64,000 nt of DNA from Gordonia jinghuaiqii (GTDB lineage Bacteria > Actinomycetota > Actinomycetes > Mycobacteriales > Mycobacteriaceae), in assembly GCF_014041935.1 (NCBI RefSeq), contig NZ_CP059491.1:1302001-1366000 (forward strand), written 5' to 3'. Position 1 is the first letter of the stretch; each line of letters opens with the position of its first letter. The notes beneath the pieces are model-generated. The model worked only from the letters and a program-made list of their open reading frames with translations, ran no database searches and was not told the DNA's origin. The position numbers were made by a program, and so were the translations under genes. Shown here piece by piece: positions 1-64,000 of the stretch.

Positions 1-401
1 ACGCCGAACTGCTCGTCGGGCTCGGCCTGTCCGGCGAGGACCTCCCCGCGCAGCTCGATCGCGAGGGCTGGCCGACGCTGCGGGCTCGTTTCGGCGAGAT
101 CTTCGCCTCCCGCACGCGGGCCGAGTGGACCGCGGTGTTCGCCGGACTTGATGCGTGTGTGTCCCCGGTGCTCTCGCCCTGGGAGGTCGCACAGGCCGAA
201 CATGTCACGGCGCGAGACGCATTCGTCCAGATCGACGGGATCGACCAGCCGGCACCGGCACCGCGCTTCTCCCGGACCCCCGCCGCGGTCCCGACCGGTC
301 CCCGGCTGCCGGGTGAGGACACCGACGCGGTGCTGGCCGAGTGGGCGCCGCGGGCGGCGGCCGGCGGAATGGTGAGTGAGGGAGAGGTGGCCGCCCCATG
401 A
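1..401 (+). CDS. Class III CoA-transferase / alpha-methylacyl-CoA racemase, C-terminal part
   Basis: The gene enters from the left edge; codons are read from base 3, with the stop at 399-401. The visible 132 residues contain the C-terminal signature of this family, including FASRTRAEWTAVFAGLDACV followed by SPVL, then a Pro/Ala-rich tail. Family members move CoA between acyl groups or epimerise 2-methylacyl-CoA, which fits the beta-oxidation genes that follow. The next gene's ATG overlaps the stop by 4 nt, so it is first in the visible part of the operon. Whether it is a transferase or a racemase cannot be told without the N-terminal catalytic Asp region. Confidence 0.8.
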   Translation, partial: AELLVGLGLSGEDLPAQLDREGWPTLRARFGEIFASRTRAEWTAVFAGLDACVSPVLSPWEVAQAEHVTARDAFVQIDGIDQPAPAPRFSRTPAAVPTGPRLPGEDTDAVLAEWAPRAAAGGMVSEGEVAAP

Positions 402-1600
402 CCGGTGCAGCAATGACCGAAACACAGACGACCACTGCCGCGGTCGATCTCGCCGTTCCCGACACCGTGGAGCAGGCGCGCGCAGACTTCCGCCGGTGGA
501 TGGCCGACCACCGCGTCGATCTCGAGCAGTTCCGGGAGACAGGCGGCGAGGTCACCGAGATCTTCGGACGGCTTCGTCAGTTGCAGCGAATGTTGTTCGA
601 CTCCGGGTGGATCCGCCTGGGATGGCCGCCGGAGATGGGTGGTCTCGGCGGAGCACCGATGCTGCGCAGCATCATCAGCGAGGAGCTCGCCGCGGCGGGG
701 TACCCGCCGCCGTTCTCCTTCGCGACGCAGGAGGTGCTCGGGCCCGCAGTTGCCGAATTCGCCCGGCCAGAACTCGCCGCGCATGTGCTGCCCCGGCTGC
801 TCAGCGGTCAGGAGACCTGGTGTCAGGGCTTCTCCGAGCCCGGTGCCGGGAGTGACCTGGCCTCTTTGCGACTCAAAGCCGTTGCCGTCGAAGGCGGTTG
901 GCGGGTCTCCGGCGAGAAGATCTGGACCAGCTGGGCACAGCTGGCCGACCGCTGTGTCCTCCTGGCCCGGACCGGTGACCTCGACTCGGGACATCGCGGC
1001 ATCTCGGCCTTCCTGCTCGACATGGACACCCCCGGCATCACGGTGAGCCTGTTGCGCAGCATGAACGGGGACGACGAGTTCTGCTCGTTGTTCTTCGACA
1101 ACGTGTTCATCCCCGAGGACCGACTGCTCGGCAAGCCCGACGGTGGGTGGGCGGTCACGATGCATGTCCTCGCCGGTGAGCGGGGTGCGGCCGCATGGCA
1201 ACGCCAGATCTGGTTGCGGTCGCGACTCGACGAGCTGGCCGCGGCGGGCGGCGTCGACGACACCGTCCTCGGTGAGAGTTTGGAGCTGCTCATGGCCCTG
1301 CGGGTGCTGTCACGTCGCACCGTGCGGGCACTGTCCGCCGGCGAGCCGGTCGGATCGACCACCTCACTGGACAAGCTCGCGATGTCCACGGCCGAGAAAT
1401 TCCTCTTCGACGCCGCGATGTCGGGTGCGTCCGACGAGATCGTCCTGGGGGGTTCGTTCGACAGCGGTTCGGGCCCCGGAGGGGGCGACGGCGCCTGGCG
1501 CAACGACTACCTCTACAGCCGCGCGTCGTCGATCTACGGCGGCGCGGCCGAGATCCAACGAAACATCATCGCCGAACGCCTGCTCGGCCTACCCCGCTGA
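398..1600 (+). CDS. Acyl-CoA dehydrogenase, FAD-binding (alpha-type) subunit
   Basis: 400-residue acyl-CoA dehydrogenase that would oxidise an acyl-CoA to the 2-enoyl-CoA using FAD. Seen: the substrate/FAD loop QGFSEPGAGSDLASL (about 143-157), a WTSW motif, and the C-terminal YGGAAEIQRNIIAERLLGLP typical of complete family members. ATG 398 is chosen because GGGAGAGG lies 9 nt upstream; an ATG at 413 has no ribosome site. It is directly followed by a shorter ACAD, the layout of actinobacterial heteromeric (alpha2beta2) ACADs used on bulky substrates such as sterol side chains. Pairing is inferred from order only. Confidence 0.9.
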   Translation: MTGAAMTETQTTTAAVDLAVPDTVEQARADFRRWMADHRVDLEQFRETGGEVTEIFGRLRQLQRMLFDSGWIRLGWPPEMGGLGGAPMLRSIISEELAAAGYPPPFSFATQEVLGPAVAEFARPELAAHVLPRLLSGQETWCQGFSEPGAGSDLASLRLKAVAVEGGWRVSGEKIWTSWAQLADRCVLLARTGDLDSGHRGISAFLLDMDTPGITVSLLRSMNGDDEFCSLFFDNVFIPEDRLLGKPDGGWAVTMHVLAGERGAAAWQRQIWLRSRLDELAAAGGVDDTVLGESLELLMALRVLSRRTVRALSAGEPVGSTTSLDKLAMSTAEKFLFDAAMSGASDEIVLGGSFDSGSGPGGGDGAWRNDYLYSRASSIYGGAAEIQRNIIAERLLGLPR

Positions 1601-1617
1601 GAGCGAAGGGATTGCGA

Positions 1618-2616
1618 ATGGATGCCGACGACGTCACCCAGGTGACCGAGAGCCTGCGCCGGGCTCTCCAGACAGATCCGGACAACGCACGGGACGCGGT
1701 CGGGGAGTTCGGTTGGACCGAACTCCTCGACGACGAACCCATGGTCGCGGTGAGGACACTGTTCCCGCTCTGGGGCGAGCTCCTCGCCCATGGGTCCATG
1801 CTCGACGAGGTGATGGCGCACGCGACCGGCATCGCCGATCTCGACCCGACCACCCGGGTGGCACTCCCCGCACTGGGCGGAAGTGATGTGCCCGGCACCC
1901 GCCGCGGCGATTCGGTGATCCTCGACGGACTCATCGCCCCCGGCTCCGGTCCGGTGCTGGTCGCGGCCACGTCGGAGAGCGGCGCGGTCGCCCTGGTCGT
2001 CGTGGCAGCACCACCGGCGCAAGCCGGCGACCCGCTGGACCCGACGATGGCCTTGCGGCGCATCCGCGGTGAGTTCACCGTGATCGCCGAACCGGTCGCC
2101 GACGCGCCGATCGCGTGGGCGTCGATGCTCGCGGCCGGACGGCGTGCGCTCGCACATGAACTCAACGGGGTCACCGGTGCGATGAAGGCGATGACGGTGG
2201 AGCACGTGCTCTCCCGCGAGCAGTTCGGCCAGGCACTCGGCTCGTTCCAGGCGGTCAAACACCAACTGGCCGACGTCCACCTGTGGCATCAGGTCGCCGA
2301 ACTGTCGGCCGCCGCCGCGTGGGAAGACGGTGGTGTGCGGCAGGACGGTGTGCGGCAGGACGGTGTGCGGCAGGACGGGGGGGCGCAGAGCGCAGCACTG
2401 GCGAAGGTGTCGGCGAACCGCGCCTCCGCCACCGCCCGCCGCGTCTGCCAACAGCTGCTCGGTGGGATGGGGTTCACCTGGGAGCACGACTTCCACCGCT
2501 ACCTGCGGCGCGCGCTCACCCTGGAGCCACTCCTGGGTGGCGTCGCCGACCTGCACGGCGAACTCGGGGCGGCGCTGCGCGACGGCCGGCTCGGACACCA
2601 ACTGATCTCGCTCTGA
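1618..2616 (+). CDS. Acyl-CoA dehydrogenase, short (beta-type) partner subunit
   Basis: 332-residue ACAD-fold protein. The C-terminal helical domain is clear (FQAVKHQLAD, then GGMGFTWEHDFHRYLRRA), while the N-terminal half is divergent and lacks the SEPxAGSD FAD loop, as expected for the partner subunit of a heteromeric ACAD. ATG 1618 is preceded by GCGAAGGG; a TTG at 1612 is less likely. Odd feature: three exact 15-bp repeats at 2332-2376 insert GVRQD three times into a loop between two C-terminal helices. It probably works with the preceding ACAD. Confidence 0.85.
   Translation: MDADDVTQVTESLRRALQTDPDNARDAVGEFGWTELLDDEPMVAVRTLFPLWGELLAHGSMLDEVMAHATGIADLDPTTRVALPALGGSDVPGTRRGDSVILDGLIAPGSGPVLVAATSESGAVALVVVAAPPAQAGDPLDPTMALRRIRGEFTVIAEPVADAPIAWASMLAAGRRALAHELNGVTGAMKAMTVEHVLSREQFGQALGSFQAVKHQLADVHLWHQVAELSAAAAWEDGGVRQDGVRQDGVRQDGGAQSAALAKVSANRASATARRVCQQLLGGMGFTWEHDFHRYLRRALTLEPLLGGVADLHGELGAALRDGRLGHQLISL
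2332..2376 (+). repeat. Three perfect 15-bp tandem repeats inside an ACAD gene
   Basis: GGTGTGCGGCAGGAC occurs three times head to tail (2332-2346, 2347-2361, 2362-2376), in frame as GVRQD x3, near residues 239-253 of the short ACAD. The unit length is a multiple of three, so gain or loss of units would keep the frame. Confidence 0.95.
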
Positions 2617-2679
2617 CCACACCCGGCCGCCCTGGGTCACAGCCCGGCGCATCCACCAACACATACTCGAGGAGACAAC

Positions 2680-3897
2680 ATGCGCGAAGCCTGGATCATC
2701 GATGGAGTCCGTACCCCGCGCGGTAAGGGCAAGCCCTCCGGGGCGCTGCACGGCGTGCATCCGCAGGAGCTCCTCGGTGGGCTTCTCACCGCGTTGAGCG
2801 AGCGCGGCCTCGACGCCGCCGACGTCGACGACGTCGTGATGGGCAACGGAGAACACGCCGGCGATCACGCCAACGACATCGCCCGTTCGGCCGCGCTCAC
2901 CGCGGGCTGGCCGGTGACCGTGCCGGGCCTGACCATCAACCGTTTCTGCGGCGGCGCCCAGCAGGCGGTCATGACCGCCGCCACCGGAGTGCTCTCCGGA
3001 TGGCAGGACCTGGTGGTCGCCGGTGGTGTGGAATCGATGTCGCGCCACAGCTACGGGCAGCCGCTCGACGCCAACAACCCGCGGCTCCGAGAGCGTTATC
3101 CGCTGGTGCCGCAGGGCATCTCGGCCGACCTCATCGCCACACTGGAAGGTTTCGACCGGGAGACGGTCGACGCCTTCGCGGTGCGCAGCCAGGAACTCGC
3201 CGCGCAGGCGATCAAGGAGGACCGCTTCGCCCGCAGCATCGTGCCGGTTCGCGACGCCGACGGCACCGTGCTCCTCGAGACCGACGAGCATGCCCGTCCC
3301 GGCACCACCGTGGAATCCCTGTCGGGCCTGCCCGCGTCCTTCGCGCGCTCGGGCAGCAAGCCCCGCGACGACCGCGGCCGCTCCTTCGACGACATGTGTC
3401 GCGAGACCTACCCGGAGGCGGCCGAGATCGCACATGTCCACCACGCCGGGAACTCCTCCGGCGTGGTCGACGGTGCCGCGGCGATCGTCGTCGCCTCGGA
3501 TGAGTACGCCAGGGCGCACGGACTGACGCCGCGGGCACGGCTGGTCAGCGCGGCGGTGCGGGGCGCCGAACCGGTCATCATGCTGACCGCGCCGGGACCG
3601 GCCGCCGAACTGTGCCTGCGCAAGGCCGGGATGACCGTGGCCGACATCGACCTCTGGGAGATCAACGAGGCCTTCGCGGCCGTGCCGCTGAAGGTGATCA
3701 AGGACTTGGCGATCGACCCCGACCGGGTCAACGTCAACGGTGGAGCCATCGCGCTGGGGCACCCGATCGGTGCCACCGGTGCGATGCTCTTCCAGACCGT
3801 CATCGACGAGCTCGAGCGCCGCGACCTCTCGACCGGGCTGGTGACGATGTGCACCGGCGGCGGGATGGCGACCGCCACCATCGTGGAACGGATCTGA
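2680..3897 (+). CDS. Acetyl-CoA acyltransferase (thiolase)
   Basis: 405-residue thiolase that would cleave 3-ketoacyl-CoA with CoA. Seen: the nucleophile region TINRFCGGAQQAV (Cys near residue 90), the motif NEAFA, the GGAIALGHPIGATGA loop with the catalytic His, and the C-terminal CTGGGMATA with the second catalytic Cys. Length is normal for degradative thiolases. ATG 2680 follows a CGAGGAGA ribosome site. A 63-bp gap separates it from the short ACAD, with no terminator, so it belongs to operon A. Confidence 0.93.
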   Translation: MREAWIIDGVRTPRGKGKPSGALHGVHPQELLGGLLTALSERGLDAADVDDVVMGNGEHAGDHANDIARSAALTAGWPVTVPGLTINRFCGGAQQAVMTAATGVLSGWQDLVVAGGVESMSRHSYGQPLDANNPRLRERYPLVPQGISADLIATLEGFDRETVDAFAVRSQELAAQAIKEDRFARSIVPVRDADGTVLLETDEHARPGTTVESLSGLPASFARSGSKPRDDRGRSFDDMCRETYPEAAEIAHVHHAGNSSGVVDGAAAIVVASDEYARAHGLTPRARLVSAAVRGAEPVIMLTAPGPAAELCLRKAGMTVADIDLWEINEAFAAVPLKVIKDLAIDPDRVNVNGGAIALGHPIGATGAMLFQTVIDELERRDLSTGLVTMCTGGGMATATIVERI

Positions 3898-3946
3898 CCA
3901 CCTGCGCTGTTCGCGCGGACCGATCGCCCACCCTGCAAGGAGAGAC

Positions 3947-4750
3947 ATGACCGACGCGGTAGAGACGTATCAATCGGTGGAAGTGCACCGGAACGGCCAC
4001 GTCGCCGAGTTGCGGCTGAACCGGCCCGACACCCTGAACGCCTTCGACGACACACTCGTCAACGAACTGCCGGCTGTGCTGATCGGCCTCGCCCGGGACA
4101 CCGGGGTTCGCGCGGTGGTGTGGACCTCGACCGGCAGGCATTTCTCCGCCGGTGGCGACATGGAGACGATCCTGGCCGGGCACGCCGATCTCAATGTGCT
4201 GCTGCAAGGGGTCGACGACGGTCGCCGCCTGTTCCGGGCCTTCGCCGACTTCCCCAAGCCGCTCGTGACGGCGGTGCAGGGAAGCAGCTTCGGGGTGGCG
4301 ACCAGTCTGATCTTCACCTCCGACGCGGTCGTGGTGTCCCCGGGCACCAAGCTGGCCGATCCGCACGTCCACATGGGGCTCGTCGCCGGCGACGGTGGTT
4401 GTGTCACCTGGCCGCTCAGCGCCGGTCTCGCCCGCGCCAAGCGCAAACTGCTGTGGGGAGAGGCGCTGACGGGACCCGAAGCGGTCGATCTGGGCCTGGC
4501 AACCGACCTCGTCGACTCCCCGGAAGATCTGCACGACAAAGCCTTCGAGCTCGCAACCCGGGTCGCGGCCATCCCGCCGATCGCCACGCAACTGACCAAG
4601 CGCGCCCTCAACCGGGTGCTGTCGGCCAACACCGACCAGGTCCTCGACACCGGCTTCTATCTCGAAGCCCTGTCCAATCGCAGCGCGGACGCGGTGGAGG
4701 CGGTCAACGCATTCAAGGAGAAAAGAGAAGGACGATGGACCGGAGCGTGA
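3947..4750 (+). CDS. Enoyl-CoA hydratase/isomerase family protein (crotonase fold)
   Basis: 267 residues with the crotonase oxyanion-hole segments HFSAGGDM and GSSFGVATSLIFTSD. The stretch that normally reads PExxLGxxPGxGG is ADPHVHMGLVAGDGG, so the usual first catalytic Glu is replaced by His. This ADPHVxxGLVAGDGG form recurs in a crotonase subgroup whose reaction need not be simple hydration. AAGGAG sits 5 nt before ATG 3947. It ends just ahead of the acyl-CoA synthetase gene. Precise reaction unknown. Confidence 0.85.
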   Translation: MTDAVETYQSVEVHRNGHVAELRLNRPDTLNAFDDTLVNELPAVLIGLARDTGVRAVVWTSTGRHFSAGGDMETILAGHADLNVLLQGVDDGRRLFRAFADFPKPLVTAVQGSSFGVATSLIFTSDAVVVSPGTKLADPHVHMGLVAGDGGCVTWPLSAGLARAKRKLLWGEALTGPEAVDLGLATDLVDSPEDLHDKAFELATRVAAIPPIATQLTKRALNRVLSANTDQVLDTGFYLEALSNRSADAVEAVNAFKEKREGRWTGA

Positions 4751-4752
4751 GC

Positions 4753-6351
4753 ATGACCCGCGAGATCATCTGGGGCGAGGACGTCGTCGACGGGCACTAC
4801 GCCGGACATCCCGGCCGCGTGTACGCCCAGACGCCGTCGTCGCTGGTGGAGGTGCTGAACTCGGCCGGCCGCTGGGAAGGCCGCGACTACCTGGTGCAGG
4901 GGGATCGTCGGATCTCGCACCCGCAGTTCCGCGATGCGGTGCCCGCGGCCGCCGCGCTGCTGGCCGCCGCCGGGGTGACCCCCGGTGACCGGGTGATGCT
5001 GCACTGCTACAACCGTCCCGAGTTCGCGCTGGCCACCTGGGCCACCTGGTGGCTGGGCGCGGTACCGGTGTATGCCAACCGGTGGTGGAGCGCCGGGGAG
5101 ATCGCCCACGCGGTCGACGTCACCGCTCCCGCGCTGATCCTCGCCGACGCGCCCTCGAACATGCCGCCGGGGAGCGCTGTACGCGACCTCGCCGAGCTGG
5201 AGTCATGCTGGGAGGCAACGCGGTCCGTCGAGCCGGCGTCGGGAATCGACCTCGACAGCACCGCACTGATCCTGTTCACCTCGGGCAGTTCCGGCGCGCC
5301 CAAGGCGGTCCAGCTCTCGGTCCGCTCGGTGATCGCCAACCAGCACAACCTGCTGGCCCGGTCGCGACGGCTCCCGCAACACCTCGATGCCGATGCGCCA
5401 CAGACGGTCACGCTGGTGTGCACGCCGCTGTTCCACATCGGCGGGGTGTCCAACATCCTCACCAACCTGATCATCGGCGGCCGGCTGGTGCTCACCGAGG
5501 GCAAATTCGACGCCGGGGAGATCCTCGACCTGATCGAGGCCGAGCGGGTGCAGAGCTGGGGCGGCGTGCCGACGATGGCGGTGCGACTGCTCGAACACCC
5601 GGAGTTCGCCGACCATGACCTGTCGAGCCTGCGGTCCTTCCCACTCGGCGGCGCGCCGCTGCCGGCCGCGCTGCTGGAACGCATGGTCGCCAAACTGCCG
5701 CAGCTCAAGAAGCGCGGACTGGCCAACACCTGGGGCATGACCGAGACCGGCGGATTCATGACCGTCGCAGGCAACGCGGACCTCGAGCAGCGCCCGGGTA
5801 CCGTGGGCCGCCCATACCCGGTGGTGGAGATGCGGATCGACAACCCCGACGAGACCGGAAGCGGCGAGGTCCTCGTGCGCGCCCCCACGATCATGCTGGG
5901 CTACCTCGGCATCGACGACGGCACCGTCGACGCCGACGGATGGCTGCACACCGGTGACCTCGGCCACCTCGACGCCGACGGCTACCTCTTCCTGGACGGG
6001 CGCAGCAAGGACATCGTGATCCGCGGCGGCGAGAACATCGCGTGCGTGCATGTCGAGCAGGCGCTGCTGTCGCATCCGGCGGTGGTGGAGGCCGCGGTCT
6101 TCGGTATTCCTCACGACGACCTCGGCGAAGAACTCGCGGCGGCGATCACCCACCGCGCCGGCCGGCCGGTGACGTCGGAGGAACTCGTGGCGCACTGCCG
6201 GAAAACCCTGGCGTACTTCGAGGTTCCCTCGCAGTGGCAGATCGGCGAGGCCCCGCTGCCCACGCTGGCCGGCGAGAAGCTGAACAAGAAGGCCATCAGG
6301 GCGACGTTCATCGAGACGGCCGCATCCGAGCAACCGACGAAAGAGGCGTGA
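4753..6351 (+). CDS. Acyl-CoA synthetase (AMP-forming, ANL superfamily)
   Basis: 532-residue AMP-dependent synthetase that would activate a carboxylic acid to its CoA thioester, probably the entry step for operon A. Seen: the phosphate-binding loop LFTSGSSGAPKAVQL, the WGMTETGGF motif, the hinge region YLFLDGRSKDIVIRGGENIA, and the C-terminal catalytic Lys in LAGEKLNKKAI. ATG 4753 is chosen because GGAG lies 7 nt upstream, 2 nt after the hydratase stop; ATG 4735 (6 residues longer, overlapping the previous gene) is the alternative. The next gene begins 3 nt after its stop. Confidence 0.92.
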   Translation: MTREIIWGEDVVDGHYAGHPGRVYAQTPSSLVEVLNSAGRWEGRDYLVQGDRRISHPQFRDAVPAAAALLAAAGVTPGDRVMLHCYNRPEFALATWATWWLGAVPVYANRWWSAGEIAHAVDVTAPALILADAPSNMPPGSAVRDLAELESCWEATRSVEPASGIDLDSTALILFTSGSSGAPKAVQLSVRSVIANQHNLLARSRRLPQHLDADAPQTVTLVCTPLFHIGGVSNILTNLIIGGRLVLTEGKFDAGEILDLIEAERVQSWGGVPTMAVRLLEHPEFADHDLSSLRSFPLGGAPLPAALLERMVAKLPQLKKRGLANTWGMTETGGFMTVAGNADLEQRPGTVGRPYPVVEMRIDNPDETGSGEVLVRAPTIMLGYLGIDDGTVDADGWLHTGDLGHLDADGYLFLDGRSKDIVIRGGENIACVHVEQALLSHPAVVEAAVFGIPHDDLGEELAAAITHRAGRPVTSEELVAHCRKTLAYFEVPSQWQIGEAPLPTLAGEKLNKKAIRATFIETAASEQPTKEA

Positions 6352-6354
6352 GTC

Positions 6355-7479
6355 ATGTTCCTCAGCCCCGCAGACGAATACTTCACCCACCAGACCGCGC
6401 TCACCCACGCGATGGTCGCCACGAGCGACCCGTCGTGGCGCGAACGCTACTGGGTGAGTTTCCAGGACACCACGACCGGCGACACGGTTCTCACCCTCGG
6501 CCTCGGCCGGTATCCGAACCAAGACGTGATGGAAGCGTTCGCATGCTTCTCCTCCGGCGGCGTCCAGACCAACGTCCGGCTGTCGCGGACGTTGCTGCCG
6601 CAGAGCCATCAGATGACCGTCGGTGACTTCGCCTGCGAGATCGTCGAACCCATGCGCACCCTGCGATTCACCCTCGGCGACAACGACTCCGGACTCGCTT
6701 TCGACGTCACCTTCGAGGCGACGTTCGAGCCCATCCTGGAGGGACGCTTCTTCCAGATCAGCCGTGCGCGAACCACTTACGATGCGATCCGCTACGTCCA
6801 GCACGGACGCGCGCGCGGATGGATCCGTACCCCGTCGGGCGAATCGATCGAGGTGACACCGGAACGCTGGTGGTGCGAACGCGACCACTCGTGGGGTACC
6901 CGACCGCTCCCGCGCGCCGAGGGACAGCCGCCGGGTGAACGGCCCGAGTGGAAGATGCTGCTGTTCGCACCGCTGCAACTGCCCGACTTCGCGGTACACC
7001 TCTACCTGCAGGAGTCCGAACCGGGCCGTCCCGTCTACCTGTCGGCGGGTATCGCCGCCGGGCTCGACAGCGACGCCGAGGTCCCGGTGATCGTCGGCGT
7101 CGACCATGACCTCGAATGGGAGAAGGACGCGGCTGCACCGACTCTCGTCGGCGGCCGGGTCACCCTGATGCTGCACGGCGGCGAACGGATCGACCTCGAA
7201 CTGTCCGCGCGTCCGGCCCGGGCGCACCTGCGTGGCGGTGGCTATGAGGGGTGGAACGGATGGAAACAGGGCAGTTGGCGCGGTGAACTGACCGCCGAGC
7301 ACGACCAGTGGGATCTGCGTGACCGGTCGAATTTCTACCGGTACGCCAAAGCCGGTTCGGATCATCTGGTCGAGGTGCGGCACAACGACTCCGTCGGCTA
7401 CGGGATCGTCGAGTACATGGTGCTGCCCGGGTACGGCCGCTACTCCGAGGCCCTGCCGCCCACGCGCCCCAAGGCCTGA
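6355..7479 (+). CDS. CrtC/AttH-like (lipocalin-fold, DUF7064/7065-type) protein
   Basis: 374 residues, no signal peptide or membrane segment. It resembles actinobacterial proteins grouped with hydroxyneurosporene synthase (CrtC)/AttH-like tandem lipocalin folds. The diagnostic stretch is WWCERDHSWGTRPL; the paralogue at 15854 has WWAVRDHSWGVRPG at the same place. In CrtC itself this fold hydrates an isolated double bond, so a hydratase or lipid-binding role on a terpenoid or fatty substrate is conceivable, but no function is established. It sits tightly between the acyl-CoA synthetase and the kinase genes. Confidence 0.7.
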   Translation: MFLSPADEYFTHQTALTHAMVATSDPSWRERYWVSFQDTTTGDTVLTLGLGRYPNQDVMEAFACFSSGGVQTNVRLSRTLLPQSHQMTVGDFACEIVEPMRTLRFTLGDNDSGLAFDVTFEATFEPILEGRFFQISRARTTYDAIRYVQHGRARGWIRTPSGESIEVTPERWWCERDHSWGTRPLPRAEGQPPGERPEWKMLLFAPLQLPDFAVHLYLQESEPGRPVYLSAGIAAGLDSDAEVPVIVGVDHDLEWEKDAAAPTLVGGRVTLMLHGGERIDLELSARPARAHLRGGGYEGWNGWKQGSWRGELTAEHDQWDLRDRSNFYRYAKAGSDHLVEVRHNDSVGYGIVEYMVLPGYGRYSEALPPTRPKA

Positions 7480-7480
7480 G

Positions 7481-8491
7481 ATGGTCACCGACATGCGTGC
7501 GGCGTTGCTCGACATGCTGGCCGACCAGGGCATCGCCGACCTCACCACACCCGTCCGGCTCGGCGGCGGCAGCTCTCAGGAGAACTGGGCGTTCGACGCC
7601 GAGTTCGACACCCCTGCGGGGCGGGTGACCCGGGCGCTGCTGTTGCGCCGTGAACCCGCACGCGGTGTCGTCGACACCCCGCGGGACGTGGAGTACGCGC
7701 TGCTGCGCGCACTCGGACGGACCGACCTTCCGGTCGCCGCGGTCCACGCGCTCGACGACGGGACCCGACTGGAGCGCCCGGCGATGGTGGTCGACCGCCT
7801 CGTCGGTCGCGCCGACCGGGCCGTGTTGCGCAGCAAGGATCCACTTCGGATCGGTCGCGAGGCGCAGTTCGACCTCGCGGGCGCCGTCACCGATCTGCTG
7901 GCGGACGTGCACCGCGTCGACGTGGAGTCGACAGGTCTGACCGAAGTGCTGCCGGTACCCCACGATCCCGCCGAGGTCGAGATCGACAGGTGGGCGGCCG
8001 AACTGGACCGGGTGGAACTCGAGCCCCATCCGGGCCTGCGCGAGGTGCTGGCCTGGCTGCGCCGTCACCGGCCCTCCCCGGCGCCGGTCTCGCTGGTCCA
8101 CGGTGACTTCCGGCCCGCCAATGTCCTCGTCGACGGCGGTGCGCTGACGGCGTTGCTGGACTGGGAGCTGGCGCATCTCGGCGACGCCCACGACGATCTG
8201 GGCTGGTACACCTGCTCGGTCTACCGGCGCGAGCACTTCATCGACGGCCGGTGGGGCCTGGAGGACTTCCTGAAGCGGTGGTCGGCGGCGACGGGTGTCG
8301 AGGTCGACCGGCCGCGACTGCATTTCTGGCAGGTGATGAGTGTGTTCCGCCTGGCGGTGATCGCACTCGCCGGGGTCCGCGGGTTCTGCGACGGAGACAC
8401 CGACCGGCCGGCCGGTCCGACCACCTATGTGGAGGGGCTGGCGTTGGCGGAAACCGGCATGCTGGCCGGAGAAGAGGGCGTGACGCTGTGA
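7481..8491 (+). CDS. APH-family phosphotransferase (LvaA / ACAD10-type kinase candidate)
   Basis: 336 residues with the aminoglycoside-phosphotransferase/choline-kinase fold. The N-terminal lobe begins LGGGSSQENWAF; the catalytic loop is LVHGDFRPANVLVDGG and the Mg-binding part is ALLDWELAHLGDAHDDLGW. Such enzymes near ACAD genes include LvaA of Pseudomonas putida (phosphorylates 4-hydroxyvaleryl-CoA) and the kinase domains of human ACAD10/11. ATG 7481 is 1 nt after the previous stop. The next small gene overlaps its end by 4 nt, implying coupled synthesis. Kinase on a hydroxyacyl-CoA is an inference from context. Confidence 0.85.
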   Translation: MVTDMRAALLDMLADQGIADLTTPVRLGGGSSQENWAFDAEFDTPAGRVTRALLLRREPARGVVDTPRDVEYALLRALGRTDLPVAAVHALDDGTRLERPAMVVDRLVGRADRAVLRSKDPLRIGREAQFDLAGAVTDLLADVHRVDVESTGLTEVLPVPHDPAEVEIDRWAAELDRVELEPHPGLREVLAWLRRHRPSPAPVSLVHGDFRPANVLVDGGALTALLDWELAHLGDAHDDLGWYTCSVYRREHFIDGRWGLEDFLKRWSAATGVEVDRPRLHFWQVMSVFRLAVIALAGVRGFCDGDTDRPAGPTTYVEGLALAETGMLAGEEGVTL

Positions 8492-8874
8492 GACCGCAAC
8501 CATCGGAGATCATCTCGGGGATCCGTGCGATTCTCGATGACACCATCGCGCCCGAGCTGACCAGCGATCACGCCCGATCGCGATTGATCGAGATCCGTGC
8601 TGTGCTGGCTCAGATCGACTGGGATAATGCAGGCTTCGAACTCGTCGCCCGTGCCGATTCCCTGGCTGCGGGGCTCGCCGACGCCCGACACTGGTTGCCG
8701 GGTGAGCTGCCGTCACCGCCGCCTGCCGCCGATTACGGGTCCTATCAGGGCTATCACGAGGAACTCGCCGCGCTGGCGACGAGGACTCTGGAGAACCTGC
8801 GCTCGGTACTGACCGAGGCCCCCTCCGACCTGGCGGCCTCGGCTGTCTATCGCCGGTTGCTGACCCTCGTCTGA
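8488..8874 (+). CDS. Small helical partner of the kinase (DUF6285/LvaB-like candidate)
   Basis: 128 residues starting at GTG 8488, which overlaps the kinase stop (GTGA). The protein is mostly alpha-helical by composition (for example IIS GIRAILDDTIAPEL, RLIEIRAVLAQI, AALATRTLENLRSVL), with no signal peptide or membrane helix. Its size, position and coupling to an APH kinase match LvaB, the small protein needed for LvaA kinase activity in levulinate catabolism. I did not find a diagnostic motif, so the family name is tentative. It is the last gene of operon A; an inverted repeat follows. Confidence 0.65.
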   Translation: MRPQPSEIISGIRAILDDTIAPELTSDHARSRLIEIRAVLAQIDWDNAGFELVARADSLAAGLADARHWLPGELPSPPPAADYGSYQGYHEELAALATRTLENLRSVLTEAPSDLAASAVYRRLLTLV

Positions 8875-8907
8875 GGTCGCTGCGCCCTCGTAGCTGCTGC
8901 TGGATCT

Positions 8908-8953
8908 CACGGCCGCGTCCACACGTCTGTCAGGCGTGCCGGACGCGGCCGTG
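8908..8953 (+). terminator. Inverted repeat ending operon A
   Basis: CACGGCCGCGTCC (8908-8920) and GGACGCGGCCGTG (8941-8953) are perfect 13-bp complements with a 20-nt loop that contains a further CACG/CGTG pair. There is no T-run, which is usual for actinobacterial terminators. It lies 34 bp after the last gene of operon A. Confidence 0.65.
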
Positions 8954-9038
8954 TTCCCTATGCCCGTCTTCCCGGCGGAACCCACCGCCTGATCGTCGGC
9001 GTTGATCATCGCGACCGGAATATTCTATGATTAGATTG

Positions 9039-9052
9039 TCGAGTACTAGACT
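9039..9052 (+). promoter_or_regulatory. Putative TetR-type operator overlapping the operon B -10 box
   Basis: TCGAGTACTAGA (9039-9050) is a near-perfect palindrome around AGTACT in an AT-richer stretch. TAGACT (9047-9052) fits the TANNNT -10 consensus and overlaps it. The 11-mer TCGAGTACTAG recurs exactly at 55544-55554, between a tetR gene and the ACAD it diverges from. Confidence 0.6.
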
Positions 9053-9059
9053 TTATGGA

Positions 9060-9105
9060 ATGGTGATGGCATGGCTCACAGCATGGTGATGGAATGACTC
9101 CCAGC
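9060..9105 (+). repeat. Imperfect 23-bp tandem duplication over the start codon of operon B
   Basis: Positions 9060-9082 and 9083-9105 match at 20 of 23 bases. The second copy carries the ATG at 9094; the equivalent ATG in the first copy (9071) is out of frame because 23 is not a multiple of three. Confidence 0.8.
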
Positions 9106-10338
9106 GTCGACGAATTCGCCCACGAAGCCCGCGAGTTCCTGGGCTCGCTGACCCGTGATCGTGGCGACGTGACCGCGACCAAGCCGGTCAAGTCGCGGTA
9201 CGCACTGTTCTCCGGATCGACCGACGATGAGCTCGCCGCCGCCCTCGACTACCAGCGCGCGATCTTCGACGCCGGTTTCGGGTGGATCGCCGGCCCCGTC
9301 GAGGATGGTGGAGCCGGCCTGCCGCCGCAGTACGAGCGGGCTTTCGCCAAGGTCGAGCGCGGCTTTCCGATCCCGTCGAAGGGGCCCCTGTCGGTCAGTC
9401 TCGGCATGGTGGCGCCGACGCTGGCGCAGTTCGGTTCACCCGAGGCGAAGTCGAAGTGGCTCAAGGGTTTGCGTCGCGCCGATGTGGTCGGCTGCCAGTT
9501 GTTCAGCGAACCGGCCGCCGGCTCGGACCTGGCGGCGGTGCGGACCAAGGCGACACGCGAGAACGCCGACGGCGACTGGACACTGAACGGACAGAAGGTG
9601 TGGACGTCCGGTGCGCACTATTCGCAGGTCGGCATCGCCCTGACCCGCACCTCGGACGGACCGCGGCACAAGAACCTGACGGCCTTCGCCGTGGACATGA
9701 CCGCCCCCGGCGTCGAGGTCAGGCCGCTGCGCCAGATCACCGGGGCCGCCGACTTCAACGAGGTGTTCCTCACCGACGTCGTCGTCCCGGACGCGCATCG
9801 GCTCGGTGAGGTCGGTGCGGGGTGGCAGGTCGCGATCGCGATGCTGATGCACGAGCGCAACGCGATCGGCGGTTCCTCCAGCGGGGGAAGTGGATTGTTC
9901 CGCATGGACGACCTCGCCGCCTGGATCTCCGATCTGGGCCGGGGCGACGATCCGGTGGTCGTCGAGGCCTTCGCCAAGGTCTACTCGGGTGTCACCTCGG
10001 CGAAGGCCATGCGAGCGCGGGCCGATGCGAACCTCAAGGCCAACGGTGTACCCGGACCCGAGATGTCGCTGGGCAAGCTCGCGCTCACCGCGAACCTCCA
10101 GGCGCTGAGCGACCTGGTGAGCGTGGTCCTGGGGCCGCGGCTGATCGGCGACACCGGTGCCCCGCAGTCGTTCGCCTGGTCCGAACTCGTCCTGAGCGTG
10201 CCGGGAATGCGTATCGGCGGCGGCACCGACGAGATCCACCGCAACACCGTCGCCGAACGATTCCTGGGGCTCCCCAAGGACAAGCAGAAGTACACGCAGA
10301 CACCAATGACACAGACAAGTAGTGACGCAGACAAGTGA
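9094..10338 (+). CDS. Acyl-CoA dehydrogenase, first gene of operon B
   Basis: 414 residues, full-length ACAD. Seen: CQLFSEPAAGSDLAAVRTKA (FAD/substrate loop), VWTSGAHYSQ, and the C-terminal IGGGTDEIHRNTVAERFLGL. A polar 20-residue tail follows the fold. No strong ribosome site precedes ATG 9094 (GGTGAT at 9085), and the start lies in a duplicated 23-bp segment. It likely pairs with the shorter ACAD at 12492 as a heteromeric enzyme. The gene lies about 40 bp behind an operator-like site shared with the tetR locus at 55.5 kb. Confidence 0.9.
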   Translation: MTPSVDEFAHEAREFLGSLTRDRGDVTATKPVKSRYALFSGSTDDELAAALDYQRAIFDAGFGWIAGPVEDGGAGLPPQYERAFAKVERGFPIPSKGPLSVSLGMVAPTLAQFGSPEAKSKWLKGLRRADVVGCQLFSEPAAGSDLAAVRTKATRENADGDWTLNGQKVWTSGAHYSQVGIALTRTSDGPRHKNLTAFAVDMTAPGVEVRPLRQITGAADFNEVFLTDVVVPDAHRLGEVGAGWQVAIAMLMHERNAIGGSSSGGSGLFRMDDLAAWISDLGRGDDPVVVEAFAKVYSGVTSAKAMRARADANLKANGVPGPEMSLGKLALTANLQALSDLVSVVLGPRLIGDTGAPQSFAWSELVLSVPGMRIGGGTDEIHRNTVAERFLGLPKDKQKYTQTPMTQTSSDADK

Positions 10339-10346
10339 GGAAAACC

Positions 10347-11267
10347 ATGGGACATCTCGACGGTAAGACGATCATCGTGACCGGTGCCGCGCGCGGCATC
10401 GGACGTGAGCACGCATTGCTGTTCGCCGCGGAGGGCGCCAGTGTGGTCGTCAACGACCTGGGCGGCGCCCAGGACGGCAGCGGCGCACAGGCCGGCCCGG
10501 CCCAGGACGTGGTCGAGGAGATCAAGGCCGCCGGCGGGCAGGCCGTGGCCAACGGCGACGACGTGTCCGACTCGGCCGGCGCGGCCCGCATCGTGGCGAC
10601 GGCCATCGACACCTTCGGTGGTGTCGACGGCCTGGTCAACAACGCCGGAATCCTGCGCGACCGAGTGCTGGTCAACATCGACGACGACGACTGGGATCTG
10701 GTGCTGCGGGTCAACCTGCGTGGCACCTTCGTGATGACCCGTGAGGTCGCGCGCTACTGGCGCGAGCAGAGCAAGGCCGGCAAGGACACCTCCGGTTCGG
10801 TGGTGAACACGAGCAGCGAGTCGGGTGTCTTCGGCAACCCGGGGCAGACCAACTACTCGGCAGCCAAGTCGGCTGTCGCCACCCTCACGCAGGTCGCCTC
10901 GAAGGAACTGCAGCGCTACGGAGTTCGCGTCAACGCGATCCTGCCGCAGGCCCGCACCCGGCTCACCGAGAGCGCCTTCGGCGATGCGCTGGCAGGCAAG
11001 GAAGGCGAGTTCGACCGTTTCGACCCGGCGAACGTCTCGCCGTTCGTCGGCTATCTGCTGGCTCCGTCCTGCCCGTTGACGGGGGAGGTCTTCCTCGTCG
11101 GCGGTTCGCGCGTGCAGCGCATCGCGCCGTGGACCAAGGATCCCAACTGGAAGCTGATGTCGGAAGGACGCTGGACGCTCGACGCCCTCGACAAGGCCGT
11201 CGCCGAGGCCGGCATCCCCAGCGGCGGAAACAGCTGGACCGCGAACCCGGGAAAGGGCGCCAAATGA
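10347..11267 (+). CDS. SDR-family 3-hydroxyacyl-CoA dehydrogenase
   Basis: 306-residue short-chain dehydrogenase. Seen: the cofactor motif TGAARGIG near residue 13, NNAG, catalytic Ser in NTSSESG and YSAAK with catalytic Tyr/Lys. The insert NDLGGAQDGSG after the second strand resembles peroxisomal multifunctional enzyme 2 and mycobacterial (3R)-hydroxyacyl-CoA dehydrogenases, consistent with the MaoC hydratase next door giving (R)-hydroxy intermediates. ATG 10347 is favoured over GTG 10335 because GAGG lies 6 nt upstream. Its stop overlaps the MaoC ATG by 4 nt. Confidence 0.88.
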   Translation: MGHLDGKTIIVTGAARGIGREHALLFAAEGASVVVNDLGGAQDGSGAQAGPAQDVVEEIKAAGGQAVANGDDVSDSAGAARIVATAIDTFGGVDGLVNNAGILRDRVLVNIDDDDWDLVLRVNLRGTFVMTREVARYWREQSKAGKDTSGSVVNTSSESGVFGNPGQTNYSAAKSAVATLTQVASKELQRYGVRVNAILPQARTRLTESAFGDALAGKEGEFDRFDPANVSPFVGYLLAPSCPLTGEVFLVGGSRVQRIAPWTKDPNWKLMSEGRWTLDALDKAVAEAGIPSGGNSWTANPGKGAK

Positions 11268-12481
11268 CGACCGCGGAGTCGGTGGACAAGACCACCGAGG
11301 CGAAGATGCCCGAAGCCGTCATCACCGACGAGATGGTCGAGTCGATGAAGGCCCGCGCCGGGGTCAACCTGCGCATCGACCATTCGGTCAACAACGAAGA
11401 GGCGACTCGCATCGCGGTGACCAAGTTCACCGGCGGCATCGGCGATGTCAACACGCTGTGGACCGACGCCGAGCAGGCGCAACGCTCGGATTACGGTGCC
11501 CCGGTTGCCCCGCCGTCGTTCGTGATCGGTTGTTTCTCCGGAATCCAGTTCGGCTGGCCGGGACTCGGCGCTTTTCACAACGCGACACAGGCGCACTTCT
11601 ACAAGCCGGTGTACTGGGGTGACACCATCACCGCGACGTGTCGGTACGACGGTTTCACCGGGCCGCGTCCCAGCAAGTTCGCCGGCCAGATGGTGACCGA
11701 TCATTTCGTGAACAGCTACCGCAACCAGCACGACGAGCTGGTCGCCGAGATCAACTGGCAGGTGGTCAATTTCGAGCGCGGTTCGGCGAAGTCGCGGTCG
11801 AAGGAGGCGGGGAAGGACTCGTCGAAGCCCGAGCTGGTGCTGCCGCATCCGTGGCAGGAGGACGAGATCGTCGCCATCGAGCGTCAGGTCCTCGCCGAGA
11901 AGCCGCGCGGCACCGCCCCCCGCTTCTGGGAGGATGTCACCGTCGGCGAGACGATGCAGACCCTCACCAAGGGTCCGATCGGTCTGACCGACGAGGTCGC
12001 CTTCATCGCCGGCGGCGGCACCCCGATCCCGCGTCTGAAGGCGCACGCCGCGGCTCTTGCCGACTACCAGGCGCATCCGGCGTGGTCGTTCCGCGACCCG
12101 GTGATGGGTTCGAGTGAACCGATCTACGCCGTGCACTACAACAAGGCGGCGGCCAACGCGATGGGCGTGGCGTTCCAGTACGACGTCGGGTTCCAGCGGC
12201 AGTGCTGGCAGACCCAGCTCCTGACCAACTGGATCGGCGACAACGGCTGGGTGGCCGACTGCAGCTCGGAGTACCGCGGCTTCGTCTACCTGTCCGACGT
12301 CATCACCCTCGGCGGTGAGGTCACCGGCAAGGAGATCACCTCCGACGGCGAACACGTCGTGCATCTGACCACCTTCGCGACCAACCAGCGCGGGGCGAAT
12401 GTGATGCCCGGAACCGCGACCGTTGCCCTCCCGTCTGCCGAAGGTGTGTCTCCCGTGGCCCGCCGGGCACGGAAAGCGTAA
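11264..12481 (+). CDS. MaoC-family double-hotdog enoyl-CoA hydratase
   Basis: 405 residues made of two hotdog-like halves: an N-terminal FAS1-type dehydratase domain (about 20-170, with DYGAPVAPPSFVIG) and a C-terminal MaoC-type domain (about 210-390, with RFWEDVTVGETM). It would hydrate trans-2-enoyl-CoA to the 3-hydroxyacyl-CoA that the upstream SDR oxidises. ATG 11264 overlaps the SDR stop. Two-domain MaoC proteins of this length accept bulky acyl-CoAs in steroid and terpenoid catabolism, but the substrate here is unknown. A short charged linker (KSRSKEAGKDSSK) joins the halves. Confidence 0.85.
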   Translation: MTTAESVDKTTEAKMPEAVITDEMVESMKARAGVNLRIDHSVNNEEATRIAVTKFTGGIGDVNTLWTDAEQAQRSDYGAPVAPPSFVIGCFSGIQFGWPGLGAFHNATQAHFYKPVYWGDTITATCRYDGFTGPRPSKFAGQMVTDHFVNSYRNQHDELVAEINWQVVNFERGSAKSRSKEAGKDSSKPELVLPHPWQEDEIVAIERQVLAEKPRGTAPRFWEDVTVGETMQTLTKGPIGLTDEVAFIAGGGTPIPRLKAHAAALADYQAHPAWSFRDPVMGSSEPIYAVHYNKAAANAMGVAFQYDVGFQRQCWQTQLLTNWIGDNGWVADCSSEYRGFVYLSDVITLGGEVTGKEITSDGEHVVHLTTFATNQRGANVMPGTATVALPSAEGVSPVARRARKA

Positions 12482-12491
12482 GGAAAAGTAC

Positions 12492-13625
12492 ATGGCACTC
12501 GACGCGCAGGAGCGTTCGGCGCTGGCCGAAGCCGTCCGCGATGCCTCGGCATCGGGTCCGCGGGACCACCTCGACGATCACGGGAAACCCCGCCGTGACG
12601 AACGGTTGTGGAAGCTCCTGGTCGATCAGATGGGTCTCGGTGGCCTGGTCGTCGCCGAGGGGTCGGAGTCCGACGAGGACTCCGCGGGCATCGCCGAGAT
12701 GGCGCTCGTCTGTGAGGAACTCGCCCGCAACCTGGCGGTGGTGCCGGCCCTCTCGACTCTCGGGATGGCCGGTTCGCTCCTGCGCGTCGTGGCCACTGGC
12801 GAGGCGGAGGCCCTGCTGTCGCGGGCGGCGGCCAATGAGGTGGCGATCGCCGTCGGCTGGCCGGATGCGGGCTCCACCCGGGTCGTCGCCGCGCTCACCG
12901 GTTCGGGCCGCACCGACCCGGGCAGCACGATCACCGTCGACGGTCAGGTGGACTTCGTCCTCGACGGGTCGGATACCGACGTCCTGCTCGTGCCGGTGCG
13001 GGTCGGCGACACCGAGGTCGTCGTGGCCGTGGACACCGGTGCCCAGGGCCTGGCCGTCACGGCGATGACCGGTCTGGATCTGACGCGGGGGCTGGCATCG
13101 TTCGCATTCACCGGATGCCCGGCCACCGTCGTCGGACCCGCGTCGAATCTGGCGTCGGCTCTGGACATCTCGCTGATCCTGATCGCCGCCGAACAGATCG
13201 GTGTCGCCCAGCACTGCCACGACGCGGCGGTCGCCTGGGCCAAGGAACGCATCCAGTTCGATCGTCCGATCGGACAGTTCCAGGCCATCAAGCATCAGCT
13301 CGTCGACCTGCTGATGAAGCTCGAACTCGGCCGGTCGGCACTCGATGTCGCGGTCGCTGCGGCCGATGCCCATCTGGAGAGTCCGGACGAGGAGACCGCC
13401 CGCGCCCTGTCGGTCGCGGCGAGCACCGCCAAAGCCGCCTGCGGTGACGCCGCGGTCATCATCGCCGACCAGTCGTTGCACATCCTCGGCGGTATCGGGT
13501 TCACCTGGGAACATGACGCCCACCTGTATCTGCGGCGCGCCAAGGTACTCGAGGTCTATCTCGGGACCCCGGGCGCCCATCGCGCACGTTTCGCCACCCG
13601 ACTGCTGGAGGATGCAAGCCGATGA
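12492..13625 (+). CDS. Acyl-CoA dehydrogenase, partner-type subunit
   Basis: 377 residues. The C-terminal helical domain is clear: RIQFDRPIGQFQAIKHQLVD and GGIGFTWEHDAHLYLRRAK. The N-terminal half lacks the SEPxAGSD loop and is enriched in short Ala/Val strands, the pattern of non-FAD-contacting partner subunits. ATG 12492 follows AAGGAAAAGTAC. The closest relative in the window by motif is the short ACAD at 1618. The next gene's ATG overlaps its stop by 4 nt (ATGA), so translation is probably coupled. Confidence 0.87.
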   Translation: MALDAQERSALAEAVRDASASGPRDHLDDHGKPRRDERLWKLLVDQMGLGGLVVAEGSESDEDSAGIAEMALVCEELARNLAVVPALSTLGMAGSLLRVVATGEAEALLSRAAANEVAIAVGWPDAGSTRVVAALTGSGRTDPGSTITVDGQVDFVLDGSDTDVLLVPVRVGDTEVVVAVDTGAQGLAVTAMTGLDLTRGLASFAFTGCPATVVGPASNLASALDISLILIAAEQIGVAQHCHDAAVAWAKERIQFDRPIGQFQAIKHQLVDLLMKLELGRSALDVAVAAADAHLESPDEETARALSVAASTAKAACGDAAVIIADQSLHILGGIGFTWEHDAHLYLRRAKVLEVYLGTPGAHRARFATRLLEDASR

Positions 13626-14425
13626 CCGCGGCACAGACAACTTCGTCGACCACCTCGGAGCCGGAAGTGCTTCTCGAGGTGAGTGATTCGGGCGTCGCCA
13701 CCCTGACGCTGAACCGGCCGAAGCGTAAGAACGGCCTGAACAAGGCGATGGTCGATCAGGCCATCGCCGCACTGGAGACCATCTGGGGCGACGACCGGTG
13801 CCGGGTGGTGGTACTCACCGGAGCCGGAACGTCGTTCTGTTCGGGAATGGACTTGTCCGAGCGGATCCTGCCCGACGAGATGACGTTCATGCGACGGGTG
13901 GGGCATCTGTGCACGGTCATCCACGACCTCCCGTTGCCGGTGATCTCGAAGGTGCGTGGGGGTGCGGTCGGCTACGGCGCCAATCTCGCGCTGTGCGCGG
14001 ACCTGGTGGTGGCGAGTGACACCGCGGTCTTCGGTGAGATCTTCGCCGAGCGCGGACTGTCCATCGACGGTGGCGGCTCCTGGCTCGTGCCGCGGCTGGT
14101 GGGCCTCGGGCGCGCCAAGGAGATCATGTTTCTCGCCGCCCGCGTGAGTGGTCCCGAGGCGGCGGAGATGTGCCTGGTCAACCGGTGCGTCCCCGATGCG
14201 GATCTCGACGGATTCGTCGACGACTGGTCCGCGCGGCTCGCCGACGGTCCGCGACGCGCGTTGTCGGTCATCAAACAGCAACTGAACGCGTCCTTCGAGC
14301 GTTCGTTCGCCGACGCCATCGAATCCGAGGCGGTGGGACAGGCGCTCTCGTTCCGGTCCAAGGAATCGCGCGAAGGGGCCAAGGCCTTCTTCGAGAAGCG
14401 CGTTCCCGACTTCCGGTCCTGCTGA
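13622..14425 (+). CDS. Enoyl-CoA hydratase/isomerase (crotonase fold)
   Basis: 267 residues. Seen: CSGMDLSE and GGAVGYGANLALCADLV (oxyanion hole), and FGEIFAERGLSIDGGGSWLVP, where an acidic residue sits in the SIDGGGSW context that is common in isomerase-like members such as PaaG. So a double-bond isomerase is as likely as a hydratase. It overlaps the upstream ACAD by 4 nt and precedes the fused kinase gene by 16 bp with a GAAGGAG ribosome site between. Confidence 0.88.
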   Translation: MTAAQTTSSTTSEPEVLLEVSDSGVATLTLNRPKRKNGLNKAMVDQAIAALETIWGDDRCRVVVLTGAGTSFCSGMDLSERILPDEMTFMRRVGHLCTVIHDLPLPVISKVRGGAVGYGANLALCADLVVASDTAVFGEIFAERGLSIDGGGSWLVPRLVGLGRAKEIMFLAARVSGPEAAEMCLVNRCVPDADLDGFVDDWSARLADGPRRALSVIKQQLNASFERSFADAIESEAVGQALSFRSKESREGAKAFFEKRVPDFRSC

Positions 14426-14441
14426 GAAGGAGCGATCGACG

Positions 14442-15857
14442 ATGTCCATCAGTGAGCGTGCCGTTGACCCCGACTGCACCGCAGACGAATTGGTCACCGT
14501 ACGTGCTGTGCGCGAGGCCATCCACGCCGAGATCGCGGCCGGGGCCGGCGCCGCGGAGACGATTCTCGCCTCCGCCGTCCCGTTGTTCCATCGGGCGCTG
14601 GAAGAGGACCTTCGGCCCGAACGCCGGGTGGCCCATCGCACCCGTGTGGCGGAAGCGTTGTCGGCGTTCGGCTTCGACCCCGACGCCGGTGCCGATCCGT
14701 ACTGCGGAGTCGTCGAGCGGGTCGCGTCGATCGCGACCGATCCCGCATCCTCCGCGGTGAGGATGCTGCTGGAATCGCTGGTCGCCGCCGATCTCCCCGG
14801 CGCCGGACGCACCATCGAAGCCGATGGGCCCGCCGCCGGTGAGTCCGAGGGCAATTCGCTCGGGGAGGAGCTGACCTCGGCGATCCGGCCCGACGCAGTG
14901 CGAACCTATCTCGCCGCACGTCTCGGACGAGACGTGCGTGTGCGGTCGGTGAAGCAGCTCGCCGGCGGCCTGTCCAAGAAGACCACCCTGCTCACGATCG
15001 ACGGCGATGCCGCGGCGCCGGAAGAGATCGTGTTGCGGCAGGTCGCGCCGGGACGCGACGCCCACACACTCATCGACGAGTTCGCCGTCGTCGGCCACGT
15101 CTTCGGCCATGGCGTCGCGGTACCCGAGCCGCTGTGGCTGGAGCCCCAGGACAATGCCCTGGGCGGACCGTTCTTCGCGACCCGCCGAGCCCGCGGGGCC
15201 AATGTGGGCGACGTCTTCGGGCCGGACCCGGGCACCACGCCGAAGGCCGCGGAAGCCCTGGCGCGGGAGCTGGGCAACCTGCATGCGCTAGCGATCGACG
15301 GCGCGGTGCCGACACCGGTGCCCCCGATGGCCACTCGCGGCGAGATCCTGGACGCCATCGACGAGCAACGTCGACTGGTGCGCGGCGTGGAGCGCGCCAT
15401 CGGTATCGATGCCGCGCCGCTTGGCTCGCTGTTGTTCGAATGGCTGGCGGCAAATGCGCCGACGGGGGTCGAGACACCGGTGCTCCTGCACGGGGACCCG
15501 GGATTCCACAACATCCTCCTCGACGGTGAGGAACTCACCGCGATGCTGGACTGGGAGCGCGCCCGAATCGGCGATCCGGCACAGGATCTCGCGTACGTCC
15601 GGCCCGCGGTCGAGAACATCTTCGAGTGGGAGGACTTCCTGCGAATCTACTGTGAGGCCGGTGGCCGACGCCCGACCGACCAGCAGCTGGCCTACTACGC
15701 CGTCTGGCACGATGCCTGGCGATTCGTCGGCTCCTACCGTGGTCTCGGGCGCCTGGTGAGCGAACCACGAACGCTCCTCGACGCGCTCCTGGGGTTGGAC
15801 TATGCGCCCCGCTACCTGCGGGGCGGACTGGAGAAGGCATTCGAGGTGGCCCTGTGA
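14442..15857 (+). CDS. APH-family kinase with N-terminal helical domain (fused LvaAB-like candidate)
   Basis: 471 residues, about 135 longer than the kinase at 7481. Residues 1-125 form an extra helical region (VRAVREAIHAEIAAG, RTRVAEALSAFGF, SSAVRMLLESLVAADL). Residues 145-471 are the APH kinase: QLAGGLSKKTTLL, catalytic loop LLHGDPGFHNILLDGE, metal site AMLDWERARIGDPAQDLAYV. In operon A the kinase and a small helical protein are separate but translationally coupled; here they look fused. Direct sequence similarity between the two helical parts is weak by eye. The likely substrate is a hydroxyacyl-CoA made by this operon. Confidence 0.82.
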   Translation: MSISERAVDPDCTADELVTVRAVREAIHAEIAAGAGAAETILASAVPLFHRALEEDLRPERRVAHRTRVAEALSAFGFDPDAGADPYCGVVERVASIATDPASSAVRMLLESLVAADLPGAGRTIEADGPAAGESEGNSLGEELTSAIRPDAVRTYLAARLGRDVRVRSVKQLAGGLSKKTTLLTIDGDAAAPEEIVLRQVAPGRDAHTLIDEFAVVGHVFGHGVAVPEPLWLEPQDNALGGPFFATRRARGANVGDVFGPDPGTTPKAAEALARELGNLHALAIDGAVPTPVPPMATRGEILDAIDEQRRLVRGVERAIGIDAAPLGSLLFEWLAANAPTGVETPVLLHGDPGFHNILLDGEELTAMLDWERARIGDPAQDLAYVRPAVENIFEWEDFLRIYCEAGGRRPTDQQLAYYAVWHDAWRFVGSYRGLGRLVSEPRTLLDALLGLDYAPRYLRGGLEKAFEVAL

Positions 15858-16963
15858 ACACCCGCGCACTGCACCCGCTCGACGAGACGCTGATGCACCA
15901 GGTTCCCTGGCCGTTCGGCTTCGCCGGCACCTCCGATCCCCGGTTCTACGATCGGTACTGGTTCGCCGGGGTCGACCCCGCCGGCGGCGCCGGATTCATC
16001 TCCGGCATGGCGCTGTACAAGAACATGGGGGTCTGCGACGGATACGGTGCGGTTCAACGCGCCGGGCGGCAACACAATTCACGATGGTCGAGGCCGTTGG
16101 TCACCGAGACCGCGCAGGCCACCGTCGGGGACCTCGGGGTGGAGATCATCGAGCCCTACCGCAAGGTGCGTGTCTGTTGGTCAGGCGAATCCTCGCCACT
16201 TGCAGCCGAACTCGTGTTCACCGCGGCATTCGGTCCCTACACCGAGGAGCACTACCTCGACGCCAGTACCGGCCGGATCGGCCAGGAGATCACCCGGTAC
16301 AACCAGATCGGGCGCTGGGACGGATGGCTCGCGGTCGATGGTGACCGGCTGACCGTCGACGACTGGTGGGCGGTGCGCGATCATTCGTGGGGTGTCCGCC
16401 CGGGCGTGGGGGGCATCGACCGGTCGGTGGCCGACCCGGCAGCACGCGCATCGGCGCCGATGATGCACACGGTGTTGTATGCGGCCACCGCGGACAGCTG
16501 TATCTGCGTGTCCCGGCGCGAGAATCAACGCGGACAGGTCACCTATCTCGACGGCGAGGTCATCGGTGCCGACGGTCGGCGTTCCACCGTGGTGATCGCC
16601 GATGTGACGCCGGAGTTCGTGCCCGGAACCCGGACATACCGATCGGTGCGGATGGTCGTCGAATCCGAGGCGGGCACCCGCCACGAGATCGTCGCGACAC
16701 CGCTGCTCGACCCGTGGGCCTACGCGGGGACCGGATACGACGGCGGTTACGCCGACGGGCGCGGCCTCGGAGTGCCGCGCGGCGAGCTCGTCGAACACGA
16801 TGTCTACGATCTCGTCGCACCCGAGTCCGTGCTGCTCGACGGTGCGCCGACCCCGAGCGGTCACCGCGAACAGTTCGCGCGGATCGTCGTCGACGGTGTC
16901 GAGACCACCGGGTACTGCACCGTCATGACGCGCGGTTCGTTGCCGCACCGCGGGGTGGGCTGA
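15854..16963 (+). CDS. CrtC/AttH-like protein, paralogue of the 6355 gene
   Basis: 369 residues; starts at GTG 15854 overlapping the kinase stop by 4 nt. It shares with the 6355 protein the N-terminal LHPLDETLMHQ / FLSPADEYFTHQ region, a DPxxxxRYW segment, and the WWAVRDHSWGVRP core. No signal peptide or transmembrane helix. Both copies are adjacent to an APH kinase but in swapped order, so the association is conserved while gene order is not. Function not established; see the paralogue for possibilities. Confidence 0.7.
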   Translation: MNTRALHPLDETLMHQVPWPFGFAGTSDPRFYDRYWFAGVDPAGGAGFISGMALYKNMGVCDGYGAVQRAGRQHNSRWSRPLVTETAQATVGDLGVEIIEPYRKVRVCWSGESSPLAAELVFTAAFGPYTEEHYLDASTGRIGQEITRYNQIGRWDGWLAVDGDRLTVDDWWAVRDHSWGVRPGVGGIDRSVADPAARASAPMMHTVLYAATADSCICVSRRENQRGQVTYLDGEVIGADGRRSTVVIADVTPEFVPGTRTYRSVRMVVESEAGTRHEIVATPLLDPWAYAGTGYDGGYADGRGLGVPRGELVEHDVYDLVAPESVLLDGAPTPSGHREQFARIVVDGVETTGYCTVMTRGSLPHRGVG

Positions 16964-16987
16964 CCGGCCGACGAGCCCCCTGCGGCG

Positions 16988-16993
16988 TAGGTT
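16988..16993 (+). promoter_or_regulatory. -10 box of a leaderless promoter for the LLM gene
   Basis: TAGGTT matches TANNNT and ends 7 nt before ATG 17001, which places the transcription start at or next to the A of the ATG. No ribosome site is present. Confidence 0.6.
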
Positions 16994-17000
16994 GGACGAC

Positions 17001-17984
17001 ATGCGATTCGGACTCTTCATTCCCCAGGGCTGGCGTCTCGACCTCGTGGGCATCGAACCCGCGGCGCAGTGGGAGGTGATGTCGTCGGTCGCGAACCGCG
17101 CCGAGTCGGCCGGCTGGGACTCGGTCTGGGTCTACGACCACTTCCACACCGTGCCGCTGCCCACCGACGAGGCGACCCATGAGGCGTGGACTCTGGTGTC
17201 GGCGATCGCGGCGACCACGCGCCGCGTCGACATCGGCCAGATGTGTACCGCCATGAGTTACCGAAATCCGATGTACCTGGCCAAGGTCGCCGCCACCGCG
17301 GACCTCATCTCCGGTGGCCGAGTGCAGATGGGCATCGGCGGCGGTTGGTACGAACACGAATGGCGTGCATACGGTTACGGTTTCCCCTCCGCCGGCGAAC
17401 GTCTCGCGCGTCTCGACGAGGGCGTGCAGATCATGAAGCAGGCCTGGGAGAAGGGGCGGGCGAGCTTCGACGGCAAGCACTACACCGTCGACGATGCGAT
17501 CTGCGCACCCCGGCCGACCGCGGGAAAGCTACCGCTCTGGATCGCCGGCGGCGGCGAGAAGAAGACGCTGCGGATCGCGGCGAAGTACGCAGATTACACC
17601 AACTTCGACGGCACGCCCGACGGATTCGCGCACAAATCGTCGGTGCTGCAACAGCATTGCGCCGACCTCGGACGCGACTACGACTCGATCGTCAGGTCGT
17701 CGAACTACAACGTCATCCTCGGCGAGACCGACGCCGAGGTGGAACGCAAACTCGCCGATCTGCAGGCGCGGCTGGCCAAGACCGTCGGACCCGACGCGGC
17801 GTCGAACAGCATGGGTGCGTTCCGCGGGATGCCCGCCGTCGGTACGCCGGAGAAGGTCGCGGCAAATCTCCGCGGCCTCGCCGATGCCGGGATGTCCTAC
17901 GGCATCTTCTACTTCCCGAACATCGCCCACGACCTCGCCGACCTCGAGCTGTTCGAGCAGCATGTGAAGCCCGCCTTGCGCTGA
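17001..17984 (+). CDS. LLM-class oxidoreductase, F420-dependent type
   Basis: 327 residues with the luciferase-like (beta/alpha)8 barrel: MRFGLFIPQG start, DSVWVYDHFHTVP, RVQMGIGGGWYEHEWRAYG, and PLWIAGGGEKKTLRIAA. The WYEHEW and GGGE segments are typical of actinobacterial F420-dependent members, so F420 rather than FMN is likely. ATG 17001 is chosen over TTG 16992 because a -10 box sits 7 nt upstream. It follows operon B but seems to have its own promoter, and ends 6 bp from the convergent aminotransferase. Substrate unknown. Confidence 0.85.
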   Translation: MRFGLFIPQGWRLDLVGIEPAAQWEVMSSVANRAESAGWDSVWVYDHFHTVPLPTDEATHEAWTLVSAIAATTRRVDIGQMCTAMSYRNPMYLAKVAATADLISGGRVQMGIGGGWYEHEWRAYGYGFPSAGERLARLDEGVQIMKQAWEKGRASFDGKHYTVDDAICAPRPTAGKLPLWIAGGGEKKTLRIAAKYADYTNFDGTPDGFAHKSSVLQQHCADLGRDYDSIVRSSNYNVILGETDAEVERKLADLQARLAKTVGPDAASNSMGAFRGMPAVGTPEKVAANLRGLADAGMSYGIFYFPNIAHDLADLELFEQHVKPALR

Positions 17985-17990
17985 CCGGTG

Positions 17991-19157
17991 TCAGAGCTTT
18001 CGCAGACGCTCCGCGGCCTCGGCGATCACCTCGTCGCGTTTGGCGAACGCGAAACGCACCAGGTGACGCCAGGGTTCGCGGTCGTCGGCGAAGACGCTCA
18101 CCGGTACGGCGGCGATGCCGATCCGCTCGGGTAGCGCGCGGCAGAACTCGACACCGTCGTCGACGCCGAGCGGTCGGGGGTCGGCGCAGATGAAATACGA
18201 GGCCTCGCTGCGGTGTACGGCGAATCCCGAGTCGGTCAGCGCTGCGGAGATCAGGTCGCGCTTGTTCTGCAACGCGGTGGCCGACTCCCGCACCCAGGCC
18301 ATCTCGGTGTCGAGGGCGTGCGCGACGGCGGGCTGGAACGGGCCGGACCCGACGTAGGACATGTACTGTTTGGCGGTGCGTACCGCGGCCACCAGCTCCG
18401 CTGGGCCGCTGATCCAGCCGACCTTCCAGCCGGTGCAGTTGAATGTCTTTGCGGCGCTGGAGATCCGTAGTGTCCGCTCGCGCATTCCGGGCAGTGTTGC
18501 CGGCGGTGTGTGGGTGCGCCCGTCGAAGACGAGATGTTCGTAGACCTCGTCGGTCACCGCGACGGCGTCGTAGTCGATGCACAGCCGTGCGATCTCGGCG
18601 AGATCGTCCGGCGGCAACACCGTACCGAGTGGATTGTGTGGCGTATTGATCAGCACGACAGAGGTTTTCGGCCCGAACGCCTGCGCGAGACGATCGCGGT
18701 CGAGGCGGAAGCCGTCGGCGTCGGGGACCAACGGGACGACGCGTCGGACACCGCCGGCCATGGCTACGGTGGCGGCGTAGGAGTCGTAGTAGGGCTCCAG
18801 CATGATGACCTCGTCGCCGGGCTCGACCAGCCCGACGATCGCACCCGCGATCGCTTCGGTGGCCCCGACGGTGACGAGGACCTCGTGGTCGGCGTCGTAG
18901 TCGAGTCCGTAATGCTCTCGCTGGTGACGTGCGACCGCGTGCCGCAGCTCGGGGACCCCGATGCCGGGCGGGTACTGGTTGCGGCCGTCGGTGATGGCCT
19001 GTCGCGCGGCGTCGAGCATCGACTCGGGACCGTCGGTGTCGGGGAAACCCTGGCCGAGATTGATGGCATCGTGCTCGACGGCCAGTGCCGACATCTCGGC
19101 GAAGATCGTCGTCGCGAACGGACGCAGGCGGGTCGCGGTCCTGTCCTCGGATGACAT
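17991..19157 (-). CDS. dapC: PLP-dependent class I/II aminotransferase (Rv0858c/DapC-like)
   Basis: 388 residues, fold-type I aminotransferase. Seen: INLGQGFPD near the N terminus, NTPHNPLG, the PLP-Lys motif SSAAKTFNCTGWKVGW, and a C-terminal RFAFAKRDEV. Position beside the XPB helicase matches M. tuberculosis Rv0858c, annotated as N-succinyldiaminopimelate aminotransferase (lysine and peptidoglycan precursor synthesis); the family also includes kynurenine/glutamine aminotransferases. The start at 19157 (MSSEDRTATRL) is chosen because upstream in-frame sequence is non-conserved and overlaps the lipoprotein promoter region. The gene symbol rests mainly on synteny. Confidence 0.78.
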   Translation of the reverse strand: MSSEDRTATRLRPFATTIFAEMSALAVEHDAINLGQGFPDTDGPESMLDAARQAITDGRNQYPPGIGVPELRHAVARHQREHYGLDYDADHEVLVTVGATEAIAGAIVGLVEPGDEVIMLEPYYDSYAATVAMAGGVRRVVPLVPDADGFRLDRDRLAQAFGPKTSVVLINTPHNPLGTVLPPDDLAEIARLCIDYDAVAVTDEVYEHLVFDGRTHTPPATLPGMRERTLRISSAAKTFNCTGWKVGWISGPAELVAAVRTAKQYMSYVGSGPFQPAVAHALDTEMAWVRESATALQNKRDLISAALTDSGFAVHRSEASYFICADPRPLGVDDGVEFCRALPERIGIAAVPVSVFADDREPWRHLVRFAFAKRDEVIAEAAERLRKL

Positions 19158-19237
19158 GGGTCCAGGGTGGCACACCTGCGGATCCTGTGGTGTTCGCACC
19201 TCTGGCGAATGCGGAGTCATGCAACGTCTTTGCAGCG

Positions 19238-19243
19238 TATTAT
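19238..19243 (+). promoter_or_regulatory. -10 box of a leaderless promoter for the lipoprotein-kinase operon
   Basis: TATTAT, one mismatch from the sigma-A optimum, is followed by 6 nt and then ATG 19250. No Shine-Dalgarno sequence precedes the ATG. Confidence 0.65.
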
Positions 19244-19249
19244 CCCTGC

Positions 19250-19795
19250 ATGGCTGACCCAGGAACGGTGAAATGCGCCCGAGGGGTACGAGTGTCCGCG
19301 GCCGTCGTGGGGTGTGCGGTGCTGTTCGTCCTTGCTGCGTGTTCGTCGGGACGCGGGGCGAACAACGTGTCCGAGCCATCCGACGTGGCGGTCGGGGAGT
19401 GCGTCGAGGTGCGGGAGGCCGACGGCAGCTCGACGGTCGAGGCGACCAGGACCGACTGCGACACCGACGAGATGACGTTCGTCGCCACGCAGATTGCCAT
19501 GGGGGAGTGCGGTGACTACGAGAACTACCTGACGTTCCCCGACACCAAGGACCGGTTGTGCCTGATGCCGAACTACGCCGACGGCCAGTGCTATCAGATA
19601 CCGCAGTCCTCCGGCGGCTCGCTCGTGGATTTCACGAACATCGAATGCGAGGGCACCCCGGTCACCGGAGCCGGGATCTATCGCGTCGAATCCAGCGGTG
19701 ACGGATCGATCGAATGTGCAGCCGATCAGGTCAAGGCCACCTACGACAAACCCGAAGCGCGCGCCTTCTGTCTCACCTCGCTCAGCGACGCCTGA
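19250..19795 (+). CDS. Lipoprotein with the same 8-Cys ectodomain as the adjacent kinase (LppU-like)
   Basis: 181 residues. Lipoprotein signal: hydrophobic stretch SAAVVGCAVLFVLAAC with lipobox LAAC, lipidated Cys31. After it come eight cysteines at 51, 70, 87, 104, 114, 133, 156 and 174. The kinase encoded 42 bp downstream has eight extracellular cysteines with nearly the same spacing and shared motifs (VGEC/LGQC, LTFP, LCLMPNY/LCLTPNF, GGSL). So it is an outer-face lipid-anchored copy of the kinase sensor domain, perhaps a co-receptor or competitor. The family resembles LppU-type actinobacterial lipoproteins. Confidence 0.8.
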   Translation: MADPGTVKCARGVRVSAAVVGCAVLFVLAACSSGRGANNVSEPSDVAVGECVEVREADGSSTVEATRTDCDTDEMTFVATQIAMGECGDYENYLTFPDTKDRLCLMPNYADGQCYQIPQSSGGSLVDFTNIECEGTPVTGAGIYRVESSGDGSIECAADQVKATYDKPEARAFCLTSLSDA

Positions 19796-19837
19796 TGGCA
19801 GACTGAGTCGAGCTGCCGACACGGATGAGGAGGGGCG

Positions 19838-21523
19838 ATGCCGCGCAATCCCGGCGAACACTTCGCCGGCTACACGATCATCCGGCTCATCGGTCGGGGC
19901 GGAATGGGCGAGATCTACCTCGCCCGGCACCCGCATCTGCCACGCAACGAGGCGCTCAAGGTCCTGCCCGGCGACCTCAGCCGCGACCCGATGTACCGGC
20001 AGCGCTTCGTCAAAGAAGCCGAACACGCCTCGAGCGTCGTGCACCCCTCGATCGTCACGATCTTCAACTCCGGCGAATACGACGGCCACCTGTGGATCGC
20101 CATGGAGTTCATCGACGGCATCGATGCGCTCAAGCTGCTGCGCCAGAACCCGCAGGGACTCGACACCCCGACCGTCATCGCCATCGTGCGATCGGTCGGG
20201 GCGGCGCTCGACCGCGCCCACGGCACCGGCCTGCTGCACCGCGACGTCAAACCGGCCAACATCCTGCTGCAGGGCGTCGGCGGGCCGGAGGCGCGGGTGT
20301 TGCTCGCGGACTTCGGCATTGCCAAGTCCGAGCAGGACGCCAGCCACCTGACCTCGACGAATGTCTTCCTCGGCACCGTGGCGTATGCGGCTCCCGAACA
20401 GCTGCTCGGTGATCCCGTCGATGCCAGGGCCGACCAGTACGCTCTGGCCGCGACCGTCTTCGAACTCCTCACCGGCCGACCGCCGTTCCAGGGGGCCAGC
20501 TCGGCGTCGATCATCGCCCACCATCTGCAGTCGATTCCGCCGCGGCCGTCGAGCCTGCGTCCCGGCGTGTCCGGTGCCGTCGACGCGGTGTTCAGCCGCG
20601 CACTCGCGAAAGAGCCCGACCGCCGTTACAGCTCGTGCCGGGAGTTCGCCACCGAACTCGAACGCGCCCTGACGCTGCGTGCACCCTCGACGACGCCACA
20701 GCCGCCTCCGGCCGCGCCGCCGCCGGTTCAACCATTTCGGCAGTACCGGCCGGCGCCGCAGCATCCGGGCTATCAGCAAGGGGCGCAACAGTATTCGTCT
20801 TATCAGCCGCAGTCGGTTGCGCCGGCCGGCGGCTATCCGTCGCAGAGTGGATACCCCGCGCAAGGGGGTCCACCGCCGCCGAAGAAGAAGTCGGGTCTGC
20901 TGATCACACTCGGCGCCCTCGCCGTGCTCCTGGTGCTCGCCATCGTCGCGGGCGTCGTCTACGTGACGACCCAGGTGTCGAGCGCGCCCACCGCCGGATC
21001 ATCGACGTCGCGGTCGGCGGGTCCGACCGAACAGCCGGCCGGCACCACCGCCGACAGCCCAGCCACCCGCACCCCCGACACCACGCCCGCCGCGATCAAC
21101 GGCGCCGACGACGTCGAGCTCGGACAATGTGTCAGCATCGCCTCGCAGCCCGGATCGTCGTCGAGCGTGCTGGCCTCGGAGATCGACTGCGACTCCACCG
21201 GCTTCAACTTCTATGCGGCCGCGGCCATCCCCACCTCGACACCGTGCGCCAGCGAACAGAATTCGACGCTGACCTTCCCGTCGAGCACGCAGAAGCTGTG
21301 CCTCACCCCGAATTTCTACGAAGACCTGTGCTATCTGGTGCCGCTGCCGGGTGGATCGCTGGCCGACTACCGCGAGGTCCCGTGCACCAGCGACGCCGCG
21401 GCACAGACAGTGCTCGCGCGCGTCGCCACCCGATCGGACGCGACCGTGTCGTGTCCGGCGGGTGAGACCCGCTGGTACTTCAACCAACCGGAATCGATCG
21501 GGTACTGCCTGGTCGAGATCTGA
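19838..21523 (+). CDS. Transmembrane Ser/Thr protein kinase, PknB-type, with 8-Cys sensor domain
   Basis: 561 residues. Kinase domain about 10-275: P-loop GRGGMGEIYLA, Lys41, catalytic HRDVKPAN (Asp136), DFG at 158-160, APE-type AAPEQ. A Pro/Gln-rich juxtamembrane linker covers 285-350, one membrane helix about 354-377 (after KKKSG), then a Ser/Thr-rich stalk. The extracellular domain (425-561) has cysteines at 431, 451, 470, 488, 498, 516, 539 and 557. All catalytic residues are present. The kinase probably senses something in the cell wall; the lipoprotein upstream has the same domain. No PASTA repeats, so it is not PknB itself. Confidence 0.92.
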   Translation: MPRNPGEHFAGYTIIRLIGRGGMGEIYLARHPHLPRNEALKVLPGDLSRDPMYRQRFVKEAEHASSVVHPSIVTIFNSGEYDGHLWIAMEFIDGIDALKLLRQNPQGLDTPTVIAIVRSVGAALDRAHGTGLLHRDVKPANILLQGVGGPEARVLLADFGIAKSEQDASHLTSTNVFLGTVAYAAPEQLLGDPVDARADQYALAATVFELLTGRPPFQGASSASIIAHHLQSIPPRPSSLRPGVSGAVDAVFSRALAKEPDRRYSSCREFATELERALTLRAPSTTPQPPPAAPPPVQPFRQYRPAPQHPGYQQGAQQYSSYQPQSVAPAGGYPSQSGYPAQGGPPPPKKKSGLLITLGALAVLLVLAIVAGVVYVTTQVSSAPTAGSSTSRSAGPTEQPAGTTADSPATRTPDTTPAAINGADDVELGQCVSIASQPGSSSSVLASEIDCDSTGFNFYAAAAIPTSTPCASEQNSTLTFPSSTQKLCLTPNFYEDLCYLVPLPGGSLADYREVPCTSDAAAQTVLARVATRSDATVSCPAGETRWYFNQPESIGYCLVEI

Positions 21524-21566
21524 GGTCGGCTCGCCAGGGTTTCGCGGCTCAACCGGCCACGGGCGC

Positions 21567-23243
21567 TCAGCCCTGCGAGCCCTCACCGATCGTCGGACCG
21601 AGAAGATCGTCGGCATCGGTGATCCGGTAGGCGTACCCCTGCTCGGCGAGGAATCGCTGCCGATGCGCGGCGTAGTCGGCGTCGAGGGTGTCACGGGAGA
21701 CGACCGAGTAGAAGTGGGCCTGTCCGCCGTCTCGCTTGGGGCGCAGCAACCGGCCGAGGCGCTGGGCCTCCTCCTGACGCGACCCGAAGGTCCCCGACAC
21801 CTGCACCGCCACCGAAGCCTCCGGCAGGTCGATGGAGAAGTTGGCCACCTTCGACACCACGAGGGTCTGCAATTCGCCGGTACGGAAGCGGTCGAAGAGG
21901 ATCTCACGTTCCTTGTTCTTGGTGGAGCCCTGGATCACCGGACAGTCGAGCTCGCGCCCGAGTTCCTCGAGCTGGTCGATGTAGGCGCCGATGACCAGAG
22001 TGGGGGAGTCGCGGTGCTTGTTCAGGATGGCCTTCACCACGTTGACCTTGGTGTGGGCCGTCGAGCAGAGCTTGTACTTCTCCTCCGGCTCGGCCACCGC
22101 GTACTGCAGGCGCTCCTCATCGGTCAGGGTCACCCGGACCTCGATGCACTCGGCCGGCGCGATCCAGCCCTGCGCTTCGATGTCCTTCCACGGGGCGTCG
22201 TAGCGCTTGGGGCCGATGAGGCTGAAGACGTCGCCCTCGCGGCCGTCCTCGCGTACGAGGGTCGCGGTGAGGCCGAGGCGGCGGCGGGACTGCAGGTCGG
22301 CGGTCATGCGGAAGACCGGCGCGGGCAGCAGATGGACCTCGTCGTAGATGATCAGACCCCAGTCGCGCGAATCGAACAGGTCGAGATTCCTGTACTCGCC
22401 CTTCGACTTTCGAGTCATCACCTGATAGGTCGCGATGGTGACCGGGCGGATCTCCTTACGCTCGCCGGAGTACTCGCCGATCTCCTCCTCGGTCAGCGAG
22501 GTGCGCGCGATCAGCTCGCGCTTCCACTGCCGGCCCGCGACGGTGTTGGTCACCAGGATGAGCGTCGTGGCGCCTGCCTTGGCCATCGCGGCCGCACCGA
22601 CCATCGTCTTGCCCGCACCACACGGCAACACCACCACACCGGAGCCGCCGGCCCAGAACGAGTCGGCGGCCATCTCCTGGTAGTCACGCAGTTGCCAGTC
22701 GTCCTGGGCGAGCTCGATGTGGTGCGCTTCGCCGTCGACGTAACCGGCGAGGTCCTCGGCGGGCCAGCCCACCTTGAGCAGCACCTGCTTGAGCCGGCCA
22801 CGCTCGGAGGGATGGACGATGACGGTGTCGTCGTCGATGCGGGCACCCAGCATCGGGGCGACCTTCTTGTTGCGCATCACCTCGACGAGGACGGCCTGGT
22901 CGTTGCTGACGAGGGTGAGTCCATGCGCGGGATGTTTGACCAGCTGCAGTCGGCCGAAGCGGCCCATGGTGTCGACGACATCCATGAGCAGCGGCTGCGG
23001 GACCGCGTAGCGGGAGTACGTGACCAGCGCGTCGACGACCTGTTCGGCGTCGTGACCTGCGGCGCGGGCATTCCACAGCGCGAGCGGGGTGACTCGGTAG
23101 GTGTGGACGTGCTCGGGTGCGCGTTCGAGTTCGGCGAAGGGGGCGATTGCTGCGCGGGCCGCCGGTGCGTCGGGGTGGTCGACCTCGAGCAGCAGCGTCT
23201 TGTCGGATTGCACGATCAGGGGTCCATCGGTCACCCGCTCCAT
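21567..23243 (-). CDS. ercc3: XPB-type DNA repair helicase (Rv0861c/Ercc3-like)
   Basis: 558 residues, superfamily 2 helicase. Seen: N-terminal XPB-specific domain (1-180), Walker A PCGAGKT (207-213), DEVH box (301-304), TAT motif (326-328) and the XPB RED motif (331-333), then the second helicase domain with VIQGSTKNKEREILFDRF. It is a 3'-5' DNA helicase/translocase tied to repair. In M. tuberculosis the equivalent gene lies beside the helicase-associated protein Rv0862c; here an MpaB-family gene is between them. The kinase gene upstream on the + strand converges on it. Confidence 0.93.
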   Translation of the reverse strand: MERVTDGPLIVQSDKTLLLEVDHPDAPAARAAIAPFAELERAPEHVHTYRVTPLALWNARAAGHDAEQVVDALVTYSRYAVPQPLLMDVVDTMGRFGRLQLVKHPAHGLTLVSNDQAVLVEVMRNKKVAPMLGARIDDDTVIVHPSERGRLKQVLLKVGWPAEDLAGYVDGEAHHIELAQDDWQLRDYQEMAADSFWAGGSGVVVLPCGAGKTMVGAAAMAKAGATTLILVTNTVAGRQWKRELIARTSLTEEEIGEYSGERKEIRPVTIATYQVMTRKSKGEYRNLDLFDSRDWGLIIYDEVHLLPAPVFRMTADLQSRRRLGLTATLVREDGREGDVFSLIGPKRYDAPWKDIEAQGWIAPAECIEVRVTLTDEERLQYAVAEPEEKYKLCSTAHTKVNVVKAILNKHRDSPTLVIGAYIDQLEELGRELDCPVIQGSTKNKEREILFDRFRTGELQTLVVSKVANFSIDLPEASVAVQVSGTFGSRQEEAQRLGRLLRPKRDGGQAHFYSVVSRDTLDADYAAHRQRFLAEQGYAYRITDADDLLGPTIGEGSQG

Positions 23244-23289
23244 TGTCCAGATCGCACCGACACTTGTCAGCGACGGGCTCCGATGTGAC

Positions 23290-24207
23290 CTAGAAGACGG
23301 GGATGCCCAGCTTGCGGCGCAGCCGCAGATCGAGGATGTTCACCCGGAAGATGCCCCGCAGGACAGGTGCCAGCAGCGGGTCCACGAGACGGAATCCGGC
23401 CAGGGTGGTCCGATAGCGGCGGGCATCGCTCTCGGTCCACGTCCAGTGCATCATCTCGCGGAACTCCGGCGGCAGGCCCGCCTTGACGGCGTAGCACAGC
23501 AGCGGGCCGAGCGTGACGTGGGCGAGCGTGCCCAGGGTGCCGGCGCGGTACTCGAGAAAGGACAGGTCCGCGAGGCTGCGCAGCTCGTCGCGGACGGGGT
23601 CGTCGATGCGCAACGCGGCGAGTTCGGCATTCCAGTACGCGAGGAGCGCGTCGTAGGACGCGGGCCACTTGTCGGCGGGCACGTTGAGCGCGGTCCCGAG
23701 TGGGTGGGCGTCGGCGAGGACCGTCTCCTTCTCGGCGGCGGTCAGCGGGCCGTAGAGCAGCTCGTACTGGTCGATGAAGTATTTGAGCAGGCATACCGCC
23801 ACCCACAACTGCAGGCGCGAGTCGTTCGCGCTGTAGCGCACCGGGCTGGTGTCGGTCGAGTAGACCTGGTCGTGGATGCGGCCGACCTTCTCGTGGATGT
23901 AGGCCTTGTCCTCGTCGCTGCCCATCAGGGCGACGGCGAGGAAGGTGCCGGTGGTGCGTCCCCGCTTGATGGGCCGTTTGATCGCGTTGCCCGACGGGAC
24001 ACGGCTCTCGTGCACGCCGTACCCGACCTTCGGGTTGGCCAGCTGCATGATCACATTGGCCACCGACAGCGTGGGTCCGATGGCGGTGACGAGATCGGCC
24101 GGACGCCTCACCCGACGACGCCGCGCCGACGGTTTCATCCGGGCCACCAGGTCGTGCTGGTAGGTGTCTGCGACTGGGCCGTCATGTAGTTCCGGTGCCG
24201 CGCTCAT
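23290..24207 (-). CDS. MpaB-family (DUF2236) oxygenase-like protein
   Basis: 305 residues of the DUF2236/MpaB family, whose best-known relative is the rubber oxygenase Lcp, a haem protein. Family features: IHEKVGRIHDQVYS, SPVRYSANDSRLQLWVAV, and the following YELLYGPLTAAEKE. No signal peptide, so probably cytoplasmic. Many actinobacterial members have no known substrate. A TAGGGT -10 box 6 nt ahead of the ATG suggests a leaderless mRNA. It interrupts the usual neighbourhood of XPB and its partner gene. Confidence 0.8.
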   Translation of the reverse strand: MSAAPELHDGPVADTYQHDLVARMKPSARRRRVRRPADLVTAIGPTLSVANVIMQLANPKVGYGVHESRVPSGNAIKRPIKRGRTTGTFLAVALMGSDEDKAYIHEKVGRIHDQVYSTDTSPVRYSANDSRLQLWVAVCLLKYFIDQYELLYGPLTAAEKETVLADAHPLGTALNVPADKWPASYDALLAYWNAELAALRIDDPVRDELRSLADLSFLEYRAGTLGTLAHVTLGPLLCYAVKAGLPPEFREMMHWTWTESDARRYRTTLAGFRLVDPLLAPVLRGIFRVNILDLRLRRKLGIPVF

Positions 24208-24213
24208 AGGCCG

Positions 24214-24219
24214 ACCCTA
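24214..24219 (-). promoter_or_regulatory. -10 box of a leaderless promoter for the MpaB-family gene
   Basis: Read on the minus strand, TAGGGT lies 6 nt before the ATG at 24207. A GTGACG element about 16 nt further upstream could be the -35 box. Confidence 0.6.
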
Positions 24220-24263
24220 CCAAGATTGAGACGTCCGTCACATGATGTCTCTGCGGAGGTCTG

Positions 24264-26621
24264 TCAGGCGTCGAGGAGTTCGACGCTGGTCAGCCGGTGC
24301 AGCGAAAAACGTTGCTCACCGTCGGACCCTTCTTCGACGGCCACGAGCTGGCCCGCGCCGAGGACCTTCGGGGTGACGACGTGGCGACTCGCCGACCCCT
24401 GGGCGTCGACGTATCCGACACGCAACCGGCGGTTGGCCCGGAGCGCGAGCTGGATGAGTGCGGTGGCCGACTCCCCGCCGCCGGTCGCGCGCACCGGCGT
24501 CGCGGTGGTGCCGGTGCTGCGTACCGGGGTGGCCGCGGCGGCGCGGTCGGTCGAGCGGATCCGGGTGACCACCGACCGTAACTGCGCCTCCGACGGCGTA
24601 TTCCGACGCGGCTGACTCTGGCGCCGTGCCCGCGACACCGTGACACGGCTCCCGCGGTCACGAAGATCGACGAGCGCGCCCGACGAATCCTCTCCTGCCG
24701 GAGCGAATCCCGCCGCCCGCAACTGCTCGATCACATCCCGCAGTTCCGACTGCGAGACCGCGACGGTCGGGGCGAGTGCGCGCAGGGCGAGCGCCTCGGC
24801 GGCCGGGCTGCGCAACACCGCGGCGAGCACGGTCGGATCTTCGCACCGGATGAACGCCGAGGCGACGCCCACCCGCAGCTGGCCGTGTTTCCGGGCGACA
24901 TCCTCGATGAGATATGACAGTGACTGCGGCACAGGTGTTCTCGAGTGGGTCGTGAACATCGAGAGCAACTCGTTGCTGCTGCGTCCGGAGTCGAGTGCGC
25001 GTCGAACACTCTCGGGGGACACCCGGTAAACCGATGCCGCACCGCCGGATTCGAGGTCGGCGACGAGCTCCACCTGCTCGGCGAGCTCGGGTGTCATCGG
25101 TCCCGGGACGGTCAGGGTCAGGTCCGCCTGGGTGAGGAAGTGGTCGACCGGATCGGGCAGCGCCTTGCGCATCGCGGCGAGGACTGCGGCGTCGGTGTCG
25201 GCGGGATCGGCGTCGGGTGGATCCTCGACGGTGTACGCACGCCCGACGGTGGTCAGGGCGTCGTGCGCGACCAGACCGAGTTCCCTTGCCTCACGCAAGG
25301 TTTCGGCGACGAGCCGACGACCGAAGCGACGTATCTGGCGGGGGCGGTGCCAGTGCAGGTTCGCGAGCACCGCATCTGGGGACACGGCCACCGCGGGGTC
25401 GGCCTGGGCGAGGGTCGACAGGATCAACTGACGCTGGACCGGGGCATGGGCGTCGTGCAGTTCGGCGCCGAGGGTGGCCAGCGCGTTGCCGTCACGGTCG
25501 GGTTCGCCGACCTGCCAGGCGCGTCGCGGCATGTGCAACCAGGCGTCGGCCAGTGCGAGCCACTGACGTTCGCGCGGCTGATGCAACCAGGTGTCGGCGG
25601 TCGACGTCGGGGCGAAGGCCTGCTCGCCGGCATCATTGGCCGGCGGGGGCTCGGGGAACCCGGCGTCGATGATCCGCAGGTAGGCGGCGATCTCGATGAG
25701 GAACGAGACCCGCTGGGTCTCGAGGCCGGTGAGCTTTGCCAGGCGGCGGAGTTCGCGGACACCCAGCGCGCCCGAACGCAGAACCGCCGCCGGGGTCGCG
25801 CCGAGAATGGTGATCAACTGCGAGAGATGGCGGATGAGTTCGAGCGCCTCCCCGCCGGCCGCGGCGTCGACGGCCTTGAGCGGGAATCGCGGCTTGGCGC
25901 GCGGTTCGTGTAGCGGAGGTGGGGCGAGATCGTCTGTGTGCCAAGCGGGTTCCTCACGGATGACCGCGCCGACCATCGGGGGGAGCTCGACGGTCTGATC
26001 GTCGACCCGGGCCAGCAGGCCCGTCGAGATGAGTTGTGCGACAGGGGAGGCGGGGTCGGCATCGGGTGCCGCGTCGCGACTGCGGCCCAGAGCGGGCCCG
26101 CGGGCCAGGGTTTGCAGCAGGCCCGCGGAGCGCTCGTCGAGACCGGCGACCATCGCGGCGATTTCGTCGCCCGTGCGTCCGGCCAGGGGGCCGGTGAGGT
26201 GCCGCGCCTTCCAGGGCAGAGCCGACGCCGTGTGCGCACCGGAATACAGAGCGGTGTCGTCGCCCCAGAGGATGGCGCGACGGCGAAGGAGATTGATGCG
26301 ATCACGGACAGCGGCGGGGGCGGCGTGTCCCTTGAGTTCGGCGAGGATCGTGCGCACGGCGACCGGGCCCGGGACCTCGTGATGCCCGGCGGTGACGCTG
26401 TGCGCGAGGACCACCTCGAGTACGGCGACCGCGAGGACGTCGAGATCCTCCCCGGCGAGCGCCAGCGATGCAGCCGAGAGCGCCCGCTGTGCCAGGACCC
26501 GAGTGCCTGCCGGGGTGGGCGAGGCGAGGTCGGGCCGCTCGATCAGGAGCTCAGTGAGCTCGTCGTCGGAACGGCCGGCCAACTCATCGGCCAGGCCGGT
26601 GTGCTGGTCATCCGAACTCAT
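24264..26621 (-). CDS. Helicase-associated (XPB/Ssl2-like N-terminal domain) protein, Rv0862c-like
   Basis: 785 residues. It lacks helicase motifs but matches the actinobacterial helicase-associated proteins that accompany XPB. The N-terminal part has repeated short helices (LLIERPDLASPTPAGTRVLA), the middle has the XPB-like segment SYLIEDVARKHGQLRVG, and the C terminus has a WYL-like strand region (RRLRVGYVDAQGSASRHVV). It probably modulates or docks to XPB; no experimentally defined role. A TACAGT -10 box 7 nt from the ATG marks a leaderless start. Its upstream end is the left border of an apparent 15.7-kb insert in the conserved block. Confidence 0.82.
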   Translation of the reverse strand: MSSDDQHTGLADELAGRSDDELTELLIERPDLASPTPAGTRVLAQRALSAASLALAGEDLDVLAVAVLEVVLAHSVTAGHHEVPGPVAVRTILAELKGHAAPAAVRDRINLLRRRAILWGDDTALYSGAHTASALPWKARHLTGPLAGRTGDEIAAMVAGLDERSAGLLQTLARGPALGRSRDAAPDADPASPVAQLISTGLLARVDDQTVELPPMVGAVIREEPAWHTDDLAPPPLHEPRAKPRFPLKAVDAAAGGEALELIRHLSQLITILGATPAAVLRSGALGVRELRRLAKLTGLETQRVSFLIEIAAYLRIIDAGFPEPPPANDAGEQAFAPTSTADTWLHQPRERQWLALADAWLHMPRRAWQVGEPDRDGNALATLGAELHDAHAPVQRQLILSTLAQADPAVAVSPDAVLANLHWHRPRQIRRFGRRLVAETLREARELGLVAHDALTTVGRAYTVEDPPDADPADTDAAVLAAMRKALPDPVDHFLTQADLTLTVPGPMTPELAEQVELVADLESGGAASVYRVSPESVRRALDSGRSSNELLSMFTTHSRTPVPQSLSYLIEDVARKHGQLRVGVASAFIRCEDPTVLAAVLRSPAAEALALRALAPTVAVSQSELRDVIEQLRAAGFAPAGEDSSGALVDLRDRGSRVTVSRARRQSQPRRNTPSEAQLRSVVTRIRSTDRAAAATPVRSTGTTATPVRATGGGESATALIQLALRANRRLRVGYVDAQGSASRHVVTPKVLGAGQLVAVEEGSDGEQRFSLHRLTSVELLDA

Positions 26622-26628
26622 TCGATCG

Positions 26629-26634
26629 ACTGTA
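26629..26634 (-). promoter_or_regulatory. -10 box of a leaderless promoter for the helicase-associated gene
   Basis: On the minus strand TACAGT is followed by 7 nt and then the ATG at 26621. No ribosome site is visible. Confidence 0.6.
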
Positions 26635-26672
26635 CCGGTCCGCGCAGAATCGTTGCCTCCGGTGCGGCGGCC

Positions 26673-28070
26673 TCAGACGTCCCCGCGGCGGAGCATCCGC
26701 CCCCGGGCGGTTTCGAAGTCCACCCGCTGACCGCGAACCCAGGTCCCCTTGACCACACCGGCGAGCGCCCGGCCGTCGTACGGGCTGACCGGGTTCTTGT
26801 GGTGGAGGCGGTTGACGTCGACGATCTGCGCGGATTCCGGCTCGAAGATGGCGAAGTCGGCGTCGCAGCCGAGGGCGAGGCGGCCCTTGGTCGGCAGGCC
26901 GGCGAGATCTGCGGGCTTCGATGCCATCCACTCAATCACCTGCGGCAGGCCGATGCCGCGCTTCTTGGCCTCCGACCAGATCAGCGACAGCCCCAGCTGC
27001 AACGACGCGACTCCACCCCATGCGACTCCGAAGTCGCCGTTCTCGGGGTCCTTGAGGTCGACGGTCGACGGCGAGTGGTCGGAGACGATGCAGTCGATCG
27101 TGCCGGCCAGCAGTCCCTCCCAGAGCAGCTCGCGGTTGCCCGCCTCACGGATGGGCGGGCAGCACTTGAAGGCCGTCGCGCCGTTGGGCACCTCCTCGGC
27201 CAGCAGGGTGAGGTAGTGCGGGCAGGTTTCCACCGTGATCTTCACGCCGTCGCGCTTTGCGCTGGCCAGCATGGGCAGGGCATCCGACGACGACAGGTGC
27301 AGCACATGTGCGCGGACGCCGGTCCAGCGCGCACGCTCGATGACCTCGGCGATCGCCAGGTTCTCGGCACCGCGCGGACGCGACGCGAGGAACCGCCCGT
27401 ACTCGTCACCTTCGGGTGACGGGGCGTTGTCGATGGCCCGGGAGTCCTCGGCGTGGACGATCATCAGCGAGTCGAACTCGGCGAGCTTGGCCATGTCGGC
27501 TTCCATCTCGTCGGCCGTCAGGTGCGGGAACTCGTCCACTCCCGAGTGCAGCAGGAAGCACTTGAATCCGAAGACACCGGCGTCGTGGAGTCCGCGCAGG
27601 TCATTCTCGTTGCCCGGGATGGCACCACCCCAGAAACCGACGTCGATGTGGGTCTTACCCTGTGCGGCAGCCCTTTTCTCGGCCAGGGCGTCGACATTCA
27701 CGGTGGGCGGGATCGAGTTGAGCGGCATGTCGATGAGCGTGGTGACGCCACCGGCGGCCGCGGCGCGGGTGGCCGAGTCGAAGCCCTCCCACTCGGTGCG
27801 GCCGGGCTCGTTGACATGGACGTGGGTGTCCACCAATCCGGGGATCATCACCTGGTCGTCGGCAAGCTCGATGACCTCGGTGCCGACCAGTCCACTCCCG
27901 AGCGGTTCGATGGCGACGACGCGGCCGTCGCGAATACCGATCTCGCGCGCCACGATGCCCGCCGTCGTCAGCGTCTGCTCACCCCGCACCACCAGGTCGA
28001 ACGGCGCATCGGTCGCGTCGGAGACGGCAGTGTCGGAGGGAGAGACGTGGGCGTCGGATTCTGAGGTCAT
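26673..28070 (-). CDS. allB: Allantoinase
   Basis: 465 residues, cyclic amidohydrolase that opens the ring of allantoin to give allantoate. Seen: metal-binding DTHVHVNEPGR, the carboxylated-Lys segment GFKCFLLHSG, MIVHAEDS, HVLHLSSSDA, and the Asp of CIVSDHSPSTVDLK. ATG 28070 is chosen because AAGGAGT lies 8 nt upstream; upstream in-frame codons run through the promoter. It diverges from the allantoin-type permease, and a TTCC-N7-GGAA operator lies 60 bp upstream. Length matches the family. Confidence 0.93.
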   Translation of the reverse strand: MTSESDAHVSPSDTAVSDATDAPFDLVVRGEQTLTTAGIVAREIGIRDGRVVAIEPLGSGLVGTEVIELADDQVMIPGLVDTHVHVNEPGRTEWEGFDSATRAAAAGGVTTLIDMPLNSIPPTVNVDALAEKRAAAQGKTHIDVGFWGGAIPGNENDLRGLHDAGVFGFKCFLLHSGVDEFPHLTADEMEADMAKLAEFDSLMIVHAEDSRAIDNAPSPEGDEYGRFLASRPRGAENLAIAEVIERARWTGVRAHVLHLSSSDALPMLASAKRDGVKITVETCPHYLTLLAEEVPNGATAFKCCPPIREAGNRELLWEGLLAGTIDCIVSDHSPSTVDLKDPENGDFGVAWGGVASLQLGLSLIWSEAKKRGIGLPQVIEWMASKPADLAGLPTKGRLALGCDADFAIFEPESAQIVDVNRLHHKNPVSPYDGRALAGVVKGTWVRGQRVDFETARGRMLRRGDV

Positions 28071-28114
28071 GGGGCGGGACTCCTTGCTGGTCGCCGGATC
28101 CTGTGTCGGTCCAG

Positions 28115-28145
28115 AGACTAACCCAGACTTTTCCTCATGGTGGAA
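28115..28145 (-). promoter_or_regulatory. allB promoter with IclR-type operator
   Basis: On the minus strand TAGTCT (28115-28120) is a TANNNT -10 box. TTCC-TCATGGT-GGAA (28131-28145) is a perfect 4+4 inverted repeat just upstream, where it would cover the spacer and -35. Its pattern matches three other sites at 28249, 36747 and 36820. Confidence 0.6.
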
Positions 28146-28197
28146 TCTTTTGATGTGATTTCGGAACTCGACTCGCGAGTAGCGCGGTCTGGTGCTA

Positions 28198-28263
28198 TTG
28201 ACAACGCGCTTGACCGTAAGGCTAACTATCGGGAACGCGGAAACTCGATTCCACATCACGGAA
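28198..28263 (+). promoter_or_regulatory. Permease promoter with downstream IclR-type operator
   Basis: TTGACA (28198-28203) is a consensus -35; CTAACTAT (28222-28229) is the approximate -10. TTCC-ACATCAC-GGAA (28249-28263) lies just past the expected start, where a bound repressor would block elongation. CACATCACGGAA is identical to the site in front of the iclR gene. Confidence 0.6.
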
Positions 28264-28315
28264 TGGCCGCCAGTGTAGGAGCGCGGTCATCGACCGTCCG
28301 ACCGAAAGTGCAGAG

Positions 28316-29857
28316 ATGAGCACTAAACCGCCCACGATCCACCGCGACGATGTGCCTTCGGCGCCGTCCCCGAACGGCGAGAACGCCTCCGGCGTTCCCG
28401 GAACCGTCCCGGCCGGGTTGAGTCCCAAGCTGTACAACGACGACCTGGCGCCGACCAGTCGGGTCGGACGACGATGGAACACCTACAACATCTTCACGCT
28501 GTGGGCCAACGACGTCCACAGCCTGGGCAACTACGCCTTCGCCATCGGCCTGTTCGCGCTCGGGCTGGGCGGTTGGCAGATCCTGACGGCGCTGGTGCTC
28601 GGCGGAGTCTTCCTCTTCCTGCTGCTGAACCTGTCCGGATTCATGGGCGAGAAGACGGGTGTGCCGTTCCCGGTCATGAGTCGCATCTCGTTCGGCATCC
28701 GCGGCGCGCAGATCCCCGCCCTCATCCGTGGTGGCGTGGCGATCGCGTGGTTCGGCATCCAGACCTACCTCGCGTCGGTCGTGCTCCGGATCATGCTCAT
28801 CGCCCTGTTCCCCGGGGCCGCCGACCTGGACACCAACCGCTTCCTCGGGCTCTCGACCCTCGGCTGGATCTCCTTCGTGGCGTTGTGGGTGATCCAGGTG
28901 GTCATCGTCAGCTACGGCATGGAGATGATCCGACGGTATGAGGCCTTCGCCGGTCCGATCATCCTGGTCACGATGGTCGCGCTGGCCATCTGGATGCTCA
29001 GCAACGCCGACTGGACCATCGCCTGGTCGACCCCCGATTCGCTGACCGGCGTCGACATGTGGCTCCAGATCATCGGCGGCGCCAGCCTGTGGGTCGCGAT
29101 CTACGGCACCTTCGTCCTGAACTTCTGCGACTTCACCCGCAACGCGGAATCGCGAAAAGCCATCGTGCGTGGCAACTTCTGGGGCATCCCGCTCAACATG
29201 CTGCTCTTCGGCGGCATCGTGATCGTCCTCGCCGGTGCCCAGTTCCGGATCAACGGCACGGTCATCGAGTCGCCCTCGGACATCGTCCAGACCGTTCCCA
29301 ACACCTTCCTGCTGGTGCTGGCCTGCCTGGCGCTGCTGATCCTCACCGTCGCGGTCAACCTCATGGCCAACTTCGTCGCACCGATCTACGCGCTGTCCAA
29401 CCTGTTCCCGCGCCACCTCGACTTCCGGCGCGCAGCGCTCGTCGCCGCGATCATCGGCCTGGTCATCCTGCCGTGGAACCTCTACAACTCTCCCGCGGTG
29501 ATCAACTACTTCCTCGGCGGACTCGGCGCGCTCCTCGGGCCGCTGTTCGGCATCGTGATGGCCGACTACTGGCTCGTCCGCCGCTCGCGGATCGACGTGC
29601 CGGCGTTGTTCACCGAAGCCCCGGATGCGGCATACCATTACCGCAGCGGCGTGAACATGCGGGCGATCGCATCCCTCGTCCCGACGGCAGCCTTCGCCCT
29701 GGTGATGGCCTTCGTACCGGCCTTCGAAGTGGTCTCGGAGTTCTCGTGGTTCATCGGTGCCGGTCTGGGTGCGGTCGTCTACCTGGTGGTCGCCGACCGT
29801 CGCGGACCGTTCGCCGAGGTGTCGGGCGAGCCGATCTCCGTCGCCAGCACCCACTGA
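28316..29857 (+). CDS. NCS1-family transporter, probable allantoin permease
   Basis: 513 residues with about 12 hydrophobic segments and a 50-residue cytoplasmic N terminus. NCS1 features: LYNDDLAPTSRVGRRWNTYN, FTLWANDVHSLGNY at the first helix, and GVPFPVMSRISFGIRG in helix 3. The family imports nucleobases, hydantoins and allantoin with H+ or Na+. Position divergent from allantoinase and 18 bp ahead of a hydantoin-racemase-fold gene makes allantoin the best guess; uracil or cytosine transport is less likely here. Confidence 0.88.
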   Translation: MSTKPPTIHRDDVPSAPSPNGENASGVPGTVPAGLSPKLYNDDLAPTSRVGRRWNTYNIFTLWANDVHSLGNYAFAIGLFALGLGGWQILTALVLGGVFLFLLLNLSGFMGEKTGVPFPVMSRISFGIRGAQIPALIRGGVAIAWFGIQTYLASVVLRIMLIALFPGAADLDTNRFLGLSTLGWISFVALWVIQVVIVSYGMEMIRRYEAFAGPIILVTMVALAIWMLSNADWTIAWSTPDSLTGVDMWLQIIGGASLWVAIYGTFVLNFCDFTRNAESRKAIVRGNFWGIPLNMLLFGGIVIVLAGAQFRINGTVIESPSDIVQTVPNTFLLVLACLALLILTVAVNLMANFVAPIYALSNLFPRHLDFRRAALVAAIIGLVILPWNLYNSPAVINYFLGGLGALLGPLFGIVMADYWLVRRSRIDVPALFTEAPDAAYHYRSGVNMRAIASLVPTAAFALVMAFVPAFEVVSEFSWFIGAGLGAVVYLVVADRRGPFAEVSGEPISVASTH

Positions 29858-29875
29858 CAGCAGAAGGAACATTCG

Positions 29876-30598
29876 ATGCGCATCCTCGTCGCCAACGTCA
29901 ACACGACCGAGTCGATGACCGAGGCCATCGCCGACTCGGCCCGCTCGGTCGCCTCACCGGGCACCGAGATCGTCGGCATCACACCGCGATTCGGCGCCGA
30001 ATCGTGCGAGGGCAACTTCGAGTCCTACCTCGCCGCCATCGCCGTGATGGACGCGATCCTCGCCTACCCCGAACCGTATGACGCCGTCATCCAGGCCGGT
30101 TACGGCGAACACGGCCGAGAAGGGCTGCAGGAGCTGCTCGAGGTTCCCGTCGTCGACATCACCGAAGCCGCGGCGTCGACGGCGATATATCTGGGACACA
30201 AGTTCTCGGTCGTGACGACGCTGGACCGGACGGTCCCGCTGATCGAGGACCGGCTCAAGCTCGCCGGCCTCGACCAGCGCTGCGCGTCGGTGCGGGCGTC
30301 GGGACTCGGTGTGCTGGAACTGGAGTCGGACCCCGTTCGCGCGGTCAAGGCGATCGTCGAGCAGTCCCGGCTGGCCGTCGCCGACGACAAAGCCGAAGTG
30401 ATCTGCCTGGGCTGCGGCGGGATGGCCGAGCTCGAAGAGCAGGTCCGCGCCGCGACCGGCGTCCCGATCGTCGACGGGGTGCGGTCGGCCGTGACGATCG
30501 CCGAAGGTCTTGTCCGGATGGGACTCTCGACGTCGAAGGTCCGGACCTACGCGCCGCCGCGGGAGAAGAAGATCACCGGCTGGCCGTTCAACGGCTAG
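29876..30598 (+). CDS. Asp/Glu/hydantoin racemase-fold protein lacking one catalytic Cys
   Basis: 240 residues. The family fold is clear: MRILVANVNTTESMT, SYLAAIAVMDAIL, EVICLGCGGMAELEEQV. Allantoin/hydantoin racemases use two Cys. The second is present (Cys180 in LGCGGM), but the first site reads AGYGEHG with Gly75 in place of Cys (usual form ACFxDPG). This Gly/Cys arrangement is the one of arylmalonate decarboxylase. So it may be a decarboxylase-like or one-sided enzyme rather than a true allantoin racemase. Operon partner of the permease. Its TAG stop overlaps the stop of the convergent gene (shared CTAG). Confidence 0.8.
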   Translation: MRILVANVNTTESMTEAIADSARSVASPGTEIVGITPRFGAESCEGNFESYLAAIAVMDAILAYPEPYDAVIQAGYGEHGREGLQELLEVPVVDITEAAASTAIYLGHKFSVVTTLDRTVPLIEDRLKLAGLDQRCASVRASGLGVLELESDPVRAVKAIVEQSRLAVADDKAEVICLGCGGMAELEEQVRAATGVPIVDGVRSAVTIAEGLVRMGLSTSKVRTYAPPREKKITGWPFNG

Positions 30599-31212
30599 AT
30601 TCCCGAGGGGCCGTGCGGCCACCGCGGGTCCCGTCCGGCCAGGCCGGCGAGTCGGTCGACGAGCGGGGCGTCGTCGGGCACCTCGACCACCGGTCCGAAT
30701 ATTCTGTCGCGGTCTACCTGCGGTTGCGGCGGATGATGGAAGTCGAAGACGGCCTGAAGGATCTCGTCAGGGATGTCGAACGCGGTGTCCGCGGCGCGCG
30801 CGACATCCCAGCCGTGTAGGACCAGTTCCGACAGCGCCACCATCCCCATGATCTCGGCGGGCAACTCGACGCCGCCGGCCTGGGTCATGCCCTCCCACGC
30901 CGCGGCGTCGGCCCATGACTCTGCGAGGTCGTGCACGTGACGGTGTAACTCGTCTCGCCACTCCGTCGGCAGTTGACTCTGCGGGTTCTGCGCCGGGTCG
31001 GGCGGCGTCGAGGTCAACGGACCGAAGTCTTTGCGCGCTGCGGCCGTCAACCCCTGCGAGAGTCCGTCGACATGGGCCAGTAGCGCGGCGAGGTTCATGC
31101 CGCGACACGGGGTCGGACGGTCCAGGTCTGTGTCGGGGATCGAGTCGGTCATCGCGAGCATGTGATCGGCGGCCGCCGCTATCAGTCTCGCCTGGGTGGT
31201 GTCGGTGGGCAT
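30595..31212 (-). CDS. TIGR03086-type DinB-like metal-binding protein (mycothiol-dependent maleylpyruvate isomerase family)
   Basis: 205 residues. Family features: an N-terminal helix starting LIAAAADHMLAM, TPCRGMNLAALLAHVDGL with the first metal His, and SELVLHGWDVARA with the HxWD metal ligand region. Relatives bind a divalent metal and use mycothiol or are uncharacterised. No signal peptide. It sits at the edge of the allantoin genes, convergent with the racemase gene, without an evident link to them. Confidence 0.78.
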   Translation of the reverse strand: MPTDTTQARLIAAAADHMLAMTDSIPDTDLDRPTPCRGMNLAALLAHVDGLSQGLTAAARKDFGPLTSTPPDPAQNPQSQLPTEWRDELHRHVHDLAESWADAAAWEGMTQAGGVELPAEIMGMVALSELVLHGWDVARAADTAFDIPDEILQAVFDFHHPPQPQVDRDRIFGPVVEVPDDAPLVDRLAGLAGRDPRWPHGPSGI

Positions 31213-31276
31213 GAGACTCCCTCTCGTCGTGTCTGAGCACTCACCTGGACTGACTCGCCGGATGCCGGTTTCTCAT

Positions 31277-31293
31277 CGTTCCGCGGAACACTC
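31277..31293. repeat. 17-bp element with a perfect 12-bp palindrome, copy 1
   Basis: CGTTCCGCGGAACACTC contains GTTCCGCGGAAC. Its exact reverse complement occurs at 32014-32030 inside the HNH gene. It lies 31 bp upstream of that gene's probable -10 box. Confidence 0.75.
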
Positions 31294-31323
31294 GTGACCT
31301 CGGGATTTGTCAGTGGCCGTCGA

Positions 31324-31329
31324 TAGTCT
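31324..31329 (+). promoter_or_regulatory. Probable -10 box of the HNH gene
   Basis: TAGTCT fits TANNNT and lies 37 bp before the GTG start at 31367, leaving a short leader with a G-rich ribosome site. Confidence 0.4.
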
Positions 31330-31366
31330 GCTGAGGTCCGCTTGATTCGGTCCGTGGGGGGTTGCT

Positions 31367-32815
31367 GTGGGGGTCAGTGTTTTTCGGTCGCGTGACGATG
31401 TGTTGTCCATGTTCGACGGTGCCGATCCGGCGTCGCTGTCCGACGCGGTGCTCGAGGAGCGGGTGCTCGGGTATGCGGCGCAGATCACCGCGTTGACGGC
31501 GCAGTTCTTGGAATTGGTCGCGGAGTGGGATGAGCGGCATGGGTGGTCGGGTCCGGGGATCACCTCGTGCGCGCATTGGTTGTCGTGGAAGGCCGGGATC
31601 TCGATGCGCACCGCGCATGAGCAGGTGCGTGTGGCCCGAGCACTCGTCGAGATGTCACTGATACGCGCAGCGTTCGCGCAGGGGCGGCTGACGTATTCAA
31701 AGGTGCGGGCGTTGACGCGGATCGCCACCCCGGAGCGCGAGCAGGAGCTGGTGAACCTGGCGCTGTCGTGTACCGCGGGTCAGCTGGAGCGAGCGGTGCG
31801 CGCGATGCGTCAGATCGACCGGAACCAGGGTGTCGAGGAGGGGAGTCGCGCGCCGGTGGAGTCGACGGGCCGGTGGAAGTGGAACCCTGACGGGTCGCTG
31901 TCGGTGTCGATGACGCTGAGTCCGCTCGACGGGGCGCGGTTTCTGGCCGGGGCGGTTCGCGCGGAATATGAACGCACCCGGACCTGCGATGACCCGGACC
32001 TACCGACCATGCCGAGTGTTCCGCGGAACGCTGGGACCGATGCGGTCGAGCATGATGCCGGGAGGGATTCGGAGATGGTTCCGTCGAGGCGTCGGGATCT
32101 GTGGCGGCAGGTGCCGTCGAATGTGGCGCCGGCGGTGGTCGCGATGGCCGGAATGGTGCATGACGGGATCGCGATGCCCGGGCTCGCGCCAGGTGCGGAG
32201 ATCCTGATACATGCCGGCGATGGTGTGGAGGCGGCACATCTCTATGACGGGCCTGCGTTGACCGAAGAGGACGTGGCCGAGGCCCGGTGTGGGGCCGCCA
32301 CCCGCGATGTCGTGAGCCGTCGCGTTCCCGGTCAGCCCGGCAAGGTCGCGCTGCTGGGTCTGGGTCACCGTAGGCGTGCACCGAACAAGGCGTTGGTGCG
32401 GGCGCTGTTCGTGCGGGACCGCTGCTGTCAGACGCCGGGCTGCGGTCGTACGCGTCATCTGCATGCCCATCATGTCGAGTTCTGGTCGGCGGGTGGGCGG
32501 ACCGATCCGGACAATCTGATCCTCCTGTGCGGGTCGTGTCATCGGTCGCTGCATCGCGGTGAGTTCTCGATCACCGCGCACGGTCAGCAACGATTCACCT
32601 TCCACCGCCCGGACGGGACCGAGATAGAGGCGGCTCCGGCGACCGAGAAACCGGTCGGCTGGAGACCAGACGGGCGTATCTCCGCTGACTCGACGGTCCC
32701 GGTCGGCGGGGGACGGATGGACCTCGGGTACACCACCGAGGTTCTCTACGCCGTGTGGGAATGGAAGCAGCACAACACAATCCGCTCCGCACGGTTCATT
32801 CACGTCGCGGCTTAG
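31367..32815 (+). CDS. DUF222 (13E12-repeat) HNH endonuclease family protein
   Basis: 482 residues. The N-terminal DUF222 region has AHWLSWKAGISMRTAHEQVR; the C-terminal HNH domain has CQTPGCGRTRHLHAHHVEFW followed by TDPDNLILLCGSCHRSLHRG, so the metal ligands and catalytic His are present. This family is repeated many times in mycobacterial and Gordonia genomes (REP13E12 in M. tuberculosis) and its role is unclear. GTG 31367 has a GTGGGGGG ribosome site 5 nt upstream. Inside it (32014-32030) is the inverted copy of a 17-bp palindromic element found upstream. Confidence 0.85.
   Translation: MGVSVFRSRDDVLSMFDGADPASLSDAVLEERVLGYAAQITALTAQFLELVAEWDERHGWSGPGITSCAHWLSWKAGISMRTAHEQVRVARALVEMSLIRAAFAQGRLTYSKVRALTRIATPEREQELVNLALSCTAGQLERAVRAMRQIDRNQGVEEGSRAPVESTGRWKWNPDGSLSVSMTLSPLDGARFLAGAVRAEYERTRTCDDPDLPTMPSVPRNAGTDAVEHDAGRDSEMVPSRRRDLWRQVPSNVAPAVVAMAGMVHDGIAMPGLAPGAEILIHAGDGVEAAHLYDGPALTEEDVAEARCGAATRDVVSRRVPGQPGKVALLGLGHRRRAPNKALVRALFVRDRCCQTPGCGRTRHLHAHHVEFWSAGGRTDPDNLILLCGSCHRSLHRGEFSITAHGQQRFTFHRPDGTEIEAAPATEKPVGWRPDGRISADSTVPVGGGRMDLGYTTEVLYAVWEWKQHNTIRSARFIHVAA
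32014..32030. repeat. 17-bp palindromic element, inverted copy 2
   Basis: GAGTGTTCCGCGGAACG is the exact reverse complement of 31277-31293, 737 bp away. It falls in the poorly conserved linker between the DUF222 and HNH domains. Confidence 0.75.
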
Positions 32816-32849
32816 CAGGTCTGTCGGCTGAAGCCCTGATTCCCTCGGG

Positions 32850-33839
32850 TCATTCAGCTCGCAGCTCATCGATGTCGGTCCGAGCGATCTCGGTGAGCCG
32901 GTCGAGGATTCGGGTGTAGGCAGGGGACTGACGATGGACCAGTGAGGTGTGGGTTTCGCCGTCGAGCAGGTGCAGCTCGGCCGAGCCGCCGTCGGCGTCG
33001 AGGGCGCGGGCGTAGTGGCGGGAGTTGTTCGGATCGACAACGGTGTCGGCCAGTCCATGGAACAAGATGACCGGTAGCGCGGGGTCGAGATTGCGGATGG
33101 GATCGACCGAGTCGTAGCGTTCGGGTACTTGTCGTGGCGTGCCGCCGAGGATGCGGGTGATCACGCGTTTGTTGCCGTGCTCGACGGCGTAGCGCATGTC
33201 CAGTGGGCCGGAGATGGACACCACCCGGGATGGAACGAAGGCCGGACGCGAGCCCACCTCGTCGTCGGTGAGGCGATGGCGGGTTCCGCCCCATACGGCC
33301 AATTGCGCACCGGCGCTGTGACCGACCACCAACTCGTCCTCGATTCGCAACTGGGGATAGGTTTCGGCCATCGTGGGTACGTGGTCGAGTGCTCTGGCCA
33401 CGTCGTGGAAGGTGGTGGGCCACCCTCCGCCGGTGCCCAGACGGCGGTATTCCACGTTGTAAACAGCCAACCCCCGGTCGGCGAGGTCTCTGGCCATCTC
33501 GTCGAATTGCTCTGCGCCTGCGCGACTTTCCCAGCCGCCACCATGGATGATCGTCACCAGCGGCAGCGAATCGTCGCCGCGGGCACCCGCGGGTAGGTAC
33601 AGATTGGCCCAGTTCTCGGCCGGGTCGGCATCGTCGGAGTCGAGATACTCGACGCGGACGACGTCGATCGACTCGGTCCCCGCCGGGACAGGTGGAGCGG
33701 TCTCAGGCCCGGGTGCGGCCCGTGGCGTGCCGGCAGACGGTGACCGCGTCGACGACTGCTGGTCGGTTTGTGCCGAGCATCCGCAGGCCACGAGCGCCAC
33801 CACCACGCCGACGGCGACTGTCGCGACCCGGCGTCTCAT
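32850..33839 (-). CDS. Secreted lipoprotein alpha/beta-hydrolase (BD-FAE/esterase type)
   Basis: 329 residues. N-terminal RRR followed by a hydrophobic stretch and lipobox LVAC (Cys19), then a Pro/Ser-rich spacer. Hydrolase features: oxyanion motif IIHGGGWESR, nucleophile GHSAGAQLAVWGG, an acidic residue in LADTVVDPNNSRHY and the catalytic His in GETHTSL. So an exported, lipid-anchored esterase; substrate unknown. It is 3 bp downstream of another lipoprotein gene on the same strand, which suggests cotranscription. Confidence 0.83.
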   Translation of the reverse strand: MRRRVATVAVGVVVALVACGCSAQTDQQSSTRSPSAGTPRAAPGPETAPPVPAGTESIDVVRVEYLDSDDADPAENWANLYLPAGARGDDSLPLVTIIHGGGWESRAGAEQFDEMARDLADRGLAVYNVEYRRLGTGGGWPTTFHDVARALDHVPTMAETYPQLRIEDELVVGHSAGAQLAVWGGTRHRLTDDEVGSRPAFVPSRVVSISGPLDMRYAVEHGNKRVITRILGGTPRQVPERYDSVDPIRNLDPALPVILFHGLADTVVDPNNSRHYARALDADGGSAELHLLDGETHTSLVHRQSPAYTRILDRLTEIARTDIDELRAE

Positions 33840-33842
33840 CGC

Positions 33843-34448
33843 CTAATCCAGGCCTGATGGGACGGTCTCGCCGTTGACCGTCACGGTGACCTCGCCGGTC
33901 GTCGTGTTCTCGATGATCTTGCCGTGCTCGAAAGTCACGACTTCGAGGTCGCCGTCGACTGTCACGTCGCTCGTGGGAACTCCCAGAGGTCCCGCCGAGC
34001 CATTGCTGCCGAGGAGCATCGGGACCCCGTCCGGGCCGCGCTCGGTGTTCCAGGCGTCCCGGATCTTGCCGGAGGTGACGATGTAGCCAGGCGTTGCCGG
34101 GTCGCTGTTCTTCGCGATGATCACGCCACCGCGGAACTGCTGGTACACGACGCCGCTCTCTCGGGTCCCGGCGTTGCGATCCCCGGTCAGCGGCTTACCC
34201 AGGGCTTTCCGCTGTGCGTCGGTCGCCGAGGCGTACTTGACCGCGAGAGGGCCGGTGAGGGTGACCTCGACGTCGTCCTCGCCCATCACCGTCGTCTCGG
34301 TGGCCGTGACACTTTCCGCGTCAGCGGCGGAGGCAATAGTGGCGGAGGTCGTCGGATCGCCGGGTTCTGCACCGCAACCGGTGGCAATGAGTGTGGCCAC
34401 GAACAATCCGGCGACGAACTCGGCGCGACGGGAAGCCACCTGAACCAT
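33843..34448 (-). CDS. Lipoprotein with LGFP-like repeats
   Basis: 201 residues from ATG 34448, which has a GAGAGGAA ribosome site; the ATG 8 codons upstream does not. Lipobox IATGC ends the signal. The mature part has two LGFP-type units, recognisable as VYQQFRGGVIIAKN and GPLGVPTSD followed by FEHGKI. LGFP repeats are found in cell-wall-attached proteins of mycolic-acid bacteria and are thought to bind wall components. The partner gene downstream encodes a lipoprotein hydrolase. Confidence 0.7.
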   Translation of the reverse strand: MVQVASRRAEFVAGLFVATLIATGCGAEPGDPTTSATIASAADAESVTATETTVMGEDDVEVTLTGPLAVKYASATDAQRKALGKPLTGDRNAGTRESGVVYQQFRGGVIIAKNSDPATPGYIVTSGKIRDAWNTERGPDGVPMLLGSNGSAGPLGVPTSDVTVDGDLEVVTFEHGKIIENTTTGEVTVTVNGETVPSGLD

Positions 34449-34559
34449 GTGTTCCTCTCGGACCCTCGACACGTAGCCGATCCAATACGTCCGGAATCGG
34501 ACGAATTGGTCGAGTCTAGCGGTATCGCGAACCGAGAGCAGGTGAAGCGCTGAGTGCAG

Positions 34560-35375
34560 TCAGAGCACGATCTGCCGGTTGACGTCCTTGTAGAGCAGAT
34601 ACCGGAAGTTCGACGGCCCGCCGGCGTAGCAGGCCTGCGGGCAGAAAGCGCGCAGGGACATGTAGTCGCCTTCCTGGACCTCCACCCAGTCCTCGTTGAG
34701 CCGGTAGACGGCCTTGCCCTCCAGCACGTACAGGCCGTGCTCCATCACGTGGGTCTCGGCGAACGGGATCGACCCGCCCGGCTCGAAGGTCACGACGTTG
34801 ACGTGCATGTCGTAGGCGAGGTTCTGTGGGTCCAGCATCCGCGTGGTGCGCCACGCACCGTCGGTGTCGGGCATCGCGGAGGGTTCGATGTCGCGCTCGT
34901 TGCCGAACTGCGGGGTCGGCTCGTGACCCGCGATCGGCTGGTAGCGCTTGCGGATCCAGTGGAAGGACGTGGGGACATCTCCGCGGTTGTGTGCCGACCA
35001 CGCGGTGCCCGCGGGCAGGAATCCGAACCCGCCCTCGGTCAGCGTGTGCTCCTCACCCTCGGCGGTGACGGTCAGCGCACCGGCGGTGACGAAGAGGAAA
35101 CCCTCGACCTCCGGCTGCGGCTCCGGCGCTTGCGATCCGCCGCCCGGGGCGACCTCCACGATCGTCTGGGAGAAGGTCTGCGCGCCACCGGGAATCGGGC
35201 GATTGAGCACCCAGGCGCGGGTGTCGGTCCACTCGGGGAAGACCGACGTGACGATGTCGCGGAGCACACCTCGCGGGATCACCGTGTAGGCCTCGGTGAC
35301 CACCGCGCGGTCGGTGAGCAGGTCGGTCTGCGGCGGGAGTCCGCCGGCGGGGGTGTAATACGGCGACGCGGTCAT
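34560..35375 (-). CDS. allE: (S)-ureidoglycine aminohydrolase (bicupin)
   Basis: 271 residues with two cupin domains. The C-terminal one carries the Mn site: FAETHVMEHGLYVLEGKAVY and later EGDYMSLRAFCPQACYAGG. The enzyme converts (S)-ureidoglycine to (S)-ureidoglycolate with release of ammonia, two steps after allantoinase. It is the second gene of a minus-strand pair with the aldolase-like gene (63 bp between), divergent from iclR. Allantoate amidohydrolase, which should supply its substrate, is not in this window. Confidence 0.9.
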   Translation of the reverse strand: MTASPYYTPAGGLPPQTDLLTDRAVVTEAYTVIPRGVLRDIVTSVFPEWTDTRAWVLNRPIPGGAQTFSQTIVEVAPGGGSQAPEPQPEVEGFLFVTAGALTVTAEGEEHTLTEGGFGFLPAGTAWSAHNRGDVPTSFHWIRKRYQPIAGHEPTPQFGNERDIEPSAMPDTDGAWRTTRMLDPQNLAYDMHVNVVTFEPGGSIPFAETHVMEHGLYVLEGKAVYRLNEDWVEVQEGDYMSLRAFCPQACYAGGPSNFRYLLYKDVNRQIVL

Positions 35376-35438
35376 CGGGGTGTCCTTCGAGAGATGGATA
35401 GTGTTGCGGGACCAGGGGATTGGGTCAGGTGGTTCGGT

Positions 35439-36713
35439 TCAGGCGCCCGGCGCAGGCGGGCGGTGGAGCGCGATCTCGCGCACCTTCGTGATGGACAGGT
35501 CTGTTGCGGTCTCGACCTCGTCGACGGTCAGCGCTCCGCACAGTTCGCCGCGCCGGATGAAGCCGGCCAGTGCGCGGGCCGTCGCGGGTTCGTCGAGCAC
35601 CGACGAGGAGATCTGGTGCGCGTAGTTGCGCAGACGCTCTGCGGCGGAGTCGAATCCGTCGCGGTAGAAGGCGTAGGTGGCCAGGAATCGGGTGACCAGC
35701 TGAGCGGGGTGCAGATCCCACCCCTGATAGAAGCCGCGCTCGAGGTGACGGCGGACCAGTCGCGCGTGCAACGCCCAACCGGCTTCGACGGCCTCACGGT
35801 CCCCGACGGGGAGGATGTTGGTCGAACCGTCCGAGAGGTGCACGCCGGTTCCGGCGGCGGCGAGTTGCATCACGGCTTTCGCGTGGTCGGCGGCGGGATG
35901 TTCCATCGACTGGTAGGCGGCGGCGATCCCGAGGGACGCCGAGTAGTCGTAGGTCCCGTAGTGCAGCGCGGTCACCCGGCCCTCGCCGGCGTGGATCATC
36001 CTCGCGACGGCCGCGGTGCCGTCGGCGGACATCACCGATTGCGGGGTCTCCACCTGGACCTCGAAACCGATCCGTCCGTCCGGGAGCCCGTGGACCCGCT
36101 CGAGCTCGCGGGCGACGGCGACCATCGCGACCACCTGATCGGTCGAGGTGACCTTCGGCAGTGTCAGTGTCAACCCGGCGGGAAGATCCCCGGCGTCGAC
36201 CAGCCCGGAGACGAACAGATCGAGGGTACGCAGGCCGCGAGGCCGCACATCGGCCTCGAAGCACTTGAAACGAATACCGATGAACGGCGGGGAGGCGTCG
36301 CCTGCCTCCCGGATCGCGGTGACCGCGGCGGCCACGGCCGCGTCCTCCTCGTCGTCGGAGCGGACACCGTATCCGTCCTCGAAGTCGATACGCAGATCCT
36401 CGATGGGCTCGGTGCGCAGCTTGTTCTCCACCAGAGCCGCCAGTTCTGTTGCAGCGGTGTCGGTGTGGGCGACGGTCGTACGGGCGATGGCGGCGAGACC
36501 GCCATGGTCGGCGGCGGTATCGAGTGCTGCACGTCCCCATAGTCGGGGGAGGTCTGCGGAGTACCGGTCGGCGGGGACGTAGACCGTGTGGACCGGCTGT
36601 CGACTCCCGTCGTCGCCCGGGTATCGATCTGCCAGCGCGGCGTCGGCCGGCGCCAGGGCCGTGTCGATCTCGGCGAGGAAGGCCGCGCCGAGGCGGCCGG
36701 GCTGCACGCTCAC
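35439..36713 (-). CDS. HpcH/HpaI aldolase / malate-synthase-like protein (DUF6986 type)
   Basis: 424 residues related to CitE/HpcH TIM-barrel enzymes: RIDFEDGYGVRSDDEEDAA (metal-binding acidic region), RIGFEVQVETPQSV with the Glu metal ligand, and ALHYGTYDYSASLGI. In this operon a plausible job is condensing glyoxylate, the end product of allantoin breakdown, with acetyl-CoA or cleaving a related adduct, but that is inference. It is the first gene after the operator at 36747-36761. SD GAAGGGAC precedes the ATG by a few bases. Confidence 0.75.
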   Translation of the reverse strand: MSVQPGRLGAAFLAEIDTALAPADAALADRYPGDDGSRQPVHTVYVPADRYSADLPRLWGRAALDTAADHGGLAAIARTTVAHTDTAATELAALVENKLRTEPIEDLRIDFEDGYGVRSDDEEDAAVAAAVTAIREAGDASPPFIGIRFKCFEADVRPRGLRTLDLFVSGLVDAGDLPAGLTLTLPKVTSTDQVVAMVAVARELERVHGLPDGRIGFEVQVETPQSVMSADGTAAVARMIHAGEGRVTALHYGTYDYSASLGIAAAYQSMEHPAADHAKAVMQLAAAGTGVHLSDGSTNILPVGDREAVEAGWALHARLVRRHLERGFYQGWDLHPAQLVTRFLATYAFYRDGFDSAAERLRNYAHQISSSVLDEPATARALAGFIRRGELCGALTVDEVETATDLSITKVREIALHRPPAPGA

Positions 36714-36746
36714 GTGGGTCCCTTCGAGGTTCTGATGGAAAAGTAA

Positions 36747-36761
36747 TTCCGCAGAGTGGAG
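36747..36761 (-). promoter_or_regulatory. IclR-type operator for the aldolase-allE operon
   Basis: TTCC-GCAGAGT-GGAG has 7 of 8 consensus arm bases compared with the TTCC-N7-GGAA sites at 28131 and 28249. It lies 34 bp before the minus-strand start at 36713. Confidence 0.5.
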
Positions 36762-36819
36762 TTTACTGCAGGTAGGTCACTCCCACCAGTCCAAGAACGC
36801 GCGTGGACCCCAATTGTGG

Positions 36820-36834
36820 TTTCACATCACGGAA
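36820..36834 (+). promoter_or_regulatory. IclR-type operator in front of iclR (autoregulation)
   Basis: TTTC-ACATCAC-GGAA matches the permease-side site (28249-28263) at 14 of 15 positions and lies 32 bp before ATG 36866. Confidence 0.6.
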
Positions 36835-36865
36835 CGTAGCGTGATGCCGGACTGTGGAGGTGGCG

Positions 36866-37624
36866 ATGGCGGGGAACTCGGGCGGTGTGCAGTCGGTCGA
36901 GCGCGCATTCGAGCTGCTGGAACTGATCGGCCGCGCAGGCGGCGAGTGTTCGCTGAGTCATCTCTCCGCAGAATCGCCGCTACCGCCGCCGACCATTCAT
37001 CGTCTGCTGAGGACACTCGTGGGCATCGGATATGTCCGGCAACTCCCGAACCGGTCGTATGCGTTGGGGCCCCGGCTCATCCGGCTCGGCGAGGTCGCCA
37101 ACCGGCAGCTCGGCGCCGTGGCCGCGCCGGTCCTCGCCTCGCTGGTCGCCGAGCTCAGCGAGACCGCGAGTCTCGCGGTACTCGACGGTGACATGGTCAT
37201 CTACGTGGCGCAGGTCCCGTCACCACACAGCATGCGCACCAACAACGAGGTCGGGCGTCGGGTCACGATGCACAACACCGCGGTCGGCAAAGCGGTCCTC
37301 GCCGAACTCGACGATGCGCGAATCCTGAAGCACGTCACCCAGGCCGGGCTCACCCCCGCCACCGAATGGAGTGTCACGTCGTTGTCCGGCGTGTTCGCCG
37401 CCGTCGAGAAGGTGCGCGCGGACGGCGTCGCCATCGACGAGCAGGAACACGAGGTCGGGGTCTGCGGCATGGCGGTCGCGGTCCCCGGTGCACCGACGCC
37501 GATGGCGGTCGGCATCTCGGGGCCGGTCGCCCGGTTCGACGACGATCTGCGCGCCCGCGCGGTCACCGCTCTGCGTACGGCCGCCGGGGCCGTGTCCGAG
37601 GCGCTCATCGGGTCGAGGGAGTAG
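36866..37624 (+). CDS. IclR-family regulator, probable allantoin regulator (AllR-like)
   Basis: 252 residues. N-terminal winged helix (VQSVERAFELLELIGRAGG; PTIHRLLRTLVGIGYV) and C-terminal effector domain (TMHNTAVGKAVLAELD; GVCGMAVAVPG). ATG 36866 is chosen because GGAGG lies 5 nt upstream; GTG 36854 overlaps that site. It diverges from the allE operon and probably binds TTCC-N7-GGAA sites in front of itself, that operon, allB and the permease. By family precedent (AllR), glyoxylate or allantoate-type metabolites could release it. Confidence 0.87.
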   Translation: MAGNSGGVQSVERAFELLELIGRAGGECSLSHLSAESPLPPPTIHRLLRTLVGIGYVRQLPNRSYALGPRLIRLGEVANRQLGAVAAPVLASLVAELSETASLAVLDGDMVIYVAQVPSPHSMRTNNEVGRRVTMHNTAVGKAVLAELDDARILKHVTQAGLTPATEWSVTSLSGVFAAVEKVRADGVAIDEQEHEVGVCGMAVAVPGAPTPMAVGISGPVARFDDDLRARAVTALRTAAGAVSEALIGSRE

Positions 37625-37650
37625 GCCTTCGACGGGCTCAGGCGGCAGGG

Positions 37651-40014
37651 CTAGATCGTCAGCTTCGTCGGGGTGGTTCGGTTGGCGCTCTCACCGCTCG
37701 AACCGTCGCCGATCTGGCCGTCGTTGTTGAAGCCCCAGCAGTACACCGAGCCCGCCGACATCGCGCACGACGTCCCGTTGCCGGTGGAGATCGAGGTGAC
37801 GTCGGTGAGGGTCGAGACCTCGCGCGGGATCTTGACCGAACCGCCGGTCGAGCCCAGCTGGCTGCGGTCGTCGTCGCCCCAGCAGAATCCCTTGTCCTCG
37901 GAGACCGCGCAGGTGGTACCCCAGTCGGTGGAGATGGTGCGGACACCCGAGAGATTGTTGATCTTGACCGGTGCCTGCCGGGTCTCGGCGGTGCCGTCGC
38001 CGATCTGGCCGTAGGCGTTGGAACCCCAGCAGTAGGCCTCGCCGCCGGCGACCGCACAGGTCGTGTGGAAGTACGTGCTGGTGTTGGTGTTCGGGTCGTC
38101 GTCGTCGGAGGACTCGTGGTAGCCGCCGATGGTGATGTCGGTGACGTCGGCCAGCGAACCGACCTTGACCGGCGTCGACCGTGCCGCGGTGCTGCCGTCG
38201 CCGATCTGACCGCTGTCGTTGGCGCCCCAGCAGAATGCGGAGCCGTCGGACACCGCGCAGGTGGTGCCGTAGGCGGTGGTGACGTCGGTGACGGTGCCGA
38301 GTCCGCCGACCTTGGTGGGGACCGACACCGGGTCGGCACTGCCGCCGGTGCCGAGCTGGCCGTACTCGTTGTTGCCCCAGCAGTAGGCGTCGGTGCCGGC
38401 GACCGCGCAGGTGGTGCCCCAGCCGGTGGAGATCGCCTTGACGTCGGAGATGGTGCCGACCTTGACCGCGGTGTTGACCGCGGCGCCGTCGGTGCCGTTG
38501 CCGATCTCGCCGTAGTGGTTGTTGCCCCAGCAGTAGGCGTCGCCCGCGGCGATGGCACATGAGGTGGCGACGTAGGCGTTCTCGCCGGTCAGGTAGCCCC
38601 CGGTGGTGACCGCGGTGGCCCCCGACACGCCGTTCACCGCGACCGGGCGGGTGTGCGAGGTGGTGGTGCCGTCGCCGAGCTGACCGGTGTCGTTGTCGCC
38701 CCAGCAGTGCACGCTGCCCGCGACCACCGCGCAGCTGCTGCCGAAATTGGTGGCCACCACGGGCTGCGCGACGGTGGCCTTCGCCGGGTCGTCGACGGTG
38801 CTGCCGAGAACAGCCAACCCGACGACCGCGGCCACCACGAGCAGCAGCACCGCGCCGAGCACTCCGGCGACGATCAGTCCGGTGCGCTTCTTCTGGGGCG
38901 GCATCGGCGGAGTGCCGGGGAACCCCGGTTGTCCATGAGGTGCCGAGAGGTGGGGACCGGACGGATGGGGAGCCGACGAATACGGCGGTTGCGGTCCGGA
39001 AGGGTTGCGCAGCAACGGCTGCGGGCCCGATGGGCCAGGGGCACCTGGGCCGGACATCGTCGGTTGCGGCGGCGGGGTGTACTGCCCGTGCTGTCCGCGG
39101 AACTGCGGGTGCCCAGCCGACGGCGCCCCGGTGCTGCCGCCTACCAGCGTGGGTGGTGGAACAGGCGCGGCGACCATCGTGTTCCCCTGTGCCGCAGGAG
39201 AAGTGAGGGCAGCGTTCAACGCCGTCGCGAAACTGCGGCAATCGGGGTAGCGGGCGGCGGGATCCTTGGCCAGCGCGCGCTGGAACACGGGGTCGAGGTG
39301 GGCGAGGTCGCCGCGCAACCGGCCGATGTGGGGGACGGGCCGCTGGATGTGGCCGAGCATCACCGACGGCTCGGACTGTCCGACGAACGGCGGCTGTCCG
39401 GCGAGCAGGGCGTAGGCGGTACAGGCGAGTGAGTACTGATCGGATCGTGCTGTGGCGTCGGCGCCTTCGAGCGTTTCCGGTGCCGAGAAAGCGACGGTCC
39501 CGATGAAGGAATGGGTGCCGGTGAGATTCGCCGAACCGGCCAGTTTCGCGATCCCGAAGTCGAGGACGAGAGCGCGCTCGACGGCGTTGGTCGCGGGATC
39601 ACGCGTCACAAGTATGTTGGCGGGCTTGATGTCTCGGTGCACGACGTGGTGGCGATGTGCGTAGTCGAGGGCGTCGGCGACCTGCGTGACGACCGTCGAC
39701 ACCTCCGCCGGGGTCAGTCGCTCCTCGGTGAGGTCCTTGCCCTCCACATAGCTCATCGAGAACCAGGGCGAGCCGTCCTCGATGCCGTACTGGTGGATCG
39801 TGATGATGCTGCGGTGGTCGAGTTTGGCGGTCGTGCGCGCCTCGTTGGTGAACCGCTGGTTGAATCCGGGCTGCGCGCTCACCGCTGTCGAGATGACCTT
39901 CAACGCCTCGCGCCGCTCGAGCTGCAGGTTCTCGACCAGGTAGACCTCGCCCATTCCGCCCGCGCCGAGTAGAGAGATCACGCGATAGCCGGCGATCTGG
40001 GTGCCGGGACTCAT
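37651..40014 (-). CDS. Transmembrane Ser/Thr kinase with seven extracellular RCC1 repeats (copy A)
   Basis: 787 residues from ATG 40014 (GTG 40020 is also possible, nearer to GGAAGAGG). Kinase domain 5-270: GAGGMGEVYL, Lys39, HRDIKPAN with Asp128, DFG 152-154, SAPE. A Pro/Gly-rich linker follows to about 375, then one membrane helix 379-402. The outside part has seven repeats of the form CA-x5-YCWGxNxxGQxGDG, the RCC1/BNR signature, enough to close one seven-bladed propeller. Each repeat has a Cys pair about 8 residues apart. Repeat 5 is extended by an Asp-rich loop. Ligand unknown. Confidence 0.92.
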   Translation of the reverse strand: MSPGTQIAGYRVISLLGAGGMGEVYLVENLQLERREALKVISTAVSAQPGFNQRFTNEARTTAKLDHRSIITIHQYGIEDGSPWFSMSYVEGKDLTEERLTPAEVSTVVTQVADALDYAHRHHVVHRDIKPANILVTRDPATNAVERALVLDFGIAKLAGSANLTGTHSFIGTVAFSAPETLEGADATARSDQYSLACTAYALLAGQPPFVGQSEPSVMLGHIQRPVPHIGRLRGDLAHLDPVFQRALAKDPAARYPDCRSFATALNAALTSPAAQGNTMVAAPVPPPTLVGGSTGAPSAGHPQFRGQHGQYTPPPQPTMSGPGAPGPSGPQPLLRNPSGPQPPYSSAPHPSGPHLSAPHGQPGFPGTPPMPPQKKRTGLIVAGVLGAVLLLVVAAVVGLAVLGSTVDDPAKATVAQPVVATNFGSSCAVVAGSVHCWGDNDTGQLGDGTTTSHTRPVAVNGVSGATAVTTGGYLTGENAYVATSCAIAAGDAYCWGNNHYGEIGNGTDGAAVNTAVKVGTISDVKAISTGWGTTCAVAGTDAYCWGNNEYGQLGTGGSADPVSVPTKVGGLGTVTDVTTAYGTTCAVSDGSAFCWGANDSGQIGDGSTAARSTPVKVGSLADVTDITIGGYHESSDDDDPNTNTSTYFHTTCAVAGGEAYCWGSNAYGQIGDGTAETRQAPVKINNLSGVRTISTDWGTTCAVSEDKGFCWGDDDRSQLGSTGGSVKIPREVSTLTDVTSISTGNGTSCAMSAGSVYCWGFNNDGQIGDGSSGESANRTTPTKLTI

Positions 40015-40131
40015 CGGCACGGCGTCACCTCTTCCTGGGTCGAAATCACTGTCCTCGGGGGACGTACGCTGGGACGATACCGAACGAATGTTGGTGCGTG
40101 GCACCCTTCATTCAGATGACTCGACGGCCTC

Positions 40132-42372
40132 CTAGTACGTGACCTGCGTCGGTGTCGGGCGGTCGTCGGAACCGCCGACGCCGAGCTGTCCGGTGGCGTT
40201 GAATCCCCAGCAGTACAAGTTCGACGCCGCGGACGCACACGAGGTGCGTTCGCCGGTCGAGATCGCGCCGACGTCGGACAATCCGGTGACCGGGGTGGGC
40301 TTCCAGCGGTCCTCGAGCGTGCCGTCGCCCACCGATCCCCACGCGTTGGAACCCCAGCAATAGGCGGTGCCGCCGGCGATCGCGCATGTCGTGCTCGAGG
40401 TGCCGGTGCTGATGGCGGTGACGTCGGTGAGGTCGGGGACGGCGGTCGCGGTCTCGCGCGCATAGGTGCTGCCCTCGCCCAGCTGCCCGAAATCGTTGGC
40501 ACCCCAGCAATAAGCGCTGCCGCCCGCCACGGCGCAGGCGGTGCCCGCGCCGGCCGAGACCGCGGTGGCGCCGTCGAGGTCGGCGACCCGCGTCGGGCGA
40601 GGCCGGTTGGTGGTGGTGCCGTCGCCCACCTGACCCTTGTCGTTGAGGCCCCAGCAGTAGGCGTCGCCGGCGGCTACCGCGCAGGTGAAGTTCACGCCGA
40701 CGGTGATGGCGGTGACGTCGTCGAGTCCGGCGACGCGCACCGGACGGTGCTGGTTGGCCGTCGAACCGTCGCCGACCTGGTCGAAATCGTTTGTGCCCCA
40801 ACAGTAAGCAGCGCCCGCCGAAATCGCGCAGGTGGCCCAGTTGGCCGTCGAGATCGCGGTCACATCGGTGAGGTCGGCGACGCGGGTGGGGGTGAGCCGG
40901 GCGTCGGTGGTGCCGTCGCCGATCTGTCCGTAGTCGTTGTTTCCCCAGCAGTAGGCGGTGGCGTCGGCGACGGCGCAGCTGTTGGGGCCGCCGGTGCTGA
41001 TCGAGGTCACGTTCGCGAGGTCGGCGACGCGGGTGGGCGTCGGGTGGCTGGTCGTCGTGCCGTCGCCGATCTGTCCGGCGTCGTTGCTGCCCCAGCAGTA
41101 TGCGACCTGGTCGCGGATCGAGCAGGTGGCGCCGAGGCCCGCGCTGAGCGCGACTTCGGCGGCTGCATCCGCGGCAGCCACCGATCCGGCGCCGTCGTCC
41201 GTGCCGCCGCGCAGCGTGCTCACCGCGATCGCCGCGGCCACCGCCAGCAACACGACGGCACTCACCGCACCCACGATCAGCGGCCACCGGCGCGGGCGTT
41301 CCCGTGACGAGGCCGGCGGGGGAGCGACCTGGGTGCCGGTCTGCGAATACGCTCCCAGCGGCGGAGTGATGCCCGGCGGCGAGGCGAGATGTTGTGTGCC
41401 GCTGGGTGTGGGCTGGAAGCCCGGCCGCTGATCATGCCTGGGTGGACCGTGTGGCGGTGCGAGGGTCTCCGGGGCCGGTGGATGAGGCCGCGGTGTCGAG
41501 ATGATCTGGGTGGCAGAGGATTCCGAGTGCTTGTCCGTCAGGTCGGGGCCGCCGACGGCGAGTGCGGCGCGCAGATCTTCGGCGAAGGCGCGACACGTCG
41601 GATACCGGTCCAGGGGGCCGCGGGCGAGTGCCCGGTCGAAGACCGGGTCGAGGGCGGCGAGCTCGGGCCGGTGCGCGCTGATCCGGTCCGGCGGCGTCGT
41701 CAGTTTCGCCACGATGTGGCGGGTCTGGGTGTCGGCCTCGAACGGTGTCGTCCCCGCCAGCAACTCGTAGGCGGTGCACGCCAGTGAGTACTGATCCGAC
41801 GCCGGGCCCGCAGGCTTGCCGTCGAGGATCTCCGGCGCGGCGTAGACCAGAGTGCCCACGAACGACGACGGCGCGGTCAGTGTGGTGGCGGTGGTGAGCT
41901 TGGCGATGCCGAAGTCGAGGACCACAACGCGGTCGAGGGCCCCGTCCATCGCCCGGCGGGTGACGAGGATGTTGGCCGGTTTGATGTCGCGATGGACCAC
42001 CCCGTGGTCGTGGGCATAGTCGAGGGCGTCGGCGACGCGCGCCACGACGGTGGCGATCTCGTCGCGCCGCAAGGATGTGTGGCGCAGGTCCTGCCCGTCG
42101 AGGTAGGTCATCGTGAACCACGGGTCGCCGTCGGTGACACCGTAGTGATAGATCGTGACGATGCTCGGGTGGTCGAGGGCGGCGGCGGTCTGTGCCTCAC
42201 GGCTGAAACGACGGGCGAACTCCTCGTCGACGGTCTCGGCGACGGAGATGACCTTGAGCGCCTCGCGTCGACGCAATTGCGGGTTCTCGACCAGGTACAC
42301 GGTGCCCATACCGCCGCTGCCCAGTCGGGCGATCACGCGGTACCCGGCGACCTGATCCGGCTGGTGGGCCAT
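40132..42372 (-). CDS. Transmembrane Ser/Thr kinase with seven extracellular RCC1 repeats (copy B)
   Basis: 746 residues; start 42372 has AGGAGG 5 nt upstream. Same plan as the neighbour downstream: kinase 8-272 ([10 protein letters not shown], Lys40, HRDIKPAN with Asp129, DFG 153-155, AAPE), Pro-rich linker, membrane helix about 364-386, then seven RCC1 repeats ([14 protein letters not shown] and six more). Kinase domains are clearly paralogous ([23 protein letters not shown] shared). It is the upstream member, with 117 bp between the two genes. Its repeats are more uniform than those of copy A. Probably arose by tandem duplication. Confidence 0.92.
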
Positions 42373-42484
42373 CGGCGCCTCCTGCTGGCGTGACCACTGT
42401 GTTGCGACGACGATAGCCCCAGCATGGGGGGCATGCCCTGGACACGGCACTTGTTCATCCGAACGACATGGCACAATGCTCGAC

Positions 42485-42712
42485 GTGGCAAACAAATCTG
42501 GTGCTGACAGCGCAGCGAAGAAGCAGGCCGGCAAGAAGCATTACGTCGACAACGGCTGGCCGCAGGACGACGACGGCGCGGCCGCCGACCACGCGGTTTC
42601 CGAACTCGCGACCCATATCTCCGGCGCGCTCTCACCCTTCGGTGAGACCGAGTTCCCGCTACCGGTCGACGACCTGCCCTTCGTGCAGGCGAAGACGGTC
42701 GTCAACCGCTGA
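42485..42712 (+). CDS. Small conserved hypothetical protein (Rv0863-like by position)
   Basis: 75 residues from GTG 42485 (ATG 42476 is the alternative). N-terminal Lys-rich stretch ([20 protein letters not shown]), then an acidic and a hydrophobic part ([11 protein letters not shown]). No membrane helix or known motif. A TTGTTC (42451-42456) with AATGCT 17 nt later could be its promoter, giving a nearly leaderless GTG. It occupies the place of Rv0863, just before moaC, 5 bp from that gene. Function unknown. Confidence 0.65.
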
Positions 42713-42717
42713 CACCG

Positions 42718-43269
42718 ATGCCGCCCACCGGGACTGACCAGGGTGGGTCGGGCTTCGGCGAGACCGGAGGAGCCGACGGCTCCCGGTTGACCCACATCGA
42801 CAGCTCCGGGTCGGCGCACATGGTCGACGTAGGCGCCAAGGCGACGACGCGACGTCGAGCCGTCGCAGGCGGCACCTTCCACACCACGGCCGAGGTCATC
42901 GACCTGCTGAGTGAGTCGCGGCTGCCCAAGGGCGATGTGCTGGCCACCGCACGCATCGCCGGGATCATGGCGGCAAAACGCACCGACGAGCTGATACCGC
43001 TGTGTCATCAGCTCGCGTTGTCGTCGGTGGAGCTCGACTTCACCATCGGTGCCGATTCCATCGACGTCACCGCGACCGTCGCCACCTCCGGTCAGACGGG
43101 CGTCGAGATGGAAGCACTGACCGCGGTCGCCGTCGCCGGGCTGACCCTGCACGACATGGTCAAGGCCGTGGACCGGCGCGCACACATGGACGGCATCCGG
43201 CTGCTGGAGAAGACGGGCGGCAAATCAGGGGACTGGCACCGCGACCGGCCGGACAACTCCGATGGCTGA
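42718..43269 (+). CDS. moaC: Cyclic pyranopterin monophosphate synthase
   Basis: 183 residues. MoaC features: [54 protein letters not shown], and [21 protein letters not shown]. It completes the first stage of molybdenum-cofactor synthesis with MoaA. About 22 residues precede the conserved start. No ribosome site is visible, so translation may be coupled to the small gene 5 bp upstream. It overlaps mog by 8 bp. Confidence 0.95.
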
Positions 43270-43780
43270 CCCCGCGCGACCCCCCGAGACCGCAACCGCG
43301 CACACCCGCTCGCGCGTTGCCCGCATCGTCGTCGCGTCGAACCGGGCCAGCAGCGGCGTCTACGTCGACCGCACCGGACCCATCATCGACGCCTGGCTCG
43401 TCGAGCATGGTTTCGAGGTGGACGAATGCGACGTGGTGGCCGACGGGCCGCCGGTCGGCGACGCCCTCCGCGCCGCGATCTACGTCGGCGTCGACCTCGT
43501 GATCACCACCGGCGGAACAGGTTTGACACCCACCGACCGCACCCCCGAACAGACGCGCCCGCTACTCGACACCGAGATCCCGGGCCTGGCCGACGCCATC
43601 CGCGCAGCGGGCCTGCCGAACGTGCCGACCGCGGTGCTCTCGCGCGGGATCGCCGGGGTGGCCGGGTCGACGCTCGTGGTGAACCTGCCCGGATCGACCG
43701 GCGGGGTGCGCGACGGCCTGGGTGTACTCGGCGGCGTCGTGCACCACGCACTCGACCAGATCCGTGGAGGAGACCACTGA
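43262..43780 (+). CDS. mog: Molybdopterin adenylyltransferase (MogA/MoaB family)
   Basis: 172 residues. The family signature is [18 protein letters not shown], with VSRGIAG-type and [13 protein letters not shown] loops ([20 protein letters not shown] in pieces). It adenylates molybdopterin ahead of metal insertion. N-terminal 20 residues are a variable tail. It overlaps moaC by 8 bp and moaE by 1 bp (TGATG), so the three are one operon. Confidence 0.92.
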
Positions 43781-44211
43781 TGCCGGTCGTCGTGCACACC
43801 GCGATGTCAGAGGAGCCGATCGGACTTTCGGCGCACGAGGCGATGGTCGCCGGCGCCGCCGGTGGCAAGGCCGGCGCGGTGGTCGGCTTCGTCGGCGCGG
43901 TCCGCGATCACGACGGCGGCCGGACGGTCACCGCACTCCACTACTCCGGGCACCCGACGGCGCCGAAGGTCCTCGCCGAGGTCGTCGAGGAGGTGTCGGC
44001 CGTCGATGGCGTGCGCGCTGTCGCGGTCTCGCATCGGATCGGTGACCTCGAGATCGGCGACGTGGCATTCGTCGTCGCGGTTGCCGCCGACCATCGTCGG
44101 GCGGCGTTCGAGACCTGCTCCCGCCTCGTCGACGAGGTGAAGGCACGACTGCCCGTCTGGAAGCACCAGTTCTTCGACGACGGCACCGACGAGTGGGTCA
44201 ACTCGGCCTGA
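43780..44211 (+). CDS. moaE: Molybdopterin synthase catalytic subunit
   Basis: 143 residues. MoaE features: [49 protein letters not shown], and the C-terminal catalytic Lys region [13 protein letters not shown]. It carries out sulfur transfer from MoaD (gene at 45446) to precursor Z. ATG 43780 shares a base with the mog stop. The stop codon lies inside the first of four 17-bp repeat units, then a terminator hairpin. Confidence 0.93.
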
Positions 44212-44272
44212 TCAAAGACCCGGCCTGGCTGGAAACTGGGCCTGACTGGAAACTCGGCCTGAATTGGAAAAG
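44205..44272. repeat. Four tandem 17-bp units across the moaE stop codon
   Basis: Units start at 44205, 44222, 44239 and 44256, each beginning GGCCTG; units 2 and 3 are GGCCTGGCTGGAAACTG and GGCCTGACTGGAAACTC. Unit 1 contains the moaE TGA (44209-44211), and unit 4 runs into the terminator stem. Confidence 0.8.
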
Positions 44273-44307
44273 GACCCCGCACGGATCGCTCATCGTGCGG
44301 GGTCCTT
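44270..44307. terminator. Bidirectional terminator between moaE and rpfA
   Basis: Perfect 14-bp stem AAGGACCCCGCACG (44270-44283) with CGTGCGGGGTCCTT (44294-44307) and a 10-nt loop. A-rich on one flank, T at the other. It lies between two convergent genes. Confidence 0.88.
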
Positions 44308-44363
44308 CGACTGGGGCCCTCTGCCGTGCCGCTCACGGATGGACGATCCGTGAGGGCAGGAGA

Positions 44364-45219
<856 letters not shown>

Positions 45220-45222
45220 ACG

Positions 45223-45230
45223 TTATGTCT
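45223..45230 (-). promoter_or_regulatory. Possible rpfA -10 box just before the riboswitch
   Basis: On the minus strand GACATAACGT contains TAACGT (TANNNT) immediately upstream of the first hairpin of the leader. A start about 7 nt downstream would begin the RNA at the hairpin. No clear -35. Confidence 0.4.
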
Positions 45231-45415
45231 TGGTTGTTGTGCTGTGACCTCCCGAAGGTGGTCGACTCGAACAGTACGTCGTTCGTTCGGCTGATTCACC
45301 TGCTCGAACGCAACTCATTTTTCGGCCGAAATCGGGTCCCCCGACCCAGTTTGCCCGTCATCGCAGTTCAACGGGTTAGTGGCCGTCCCGTGCCCTTCTC
45401 GTTACCCCCCCGTTA

Positions 45416-45431
45416 TGTGATAAAGGTCACA
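45416..45431. promoter_or_regulatory. CRP/GlxR-type cAMP receptor protein site
   Basis: TGTGATAAAGGTCACA is a perfect TGTGA-N6-TCACA palindrome between moaD and rpfA. Only rpfA is transcribed away from it, and rpfA is a known CRP target in M. tuberculosis. The distance to the aptamer (about 200 bp) implies an upstream promoter not resolved here. Confidence 0.75.
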
Positions 45432-45445
45432 CGGTGAGTGTGGTG

Positions 45446-45694
45446 TCAGCCACCGGCAAACGGGGGAAGTACGTCGAGCGTCGTGCACACGCCGAGCGTG
45501 CGACTGCGGTCGGCCAGGGCGACCTCGTCGCGCAGATAGGAACAGCGCTCGAGAACCGTCCCGAGGGAAGGGTTTCCGGCGGCGAGAGTGCGTTCGAGTT
45601 CACCGAGCGTCGTCGACGGGTCGATCTCGACGACACTTTGGTCGGTTCCCGCGGCGGCGCGCGCGGCGGCGAAATAACGGACGGTGAGGTTCAT
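45446..45694 (-). CDS. moaD: Molybdopterin synthase sulfur carrier subunit
   Basis: 82 residues, ubiquitin-like. Starts MNLTVRYFAAARAAAG and ends DVLPPFAGG with the C-terminal Gly-Gly that is thiocarboxylated and hands sulfur to MoaE. It lies 11 bp after moaA on the same strand. Longer in-frame upstream sequence runs through moaA in another frame and is not coding. Size is normal for MoaD. Confidence 0.92.
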   Translation of the reverse strand: MNLTVRYFAAARAAAGTDQSVVEIDPSTTLGELERTLAAGNPSLGTVLERCSYLRDEVALADRSRTLGVCTTLDVLPPFAGG

Positions 45695-45705
45695 CGGGGG
45701 CGAGC

Positions 45706-46797
45706 CTAGCCGCCGATCGCCGACATCGGCCGGGACGGCTGGACGAAGCCCGCGGCGTTCACCTCGTGTCCTGCCGCCTTCTGCCACATGTCGCCGCGCC
45801 AGATGGCGGCGACGGCGGCATCGATCTGGGCCTCTGGCAGCGTGCGCAGGGCGGTGCGCAGATCGGTCTCCGACGTCGCGAACAGGCAGTTGCGCAACGA
45901 ACCGTCCGCGGTGAGCCGGGTGCGGTCGCAATCGCCGCAGAACGGCCGTGTGACCGATGCGATCACCCCGACGCGGGCGGTTCTCCCGCCCGGGGCCTGT
46001 CGGCCCTCGACGAGCCACGTGGCCGCCGGGGCGCTGCCGCGCGGCTTCGGGTCGGGCAGGAGTGTGAACCGTGCACGCAGGGTCGCGAGGATCTCGTCGG
46101 CGGTCACCATCTGCGACCGCTGCCATGCGTGGTCGGCGTCGAGCGGCATCTGTTCGATGATCCGCAGTTCGTAACCGTGGTCGAGGCAGTAGGAGAGCAG
46201 GTCGGGCAGGCCGTCGAGGTCCGCGTGGTCGGGGACGACGGCGTTGACCTTCACCGGGGCGAGTCCGGCGTCGCGGGCCGCGGCCAGGCCGTCGAGCACG
46301 TCGCCGAGCCGGTCACGCCTGGTGACCTCCGCGAACCGGGCGCGGTCGACGGTGTCCAGGGAGACGTTGATGCGGTCGAGGCCGGCCTCCACCAGGCCGC
46401 CGATGCGTCTGGTCAGCCCGAGGCCGTTGGTGGTCATCGCGATCTCGGGGTTCTGTGGCAGCGCCGAGACCGCCGAGATGATGTGCTCGAGATCGCGTCG
46501 TAGGAGCGGTTCGCCGCCGGTGAAACGGATGCGTTCGATACCCAGATCGCGTACCGCGATCGTCAGCACCCGGATCATCTCCGCGGTGTCGAGCACCTGA
46601 TCGGCCGGCATCCAGTCCAGCCCCTCGGCCGGCATGCAATAGCTGCAGCGCAGATTGCAGCGGTCGGTGACCGAGACACGCAGATCCTTGGCGACGCGAC
46701 CGAATGTGTCGCGCAGCGGCCCGTCGGACGGCACACCCGATGACGCCCCGGCCTGCGGGGGCCGTGGAGTGGGTAGTCCGAGGCCGACGATGCTCAT
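45706..46797 (-). CDS. moaA: GTP 3',8-cyclase (radical SAM)
   Basis: 363 residues. N-terminal radical-SAM cluster CNLRCSYC (CxxxCxxC), RFTGGEPLLRRD, and the second Fe-S site with FCGDCDRTRLTADG and NCLF. It ends with SAIGG, the C-terminal Gly-Gly that MoaA needs. It makes (8S)-3',8-cyclo-GTP, the substrate of MoaC. Start 46797 gives the MoaA N terminus after a 25-residue Pro/Gly-rich lead. Gap of 13 bp to the flavin reductase upstream. Confidence 0.95.
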   Translation of the reverse strand: MSIVGLGLPTPRPPQAGASSGVPSDGPLRDTFGRVAKDLRVSVTDRCNLRCSYCMPAEGLDWMPADQVLDTAEMIRVLTIAVRDLGIERIRFTGGEPLLRRDLEHIISAVSALPQNPEIAMTTNGLGLTRRIGGLVEAGLDRINVSLDTVDRARFAEVTRRDRLGDVLDGLAAARDAGLAPVKVNAVVPDHADLDGLPDLLSYCLDHGYELRIIEQMPLDADHAWQRSQMVTADEILATLRARFTLLPDPKPRGSAPAATWLVEGRQAPGGRTARVGVIASVTRPFCGDCDRTRLTADGSLRNCLFATSETDLRTALRTLPEAQIDAAVAAIWRGDMWQKAAGHEVNAAGFVQPSRPMSAIGG

Positions 46798-46810
46798 GGT
46801 GGGTTCGCGT

Positions 46811-47380
46811 TCACTTCGTTTCCGGGCTCTTTCGCGCCTCGAGTGCACGGAAGGTGCTGGCGTGGAACACCAGCGGCTCGACGCCGGGATCGGCGCGCAG
46901 GGTCTCGATCTCCAGCAACACGACGGTGTGGTCGCCCGCCTGGATCTCGTTGTGGATGACGCACGACAGATGGGCGGCGGCACCCGGCACGAAGATCGCG
47001 CCCCGCTCGGTGCGCAGTGGCGTGATGCCGTCGAAACGATGCTGCGACGGACCGGCGAGCTGTTTGCACACGTCGGTCTGATCGCCGGCGAACACGCTCA
47101 CACCGATCGCCGGTGCGCTACGGATCTGCGGCCACGTCGTCGAGGTGTTCTGCACGCACACCGAGACCAGAGGCGGGTCGAGGGAGACGGTCGTGAAGGA
47201 GCTCGCCGCCATTCCGATCAGCGTGGCCGAATCCTCCGCGGCGTCCGCCTCGTTGCCGTCGCCGGGTCGGAGGCAGCACACGGCGACGACGCCGGACGGG
47301 AAGCAGCTGTATGCCTCTCGCAGCGCCTTGCCGTCGGAGACGGGGGCGAGATCTGGGGTGGTGTCGATGGTTGCGGTCAC
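46811..47380 (-). CDS. Flavin reductase family (FMN-binding) protein
   Basis: 189 residues from GTG 47380 (AGGTGAGGA upstream). Family features: FPSGVVAVCCL, GMAASSFTTVSLDPPLVSVCV, FAGDQTDVCKQLAG, and HNEIQAGDHTVVLLEIE. It would bind FMN and use NAD(P)H to supply reduced flavin to a monooxygenase or act alone. It is the second gene of a minus-strand operon that continues into moaA and moaD; a tie to molybdenum-cofactor synthesis is not obvious. No monooxygenase partner is adjacent. Confidence 0.85.
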   Translation of the reverse strand: MTATIDTTPDLAPVSDGKALREAYSCFPSGVVAVCCLRPGDGNEADAAEDSATLIGMAASSFTTVSLDPPLVSVCVQNTSTTWPQIRSAPAIGVSVFAGDQTDVCKQLAGPSQHRFDGITPLRTERGAIFVPGAAAHLSCVIHNEIQAGDHTVVLLEIETLRADPGVEPLVFHASTFRALEARKSPETK

Positions 47381-47385
47381 GGTCC

Positions 47386-47595
47386 TCACCTGGCTCGGCG
47401 TCCGGCACGGAGTGCGTACACCAGGCCCAGGACGAATCCCAGCGGTGCGCACATTGTCAGCAGGTAGACCGCGGTCGGTGCGGTGTCGCCGTCGGTGACC
47501 AGCGGCGTCACGAACAACGCCACGATGGAGAGGAGCCCGATCACGAAAATCACCCCGGCGGCCTGCAGCAACCGCGGTGACGACGTCTTCTGCAT
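47386..47595 (-). CDS. Small two-helix membrane protein (Rv0870c-like by position)
   Basis: 69 residues with two membrane segments (LLQAAGVIFVIGLLSIVALF and VYLLTMCAPLGFVLGLVYAL) and a basic C terminus RAGRRAR. ATG 47595 is chosen over 47622 because a TACCGT -10 box lies 6 nt upstream. It is first in the operon with the flavin reductase, moaA and moaD. Function unknown. Confidence 0.72.
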   Translation of the reverse strand: MQKTSSPRLLQAAGVIFVIGLLSIVALFVTPLVTDGDTAPTAVYLLTMCAPLGFVLGLVYALRAGRRAR

Positions 47596-47601
47596 GGCTC
47601 C

Positions 47602-47607
47602 ACGGTA
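47602..47607 (-). promoter_or_regulatory. -10 box of a leaderless promoter for the moaA operon
   Basis: TACCGT on the minus strand, 6 nt before the ATG at 47595, with no ribosome site in between. Confidence 0.6.
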
Positions 47608-47683
47608 GTGCACGAGTCGCAACGGCGACGCCTGGCGAGGTGTGCACAGGGGTAATGGTGTGACCCCGGGGTACCCCGTTGGC

Positions 47684-47743
47684 TACGATGGGGATGCAGG
47701 CGCCTTGCATCCGTCTGGGCCCGCACGGTTCCGACCGTCGGGC
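47684..47743 (+). promoter_or_regulatory. csp promoter and leader hairpin
   Basis: TACGAT (47684-47689) is a good -10 box. It gives a leader of about 130 nt, as is usual for cold-shock mRNAs. In the leader GCCCG-C-ACGGT (47719-47729) pairs with ACCGT-CGGGC (47734-47743) around a TCCG loop, with one bulged C. Confidence 0.55.
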
Positions 47744-47823
47744 TACCGCATGGGTGATGGCGTCTTTTGTTGTGACGGGTCGATTTTCTCAGCAGTACTG
47801 ACGGACAGATGAGGGTGAGCACA

Positions 47824-48237
47824 GTGCCGACCGGCAAGGTGAAGTGGTACGACGCGGAAAAAGGCTTCGGCTTTCTCTCTCAGGAGAGCGGCGAGGACGT
47901 CTACGTCCGTTCGTCGGCCCTGCCCGACGGGGTGGAGGCCCTCAAGCCCGGACAACGGGTGGAATTCGGCATGGCTGCCGGTCGTCGCGGTCCGCAGGCG
48001 CTGAGCGTCAAGGTGCTCGATCCCGCACCGAGTGTCTCCAAGAACGTGCGCGAGGCCGCACGTAAGGACGTCAAACGGCATTCACCCGACGAGCTGCACG
48101 GGATGGTCGCCGACCTCATCACGCTCCTCGAGGCCAAGGTCCAGCCCGATCTGCGTAAGGGCCGTTACCCCGATCGCAAGACCGCGCAACGCATCTCCGA
48201 GGTCGTCCGCGCCGTCGCGCGGGAGCTCGAGAGCTGA
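47824..48237 (+). CDS. cspB: Cold-shock domain protein (CspB/Rv0871 type, extended)
   Basis: 137 residues. N-terminal cold-shock domain with RNP1-like KGFGFLSQ and RNP2-like VYVRSSAL; the C-terminal half is a helical extension ([31 protein letters not shown]), as in M. tuberculosis CspB and unlike the 67-residue CspA. GTG 47824 is preferred because GAGGGTGAG is correctly placed; ATG 47809 would add 5 residues. It binds single-stranded RNA/DNA. The long leader suggests post-transcriptional control. Confidence 0.88.
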
Positions 48238-48291
48238 TCTCCACTCCACTGGTCTCCACTGCACGGCGGCCGCGTCGACGCGCCTGAGGCC

Positions 48292-48822
48292 TCAGCCCAG
48301 GTCGTCGAGGTACTCCTGCGACGCCGTCTGGATGGCGAACTCACCCCGCGGAAGGATTTCGTCGGCGGGCGTGAGGCGGGCCGAGGCGGACAGAATCGTG
48401 ACGCCCAGCAGCACCCGGTCGGGTGTCGACTTCAGCGTGAGCGTGTAGGACTTCCCCGCCTCCTGGGGCTGTTCGTCCTCGATGAGGCCCTTCGGGGTCA
48501 GGTAGACCGCGGCCAGGTTCCAGGGCCCGTCGGCGATCTCACTCGACACGGTGAACATCGCTGTCGTCCCGACCTCCACCGGCACCTCGGCCGTCGCCCG
48601 CGGGCGGGTGATCTCCGGATCGCATTCGGTCAGCATCAGGTCGCACCACCACAGCGCCTCGACGGTGCGCAGTTCCTTGCCGACGGCGACGTGGATGTAG
48701 GGCTGGTCGTCGTGGGTGGCATTGCGGGTCAACAGGAACACCGAGGTCCCCACCACCGCGACGAATGCCACGATCACGGCGGCGATGATCGCCAGCGCCT
48801 TCTTCTCACCACTGCTGATCAC
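48292..48822 (-). CDS. DUF2771 membrane-anchored or secreted protein (Rv0875c-like)
   Basis: 176 residues. One N-terminal hydrophobic helix (ALAIIAAVIVAFVAVVGTSV) after KK, then an extracytoplasmic domain with VEALWWCDLMLTECDPEI (two Cys) and a beta-rich part (YTLTLKSTPDRVLLGVTIL). DUF2771 is confined to actinobacteria and has no known role. GTG 48822 overlaps the stop of the MFS gene upstream by 4 nt, so the two are cotranslated. Confidence 0.8.
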   Translation of the reverse strand: MISSGEKKALAIIAAVIVAFVAVVGTSVFLLTRNATHDDQPYIHVAVGKELRTVEALWWCDLMLTECDPEITRPRATAEVPVEVGTTAMFTVSSEIADGPWNLAAVYLTPKGLIEDEQPQEAGKSYTLTLKSTPDRVLLGVTILSASARLTPADEILPRGEFAIQTASQEYLDDLG

Positions 48823-50801
48823 GGGTGACGTTGTCCTGTCTCGTTGTGGGGCGGGTGCTCACCGGGGTTGTGGCTCCGGCCGTCCCGGTGGGGGAGGGGT
48901 GCCGTCGGTGTCTTCTGAGAACTCGGCATCCGAGCTGTCGACGGGCGGGCGTGGGGCCGTGTGTCGGCGGCACTCGGGGTCGTCCGGCCGTGCCCGGCGG
49001 CGCGGAAGGCGACGGTCGGGGCGGCGTGGTCGGGACGTTTGCCGCCGAGACCCGGGACGAGCGACTTCCCGCGGGTGGTCATCACGGTCTGCAGCAGGCC
49101 GAGGCCCAGCAGCACCGACACGACGGTGAAACCGATCCACAGTGTCGGCGGCAGCAGTACTCCCAGCGAGGCGCCGAACACCCACGACAGCTGCAGCACG
49201 GTCTCCGACCGGCCGAATGCCGAGGCGCGGGACTCGTCGGGCAGATCGTCCTGGATCGAGGAGTCCAGGCACACCTTGCCGATGGCGCTGGTGCCCGAGG
49301 CGATCAGCGCGGCGAACGCGGCCGCGGCGATGTTGCCGAAGATCGCGGCGAGTACCGCGACGACGAAACACGCCGCGGTCGCCCACACGACGATGCCCGG
49401 CGGGTTCTTGAGTTCGAGTCGGGTGCCGACGCCGTTGCCGATCATGTTGCCCACGCCCGCGGCCGCACCGACCGCGCCGAGCAGCAGCAGCTGCGTCCAG
49501 TCCGACGCGTCGCCCTGCTGGGCCTTGGCGTAGAACGCGATGAACAGCGTCAGGAAGCCGGTCAGGATGCGGATGGTGCCGTTGCCCCAGAGCCCGGCGA
49601 CCACCTTGCGGCCCAGCGGCTGACGCATCTTCGCGGCGATCATCTTCGCGCCGTCCCGGGCGCTGGTCGTCTGCTCGTGTTCGGGCACGGACGTCCGGGC
49701 GGCTTCGCCGTGGTAGGTCAGGGTCGTGGGGATCTCGCCCTCGGTGGACTCGACCCACGACGGGATGCGCATGCACAGGTAGGCGCCGGCGGCGGCGACG
49801 ATCGCCAGCCACACCATCGCCCCGGGCAGGTGCAGCGGAAGCAGCTTGCCGAGCACCATCTCCACGCCCGCGGCCAGCGCCCCGCCGACGATCGTCCCGC
49901 CGATCAGGCCGAAGGTGGTCAGGCGGGAGTTCACCCGCGGCAGGTCGATGGTCGGTGGCACCACGCGCGGGGTGACCGCGGACTTGAGCACACCGAACGA
50001 TTTGGACAGCACGAGCAGACCCAGGGCGCACGGATAGAGCACCCACGGGTCGTATTCGAGCTGTTGGGTCGCGTCGTTCCACTGGACGTTGGCCATGATC
50101 AGCAACGCCAGGACGACGCGCAGACCGAAGGTCGCGGCCATCGCGATACGACGGCCCCGCTGTAGGCGATCGAGCATGGGGCCGATCAGCGGCGCGATCA
50201 GTGCGAACGGTGCGATCGTCAGCGCCAGATACAGGGCGACGTTGGTCTTGGATTCACCCGACGCGGCCGCGAAGAACAGGGTGTTGGCGAGCGCGACGGC
50301 CATCGCGGCGTCGGCGGCGAAGTTCGCGATCACCGGCAGGGTGAGCGCGGTGAGTCCGGACCGGTCGGCGCCGTCGGCGGTGGCGGCCTGATGGATCTTG
50401 CCGATGCCCTTGCCGGTCAGCTCGCGGCTCCGCATGGCCGCGACCCGCATGACGGTCAGCTTCTTGGGCGTGCGGGGGCCGTGCTCGGTCGGCATCGCGC
50501 GGGTCTCGGCGTCGTCGGGATGCGGCCGGCCACGATCATCGAGCGGCGGCAGGTGTGGATTGTGGGTGGGCGGTGGCAGGTAGGCGTTGCGACCCGGACC
50601 GGGTCCGGGCGGCGGCCCCCAGCCGGGTGCGGGCCTGCGCCCCGGCATCTGTCGGGTCTCGTCGGCGGGATAGTTCGTCGAGCCGGGATGTTGCGCGGCC
50701 CGGCGCGCGCGAGGATCGGGTTGCGGCTGGTGGGGATGCTGGCCCGCCGGACCCCTGGGGGTCCCGCGCCCATCGTCGTGTCGGGAACTCCGTGGGATCA
50801 C
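48819..50801 (-). CDS. MFS-type transporter with long Pro-rich ends (Rv0876c-like)
   Basis: 660 residues, about 12 membrane segments between 145 and 575 (for example LYLALTIAPFALIAPLIGPM; LLLLGAVGAAAGVGNMIGNG). The N-terminal 110 residues are Pro/Arg-rich and cytoplasmic; the C-terminal 75 are also Pro/His-rich. MLDRLQRGRR fits the MFS loop 2-3 motif. Position between DUF2771 and DUF3027 genes matches Rv0876c. Substrate unknown. GTG 50801 is the start; other in-frame starts within the Pro-rich part are possible. Confidence 0.82.
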   Translation of the reverse strand: MIPRSSRHDDGRGTPRGPAGQHPHQPQPDPRARRAAQHPGSTNYPADETRQMPGRRPAPGWGPPPGPGPGRNAYLPPPTHNPHLPPLDDRGRPHPDDAETRAMPTEHGPRTPKKLTVMRVAAMRSRELTGKGIGKIHQAATADGADRSGLTALTLPVIANFAADAAMAVALANTLFFAAASGESKTNVALYLALTIAPFALIAPLIGPMLDRLQRGRRIAMAATFGLRVVLALLIMANVQWNDATQQLEYDPWVLYPCALGLLVLSKSFGVLKSAVTPRVVPPTIDLPRVNSRLTTFGLIGGTIVGGALAAGVEMVLGKLLPLHLPGAMVWLAIVAAAGAYLCMRIPSWVESTEGEIPTTLTYHGEAARTSVPEHEQTTSARDGAKMIAAKMRQPLGRKVVAGLWGNGTIRILTGFLTLFIAFYAKAQQGDASDWTQLLLLGAVGAAAGVGNMIGNGVGTRLELKNPPGIVVWATAACFVVAVLAAIFGNIAAAAFAALIASGTSAIGKVCLDSSIQDDLPDESRASAFGRSETVLQLSWVFGASLGVLLPPTLWIGFTVVSVLLGLGLLQTVMTTRGKSLVPGLGGKRPDHAAPTVAFRAAGHGRTTPSAADTRPHARPSTARMPSSQKTPTAPLPHRDGRSHNPGEHPPHNETGQRHP

Positions 50802-50887
50802 GCTGACGATTGTTCCTCATCTCGGGCGCATGGCGCTTGAAGCGGGTCGTTGTGTGGGCCACGTCGGCGATGCTGCACACTGGAACG

Positions 50888-51679
50888 GTGACTCAGGTAA
50901 GTGACGGCGGACGGTTGTTGGAGGCCGTGGACATCGCACGTGCCGCGTTGCTCGACGAAGGTCAGCAGCCCGGCGCGCATCGGCGCAGCGTTGTCGAGGG
51001 TGAATGGGCGGTCGCACACTACTTCGATGCCGAGCTCGCGGGCTACCGCGGCTGGCAGTGGTGCGTCGTGCTGGCGGGCGCTCCGGGTACCGACGAGATC
51101 ACCCTCAGCGAGGTGGTGCTGCTTCCCGGTGAGGGCTCGCTGCTCGCGCCGCCGTGGGTGCCGTGGGTCGAACGTGTCGTGTCCGGCGATCTCGCCCCGG
51201 GTGACCTGCTGGCCGCCGAACCCGACGACACCCGACTGGTGCCCAACCAGATCGACACCGGCGACGAGTTCCGCTTCGAGTCCGATTCCCCCGAGCCCGA
51301 CGACATCGGCCAGATCGCCGGTGAGCTCGGCCTCGGACGTAAGCGGCTGCTGAGCCGCGAAGGCCGCGCCGACGCCGCGCAGCGCTGGTACGACGGCGAC
51401 TTCGGACCCACCTCCGAGATGGCGCAGGCGGCCCCGTACTCCTGCTGCACATGCGGCTTCTATGTGCCGCTCGCCGGCGCCTTGCGAGCCGGGTTCGGTG
51501 CGTGTGCCAACGAGTACGCCGCCGACGGGCGGGTGGTCTCGGCCGAGTACGGCTGCGGTGCACACTCCGATGTGCAGCCCCCCAAGGGCGACGGATCGCC
51601 GGCCTACGACGCCTACGACGACGGTGCCGTCGAGGTCGTGTCGATCACTGCGCGGGACGCCGAACCGGCACGCTCCTGA
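50888..51679 (+). CDS. DUF3027 family protein (Rv0877-like)
   Basis: 263 residues from GTG 50888 (alternatives ATG 50870 and 50810). The C-terminal signature RWYDGDFGPTSEMAQAAPYS is followed by CCTCGFYVPLAGALRAGFG and CANEYAADG, with YGCGAHSD after it: four Cys and a His that look like a metal site. Actinobacteria-specific and uncharacterised. It diverges from the MFS gene. CACACT 6 nt before the GTG may serve as a weak -10 box. Confidence 0.82.
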   Translation: MTQVSDGGRLLEAVDIARAALLDEGQQPGAHRRSVVEGEWAVAHYFDAELAGYRGWQWCVVLAGAPGTDEITLSEVVLLPGEGSLLAPPWVPWVERVVSGDLAPGDLLAAEPDDTRLVPNQIDTGDEFRFESDSPEPDDIGQIAGELGLGRKRLLSREGRADAAQRWYDGDFGPTSEMAQAAPYSCCTCGFYVPLAGALRAGFGACANEYAADGRVVSAEYGCGAHSDVQPPKGDGSPAYDAYDDGAVEVVSITARDAEPARS

Positions 51680-51714
51680 ACATTGCCGCACCCGGACGTC
51701 GAGACATCCCTGAC

Positions 51715-54477
51715 GTGAACAGCGATCCGTTCGGTACGGCCGCGCTGAGGTCGTCGACCCTCGACGGGTGGGTGTCCTCGCCGACTCGTCTCGCCGAGGA
51801 CGCGGCCGCCGAGGCCGACCTGGTGTCCGTCGGATACCGCGACCGGCTGCTCACCGAACTGGCTGCCAATGCGGCCGACGCCGCGTCGGCCGCCGGCGTC
51901 GACGGTCGTCTCGCCGTATGGGTGGACGGCTCCGAGTTGCACGTCGCCAACACCGGTGCGCCGCTCACCGCCCCGGGCCTACGATCGCTCGCCGCGTTGC
52001 GTGTCTCGGCCAAACCCGGCGGCGGCACCGGATCGGGCCAGATCGGCCGGTTCGGCGTCGGATTCACCGCCACCGCAACGGTTGCCGATCGGGTGGAGGT
52101 GCGGTCGCGAAGCGGATCGGTCCTGTTCGACCGGGACGCCGCGCTGGAGGCCGTCCGCAAGGCCGGACTCCCCGCGGATCGCTCCGATGTCCCGGTGCTG
52201 CGTCTGGTGTGGTCATCGGATGCGGTGCCCGCCGACGGATTCGACACCGAGGTGGTGTTGCATCTGCGTGAGTCGGCCGGTCCGCTGCTCGAGGCGATGC
52301 TGGCGCAGGCACCCGACCTTGTCGTGGAACTGGCTGCGCTCGGCCGCATCACCGTCGAAGGGGTCGAGGTGACCGCGACGCGGGTTGCGGGACCCGACGT
52401 CGACGATGTTCTGGCGAACTCGAGTGTTGTCACGGTTACCGTCGACGATGGCGAGTCGGTCTCCGTTCAGCGCTGGCTCGAGGTCGCGCGTGGCGGAACC
52501 CGGTGGCTTGTCGACGCCGATGGCGGACCCGTCCCCGACCATGACGTCTTGCGCGCGCCCACCCCCACCGACATCGGGTTGAGTCTGCCGTGCCGGTGCA
52601 TCACCGACCTCGCTCTCACTCCCGATCGCCGGCATCTGCACCCGAAGGCCGAGATCCGCGACGCGGCAGCCGGTTACGTCGACCTGGTCCGATTGACCGG
52701 GCCGGTGCGCAGGTTGCAGCTCGTGCCCGAGCTCCATCTCGCGCGGAATCCCGACGACGCGCGTCTGATCGACGCCGTCCGTGAGCAGCTGCGCGACGCC
52801 GCGTGGCTGCCCGCCGCCGGCGGCGATGATCTGGTGCCGCCACGTGCGGTCGTACTTCTCGGGCTGACCGACCGGCTGGCGGAGATCCTCGGCGAGCTCT
52901 TCGGTGACCTTGTCCACCCCGACATCTCACTGGCGCAACACCTTCCGACGCTGGGGCGGCTCGGCGTCGAGGAGCTGGGCCTGGCTGCCCTGGCCGAGCG
53001 CCTCGTCGGTGTGCAACGAGAGCCGTCGTGGTGGCACGACCTGTATGACGCACTGGCGCCGTTGGTCTCGACCGCGCGCGAGGTCGAGGAGTTGGGCGCG
53101 TTGCCGATTCCGCGGTCGGACGGCCGGATGGCGATCGGGGTGCGCGGATTGTTCGTCAGCGACCGTGTCGCGACACCGATGCGGTGGATTCCCACCGTGC
53201 ACGCCGACGCCCGCCACGAGTTGCTGGAACGTCTCGGGGTGCAAGACCTTTCGATCACCGAGGCGGTCGCCGATCCGGCGCTGCGGGTGCTGGTCGAGGA
53301 CGCAGACCTCGATGCGGCCGACGACGGCGGACTCGCGGCCGAGGTGTGCGCGGTGCTGCGTGCCGATCCCGATGCGGCGGCGCCGTCGTGGCTCTCGGGT
53401 CTGGCGCTGCTCGACACCGACGGCGAGCTCCGTCCTGCCGACGAACTGCTGCTTCCCGACAGTCCGTTGCTGGCCGTGCTCGTCGAGGACCATCCGTTCG
53501 GAGTCGCCGACGAGAACGTCGTGTCCGAGTGCGGCGCCGAGGAATTGCGTCGGCTGGGCGTCGGCTGGGGATTCGTCACCGTCGACGACGATCTGCCCGT
53601 CGGGCCCGACCACGACCTCCCCGATGAGCAACAGTGGTGGCGTTCCCTCGCCGATGATCCCGAAAAGCTCACGGCGGTAAGGGACCTGGACCTCGTCGAC
53701 GACCGGTGCTGGCCGGAGGCGCTGACGATGATGGCCACCGACGAGGACATCAGGCCGCTCCTGGCCGACCGTCGGGGTTACACCGCGTGGTGGTTGCGCC
53801 GTCACGCGGAGGTCGACGGTCTGCTGCTGGGTGAGTACCGGGCGCCGTCGGACGAGGTACTGGCGAACATCATCGATCCGCTGGACCATCCGCACGCCGA
53901 CGAACTGGTCGGTGCGCTCGCCGGGCTGGAGCCGGACAGCGCCGACGACGCGGCGCTCCTGCTGACCAGGCTCGGCGATCCCGACCGCGAGATCAGCGCC
54001 GGGGCAGCGGTGTCCGTGCATGCTGCGGTGGTTGCCGCATGCCGGCGCGGCGTCATCGACCCCAGCGATGTCGAGGTGCCCGAGCGAGTGCGCACGCTGG
54101 CCGGAGGCGTCACCGATCGCGCGGTCGTCGTCGACCAGCCGTGGCTTCTGCAGGTGCTTGACGATGACGAGGCGGTGCTCGCCGGCATGACGGTGGTGCA
54201 GGCCGACGCCGAGCTGCTGGCCACCCTGCTCGATCTGCCGTTGGCCACCGAGGAGTACTCGGCCGTCGTACGAGACCAGGGCGACGCGGTGACCTGGGCG
54301 CACCCCGACGCGTTACGTTTCGGCGCGATGCGCGGGGTCGAGGTGCCGCGCGGTCAGGTGCGGTTGCACGATGAGCTCTGGATCACGGTGCGCGGCAGTG
54401 AGTCCGAGCGCGACGTGCGCGTCCGCTGGTGGGTCGAGGACGGCGTGACGCACCTCGAGAGACGTGCACACTCCTGA
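51715..54477 (+). CDS. Sacsin/Hsp90-type GHKL ATPase domain protein, 920 residues
   Basis: GTG 51715. The N-terminal 260 residues show the GHKL fold in order: ELAANAADAASAAG (N box, catalytic-type Glu/Asn), VANTGAPLTAPGLRSLAALR (G1-like lid), and GSGQIGRFGVGFTATATVAD (G2). The rest (about 300-920) is acidic, Asp/Val-rich and unlike known domains, with LLVEDHPFG-type strands and no HisKA or receiver domain. Sacsin-type N-terminal domains occur in bacterial chaperone-like and defence proteins; here the stable DUF3027 neighbour argues for a housekeeping role. Function unproven. Confidence 0.8.
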   Translation: MNSDPFGTAALRSSTLDGWVSSPTRLAEDAAAEADLVSVGYRDRLLTELAANAADAASAAGVDGRLAVWVDGSELHVANTGAPLTAPGLRSLAALRVSAKPGGGTGSGQIGRFGVGFTATATVADRVEVRSRSGSVLFDRDAALEAVRKAGLPADRSDVPVLRLVWSSDAVPADGFDTEVVLHLRESAGPLLEAMLAQAPDLVVELAALGRITVEGVEVTATRVAGPDVDDVLANSSVVTVTVDDGESVSVQRWLEVARGGTRWLVDADGGPVPDHDVLRAPTPTDIGLSLPCRCITDLALTPDRRHLHPKAEIRDAAAGYVDLVRLTGPVRRLQLVPELHLARNPDDARLIDAVREQLRDAAWLPAAGGDDLVPPRAVVLLGLTDRLAEILGELFGDLVHPDISLAQHLPTLGRLGVEELGLAALAERLVGVQREPSWWHDLYDALAPLVSTAREVEELGALPIPRSDGRMAIGVRGLFVSDRVATPMRWIPTVHADARHELLERLGVQDLSITEAVADPALRVLVEDADLDAADDGGLAAEVCAVLRADPDAAAPSWLSGLALLDTDGELRPADELLLPDSPLLAVLVEDHPFGVADENVVSECGAEELRRLGVGWGFVTVDDDLPVGPDHDLPDEQQWWRSLADDPEKLTAVRDLDLVDDRCWPEALTMMATDEDIRPLLADRRGYTAWWLRRHAEVDGLLLGEYRAPSDEVLANIIDPLDHPHADELVGALAGLEPDSADDAALLLTRLGDPDREISAGAAVSVHAAVVAACRRGVIDPSDVEVPERVRTLAGGVTDRAVVVDQPWLLQVLDDDEAVLAGMTVVQADAELLATLLDLPLATEEYSAVVRDQGDAVTWAHPDALRFGAMRGVEVPRGQVRLHDELWITVRGSESERDVRVRWWVEDGVTHLERRAHS

Positions 54478-54902
54478 GTACCGCGGAAATGATGTCGCGT
54501 GCTACATCGATCCGGCGCAGCGACATCGGCCGAAGTCGCCAGGCTGAAGCGATATCGCACGCGACTTCAGTCGGGATCGAGTCTGCGAGCGGCGCAATCA
54601 GATTCGCTGGCCTGAGTGCGCAACCCCTTCTGGCTGAGGTTCGAGGAGCGATAGCGACGGGCCTCGAAGGGCCGGTGACACGGATCTCCGACGCAATCTT
54701 GGGTGCTCCGGCGCGAGATGTGCGTGACGGGGCTGGGGGTTCAGTGAAAATCTCGTCCCCGTGAGCACTGTTCGAGGGCAATCTGCCCTCGAACACTCCT
54801 GAGGAGGACGTGATTTTCGGCCGTGCAACGACATTCGTGACTGAGCGGTCGTTGGCGGTCGTCTGAGGAGGCGGCGACGCTCGGACTGGACGGCTACGGT
54901 AT
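54478..54902. other. 425-bp gap with hairpins, no convincing gene
   Basis: Between the GHKL gene and tetR. It contains GATGT/ACATC (54491-54508), GAAGTCGC/GCGACTTC (54532-54568) and a strong hairpin at 54769-54795. Short ORFs here are Arg/Pro-rich, lack ribosome sites and have no family motif. The stem-rich sequence may be a decayed mobile element or 3' regulatory region; nothing identifies it. Confidence 0.5.
54769..54795. terminator. 11-bp perfect hairpin
   Basis: TGTTCGAGGGC (54769-54779) and GCCCTCGAACA (54785-54795) with loop AATCT. It lies downstream of both the + strand GHKL gene and the minus-strand tetR gene. Confidence 0.6.
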
Positions 54903-55481
54903 CTACCCCGCGTCGATGCCGGCCGTCAGGATCGACGCCAGCTGGCGGTAGGCTGCGGCGTCGTCCAGGCCGGTGGCGGCCCACACCTCGCGGCGCTGGA
55001 TGCGACTCATCATCGACGCCGCGAGGTCGGCGGCGAAGGCGGCGTCGACGTTGCGGAACTCGCCCGCCGAGACCCCGTCGGCAATGAGTGTCTGAACCCG
55101 CCTCGACGCAGCTGCGGTGTTGAGTTCGTAGAGCGAACGCGTCGGACCGAAGGCGTCGAGATCCCGCATGAAGGCCTCCGACGCCGGTGACAGGGCTTCA
55201 CCCACGGCGACCAGGTATTCGACGACTCGCTCACGAGGGCTCTCCGAGGCCGCCACGCGCGATTCCACCTGGGCGGTCGCGGCGCGGAAGAAGTGCGTCA
55301 CGGTGGCCGTGACCAGCTGCTCCTTGCTGGCGGCGAGGGTGTAGAGGGTCGACTTGGAGCATCGGAGCCCGGCCGCGATGTCGGCGATCGACAGGTGGGC
55401 GAATCCCTCGCGCAGGAAGAGCTCGAGCAGGGCGTCGAACAGCGCGGCGCGCCGCCGGGTGGCGAAACCCTGGGGTGGCAT
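54903..55481 (-). CDS. TetR-family regulator of ACAD genes
   Basis: 192 residues. N-terminal helix-turn-helix: FAHLSIADIAAGLRCSKSTL followed by YTLAASKEQLV; the C-terminal part is the ligand/dimer domain (RERVVEYLVAVGEALSPASE). It starts at 55481 with AGGAGGT upstream and diverges from an ACAD gene 95 bp away. Two AGTACT palindromes in that gap are its likely operators. By precedent, regulators so placed sense acyl-CoA. The same core site upstream of operon B suggests a wider regulon. Confidence 0.88.
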   Translation of the reverse strand: MPPQGFATRRRAALFDALLELFLREGFAHLSIADIAAGLRCSKSTLYTLAASKEQLVTATVTHFFRAATAQVESRVAASESPRERVVEYLVAVGEALSPASEAFMRDLDAFGPTRSLYELNTAAASRRVQTLIADGVSAGEFRNVDAAFAADLAASMMSRIQRREVWAATGLDDAAAYRQLASILTAGIDAG

Positions 55482-55525
55482 GCGACTACCTCCTGCTCCG
55501 GCGGCTGTACGGACCGGTGCCGAAA

Positions 55526-55554
55526 TAGTACTGTGCAGAGGACTCGAGTACTAG
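55526..55554. promoter_or_regulatory. Paired AGTACT operators between tetR and the ACAD gene
   Basis: TAGTACT (55526-55532) and AGTACTA (55547-55553) are inverted copies with centres 20 bp apart, two helical turns. The right copy is part of TCGAGTACTAG (55544-55554), identical to 9039-9049. TACTAT on the minus strand (55525-55530) could be the tetR -10 box. Confidence 0.6.
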
Positions 55555-55576
55555 TGCTGTTACCTGGAGGTCTGAG

Positions 55577-56716
55577 ATGCCGGTCGATCGCCTGCTACCC
55601 AACGACGAGGCGCGCGACCTGATCGCGCTGGTCCGCGACATCGCCGACAAGCGGATGGCGCCCATCGTCGACCAGCACGAGAAGGATCAGACCTACCCCG
55701 ACGGGTTGTTCGCGGAACTCGGCGAGGCGGGCCTGCTCGGCCTGCCGTACCCGGCCGAATGGGATGGCGGCGGCCAGCCGTACGAGGTCTATCTCCAGGT
55801 GCTCGAAGAACTGGGTGCGCGGTGGGCCGCGGTCGCGGTGGCGGTGAGTGTGCACGGCCTCGCCTGCCATCCGCTGTTCAACTTCGGCACCGACGAGCAG
55901 AAGCAGCAGTGGCTGCCGGACTTGTTGAACGGCAAGCTGATCGGTGCGTACAGCCTCAGCGAGCCGCAGGCCGGTTCCGACGCCGCGGCGCTCACCTGCC
56001 GAGCGACACCGACGGACGGGGGTTACACGATCAACGGTTCCAAGGCGTGGATCACCCACGGCGGCATCGCCGACGTCTACAACGTCTTCACCCGGACGGG
56101 TGAGGGATCGAAGGGCGTGTCGTGCTTCTTCGTGGCCCGCGACACCGAGGGCCTGAGCTTCGGCAAACCCGAGGAGAAGATGGGCCTGCATGCGGTCCCG
56201 ACGACCGGCGCCTCCTACGACGACGCGTTCGTCGAGGAGGGCCGCCGGCTCGGCGCAGAGGGTCAGGGACTGCAGATTGCGTTCTCCGCCCTGGACTCCG
56301 GCCGGCTGGGTATCGCCGCGGTCGCCACCGGACTGGCGCAGGCCGCGCTCGACGCCGCCGTCGACTACGCACAGGAACGAAGCGCGTTCGGCCGCAAGAT
56401 CATCGATCACCAGGGCCTGTCCTTCGTCCTCGCCGACATGGCTGCCGCCGTCGACTCGGCACGGGCGACCTACCTCGACGCGGCGCGTCGTCGTGATGCG
56501 GGAATCGACTACACGCGGGCCGCCGCGACCGCGAAACTCATCGCCACCGATGCCGCGATGAAGGTGACCACCGACGCGGTGCAGGTGTTCGGCGGATACG
56601 GCTACACCCGCGACTTCCCGGTGGAGCGGTACATGCGCGAAGCCAAGATCACGCAGATCTTCGAGGGCACCAACCAGATCCAGCGACTGGTGATCGGACG
56701 CTCACTGGCCAGGTGA
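55577..56716 (+). CDS. Acyl-CoA dehydrogenase
   Basis: 379 residues, a standard homotetrameric-type ACAD. Seen: YSLSEPQAGSDAAALTC, SKAWITHGG, SAFGRKIIDHQGLSF, and the C-terminal VFGGYGYTRDFPVERYMREA with YIFEGTN-type KITQIFEGTNQIQRL, where the catalytic Glu sits. This is the short/branched-chain subgroup. TGGAGG lies 6 nt before ATG 55577. Divergent from tetR; no other gene in the transcript before the convergent hemerythrin. Confidence 0.93.
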   Translation: MPVDRLLPNDEARDLIALVRDIADKRMAPIVDQHEKDQTYPDGLFAELGEAGLLGLPYPAEWDGGGQPYEVYLQVLEELGARWAAVAVAVSVHGLACHPLFNFGTDEQKQQWLPDLLNGKLIGAYSLSEPQAGSDAAALTCRATPTDGGYTINGSKAWITHGGIADVYNVFTRTGEGSKGVSCFFVARDTEGLSFGKPEEKMGLHAVPTTGASYDDAFVEEGRRLGAEGQGLQIAFSALDSGRLGIAAVATGLAQAALDAAVDYAQERSAFGRKIIDHQGLSFVLADMAAAVDSARATYLDAARRRDAGIDYTRAAATAKLIATDAAMKVTTDAVQVFGGYGYTRDFPVERYMREAKITQIFEGTNQIQRLVIGRSLAR

Positions 56717-56755
56717 CCATCCGGTCGCCGGGCCGGGCGAGTGGGTGACAGGGGA

Positions 56756-57478
56756 TCAGCGCGGGTTGTAGTAGAAGGCGCGGCCGTCGAGACGGCGGAA
56801 CCGCGGTCCGCCGAGCGTGAGCAACAGCCGCAGGATCGTCGGCATCCGTGTGAAGACCTCGTCGCGGTCAGCGCCGGTCAGGCCCTTGGTCATCAGCGGT
56901 CCCGAGCGGATGGTCTCGCGGAGACCGAGACTCTTGGCCATCTTCTCCTCGAACTCCTGCCAGTCCGCCATCGAGATCCGGCGCTGGACGATGGCGATGG
57001 CGTCGTTCTCCTCGTGAGCGAGGTGATCGCCGAGGACCGTCTGGGCGCGTCGGAGTGCCTCGGCCAGTCCCGCGCGGGCCTGGTCGTCGGCCCCGGCGGC
57101 CATCCGGGTGAAGCCGGCTTCGCACTCTTCGAGGAGCGGATCGATCTGGTCGTGCTCGGCTTCCATCGCCTGCAGGACGAGTTGTTCGGTGCTGTCGCAG
57201 CGTTCGAGCAGCAACGGCCAGAGTTCGAGGTCCTCGCCGCTGTGGTGGTGGTGCAGCGCGTGGGCGAACATCGTCCACCGCTGGGCGAGTGCGCGCCAGG
57301 TGCCGGCGTCGTCGACGGGTGTGACCGGCACGGACGCGGCGAAATCGGCGAGGTCACGGCGGAAGCCGTGATGCATGACGTACATCATGAACGGGTCGAT
57401 GGGGCCCTGCGGTGCGGCGGCCTGGCCGGGCAGGCGTAACTGGATCGGGTTTGCGGTCGTGGTGGGTCGGGTCGTCAT
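56756..57478 (-). CDS. Hemerythrin-domain (HHE) protein
   Basis: 240 residues. Metal-ligand-type His/Glu are arranged as in hemerythrins: MHHGFRRDL, HALHHHHSGEDLELWPLL, MEAEHDQIDPLL, and GDHLAHEENDAI. These bind a di-iron centre and sense or carry O2/NO or oxidants. A helical C-terminal tail of 70 residues ends with FRRLDGRAFYYNPR. Start 57478 has GAGGA 7 nt upstream; the 615-residue reading through is not coding. It converges on the ACAD. Confidence 0.87.
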   Translation of the reverse strand: MTTRPTTTANPIQLRLPGQAAAPQGPIDPFMMYVMHHGFRRDLADFAASVPVTPVDDAGTWRALAQRWTMFAHALHHHHSGEDLELWPLLLERCDSTEQLVLQAMEAEHDQIDPLLEECEAGFTRMAAGADDQARAGLAEALRRAQTVLGDHLAHEENDAIAIVQRRISMADWQEFEEKMAKSLGLRETIRSGPLMTKGLTGADRDEVFTRMPTILRLLLTLGGPRFRRLDGRAFYYNPR

Positions 57479-57613
57479 CGGGCGGTCCTCATCTGGGAAG
57501 GTTGGAGTGGTCGGGCTGTCGGTGACCACCTTCCGTTGCGACGCTTGCGGCGTACTTGAGGACGGCTTGGGGTGTGACCGGGCGCCCACGCCGAGGAAAG
57601 GGTCTGGGACGCA

Positions 57614-58201
57614 ATGTTCATCTCTCCGACGACGATCGACCAGAACATCGTGAACTGGGTCGTGGAGAACCGTTCCGAACCGTGGATCTCGATCGCCAAA
57701 GTGGTCACACTGCTCGGCAACACGGTGACGCTGACCGTGCTGACCTGCGTCGTCGTGATCGCGCTGGCCGTCACCCGCCGTCGCGTCGATGCGGTGTTCC
57801 TCGGTGCGGGAGTGGCTGTCGGCTACGCGATCATGCAGACGCTCAAGTTCTCGTTCGCGCGCGATCGGCCACCCGTCGGAGACCGCCTGCTGAACATCGA
57901 CACGTTCTCCTTCCCGTCGGGCCACGCGATGATGACGATGATCGTGTTCGGGCTGTGCGCGGTCTCGGCGTATCGGTGCTCTGCCTGGGTGCGCGCACAT
58001 CGGTGGATCGTGGTGCTGGCGCCGCTGACGTCGATCCTGGTGGGCCTCACCCGAATTCAGCTGGCGGTGCACTGGACCACCGACGTGGTGGCGGGATGGT
58101 TGATCGGCGCGGTCTACGTGACGCTGTGTATCTGGTTGCTGCAGCGATACGAATCCCGCACGGGCGGCGAACCGCTCGCGCGCAGCGTCGACGTCCGGTG
58201 A
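57614..58201 (+). CDS. PAP2-family membrane phosphatase
   Basis: 195 residues with about five membrane helices. The three phosphatase motifs are present: KFSFARDRP, FPSGHAMM, and GLTRIQLAVHWTTDV. It would remove phosphate from a lipid such as undecaprenyl diphosphate or phosphatidate. GAGGAAAGGG precedes ATG 57614. No signal for a dedicated partner; the next gene, 79 bp on, is a propeller protein on the same strand. Confidence 0.9.
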   Translation: MFISPTTIDQNIVNWVVENRSEPWISIAKVVTLLGNTVTLTVLTCVVVIALAVTRRRVDAVFLGAGVAVGYAIMQTLKFSFARDRPPVGDRLLNIDTFSFPSGHAMMTMIVFGLCAVSAYRCSAWVRAHRWIVVLAPLTSILVGLTRIQLAVHWTTDVVAGWLIGAVYVTLCIWLLQRYESRTGGEPLARSVDVR

Positions 58202-58280
58202 GGTGCGACCCGCGGTGAGCAGCGGAAATCGTTCGCCCAGATGACAGTCAGTGAACGCCGGTCTGGGATTGACTGTAGGG

Positions 58281-60932
58281 ATGTCGCATCCAGGGCCGCC
58301 CGCCGACGGTGACCCGACCCGGTCCACCAGCCCTGACGGCGACGAATCGCCGACCACGATCCAGCCCGCACGGCCGACAGTGGTGCCGGGGGTGTCGCTG
58401 AACAAGGGCGACGGTCCGGGGGACGCGGCGCAGCCGCTCGCGGGACCGTCGTCCGGGTCGAATCCGGATCCGTTCGCGGCGACCCACATCGGTGGCCCCG
58501 TATACAACCCGTATCCGGGCGGCCCGTGGCCGGCGAACGTCCAGCCGGGCGCGGGCGGACCGCCCCCGATGGGACCGTCCCCGATGGGGCCGCCTCCCGG
58601 CATGATGCCGCCTCCGGGCTACCCGATGCCCTATCCGCAAGGGTGGCAGCCGCCGCCTCCGCGCGGCTCCAACAAGACCGCCTACCTCATCGCCGGCATC
58701 GCGCTGGTGTGCGTACTCGCGCTCGTCGTCGGAGGGGTCGTGTGGTGGAAGGCGCAGTCCTCGGACGAACCAGACCTGGTGGCCGGTCAGCTCACCCGGT
58801 CGTATCCGACGGCGCCGAGTCCGGAGTGGTCGATCAGCGCGCAATCTATGGGCGGGGAAGCGTTCAACTCGGTGATTCCGTCCGAAGGCCGATACGGGAC
58901 ACCCGGCGCGATCGCCGACGGGGAGACGCTGGTGACGATCGTCGGAGGAACCTTCACGAGCGTCGGCGACGCGCACTGGGTGATGGGAGTCAACGCGAGA
59001 ACCGGGGATCGCTGGAGGTTCGGTGATCGGGTGTCCAGCTGCGCGGACACGATTGTCGATCACGTTCTCGCATGCCGAAGCGACGACGAGGTCCACTTCA
59101 TCGACACCCGTTCCGGTACAGCTGCGGCCAGCGTGACCATACCCACCAGTTCAGGTCCGGTCGCCTACGACGGCGAGGCCGCGTTCGTCAGCCAGTACGG
59201 TCCGGCGACGGACTCGATGACATTCCACAAGGTCACCCCCGAGGGGATCGCGTGGTCGCGAGCGGTCGAGGACTTACCGACTGCCGCGCCGGGTAGCGGT
59301 GACTCGTCGGCTTTCACCGCCGGCGCCGGCACGGTGGTGAGTGCGGGCTTGCTCGTCGTCGGGGTCTCCGCGGGCGATGGTCAGAGCATCGTGTCGAAGG
59401 CCGGGTCCAGCGAGATCGGTCGATTCCCCGATGGAACCCTCGTCCTCGAAACCGGCGTGTCCAACGGAATGTCGGTGACCGACCGGCAGGTTGTCGTGAT
59501 CCGCTCCGACGGCACGCGGTCGGAGTTCGCCGGCGGCAACGCCATCGTCCCGACGGTGGCGACTTCGGCGCAGAGCCGACGAATGCTCCTGGACGGAAAG
59601 TACGTCGATTCCCGGGACGGGTCGTCGTCCTGGACCGCTCCGATCCCGGATGTCGATGTCTTCGGTTCACGCCTGGTCGTCGCCGACGACCGCGAAGTGG
59701 TCGTCTTCGACAGGTCGAACAGCACGTACCTTGCGCTGGACGCCCCGACCGGGCAACTCCGGTGGAAGGCGCCCGCCTCGCGCCACTCCGGCGTCACCGG
59801 TCACGGAGTCACTGATGGCGAACGATTGATCACCTCGACACCCGACGGAGGGATCGCCGCCCTGGACCTGGCGAGTGGATCGCCGGTCTGGGGGCTGCCG
59901 CCGAATGCGATCGGAAACGTCCCCACCGGTGGCAACACCGAGCCGGGATCGGCTCTGACGTTCGCCGTCGGCGACCGTCTGGTCACCGTATCGGGCACCA
60001 CGATCACCGGGTTCGCGCCCACCGGCCCGGCGGCGATCGTCCCCGGAACCACCCGAGCCGCCGGCGCCGACAGCGACAGCGACGGCGGGGGACCGGAGTA
60101 CGTGACGCCGTGCGGGGCGCCACCGGTGTTCACCCCGCAGTCGTTCCGCACCTCCGCGGGCGGTCTCGGCGTGACGATGAAGGTCACCGCGAACTGCCCC
60201 GGCGGCGACGTCCTGTACGGCCCGCGGACACGCATCACCATCTCCGACGGCGGTGGCCTCGTCGCCTCGGGCAACTTCGACTTCCAGCAGGCGCCGGTGG
60301 CCGTTCCCTCCCTCGCCGACGCCGGGAAGTCGCTCACCCTGGAGCTGACGTATCCGCCCGGAACGTTCTTCCGGTTGCCGGACACGCTGAACGCGCAGAC
60401 GAGTGGGTCGTCAGCGGAGAGGTACCTCGTCGAATGTGACAAGGGGCCGAGCGCCGCTGCCGCACCGCAACTCACGATCCCCGACGCGGGGGTCTCGGCG
60501 TCGTCGACCGCCACCGGACCGTCGCTCCCGGCCGGTGCCGATGTGACCGCGAGCAGCGTCAGCGCGCTGCGGTTGCAGGCGGACTCCGACCGTGCGTTCA
60601 TCGCGGCGAACCTGAACAACCGCTGGGTCGCACAGCTCAGCTCCAAGAGGCCCGGACTCGTCGCGGAGGGACGGACATGGGACGACCAGGCGATCCTGGA
60701 CGAGTTCCTCGCACTTCGTCTGCGCTTCAACGACGTTCGGCTCCTCTGGAGTGACGAGTGGCCGGTGTTCTCGTACAAGGGATGGTGGGTGACGGTCGCC
60801 GCGGCGACGTTCCCGGGGCCGGAGGAGGCCAACAACTGGTGTCGCAGCCAGGGTTTCGGCCCCGACAACTGCTTCGCGAAGCTGGTGAGCACGACGGCCG
60901 GCCCGGACCGGACGACTCTCTACTGGAAGTAG
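58281..60932 (+). CDS. Membrane-anchored PQQ-type beta-propeller protein
   Basis: 883 residues from ATG 58281. N-terminal 130 residues are cytoplasmic, Pro/Gly/Met-rich (GGPPPMGPSPMGPPPG). One membrane helix follows (AYLIAGIALVCVLALVVGGV). The outside part has PQQ-like strands such as VNARTGDRWRFGDRV, YLALDAPTGQLRWKAPA and AALDLASGSPVWGLP, then a C-terminal region with paired Cys. The layout matches the RCC1 kinases of this window except that there is no kinase domain. Ligand or role unknown. Confidence 0.78.
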   Translation: MSHPGPPADGDPTRSTSPDGDESPTTIQPARPTVVPGVSLNKGDGPGDAAQPLAGPSSGSNPDPFAATHIGGPVYNPYPGGPWPANVQPGAGGPPPMGPSPMGPPPGMMPPPGYPMPYPQGWQPPPPRGSNKTAYLIAGIALVCVLALVVGGVVWWKAQSSDEPDLVAGQLTRSYPTAPSPEWSISAQSMGGEAFNSVIPSEGRYGTPGAIADGETLVTIVGGTFTSVGDAHWVMGVNARTGDRWRFGDRVSSCADTIVDHVLACRSDDEVHFIDTRSGTAAASVTIPTSSGPVAYDGEAAFVSQYGPATDSMTFHKVTPEGIAWSRAVEDLPTAAPGSGDSSAFTAGAGTVVSAGLLVVGVSAGDGQSIVSKAGSSEIGRFPDGTLVLETGVSNGMSVTDRQVVVIRSDGTRSEFAGGNAIVPTVATSAQSRRMLLDGKYVDSRDGSSSWTAPIPDVDVFGSRLVVADDREVVVFDRSNSTYLALDAPTGQLRWKAPASRHSGVTGHGVTDGERLITSTPDGGIAALDLASGSPVWGLPPNAIGNVPTGGNTEPGSALTFAVGDRLVTVSGTTITGFAPTGPAAIVPGTTRAAGADSDSDGGGPEYVTPCGAPPVFTPQSFRTSAGGLGVTMKVTANCPGGDVLYGPRTRITISDGGGLVASGNFDFQQAPVAVPSLADAGKSLTLELTYPPGTFFRLPDTLNAQTSGSSAERYLVECDKGPSAAAAPQLTIPDAGVSASSTATGPSLPAGADVTASSVSALRLQADSDRAFIAANLNNRWVAQLSSKRPGLVAEGRTWDDQAILDEFLALRLRFNDVRLLWSDEWPVFSYKGWWVTVAAATFPGPEEANNWCRSQGFGPDNCFAKLVSTTAGPDRTTLYWK

Positions 60933-61007
60933 CCGCCTGACCACCCGCTGGCGGCGCGTCGGCGCGCCGGTTGCGCGGAACGATCGCGTGGGATCGGTGG
61001 CCCGCGC

Positions 61008-61013
61008 TACGGT
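61008..61013 (+). promoter_or_regulatory. -10 box of a leaderless promoter for the ACAD-kinase pair
   Basis: TACGGT is followed by 5 nt and then ATG 61019, with no ribosome site. Confidence 0.55.
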
Positions 61014-61018
61014 CGGGT

Positions 61019-62269
61019 ATGGATTTCTCACCGTCGCCGCGGTCGGCCGAGCTGACCGAACGGGTACGCAACTTCGTGACCAGCGAGATCGATCCCGTCG
61101 AACCCGAGATCCACCAGGACATCAAAAGTCGGCGCGAGAGCGACGGCAACCCGTGGACACCGTCTCCGCTCATCGCCGAGCTCCAGGCCAAGGCCCGGTC
61201 GCAGGGCCTGTGGAATCTGTTCCTGCCCGCCGAACACGCGGGACGCTACGCCGCGGATTTCGGTACCGACGGCGGTACCGGCCTCACCAACATCGAGTAC
61301 GCGCCGCTCGCCGAGGCGATGGGCTCGTCGGGCCTGGCCCCGGTCATCTTCAACTGCAGCGCCCCCGACACCGGCAACATGGAAGTGCTGCTCCGCTACG
61401 GCAGCGAGGAGCAGCGCAAGCAGTGGCTCGAGCCGCTGCTGACCGCCGAGATCCGCAGCGCGTTCTGCATGACCGAACCGGCCGTCGCGTCCTCGGACGC
61501 CACCAACATGGCCGCCACCGCCGTCCTCGACGGTGACGACGTGGTCATCAACGGCACCAAGTGGTTCTCCACGGGAGTCGGCCACCCCGACTGCAAGGTC
61601 CTGATCTTCATGGGTGTGACCGACCCCGAGGCGGACCGGAAATCGCGCCACACCATGGTGCTCATCCCGATCGACGCACCCGGTGTCACGGTCGACCGAA
61701 TGCTCACCACCATGGGCTATTTCGACGAACCGTTCGGTCACGGTGAGGTCAGCTTCCACGATGTGCGGGTCCCCGCGTCGAACATCCTGCTCGGTCCGGG
61801 CCGCGCCTTCGAGATCGCGCAGGGCCGCCTCGGACCCGGACGCGTGCACCACTGCATGCGCGCGATAGGTCTGGCCGAGAGGGCGCTGGAACTCGGTGTC
61901 CGCCGGTCACTTTCGCGGGAGGCCTTCGGCAAGCAGCTGGCCCGGCTGGGCGGGAACAGTGAGCGCATCGCCGATGCCCGCATCGCCATCAACCGCTCGC
62001 GTCTCCTCGTCCATCACGCCGCCTGGCTCCTCGACCAGGGGATGTCACGGGAGGCGTTGTCGGCGGTCAGCGAGATCAAGGTCGAGGTACCGAACATGGC
62101 GCTCGCCGTCATCGACCTCGCCATCCAATTGCACGGCGGCGCAGGACTCACCGACGACTTCCCCCTCGCGCAGGCGTGGGTGGGCGCACGTTCGCTGCGC
62201 TTGGCCGACGGCCCGGATGAGGTGCACCGCAACGTGGTTGCCCGCATCGAGCTCGGCAAGTACCGCTGA
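61019..62269 (+). CDS. Acyl-CoA dehydrogenase, ACAD10/11-like
   Basis: 416 residues starting MDFSPSPRSAELTERV. Seen: FCMTEPAVASSDATNM, GTKWFSTGVGHPDCKV, and a C-terminal IQLHGGAGLTDDFPLAQAWV with DGPDEVHRNVVARIELG. These are features of the subgroup found beside or fused to APH kinases (human ACAD10/11; mycobacterial FadE36 neighbourhood). The 60971 start is rejected for the leaderless ATG. The kinase gene is 18 bp downstream. Confidence 0.9.
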   Translation: MDFSPSPRSAELTERVRNFVTSEIDPVEPEIHQDIKSRRESDGNPWTPSPLIAELQAKARSQGLWNLFLPAEHAGRYAADFGTDGGTGLTNIEYAPLAEAMGSSGLAPVIFNCSAPDTGNMEVLLRYGSEEQRKQWLEPLLTAEIRSAFCMTEPAVASSDATNMAATAVLDGDDVVINGTKWFSTGVGHPDCKVLIFMGVTDPEADRKSRHTMVLIPIDAPGVTVDRMLTTMGYFDEPFGHGEVSFHDVRVPASNILLGPGRAFEIAQGRLGPGRVHHCMRAIGLAERALELGVRRSLSREAFGKQLARLGGNSERIADARIAINRSRLLVHHAAWLLDQGMSREALSAVSEIKVEVPNMALAVIDLAIQLHGGAGLTDDFPLAQAWVGARSLRLADGPDEVHRNVVARIELGKYR

Positions 62270-62287
62270 GAAGGGGAGGATCGGGCA

Positions 62288-63361
62288 ATGGCTGACGAGG
62301 TCAGCGGGGCAGGCGACGTCCGTGCCGAAGACGCATTCGACGTCGAGAAGATGGCGACGTGGCTTGCCGCCAACGCAGCGGATCCCACCGGCCTCGACTC
62401 TCTACCCGAGGTACGTCAATTCGGCGGTGGCGCATCCAATCTCACGTATCTCCTGCGGTATCCGACCCGAGATCTGATCCTGCGTCGGGCACCGAAGGGC
62501 ACCAAGGCGCGCGGCGCCCACGACATGGCACGCGAGTACCGAATCCAGTCCGCACTCGCCGGCGCCATCCGTTACATCGCGCCGATGGTGGCCTTCTGCG
62601 ACGACCCGTCGGTCCTGGGCGCGGACTTCTACGTGATGGGGCGCATCGACGGCGTCATCCCGCGAACCGAATGGCCCGCCGACGTCCCGCTCGACGCCGA
62701 CCAGGCACGTCGGTTGTGTCTGAACTTCATCGACACCCTCGTCGAGGTGCATTCGGTGGACCCGGACAAGACCGGACTCGCCGATCTCGGCAAGGGCCGC
62801 GGTTATGTGCGCCGTCAGGTCGAGGGCTGGGGTGCGCGGTTCCGCAACGCGCACACCGACGATGTGCCCGACTTCGAACCGGTGATGGCGTGGCTCGCCG
62901 AGAACCAGCCCGAGGACGTCGCGAACTGCGTCATCCACAACGACTTCAAACTCGACAACGTCGTCCTCGACAAGGACGATCCGACCGAGGTCATCGGCAT
63001 CCTGGACTGGGAGATGGCCACCCTCGGTGACCCGCTCATGGACGTCGCGGGTTCGATGGCCTACTGGATCCAGGCCGACGACCCGGAGGCCATCCAGCTC
63101 ATGCGTCGGGTCCCGACGCACCTGCCCGGCATGATCACTCGCGCCGAGTTCGTCGAAAGATACTGCGAGCGAATGGGATTCGAGATGACCCCGGAGCGCT
63201 GGCGCTGGTACGAGATGTTCGGCCTCTTTCGGGCCGGAGTGATCGCGCAACAGATCTACTACCGCTTTTATCACGGACAGACCACCAACAAGGCGTTCGA
63301 GCGGTTAGGTTTCGCAGTGGGGATTCTCGCGCAACGGTTGGACGAGCTCCTGGCCGAGTGA
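62288..63361 (+). CDS. APH-family phosphotransferase (FadE36/ACAD10-kinase-like)
   Basis: 357 residues. Seen: QFGGGASNLTYLLRYPTRDL (N lobe), EYRIQSALAG, catalytic loop VIHNDFKLDNVVLDKDD, and metal site GILDWEMATLGDPLMDVAGS. Members of this subgroup are often misnamed acyl-CoA dehydrogenase FadE36. Together with the ACAD upstream it forms a third ACAD-kinase pair in the window, consistent with phosphorylation then elimination of a hydroxyacyl-CoA. GAGAAGGGGAGG lies upstream of ATG 62288. Confidence 0.9.
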   Translation: MADEVSGAGDVRAEDAFDVEKMATWLAANAADPTGLDSLPEVRQFGGGASNLTYLLRYPTRDLILRRAPKGTKARGAHDMAREYRIQSALAGAIRYIAPMVAFCDDPSVLGADFYVMGRIDGVIPRTEWPADVPLDADQARRLCLNFIDTLVEVHSVDPDKTGLADLGKGRGYVRRQVEGWGARFRNAHTDDVPDFEPVMAWLAENQPEDVANCVIHNDFKLDNVVLDKDDPTEVIGILDWEMATLGDPLMDVAGSMAYWIQADDPEAIQLMRRVPTHLPGMITRAEFVERYCERMGFEMTPERWRWYEMFGLFRAGVIAQQIYYRFYHGQTTNKAFERLGFAVGILAQRLDELLAE

Positions 63362-63421
63362 TCAGCCTGTCCCACTGATCTCGCCACCGCGCCCGATCCG
63401 GGGACCAAGGGGGGTCCGACG

Positions 63422-64000
63422 ATGGCCGAAGACGTGGTGGCGACGCCTACCGGCGCCGACGACGATTTCCGGGGCAGCGGGTACGTGCCGGAACTCCGCA
63501 GAACGCTGGGCGGCTTCGCGGTGTTCGCGATCTCGTTCGCCTTCATCTCGGTGGCCGTCGGGGTGTTCGCCACCTATGACAACGTCCTCACCACCGCAGG
63601 GCCGGTGGGGATCTGGCTCTGGGTGATCGCCGCCGTCGGCCAGACCCTGATCGCCCTGGTGGTGGCCCAGTTCGCCGCCCGTATCGCCCTGAGCGGTTCG
63701 TCGTACCAGTGGGCGTCGAGGCTGGCGAACCCGAAGGTCGGCTGGTTCTTCGGCTGGCTGAGCTTCTGGTATCTGGCGATCGCGGTGGTCGCCATGGACA
63801 ACGCACTTGCCGGCCAGGCCCTGATGCCGCTGCTGGGTATGGCCGAGAACGAGGACACCGCACGCGTACTGACGGTGGTCATCCTCATCGCCCAGGCGAT
63901 CCTGGTCATCGCCTCGACCCGCCTGTTGGGGCTGTTCACCTCCGGCGCGGTGGCCGTCGAGCTGGCCATCGTCGCGGTCCTGGTGGTCGCACTGGCCGCG
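63422..64000 (+). CDS. APC-superfamily amino acid/amine permease, N-terminal part
   Basis: The first 193 residues run off the right edge. The cytoplasmic start (MAEDVVATPTGADDDFRGSG) leads into helices beginning LGGFAVFAISFAFISVAVGV and a SGSSYQWASRLANPKVGWFF segment after helix 3, both typical of GABA/choline-type permeases. AAGGGGGG lies 7 nt before ATG 63422. It may be cotranscribed with the ACAD-kinase pair (60-bp gap). Confidence 0.85.
   Translation, partial: MAEDVVATPTGADDDFRGSGYVPELRRTLGGFAVFAISFAFISVAVGVFATYDNVLTTAGPVGIWLWVIAAVGQTLIALVVAQFAARIALSGSSYQWASRLANPKVGWFFGWLSFWYLAIAVVAMDNALAGQALMPLLGMAENEDTARVLTVVILIAQAILVIASTRLLGLFTSGAVAVELAIVAVLVVALAA

What the first reader, a model, noticed from the sequence alone, without database searches (positions are those of the whole stretch)
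398..16963. Two-operon acyl-CoA pathway built around kinase-assisted (LvaAB-like) chemistry
Both operons combine two ACADs, a hydratase-fold enzyme, an APH kinase with a helical partner domain and a CrtC/AttH-like protein; the thiolase and acyl-CoA synthetase are in A, and the MaoC and SDR in B. In levulinate catabolism of Pseudomonas putida, LvaA (APH) with LvaB phosphorylates a 4-hydroxyacyl-CoA and an ACAD-fold enzyme removes the phosphate; human ACAD10/11 do similar chemistry. The set suggests a catabolic route for a hydroxylated branched or terpenoid acid that has not been described to my knowledge.
Basis: partly seen in the sequence, partly recalled or inferred. Interest (0 to 1): 0.72.

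Follow-up and report, generated by a model that had tools for sequence, protein, structure and literature searches.

The report
Paired kinase-lyase acyl-CoA degradation operons
Two neighbouring gene clusters in a Gordonia-like bacterium each carry a kinase and a partner enzyme that probably remove a stubborn hydroxyl group by first tagging it with phosphate, so that the cell can go on to break down a steroid- or terpene-like acid.

Summary
The gene content is as described; operon A begins about 2.4 kb upstream of the window. The proposed LvaAB/ACAD10-11 chemistry is not supported here. The 'CrtC/AttH-like' proteins belong to NCBIfam 'Rv3169 family' (368 and 293 bits; cut-off 150), and their only significant PDB sequence relative is 25-phosphosteroid lyase (E 8e-33, 9e-27). 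An APH kinase adjoins each. Kinase-lyase adjacency recurs at 60 of 79 named loci (about 2 expected) and 40 of 60 sampled family loci. The operon ACADs lack the HCMR motif (0 of 4) of ACAD10/11; a genuine ACAD11-type pair with HCMR lies at 60971-63361. Best reading: each operon removes a hindered, probably tertiary, hydroxyl by ATP-dependent phosphorylation and lyase-catalysed phosphate elimination, feeding a steroid- or terpenoid-like CoA pathway. Lyases A and B are only 27-29% identical to 25-PSL, so the substrate is unknown. Two Rhodococcus megaplasmids carry operon A and five operon B genes without kinase B and lyase B, and a Thermocrispum locus has operon A ACADs and a lyase without a detected kinase. 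Coupling of these modules is therefore loose. New variant of a known kind.

The parts
1..401 (+). 3' end of CaiB/BaiF-type CoA-transferase family III gene (starts about 744 bases upstream of the window); operon A continues upstream with SCP2-type thiolase and OB-fold/ChsH2-type protein
   Evidence: PF02515 276 bits; PF22691/PF00108; PF12172+PF01796; coordinates
398..1600 (+). operon A ACAD, alpha-type (three ACAD domains recognised)
   Evidence: PF02770/02771/00441; top PDB matches 6wy8_B/6wy9_A Tcur3483 E 7.5e-33, 4x28_A E 1.5e-32; no HCMR
1618..2616 (+). operon A ACAD, beta-type partner (only the C-terminal domain recognised)
   Evidence: PF00441; NF050027 IpdE2 65 bits, below cut-off 450; no HCMR; not searched against the PDB
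2680..3897 (+). thiolase
   Evidence: NF006090 535 bits, above cut-off 514
3947..4750 (+). enoyl-CoA hydratase/isomerase (crotonase fold)
   Evidence: PF00378 129 bits
4753..6351 (+). acyl-CoA synthetase; nearest named model steroid-24-oyl-CoA synthetase CasG, below its cut-off
   Evidence: NF052580 418 bits, cut-off 750
6355..7479 (+). phospho-alcohol lyase A (inferred): Rv3169 family, relative of 25-phosphosteroid lyase; RDHSWGTR with Asp177
   Evidence: NF053593 368 bits, cut-off 150; PDB 9fzn E 7.8e-33; motif
7481..8491 (+). APH-fold kinase A, HGDFRPAN/LDWE motifs intact
   Evidence: PF01636 85.5 bits (longer frame); motifs
8488..8874 (+). small helical partner of kinase A, 4-base overlap with the kinase gene
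   Evidence: 32 proteins found, the window's own included; predicted four helices, pLDDT 88.8; no Pfam match at E<=1
9094..10338 (+). operon B ACAD, alpha-type (34% identical to 398-1600 over 353 aa)
   Evidence: PF02770/00441/02771; no HCMR; not searched against the PDB
10347..11267 (+). SDR oxidoreductase (start 10335 GTG or 10347 ATG)
   Evidence: NF005861 377 bits, cut-off 373
11264..12481 (+). MaoC/FAS1-DH-type hydratase
   Evidence: PF13452, PF01575
12492..13625 (+). operon B ACAD, beta-type partner
   Evidence: PF00441; 6wy8_A Tcur3481 third and 4x28_D fifth among PDB matches; IpdE2 129 bits, below cut-off; no HCMR
13622..14425 (+). enoyl-CoA hydratase/isomerase (crotonase fold)
   Evidence: PF00378 182 bits
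14442..15857 (+). kinase B: N-terminal helical domain (about 18-117) fused to APH kinase (144-471), HGDPGFHN/LDWE intact
15854..16963 (+). phospho-alcohol lyase B (inferred): Rv3169 family, RDHSWGVR with Asp176; 4-base overlap with kinase B
   Evidence: NF053593 293 bits; PDB 9fzn E 9e-27

Best explanation
Each operon carries a two-enzyme ATP-dependent dehydration module. The APH-fold kinase phosphorylates a hindered (probably tertiary) hydroxyl of a bulky hydrophobic substrate. The adjacent Rv3169-family lyase, working like 25-phosphosteroid lyase, eliminates phosphate to leave a C=C bond, with the conserved Asp of RDxSWGxR as a likely catalytic residue. The product enters beta-oxidation by the operon's CoA ligase, paired alpha/beta-type ACADs, crotonase- and MaoC-type hydratases, SDR and thiolases. 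Shown here: gene content and order, family membership, intact kinase and lyase motifs, recurrent kinase-lyase linkage, and absence of the ACAD10/11 HCMR motif. Inferred: the reaction itself, that A and B act on two hydroxyls of one catabolic route, and the substrate class (steroid- or terpenoid-like acid or alcohol). Unknown: whether the kinases act before or after CoA activation.
For: Both AttH-like proteins exceed the NF053593 cut-off, and 25-phosphosteroid lyase is their only significant PDB sequence relative. RDxSWGxR is invariant in 24 of 24 aligned rows and found in 82 of 85; the aligned stretch of PDB 9g4c has N where 9fzn has this D. Kinase B's top structural matches include 25-HSK with its 25-OH substrate and its 25-phospho product, and Rv3168. 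A kinase lies within 1.3 kb of 60 of 79 named lyase loci, 53 on the same strand, against about 2 expected from 9 kinases in 886 kb of outer flank (limit chosen after seeing the gaps); 40 of 60 in a family sample, all same-strand. Coupling distances: 1-base gap in A, 4-base overlap in B. 25-HSK phosphorylates a tertiary steroid alcohol, and a separate lyase activity follows (PMC8449060, passages and Discussion). No HCMR in the operon ACADs.
Against: No biochemistry. Lyases A and B are only 27-29% identical to 25-PSL, so function is inferred across a distant family. 16 of 79 named loci (5 of them cut within 600 bases by a contig end) have no detected kinase and 3 have one farther off; 20 of 60 family loci lack an adjacent one. 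Kinase A's best PDB relatives are 3dxp and 9o56; 9fsg is far weaker (E 1.7e-5). Two Rhodococcus plasmids have operon B without kinase B and lyase B, and L008 (Thermocrispum municipale) has operon A genes and a lyase without a detected kinase in 10 kb. The other window genes are absent beside the pair in most of the 79 loci. The APH fold also fits macrolide, homoserine and aminoglycoside kinases.
Confidence: 0.72

Rival explanations
1. LvaA/ACAD10-11-type route: the kinase phosphorylates a 4-hydroxyacyl-CoA and one of the operon ACADs removes the phosphate.
For: APH kinases beside ACADs and a CoA ligase; ACAD11 is among both kinases' PDB matches.
Against: HCMR motif absent from 4 of 4 operon ACADs but present in the 60971-62269 ACAD. 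Two operon ACADs were searched: 398-1600 is led by 6wy8/6wy9/4x28, 12492-13625 by 8i4p/7w0j with 6wy8_A third; ACAD11 is in neither list of 60 rows (of 96 and 63). The position of ACAD11 R176, modelled to contact CoA, is V in kinase A and D in kinase B but R in the 62288 kinase (weak alignment). A lyase-family gene is present in each operon.
Confidence: 0.1
2. Each kinase-lyase pair is a cargo module for a different substrate from the ACAD operon beside it (for example free terpene alcohols), placed there by recombination.
For: Pair B occurs in two Nocardia loci without detected window ACADs within 10 kb, and operon B occurs without pair B on two Rhodococcus plasmids.
Against: Pair A stays with ligase and small partner in the window, on Rhodococcus plasmids and in one unnamed family genome, whose kinase frame shows one internal stop; tight gene overlaps.
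Confidence: 0.25
3. The kinases inactivate antibiotics or other small molecules, and the AttH-like proteins are lipid-binding or unrelated.
For: Macrolide and aminoglycoside kinase relatives by fold and weak NCBIfam matches.
Against: The resistance-kinase models listed are far below cut-off (for example 47 bits against 205); catabolic operon context; recurrent pairing with the 25-PSL family.
Confidence: 0.03

Closest known systems
25-hydroxysteroid kinase + 25-phosphosteroid lyase of anaerobic cholesterol degradation (kinase characterised from Sterolibacterium denitrificans, PMC8449060; PDB 9fsg/9ft5 and 9fzn/9g2i/9g4c, source organism not shown by the calls)
   Same: APH-fold kinase plus a separate lyase of the same protein family; intact kinase motifs and RDxSWGxR; ATP-dependent dehydration of a tertiary alcohol as the proposed reaction
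   Different: Here the genes are adjacent (in S. denitrificans no lyase candidate lay near the kinase, PMC8449060) and embedded in CoA-dependent operons of a Gordonia-like bacterium; only 27-29% lyase identity; substrate unknown
Rv3168-Rv3169 operon of Mycobacterium tuberculosis (repressed by Rv3167c, PMC5340868 passages)
   Same: Rv3168 (APH fold, 3ats) next to Rv3169, the name-giver of the lyase family
   Different: Its reaction was not stated in the passages read; in this genome the copies closest to 25-PSL are other genes (2761642, 4570386)
LvaA/LvaC and ACAD10/11 4-hydroxyacyl-CoA pathway (PMC12440821, PMC11342911, passages)
   Same: kinase-assisted removal of a hydroxyl before beta-oxidation
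   Different: phosphate removed by an HCMR-bearing ACAD; operons A and B lack it; the window's 60971-63361 pair has it
Heteromeric ACADs of PDB 6wy8 (Tcur3483/Tcur3481) and 4x28 (recalled as ChsE4-ChsE5 of steroid side-chain degradation)
   Same: two ACAD genes per operon, one with all three domains recognised, one reduced partner
   Different: distant; complex formation and steroid substrate not tested

Membership tests
25-HSK/25-PSL ATP-dependent dehydration pair | AttH-like protein belongs to the lyase family over the curated cut-off | tested here: met
   NF053593 368 and 293 bits vs 150; 9fzn E 8e-33 and 9e-27
25-HSK/25-PSL ATP-dependent dehydration pair | conserved lyase motif incl. the Asp that reads Asn in PDB 9g4c | tested here: met
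   RDHSWGTR (A) and RDHSWGVR (B)
25-HSK/25-PSL ATP-dependent dehydration pair | kinase catalytic Asp/Asn and metal-binding motifs intact | tested here: met
   HGDFRPAN/LDWE and HGDPGFHN/LDWE
25-phosphosteroid lyase proper | orthology to 25-PSL | tested here: not met
   27% (A) and 29% (B) identity; two other copies of this genome (38%, 35%) group with 25-PSL at 100/99; B lies in another group; A with its Rhodococcus counterpart joins the 25-PSL group as a sister at 96/82, a join flagged as long-branch and unsure
25-HSK/25-PSL ATP-dependent dehydration pair | phosphorylation then phosphate elimination of a tertiary alcohol | not testable with these tools
   needs enzyme assay
LvaA-LvaC / ACAD10-11 module | ACAD with HCMR motif | tested here: not met
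   0 of 4 operon ACADs; present in 60971-62269 (motif from PMC12440821 passages)
LvaA-LvaC / ACAD10-11 module | ACAD closest to ACAD11/LvaC | tested here: not met
   2 of 4 operon ACADs searched (398-1600, 12492-13625); ACAD11 not among the 60 rows shown of 96 and 63; control 60971-62269 hits ACAD11 at 7.9e-116, second to 4hr3
LvaA-LvaC / ACAD10-11 module | kinase Arg residues modelled to contact CoA (R86, R176 of ACAD11) | tested here: inconclusive
   R176 position: R in the 62288 kinase, V in A, D in B; R86 could not be placed (numbering off by two); weak alignment
LvaB (recalled as a DUF6285 protein) | DUF6285 helical partner | tested here: inconclusive
   no Pfam match at E<=1 for 8488-8874 or the kinase B N-terminus; DUF6285 shares an open frame with another kinase at G000:C1:4926468-4927757
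Steroid-type heteromeric ACAD | alpha and beta genes matching the two chains of a solved heteromer | tested here: inconclusive
   A's alpha led by 6wy8_B/4x28_A; B's beta has 6wy8_A third and 4x28_D fifth; the other two were not searched but are homologous to these (34% and 28% identity); complex not testable

The most novel reading that the evidence does not exclude
APH kinase + AttH-like (Rv3169-family) lyase pairs are a general, widespread bacterial device for ATP-driven dehydration of hindered alcohols, far beyond anaerobic sterol degradation. In this Gordonia-like genome two divergent pairs, A and B, serve successive dehydrations in one undescribed CoA-dependent catabolic island shared in part with Rhodococcus megaplasmids, and a linked PEP-utilising protein with a phosphohistidine-type domain may be a further phosphoryl-transfer step.
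Probability: 0.4. Interest if true: 0.75.

Novelty: new variant of a known kind. Interest (0 to 1): 0.6.

Why it matters
If true, it gives a testable reaction to a large protein family annotated as 'Rv3169 family', DUF7065 or hypothetical, including the Rv3168-Rv3169 operon. It would show that phosphorylation-elimination of hindered hydroxyls, so far worked out for anaerobic sterol breakdown, is also wired into CoA-dependent operons of actinobacteria and sits on large Rhodococcus plasmids. It also separates two ways of removing a phosphorylated hydroxyl, ACAD-type and lyase-type, both encoded within 64 kb of one genome.
Full report
WHAT IS THERE. The window is G000:C1:1302001-1366000 of a 5.18 Mb single-contig genome. 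The nearest named proteins are from Gordonia (lyase B 87% to Gordonia sp. GONU; kinase B 73% to G. amicalis). Operon A: ACAD, ACAD, thiolase, crotonase-fold enzyme, AMP-forming acyl-CoA synthetase, AttH-like protein, APH kinase, small helical protein. Operon B: ACAD, SDR, MaoC-type hydratase, ACAD, crotonase-fold enzyme, helical-domain/APH kinase fusion, AttH-like protein. Operon A starts before the window with an OB-fold/ChsH2-type protein, an SCP2-type thiolase and a CaiB-type gene that ends at 401, overlapping the first ACAD. In both operons kinase and AttH-like gene are directly adjacent: 1-base gap in A, 4-base overlap in B.

THE KEY IDENTIFICATION. The AttH-like proteins fall in NCBIfam NF053593, 'Rv3169 family' (368 and 293 bits; cut-off 150). 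Against PDB chain sequences the only significant matches are 9fzn/9g2i and 9g4c, named 25-phosphosteroid lyase: E 7.8e-33 for A and 9e-27 for B; the next match for A is at E 0.068. In an alignment of A, B, 25-PSL and 21 homologues, R-D-x-S-W-G-x-R is invariant in 24 of 24 rows, with further invariant His, Asp, Asn, Gln and Arg residues. The motif is found in 82 of 85 rows of a wider set. In the aligned stretches 9g4c has Asn where 9fzn has the Asp of this motif, which I take to be an inactivating variant made to study catalysis (inference).

LINKAGE TEST. With a limit of 1.3 kb, chosen after seeing the gaps, a kinase lies next to the lyase at 60 of 79 (53 same strand, 7 opposite), 3 have one farther off, and 16 have none; 5 of those 16 are cut within 600 bases of the lyase by a contig end. 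Beyond 3 kb the same loci hold 9 kinases in 886 kb, so about 2 of 79 would be expected. In a less selected sample, 36 of 61 genomes of the family, the window's own included, carry 65 family members at E <= 1e-30. Of the 61 places outside the window's genome I fetched 60: 40 have a same-strand kinase within 1.3 kb, none an opposite-strand one, and 20 have none in that range, one of these with a kinase at 1.7 kb. In the window's own genome 3 of 4 members above cut-off have an adjacent APH gene (A, B and 2761642; not 4570386).

WHY NOT LVAAB/ACAD10-11. In ACAD10/11 the ACAD domain removes the phosphate and the HCMR motif is essential (PMC12440821, passages). None of the four operon ACADs has it; the ACAD at 60971-62269 does. 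The latter is ACAD11-like (8v3u, E 7.9e-116, second to 4hr3, a putative acyl-CoA dehydrogenase) and is followed by a kinase at 62288-63361 that matches 9o56 (4.5e-78) and ACAD11 (2e-45). I searched two operon ACADs against the PDB. For 398-1600 the top rows are 6wy8_B, 6wy9_A and 4x28_A; for 12492-13625 they are 8i4p and 7w0j, with 6wy8_A third and 4x28_D fifth. So A's alpha and B's beta resemble the two different chains of the same heteromers; the other two ACADs were not searched but are homologous to these (34% and 28%). That 4x28 is the cholesterol side-chain enzyme ChsE4-ChsE5 is recalled. The ACAD11 arginine R176, modelled to contact CoA, is Arg in the 62288 kinase, Val in kinase A and Asp in kinase B; R86 could not be placed because numbering differed by two, and the alignment is weak. 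The nearest named ligase model is steroid-24-oyl-CoA synthetase (418 bits, cut-off 750) and the nearest beta-ACAD model is IpdE2 (65 and 129 bits, cut-off 450): hints of steroid-like substrates, not membership.

NOT 25-PSL ITSELF. In a tree of 85 rows 25-PSL groups with the two other copies of this genome (100/99; 38% and 35% identity to 25-PSL, against 27% for A and 29% for B). Lyase A sits with its Rhodococcus counterpart and joins that 25-PSL group as a sister (96/82), a join that the program flags as a meeting of long branches. Lyase B sits elsewhere, with Nocardia, Streptomyces, Rhodococcus, Pseudonocardia and Thermocrispum proteins. So the operons work like 25-HSK/25-PSL, lyase A possibly nearer to it than B, but neither is an evident orthologue, and the substrate is open.

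DISTRIBUTION AND MODULARITY. Kinase A at E <= 1e-60 occurs in 3 of 201 family genomes (own included), kinase B in 1 of 201 (own); none of 14 other same-genus genomes had either, with at most 8-10 candidates per genome scored. The lyase A-kinase A-small protein stretch is on 4 Rhodococcus plasmid records (72-73% identity over 91-94% of it). I looked at two of these. On Rhodococcus sp. ZPP plasmid pRZP2 operon A is conserved, with a block holding a P450 and other oxidoreductases between the crotonase and the ligase, and operon B's first five genes follow, without kinase B and lyase B; R. opacus pRho-VOC14-L gives 95-100% identical matches to these genes and none to kinase B or lyase B. No plasmid record has a kinase B match covering 80% of it, and every record's best place is under 60% identity. 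Conversely Nocardia alni and N. veterana carry kinase B-lyase B without detected window ACAD homologues in 10 kb. A Thermocrispum municipale locus (L008) has the OB-fold, SCP2 thiolase, CaiB, both operon A ACADs and thiolase next to a B-like lyase, but no detected kinase. So kinase-lyase pairs and ACAD operons combine loosely, which tells against a fixed pathway built around the kinases.

PROPOSED MECHANISM. (1) A hydroxylated polycyclic or branched substrate (oxygenases lie nearby: a Rieske protein about 11.5 kb upstream of the window, P450s on the Rhodococcus plasmid) carries a tertiary or otherwise hindered hydroxyl that ordinary hydratases do not remove. (2) Kinase A or B transfers the ATP gamma-phosphate to it; the small protein or fused helical domain may shape the site (inference). 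(3) The lyase eliminates phosphate to give an alkene. (4) Ligase, ACAD pairs, hydratases, SDR and thiolases carry out beta-oxidation. The upstream SCP2-type protein keeps thiolase-like cysteines, so thiolysis is likelier than retro-aldol cleavage. Two pairs suggest two hydroxyls or two stages. Steps 1-4 are inferred from families; nothing was assayed.

VERDICT. This is a new variant of a known kind, with wide linkage support and an unknown substrate. The checking of this report corrected statements (tree position of lyase A, ACAD matches, the L008 locus) and required no change of the odds.

Noticed in passing
window 60971-63361: ACAD (HCMR motif, ACAD11-like E 7.9e-116) followed by an APH kinase (9o56, ACAD11-like): a genuine ACAD10-11/LvaC-type pair, 44 kb from the operons.
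   Followed up: yes
L001:5531-7270 (8.5 to 6.7 kb upstream of the window): 579-aa PEP-utilising protein resembling the C-terminal half of PEP synthase and rifamycin phosphotransferase families (NF004878 166 bits, NF041857 133 bits, far below cut-offs; PDB 5fbs E 4e-26); near full-length homologues of 54% identity or more lie in 4 of 79 lyase loci (L003, L004, L005, L007) and on the Rhodococcus plasmid L086.
   Followed up: partly
G000:C1:4926468-4927757: APH kinase and DUF6285 domain (82.6 bits, cut-off 28.1) in one open frame; a second, sub-threshold case near 4456825-4458048.
   Followed up: no
G000:C1:2760773-2762676 and 4570386-4571444: Two more Rv3169-family members, 38% and 35% identical to 25-PSL; the first has an APH kinase directly upstream.
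   Followed up: partly
window 2335-2379: Three near-identical 15-base tandem units (VRQDG x3) inside the operon A beta-ACAD gene.
   Followed up: no
window 23290-24207, - strand: Rubber-oxygenase/MpaB-type catalytic domain protein (PF09995, 172 bits).
   Followed up: no
window 17001-17984: F420-dependent luciferase-like oxidoreductase (TIGR03560 281 bits, cut-off 231) just downstream of operon B; membership of the operon not tested.
   Followed up: no
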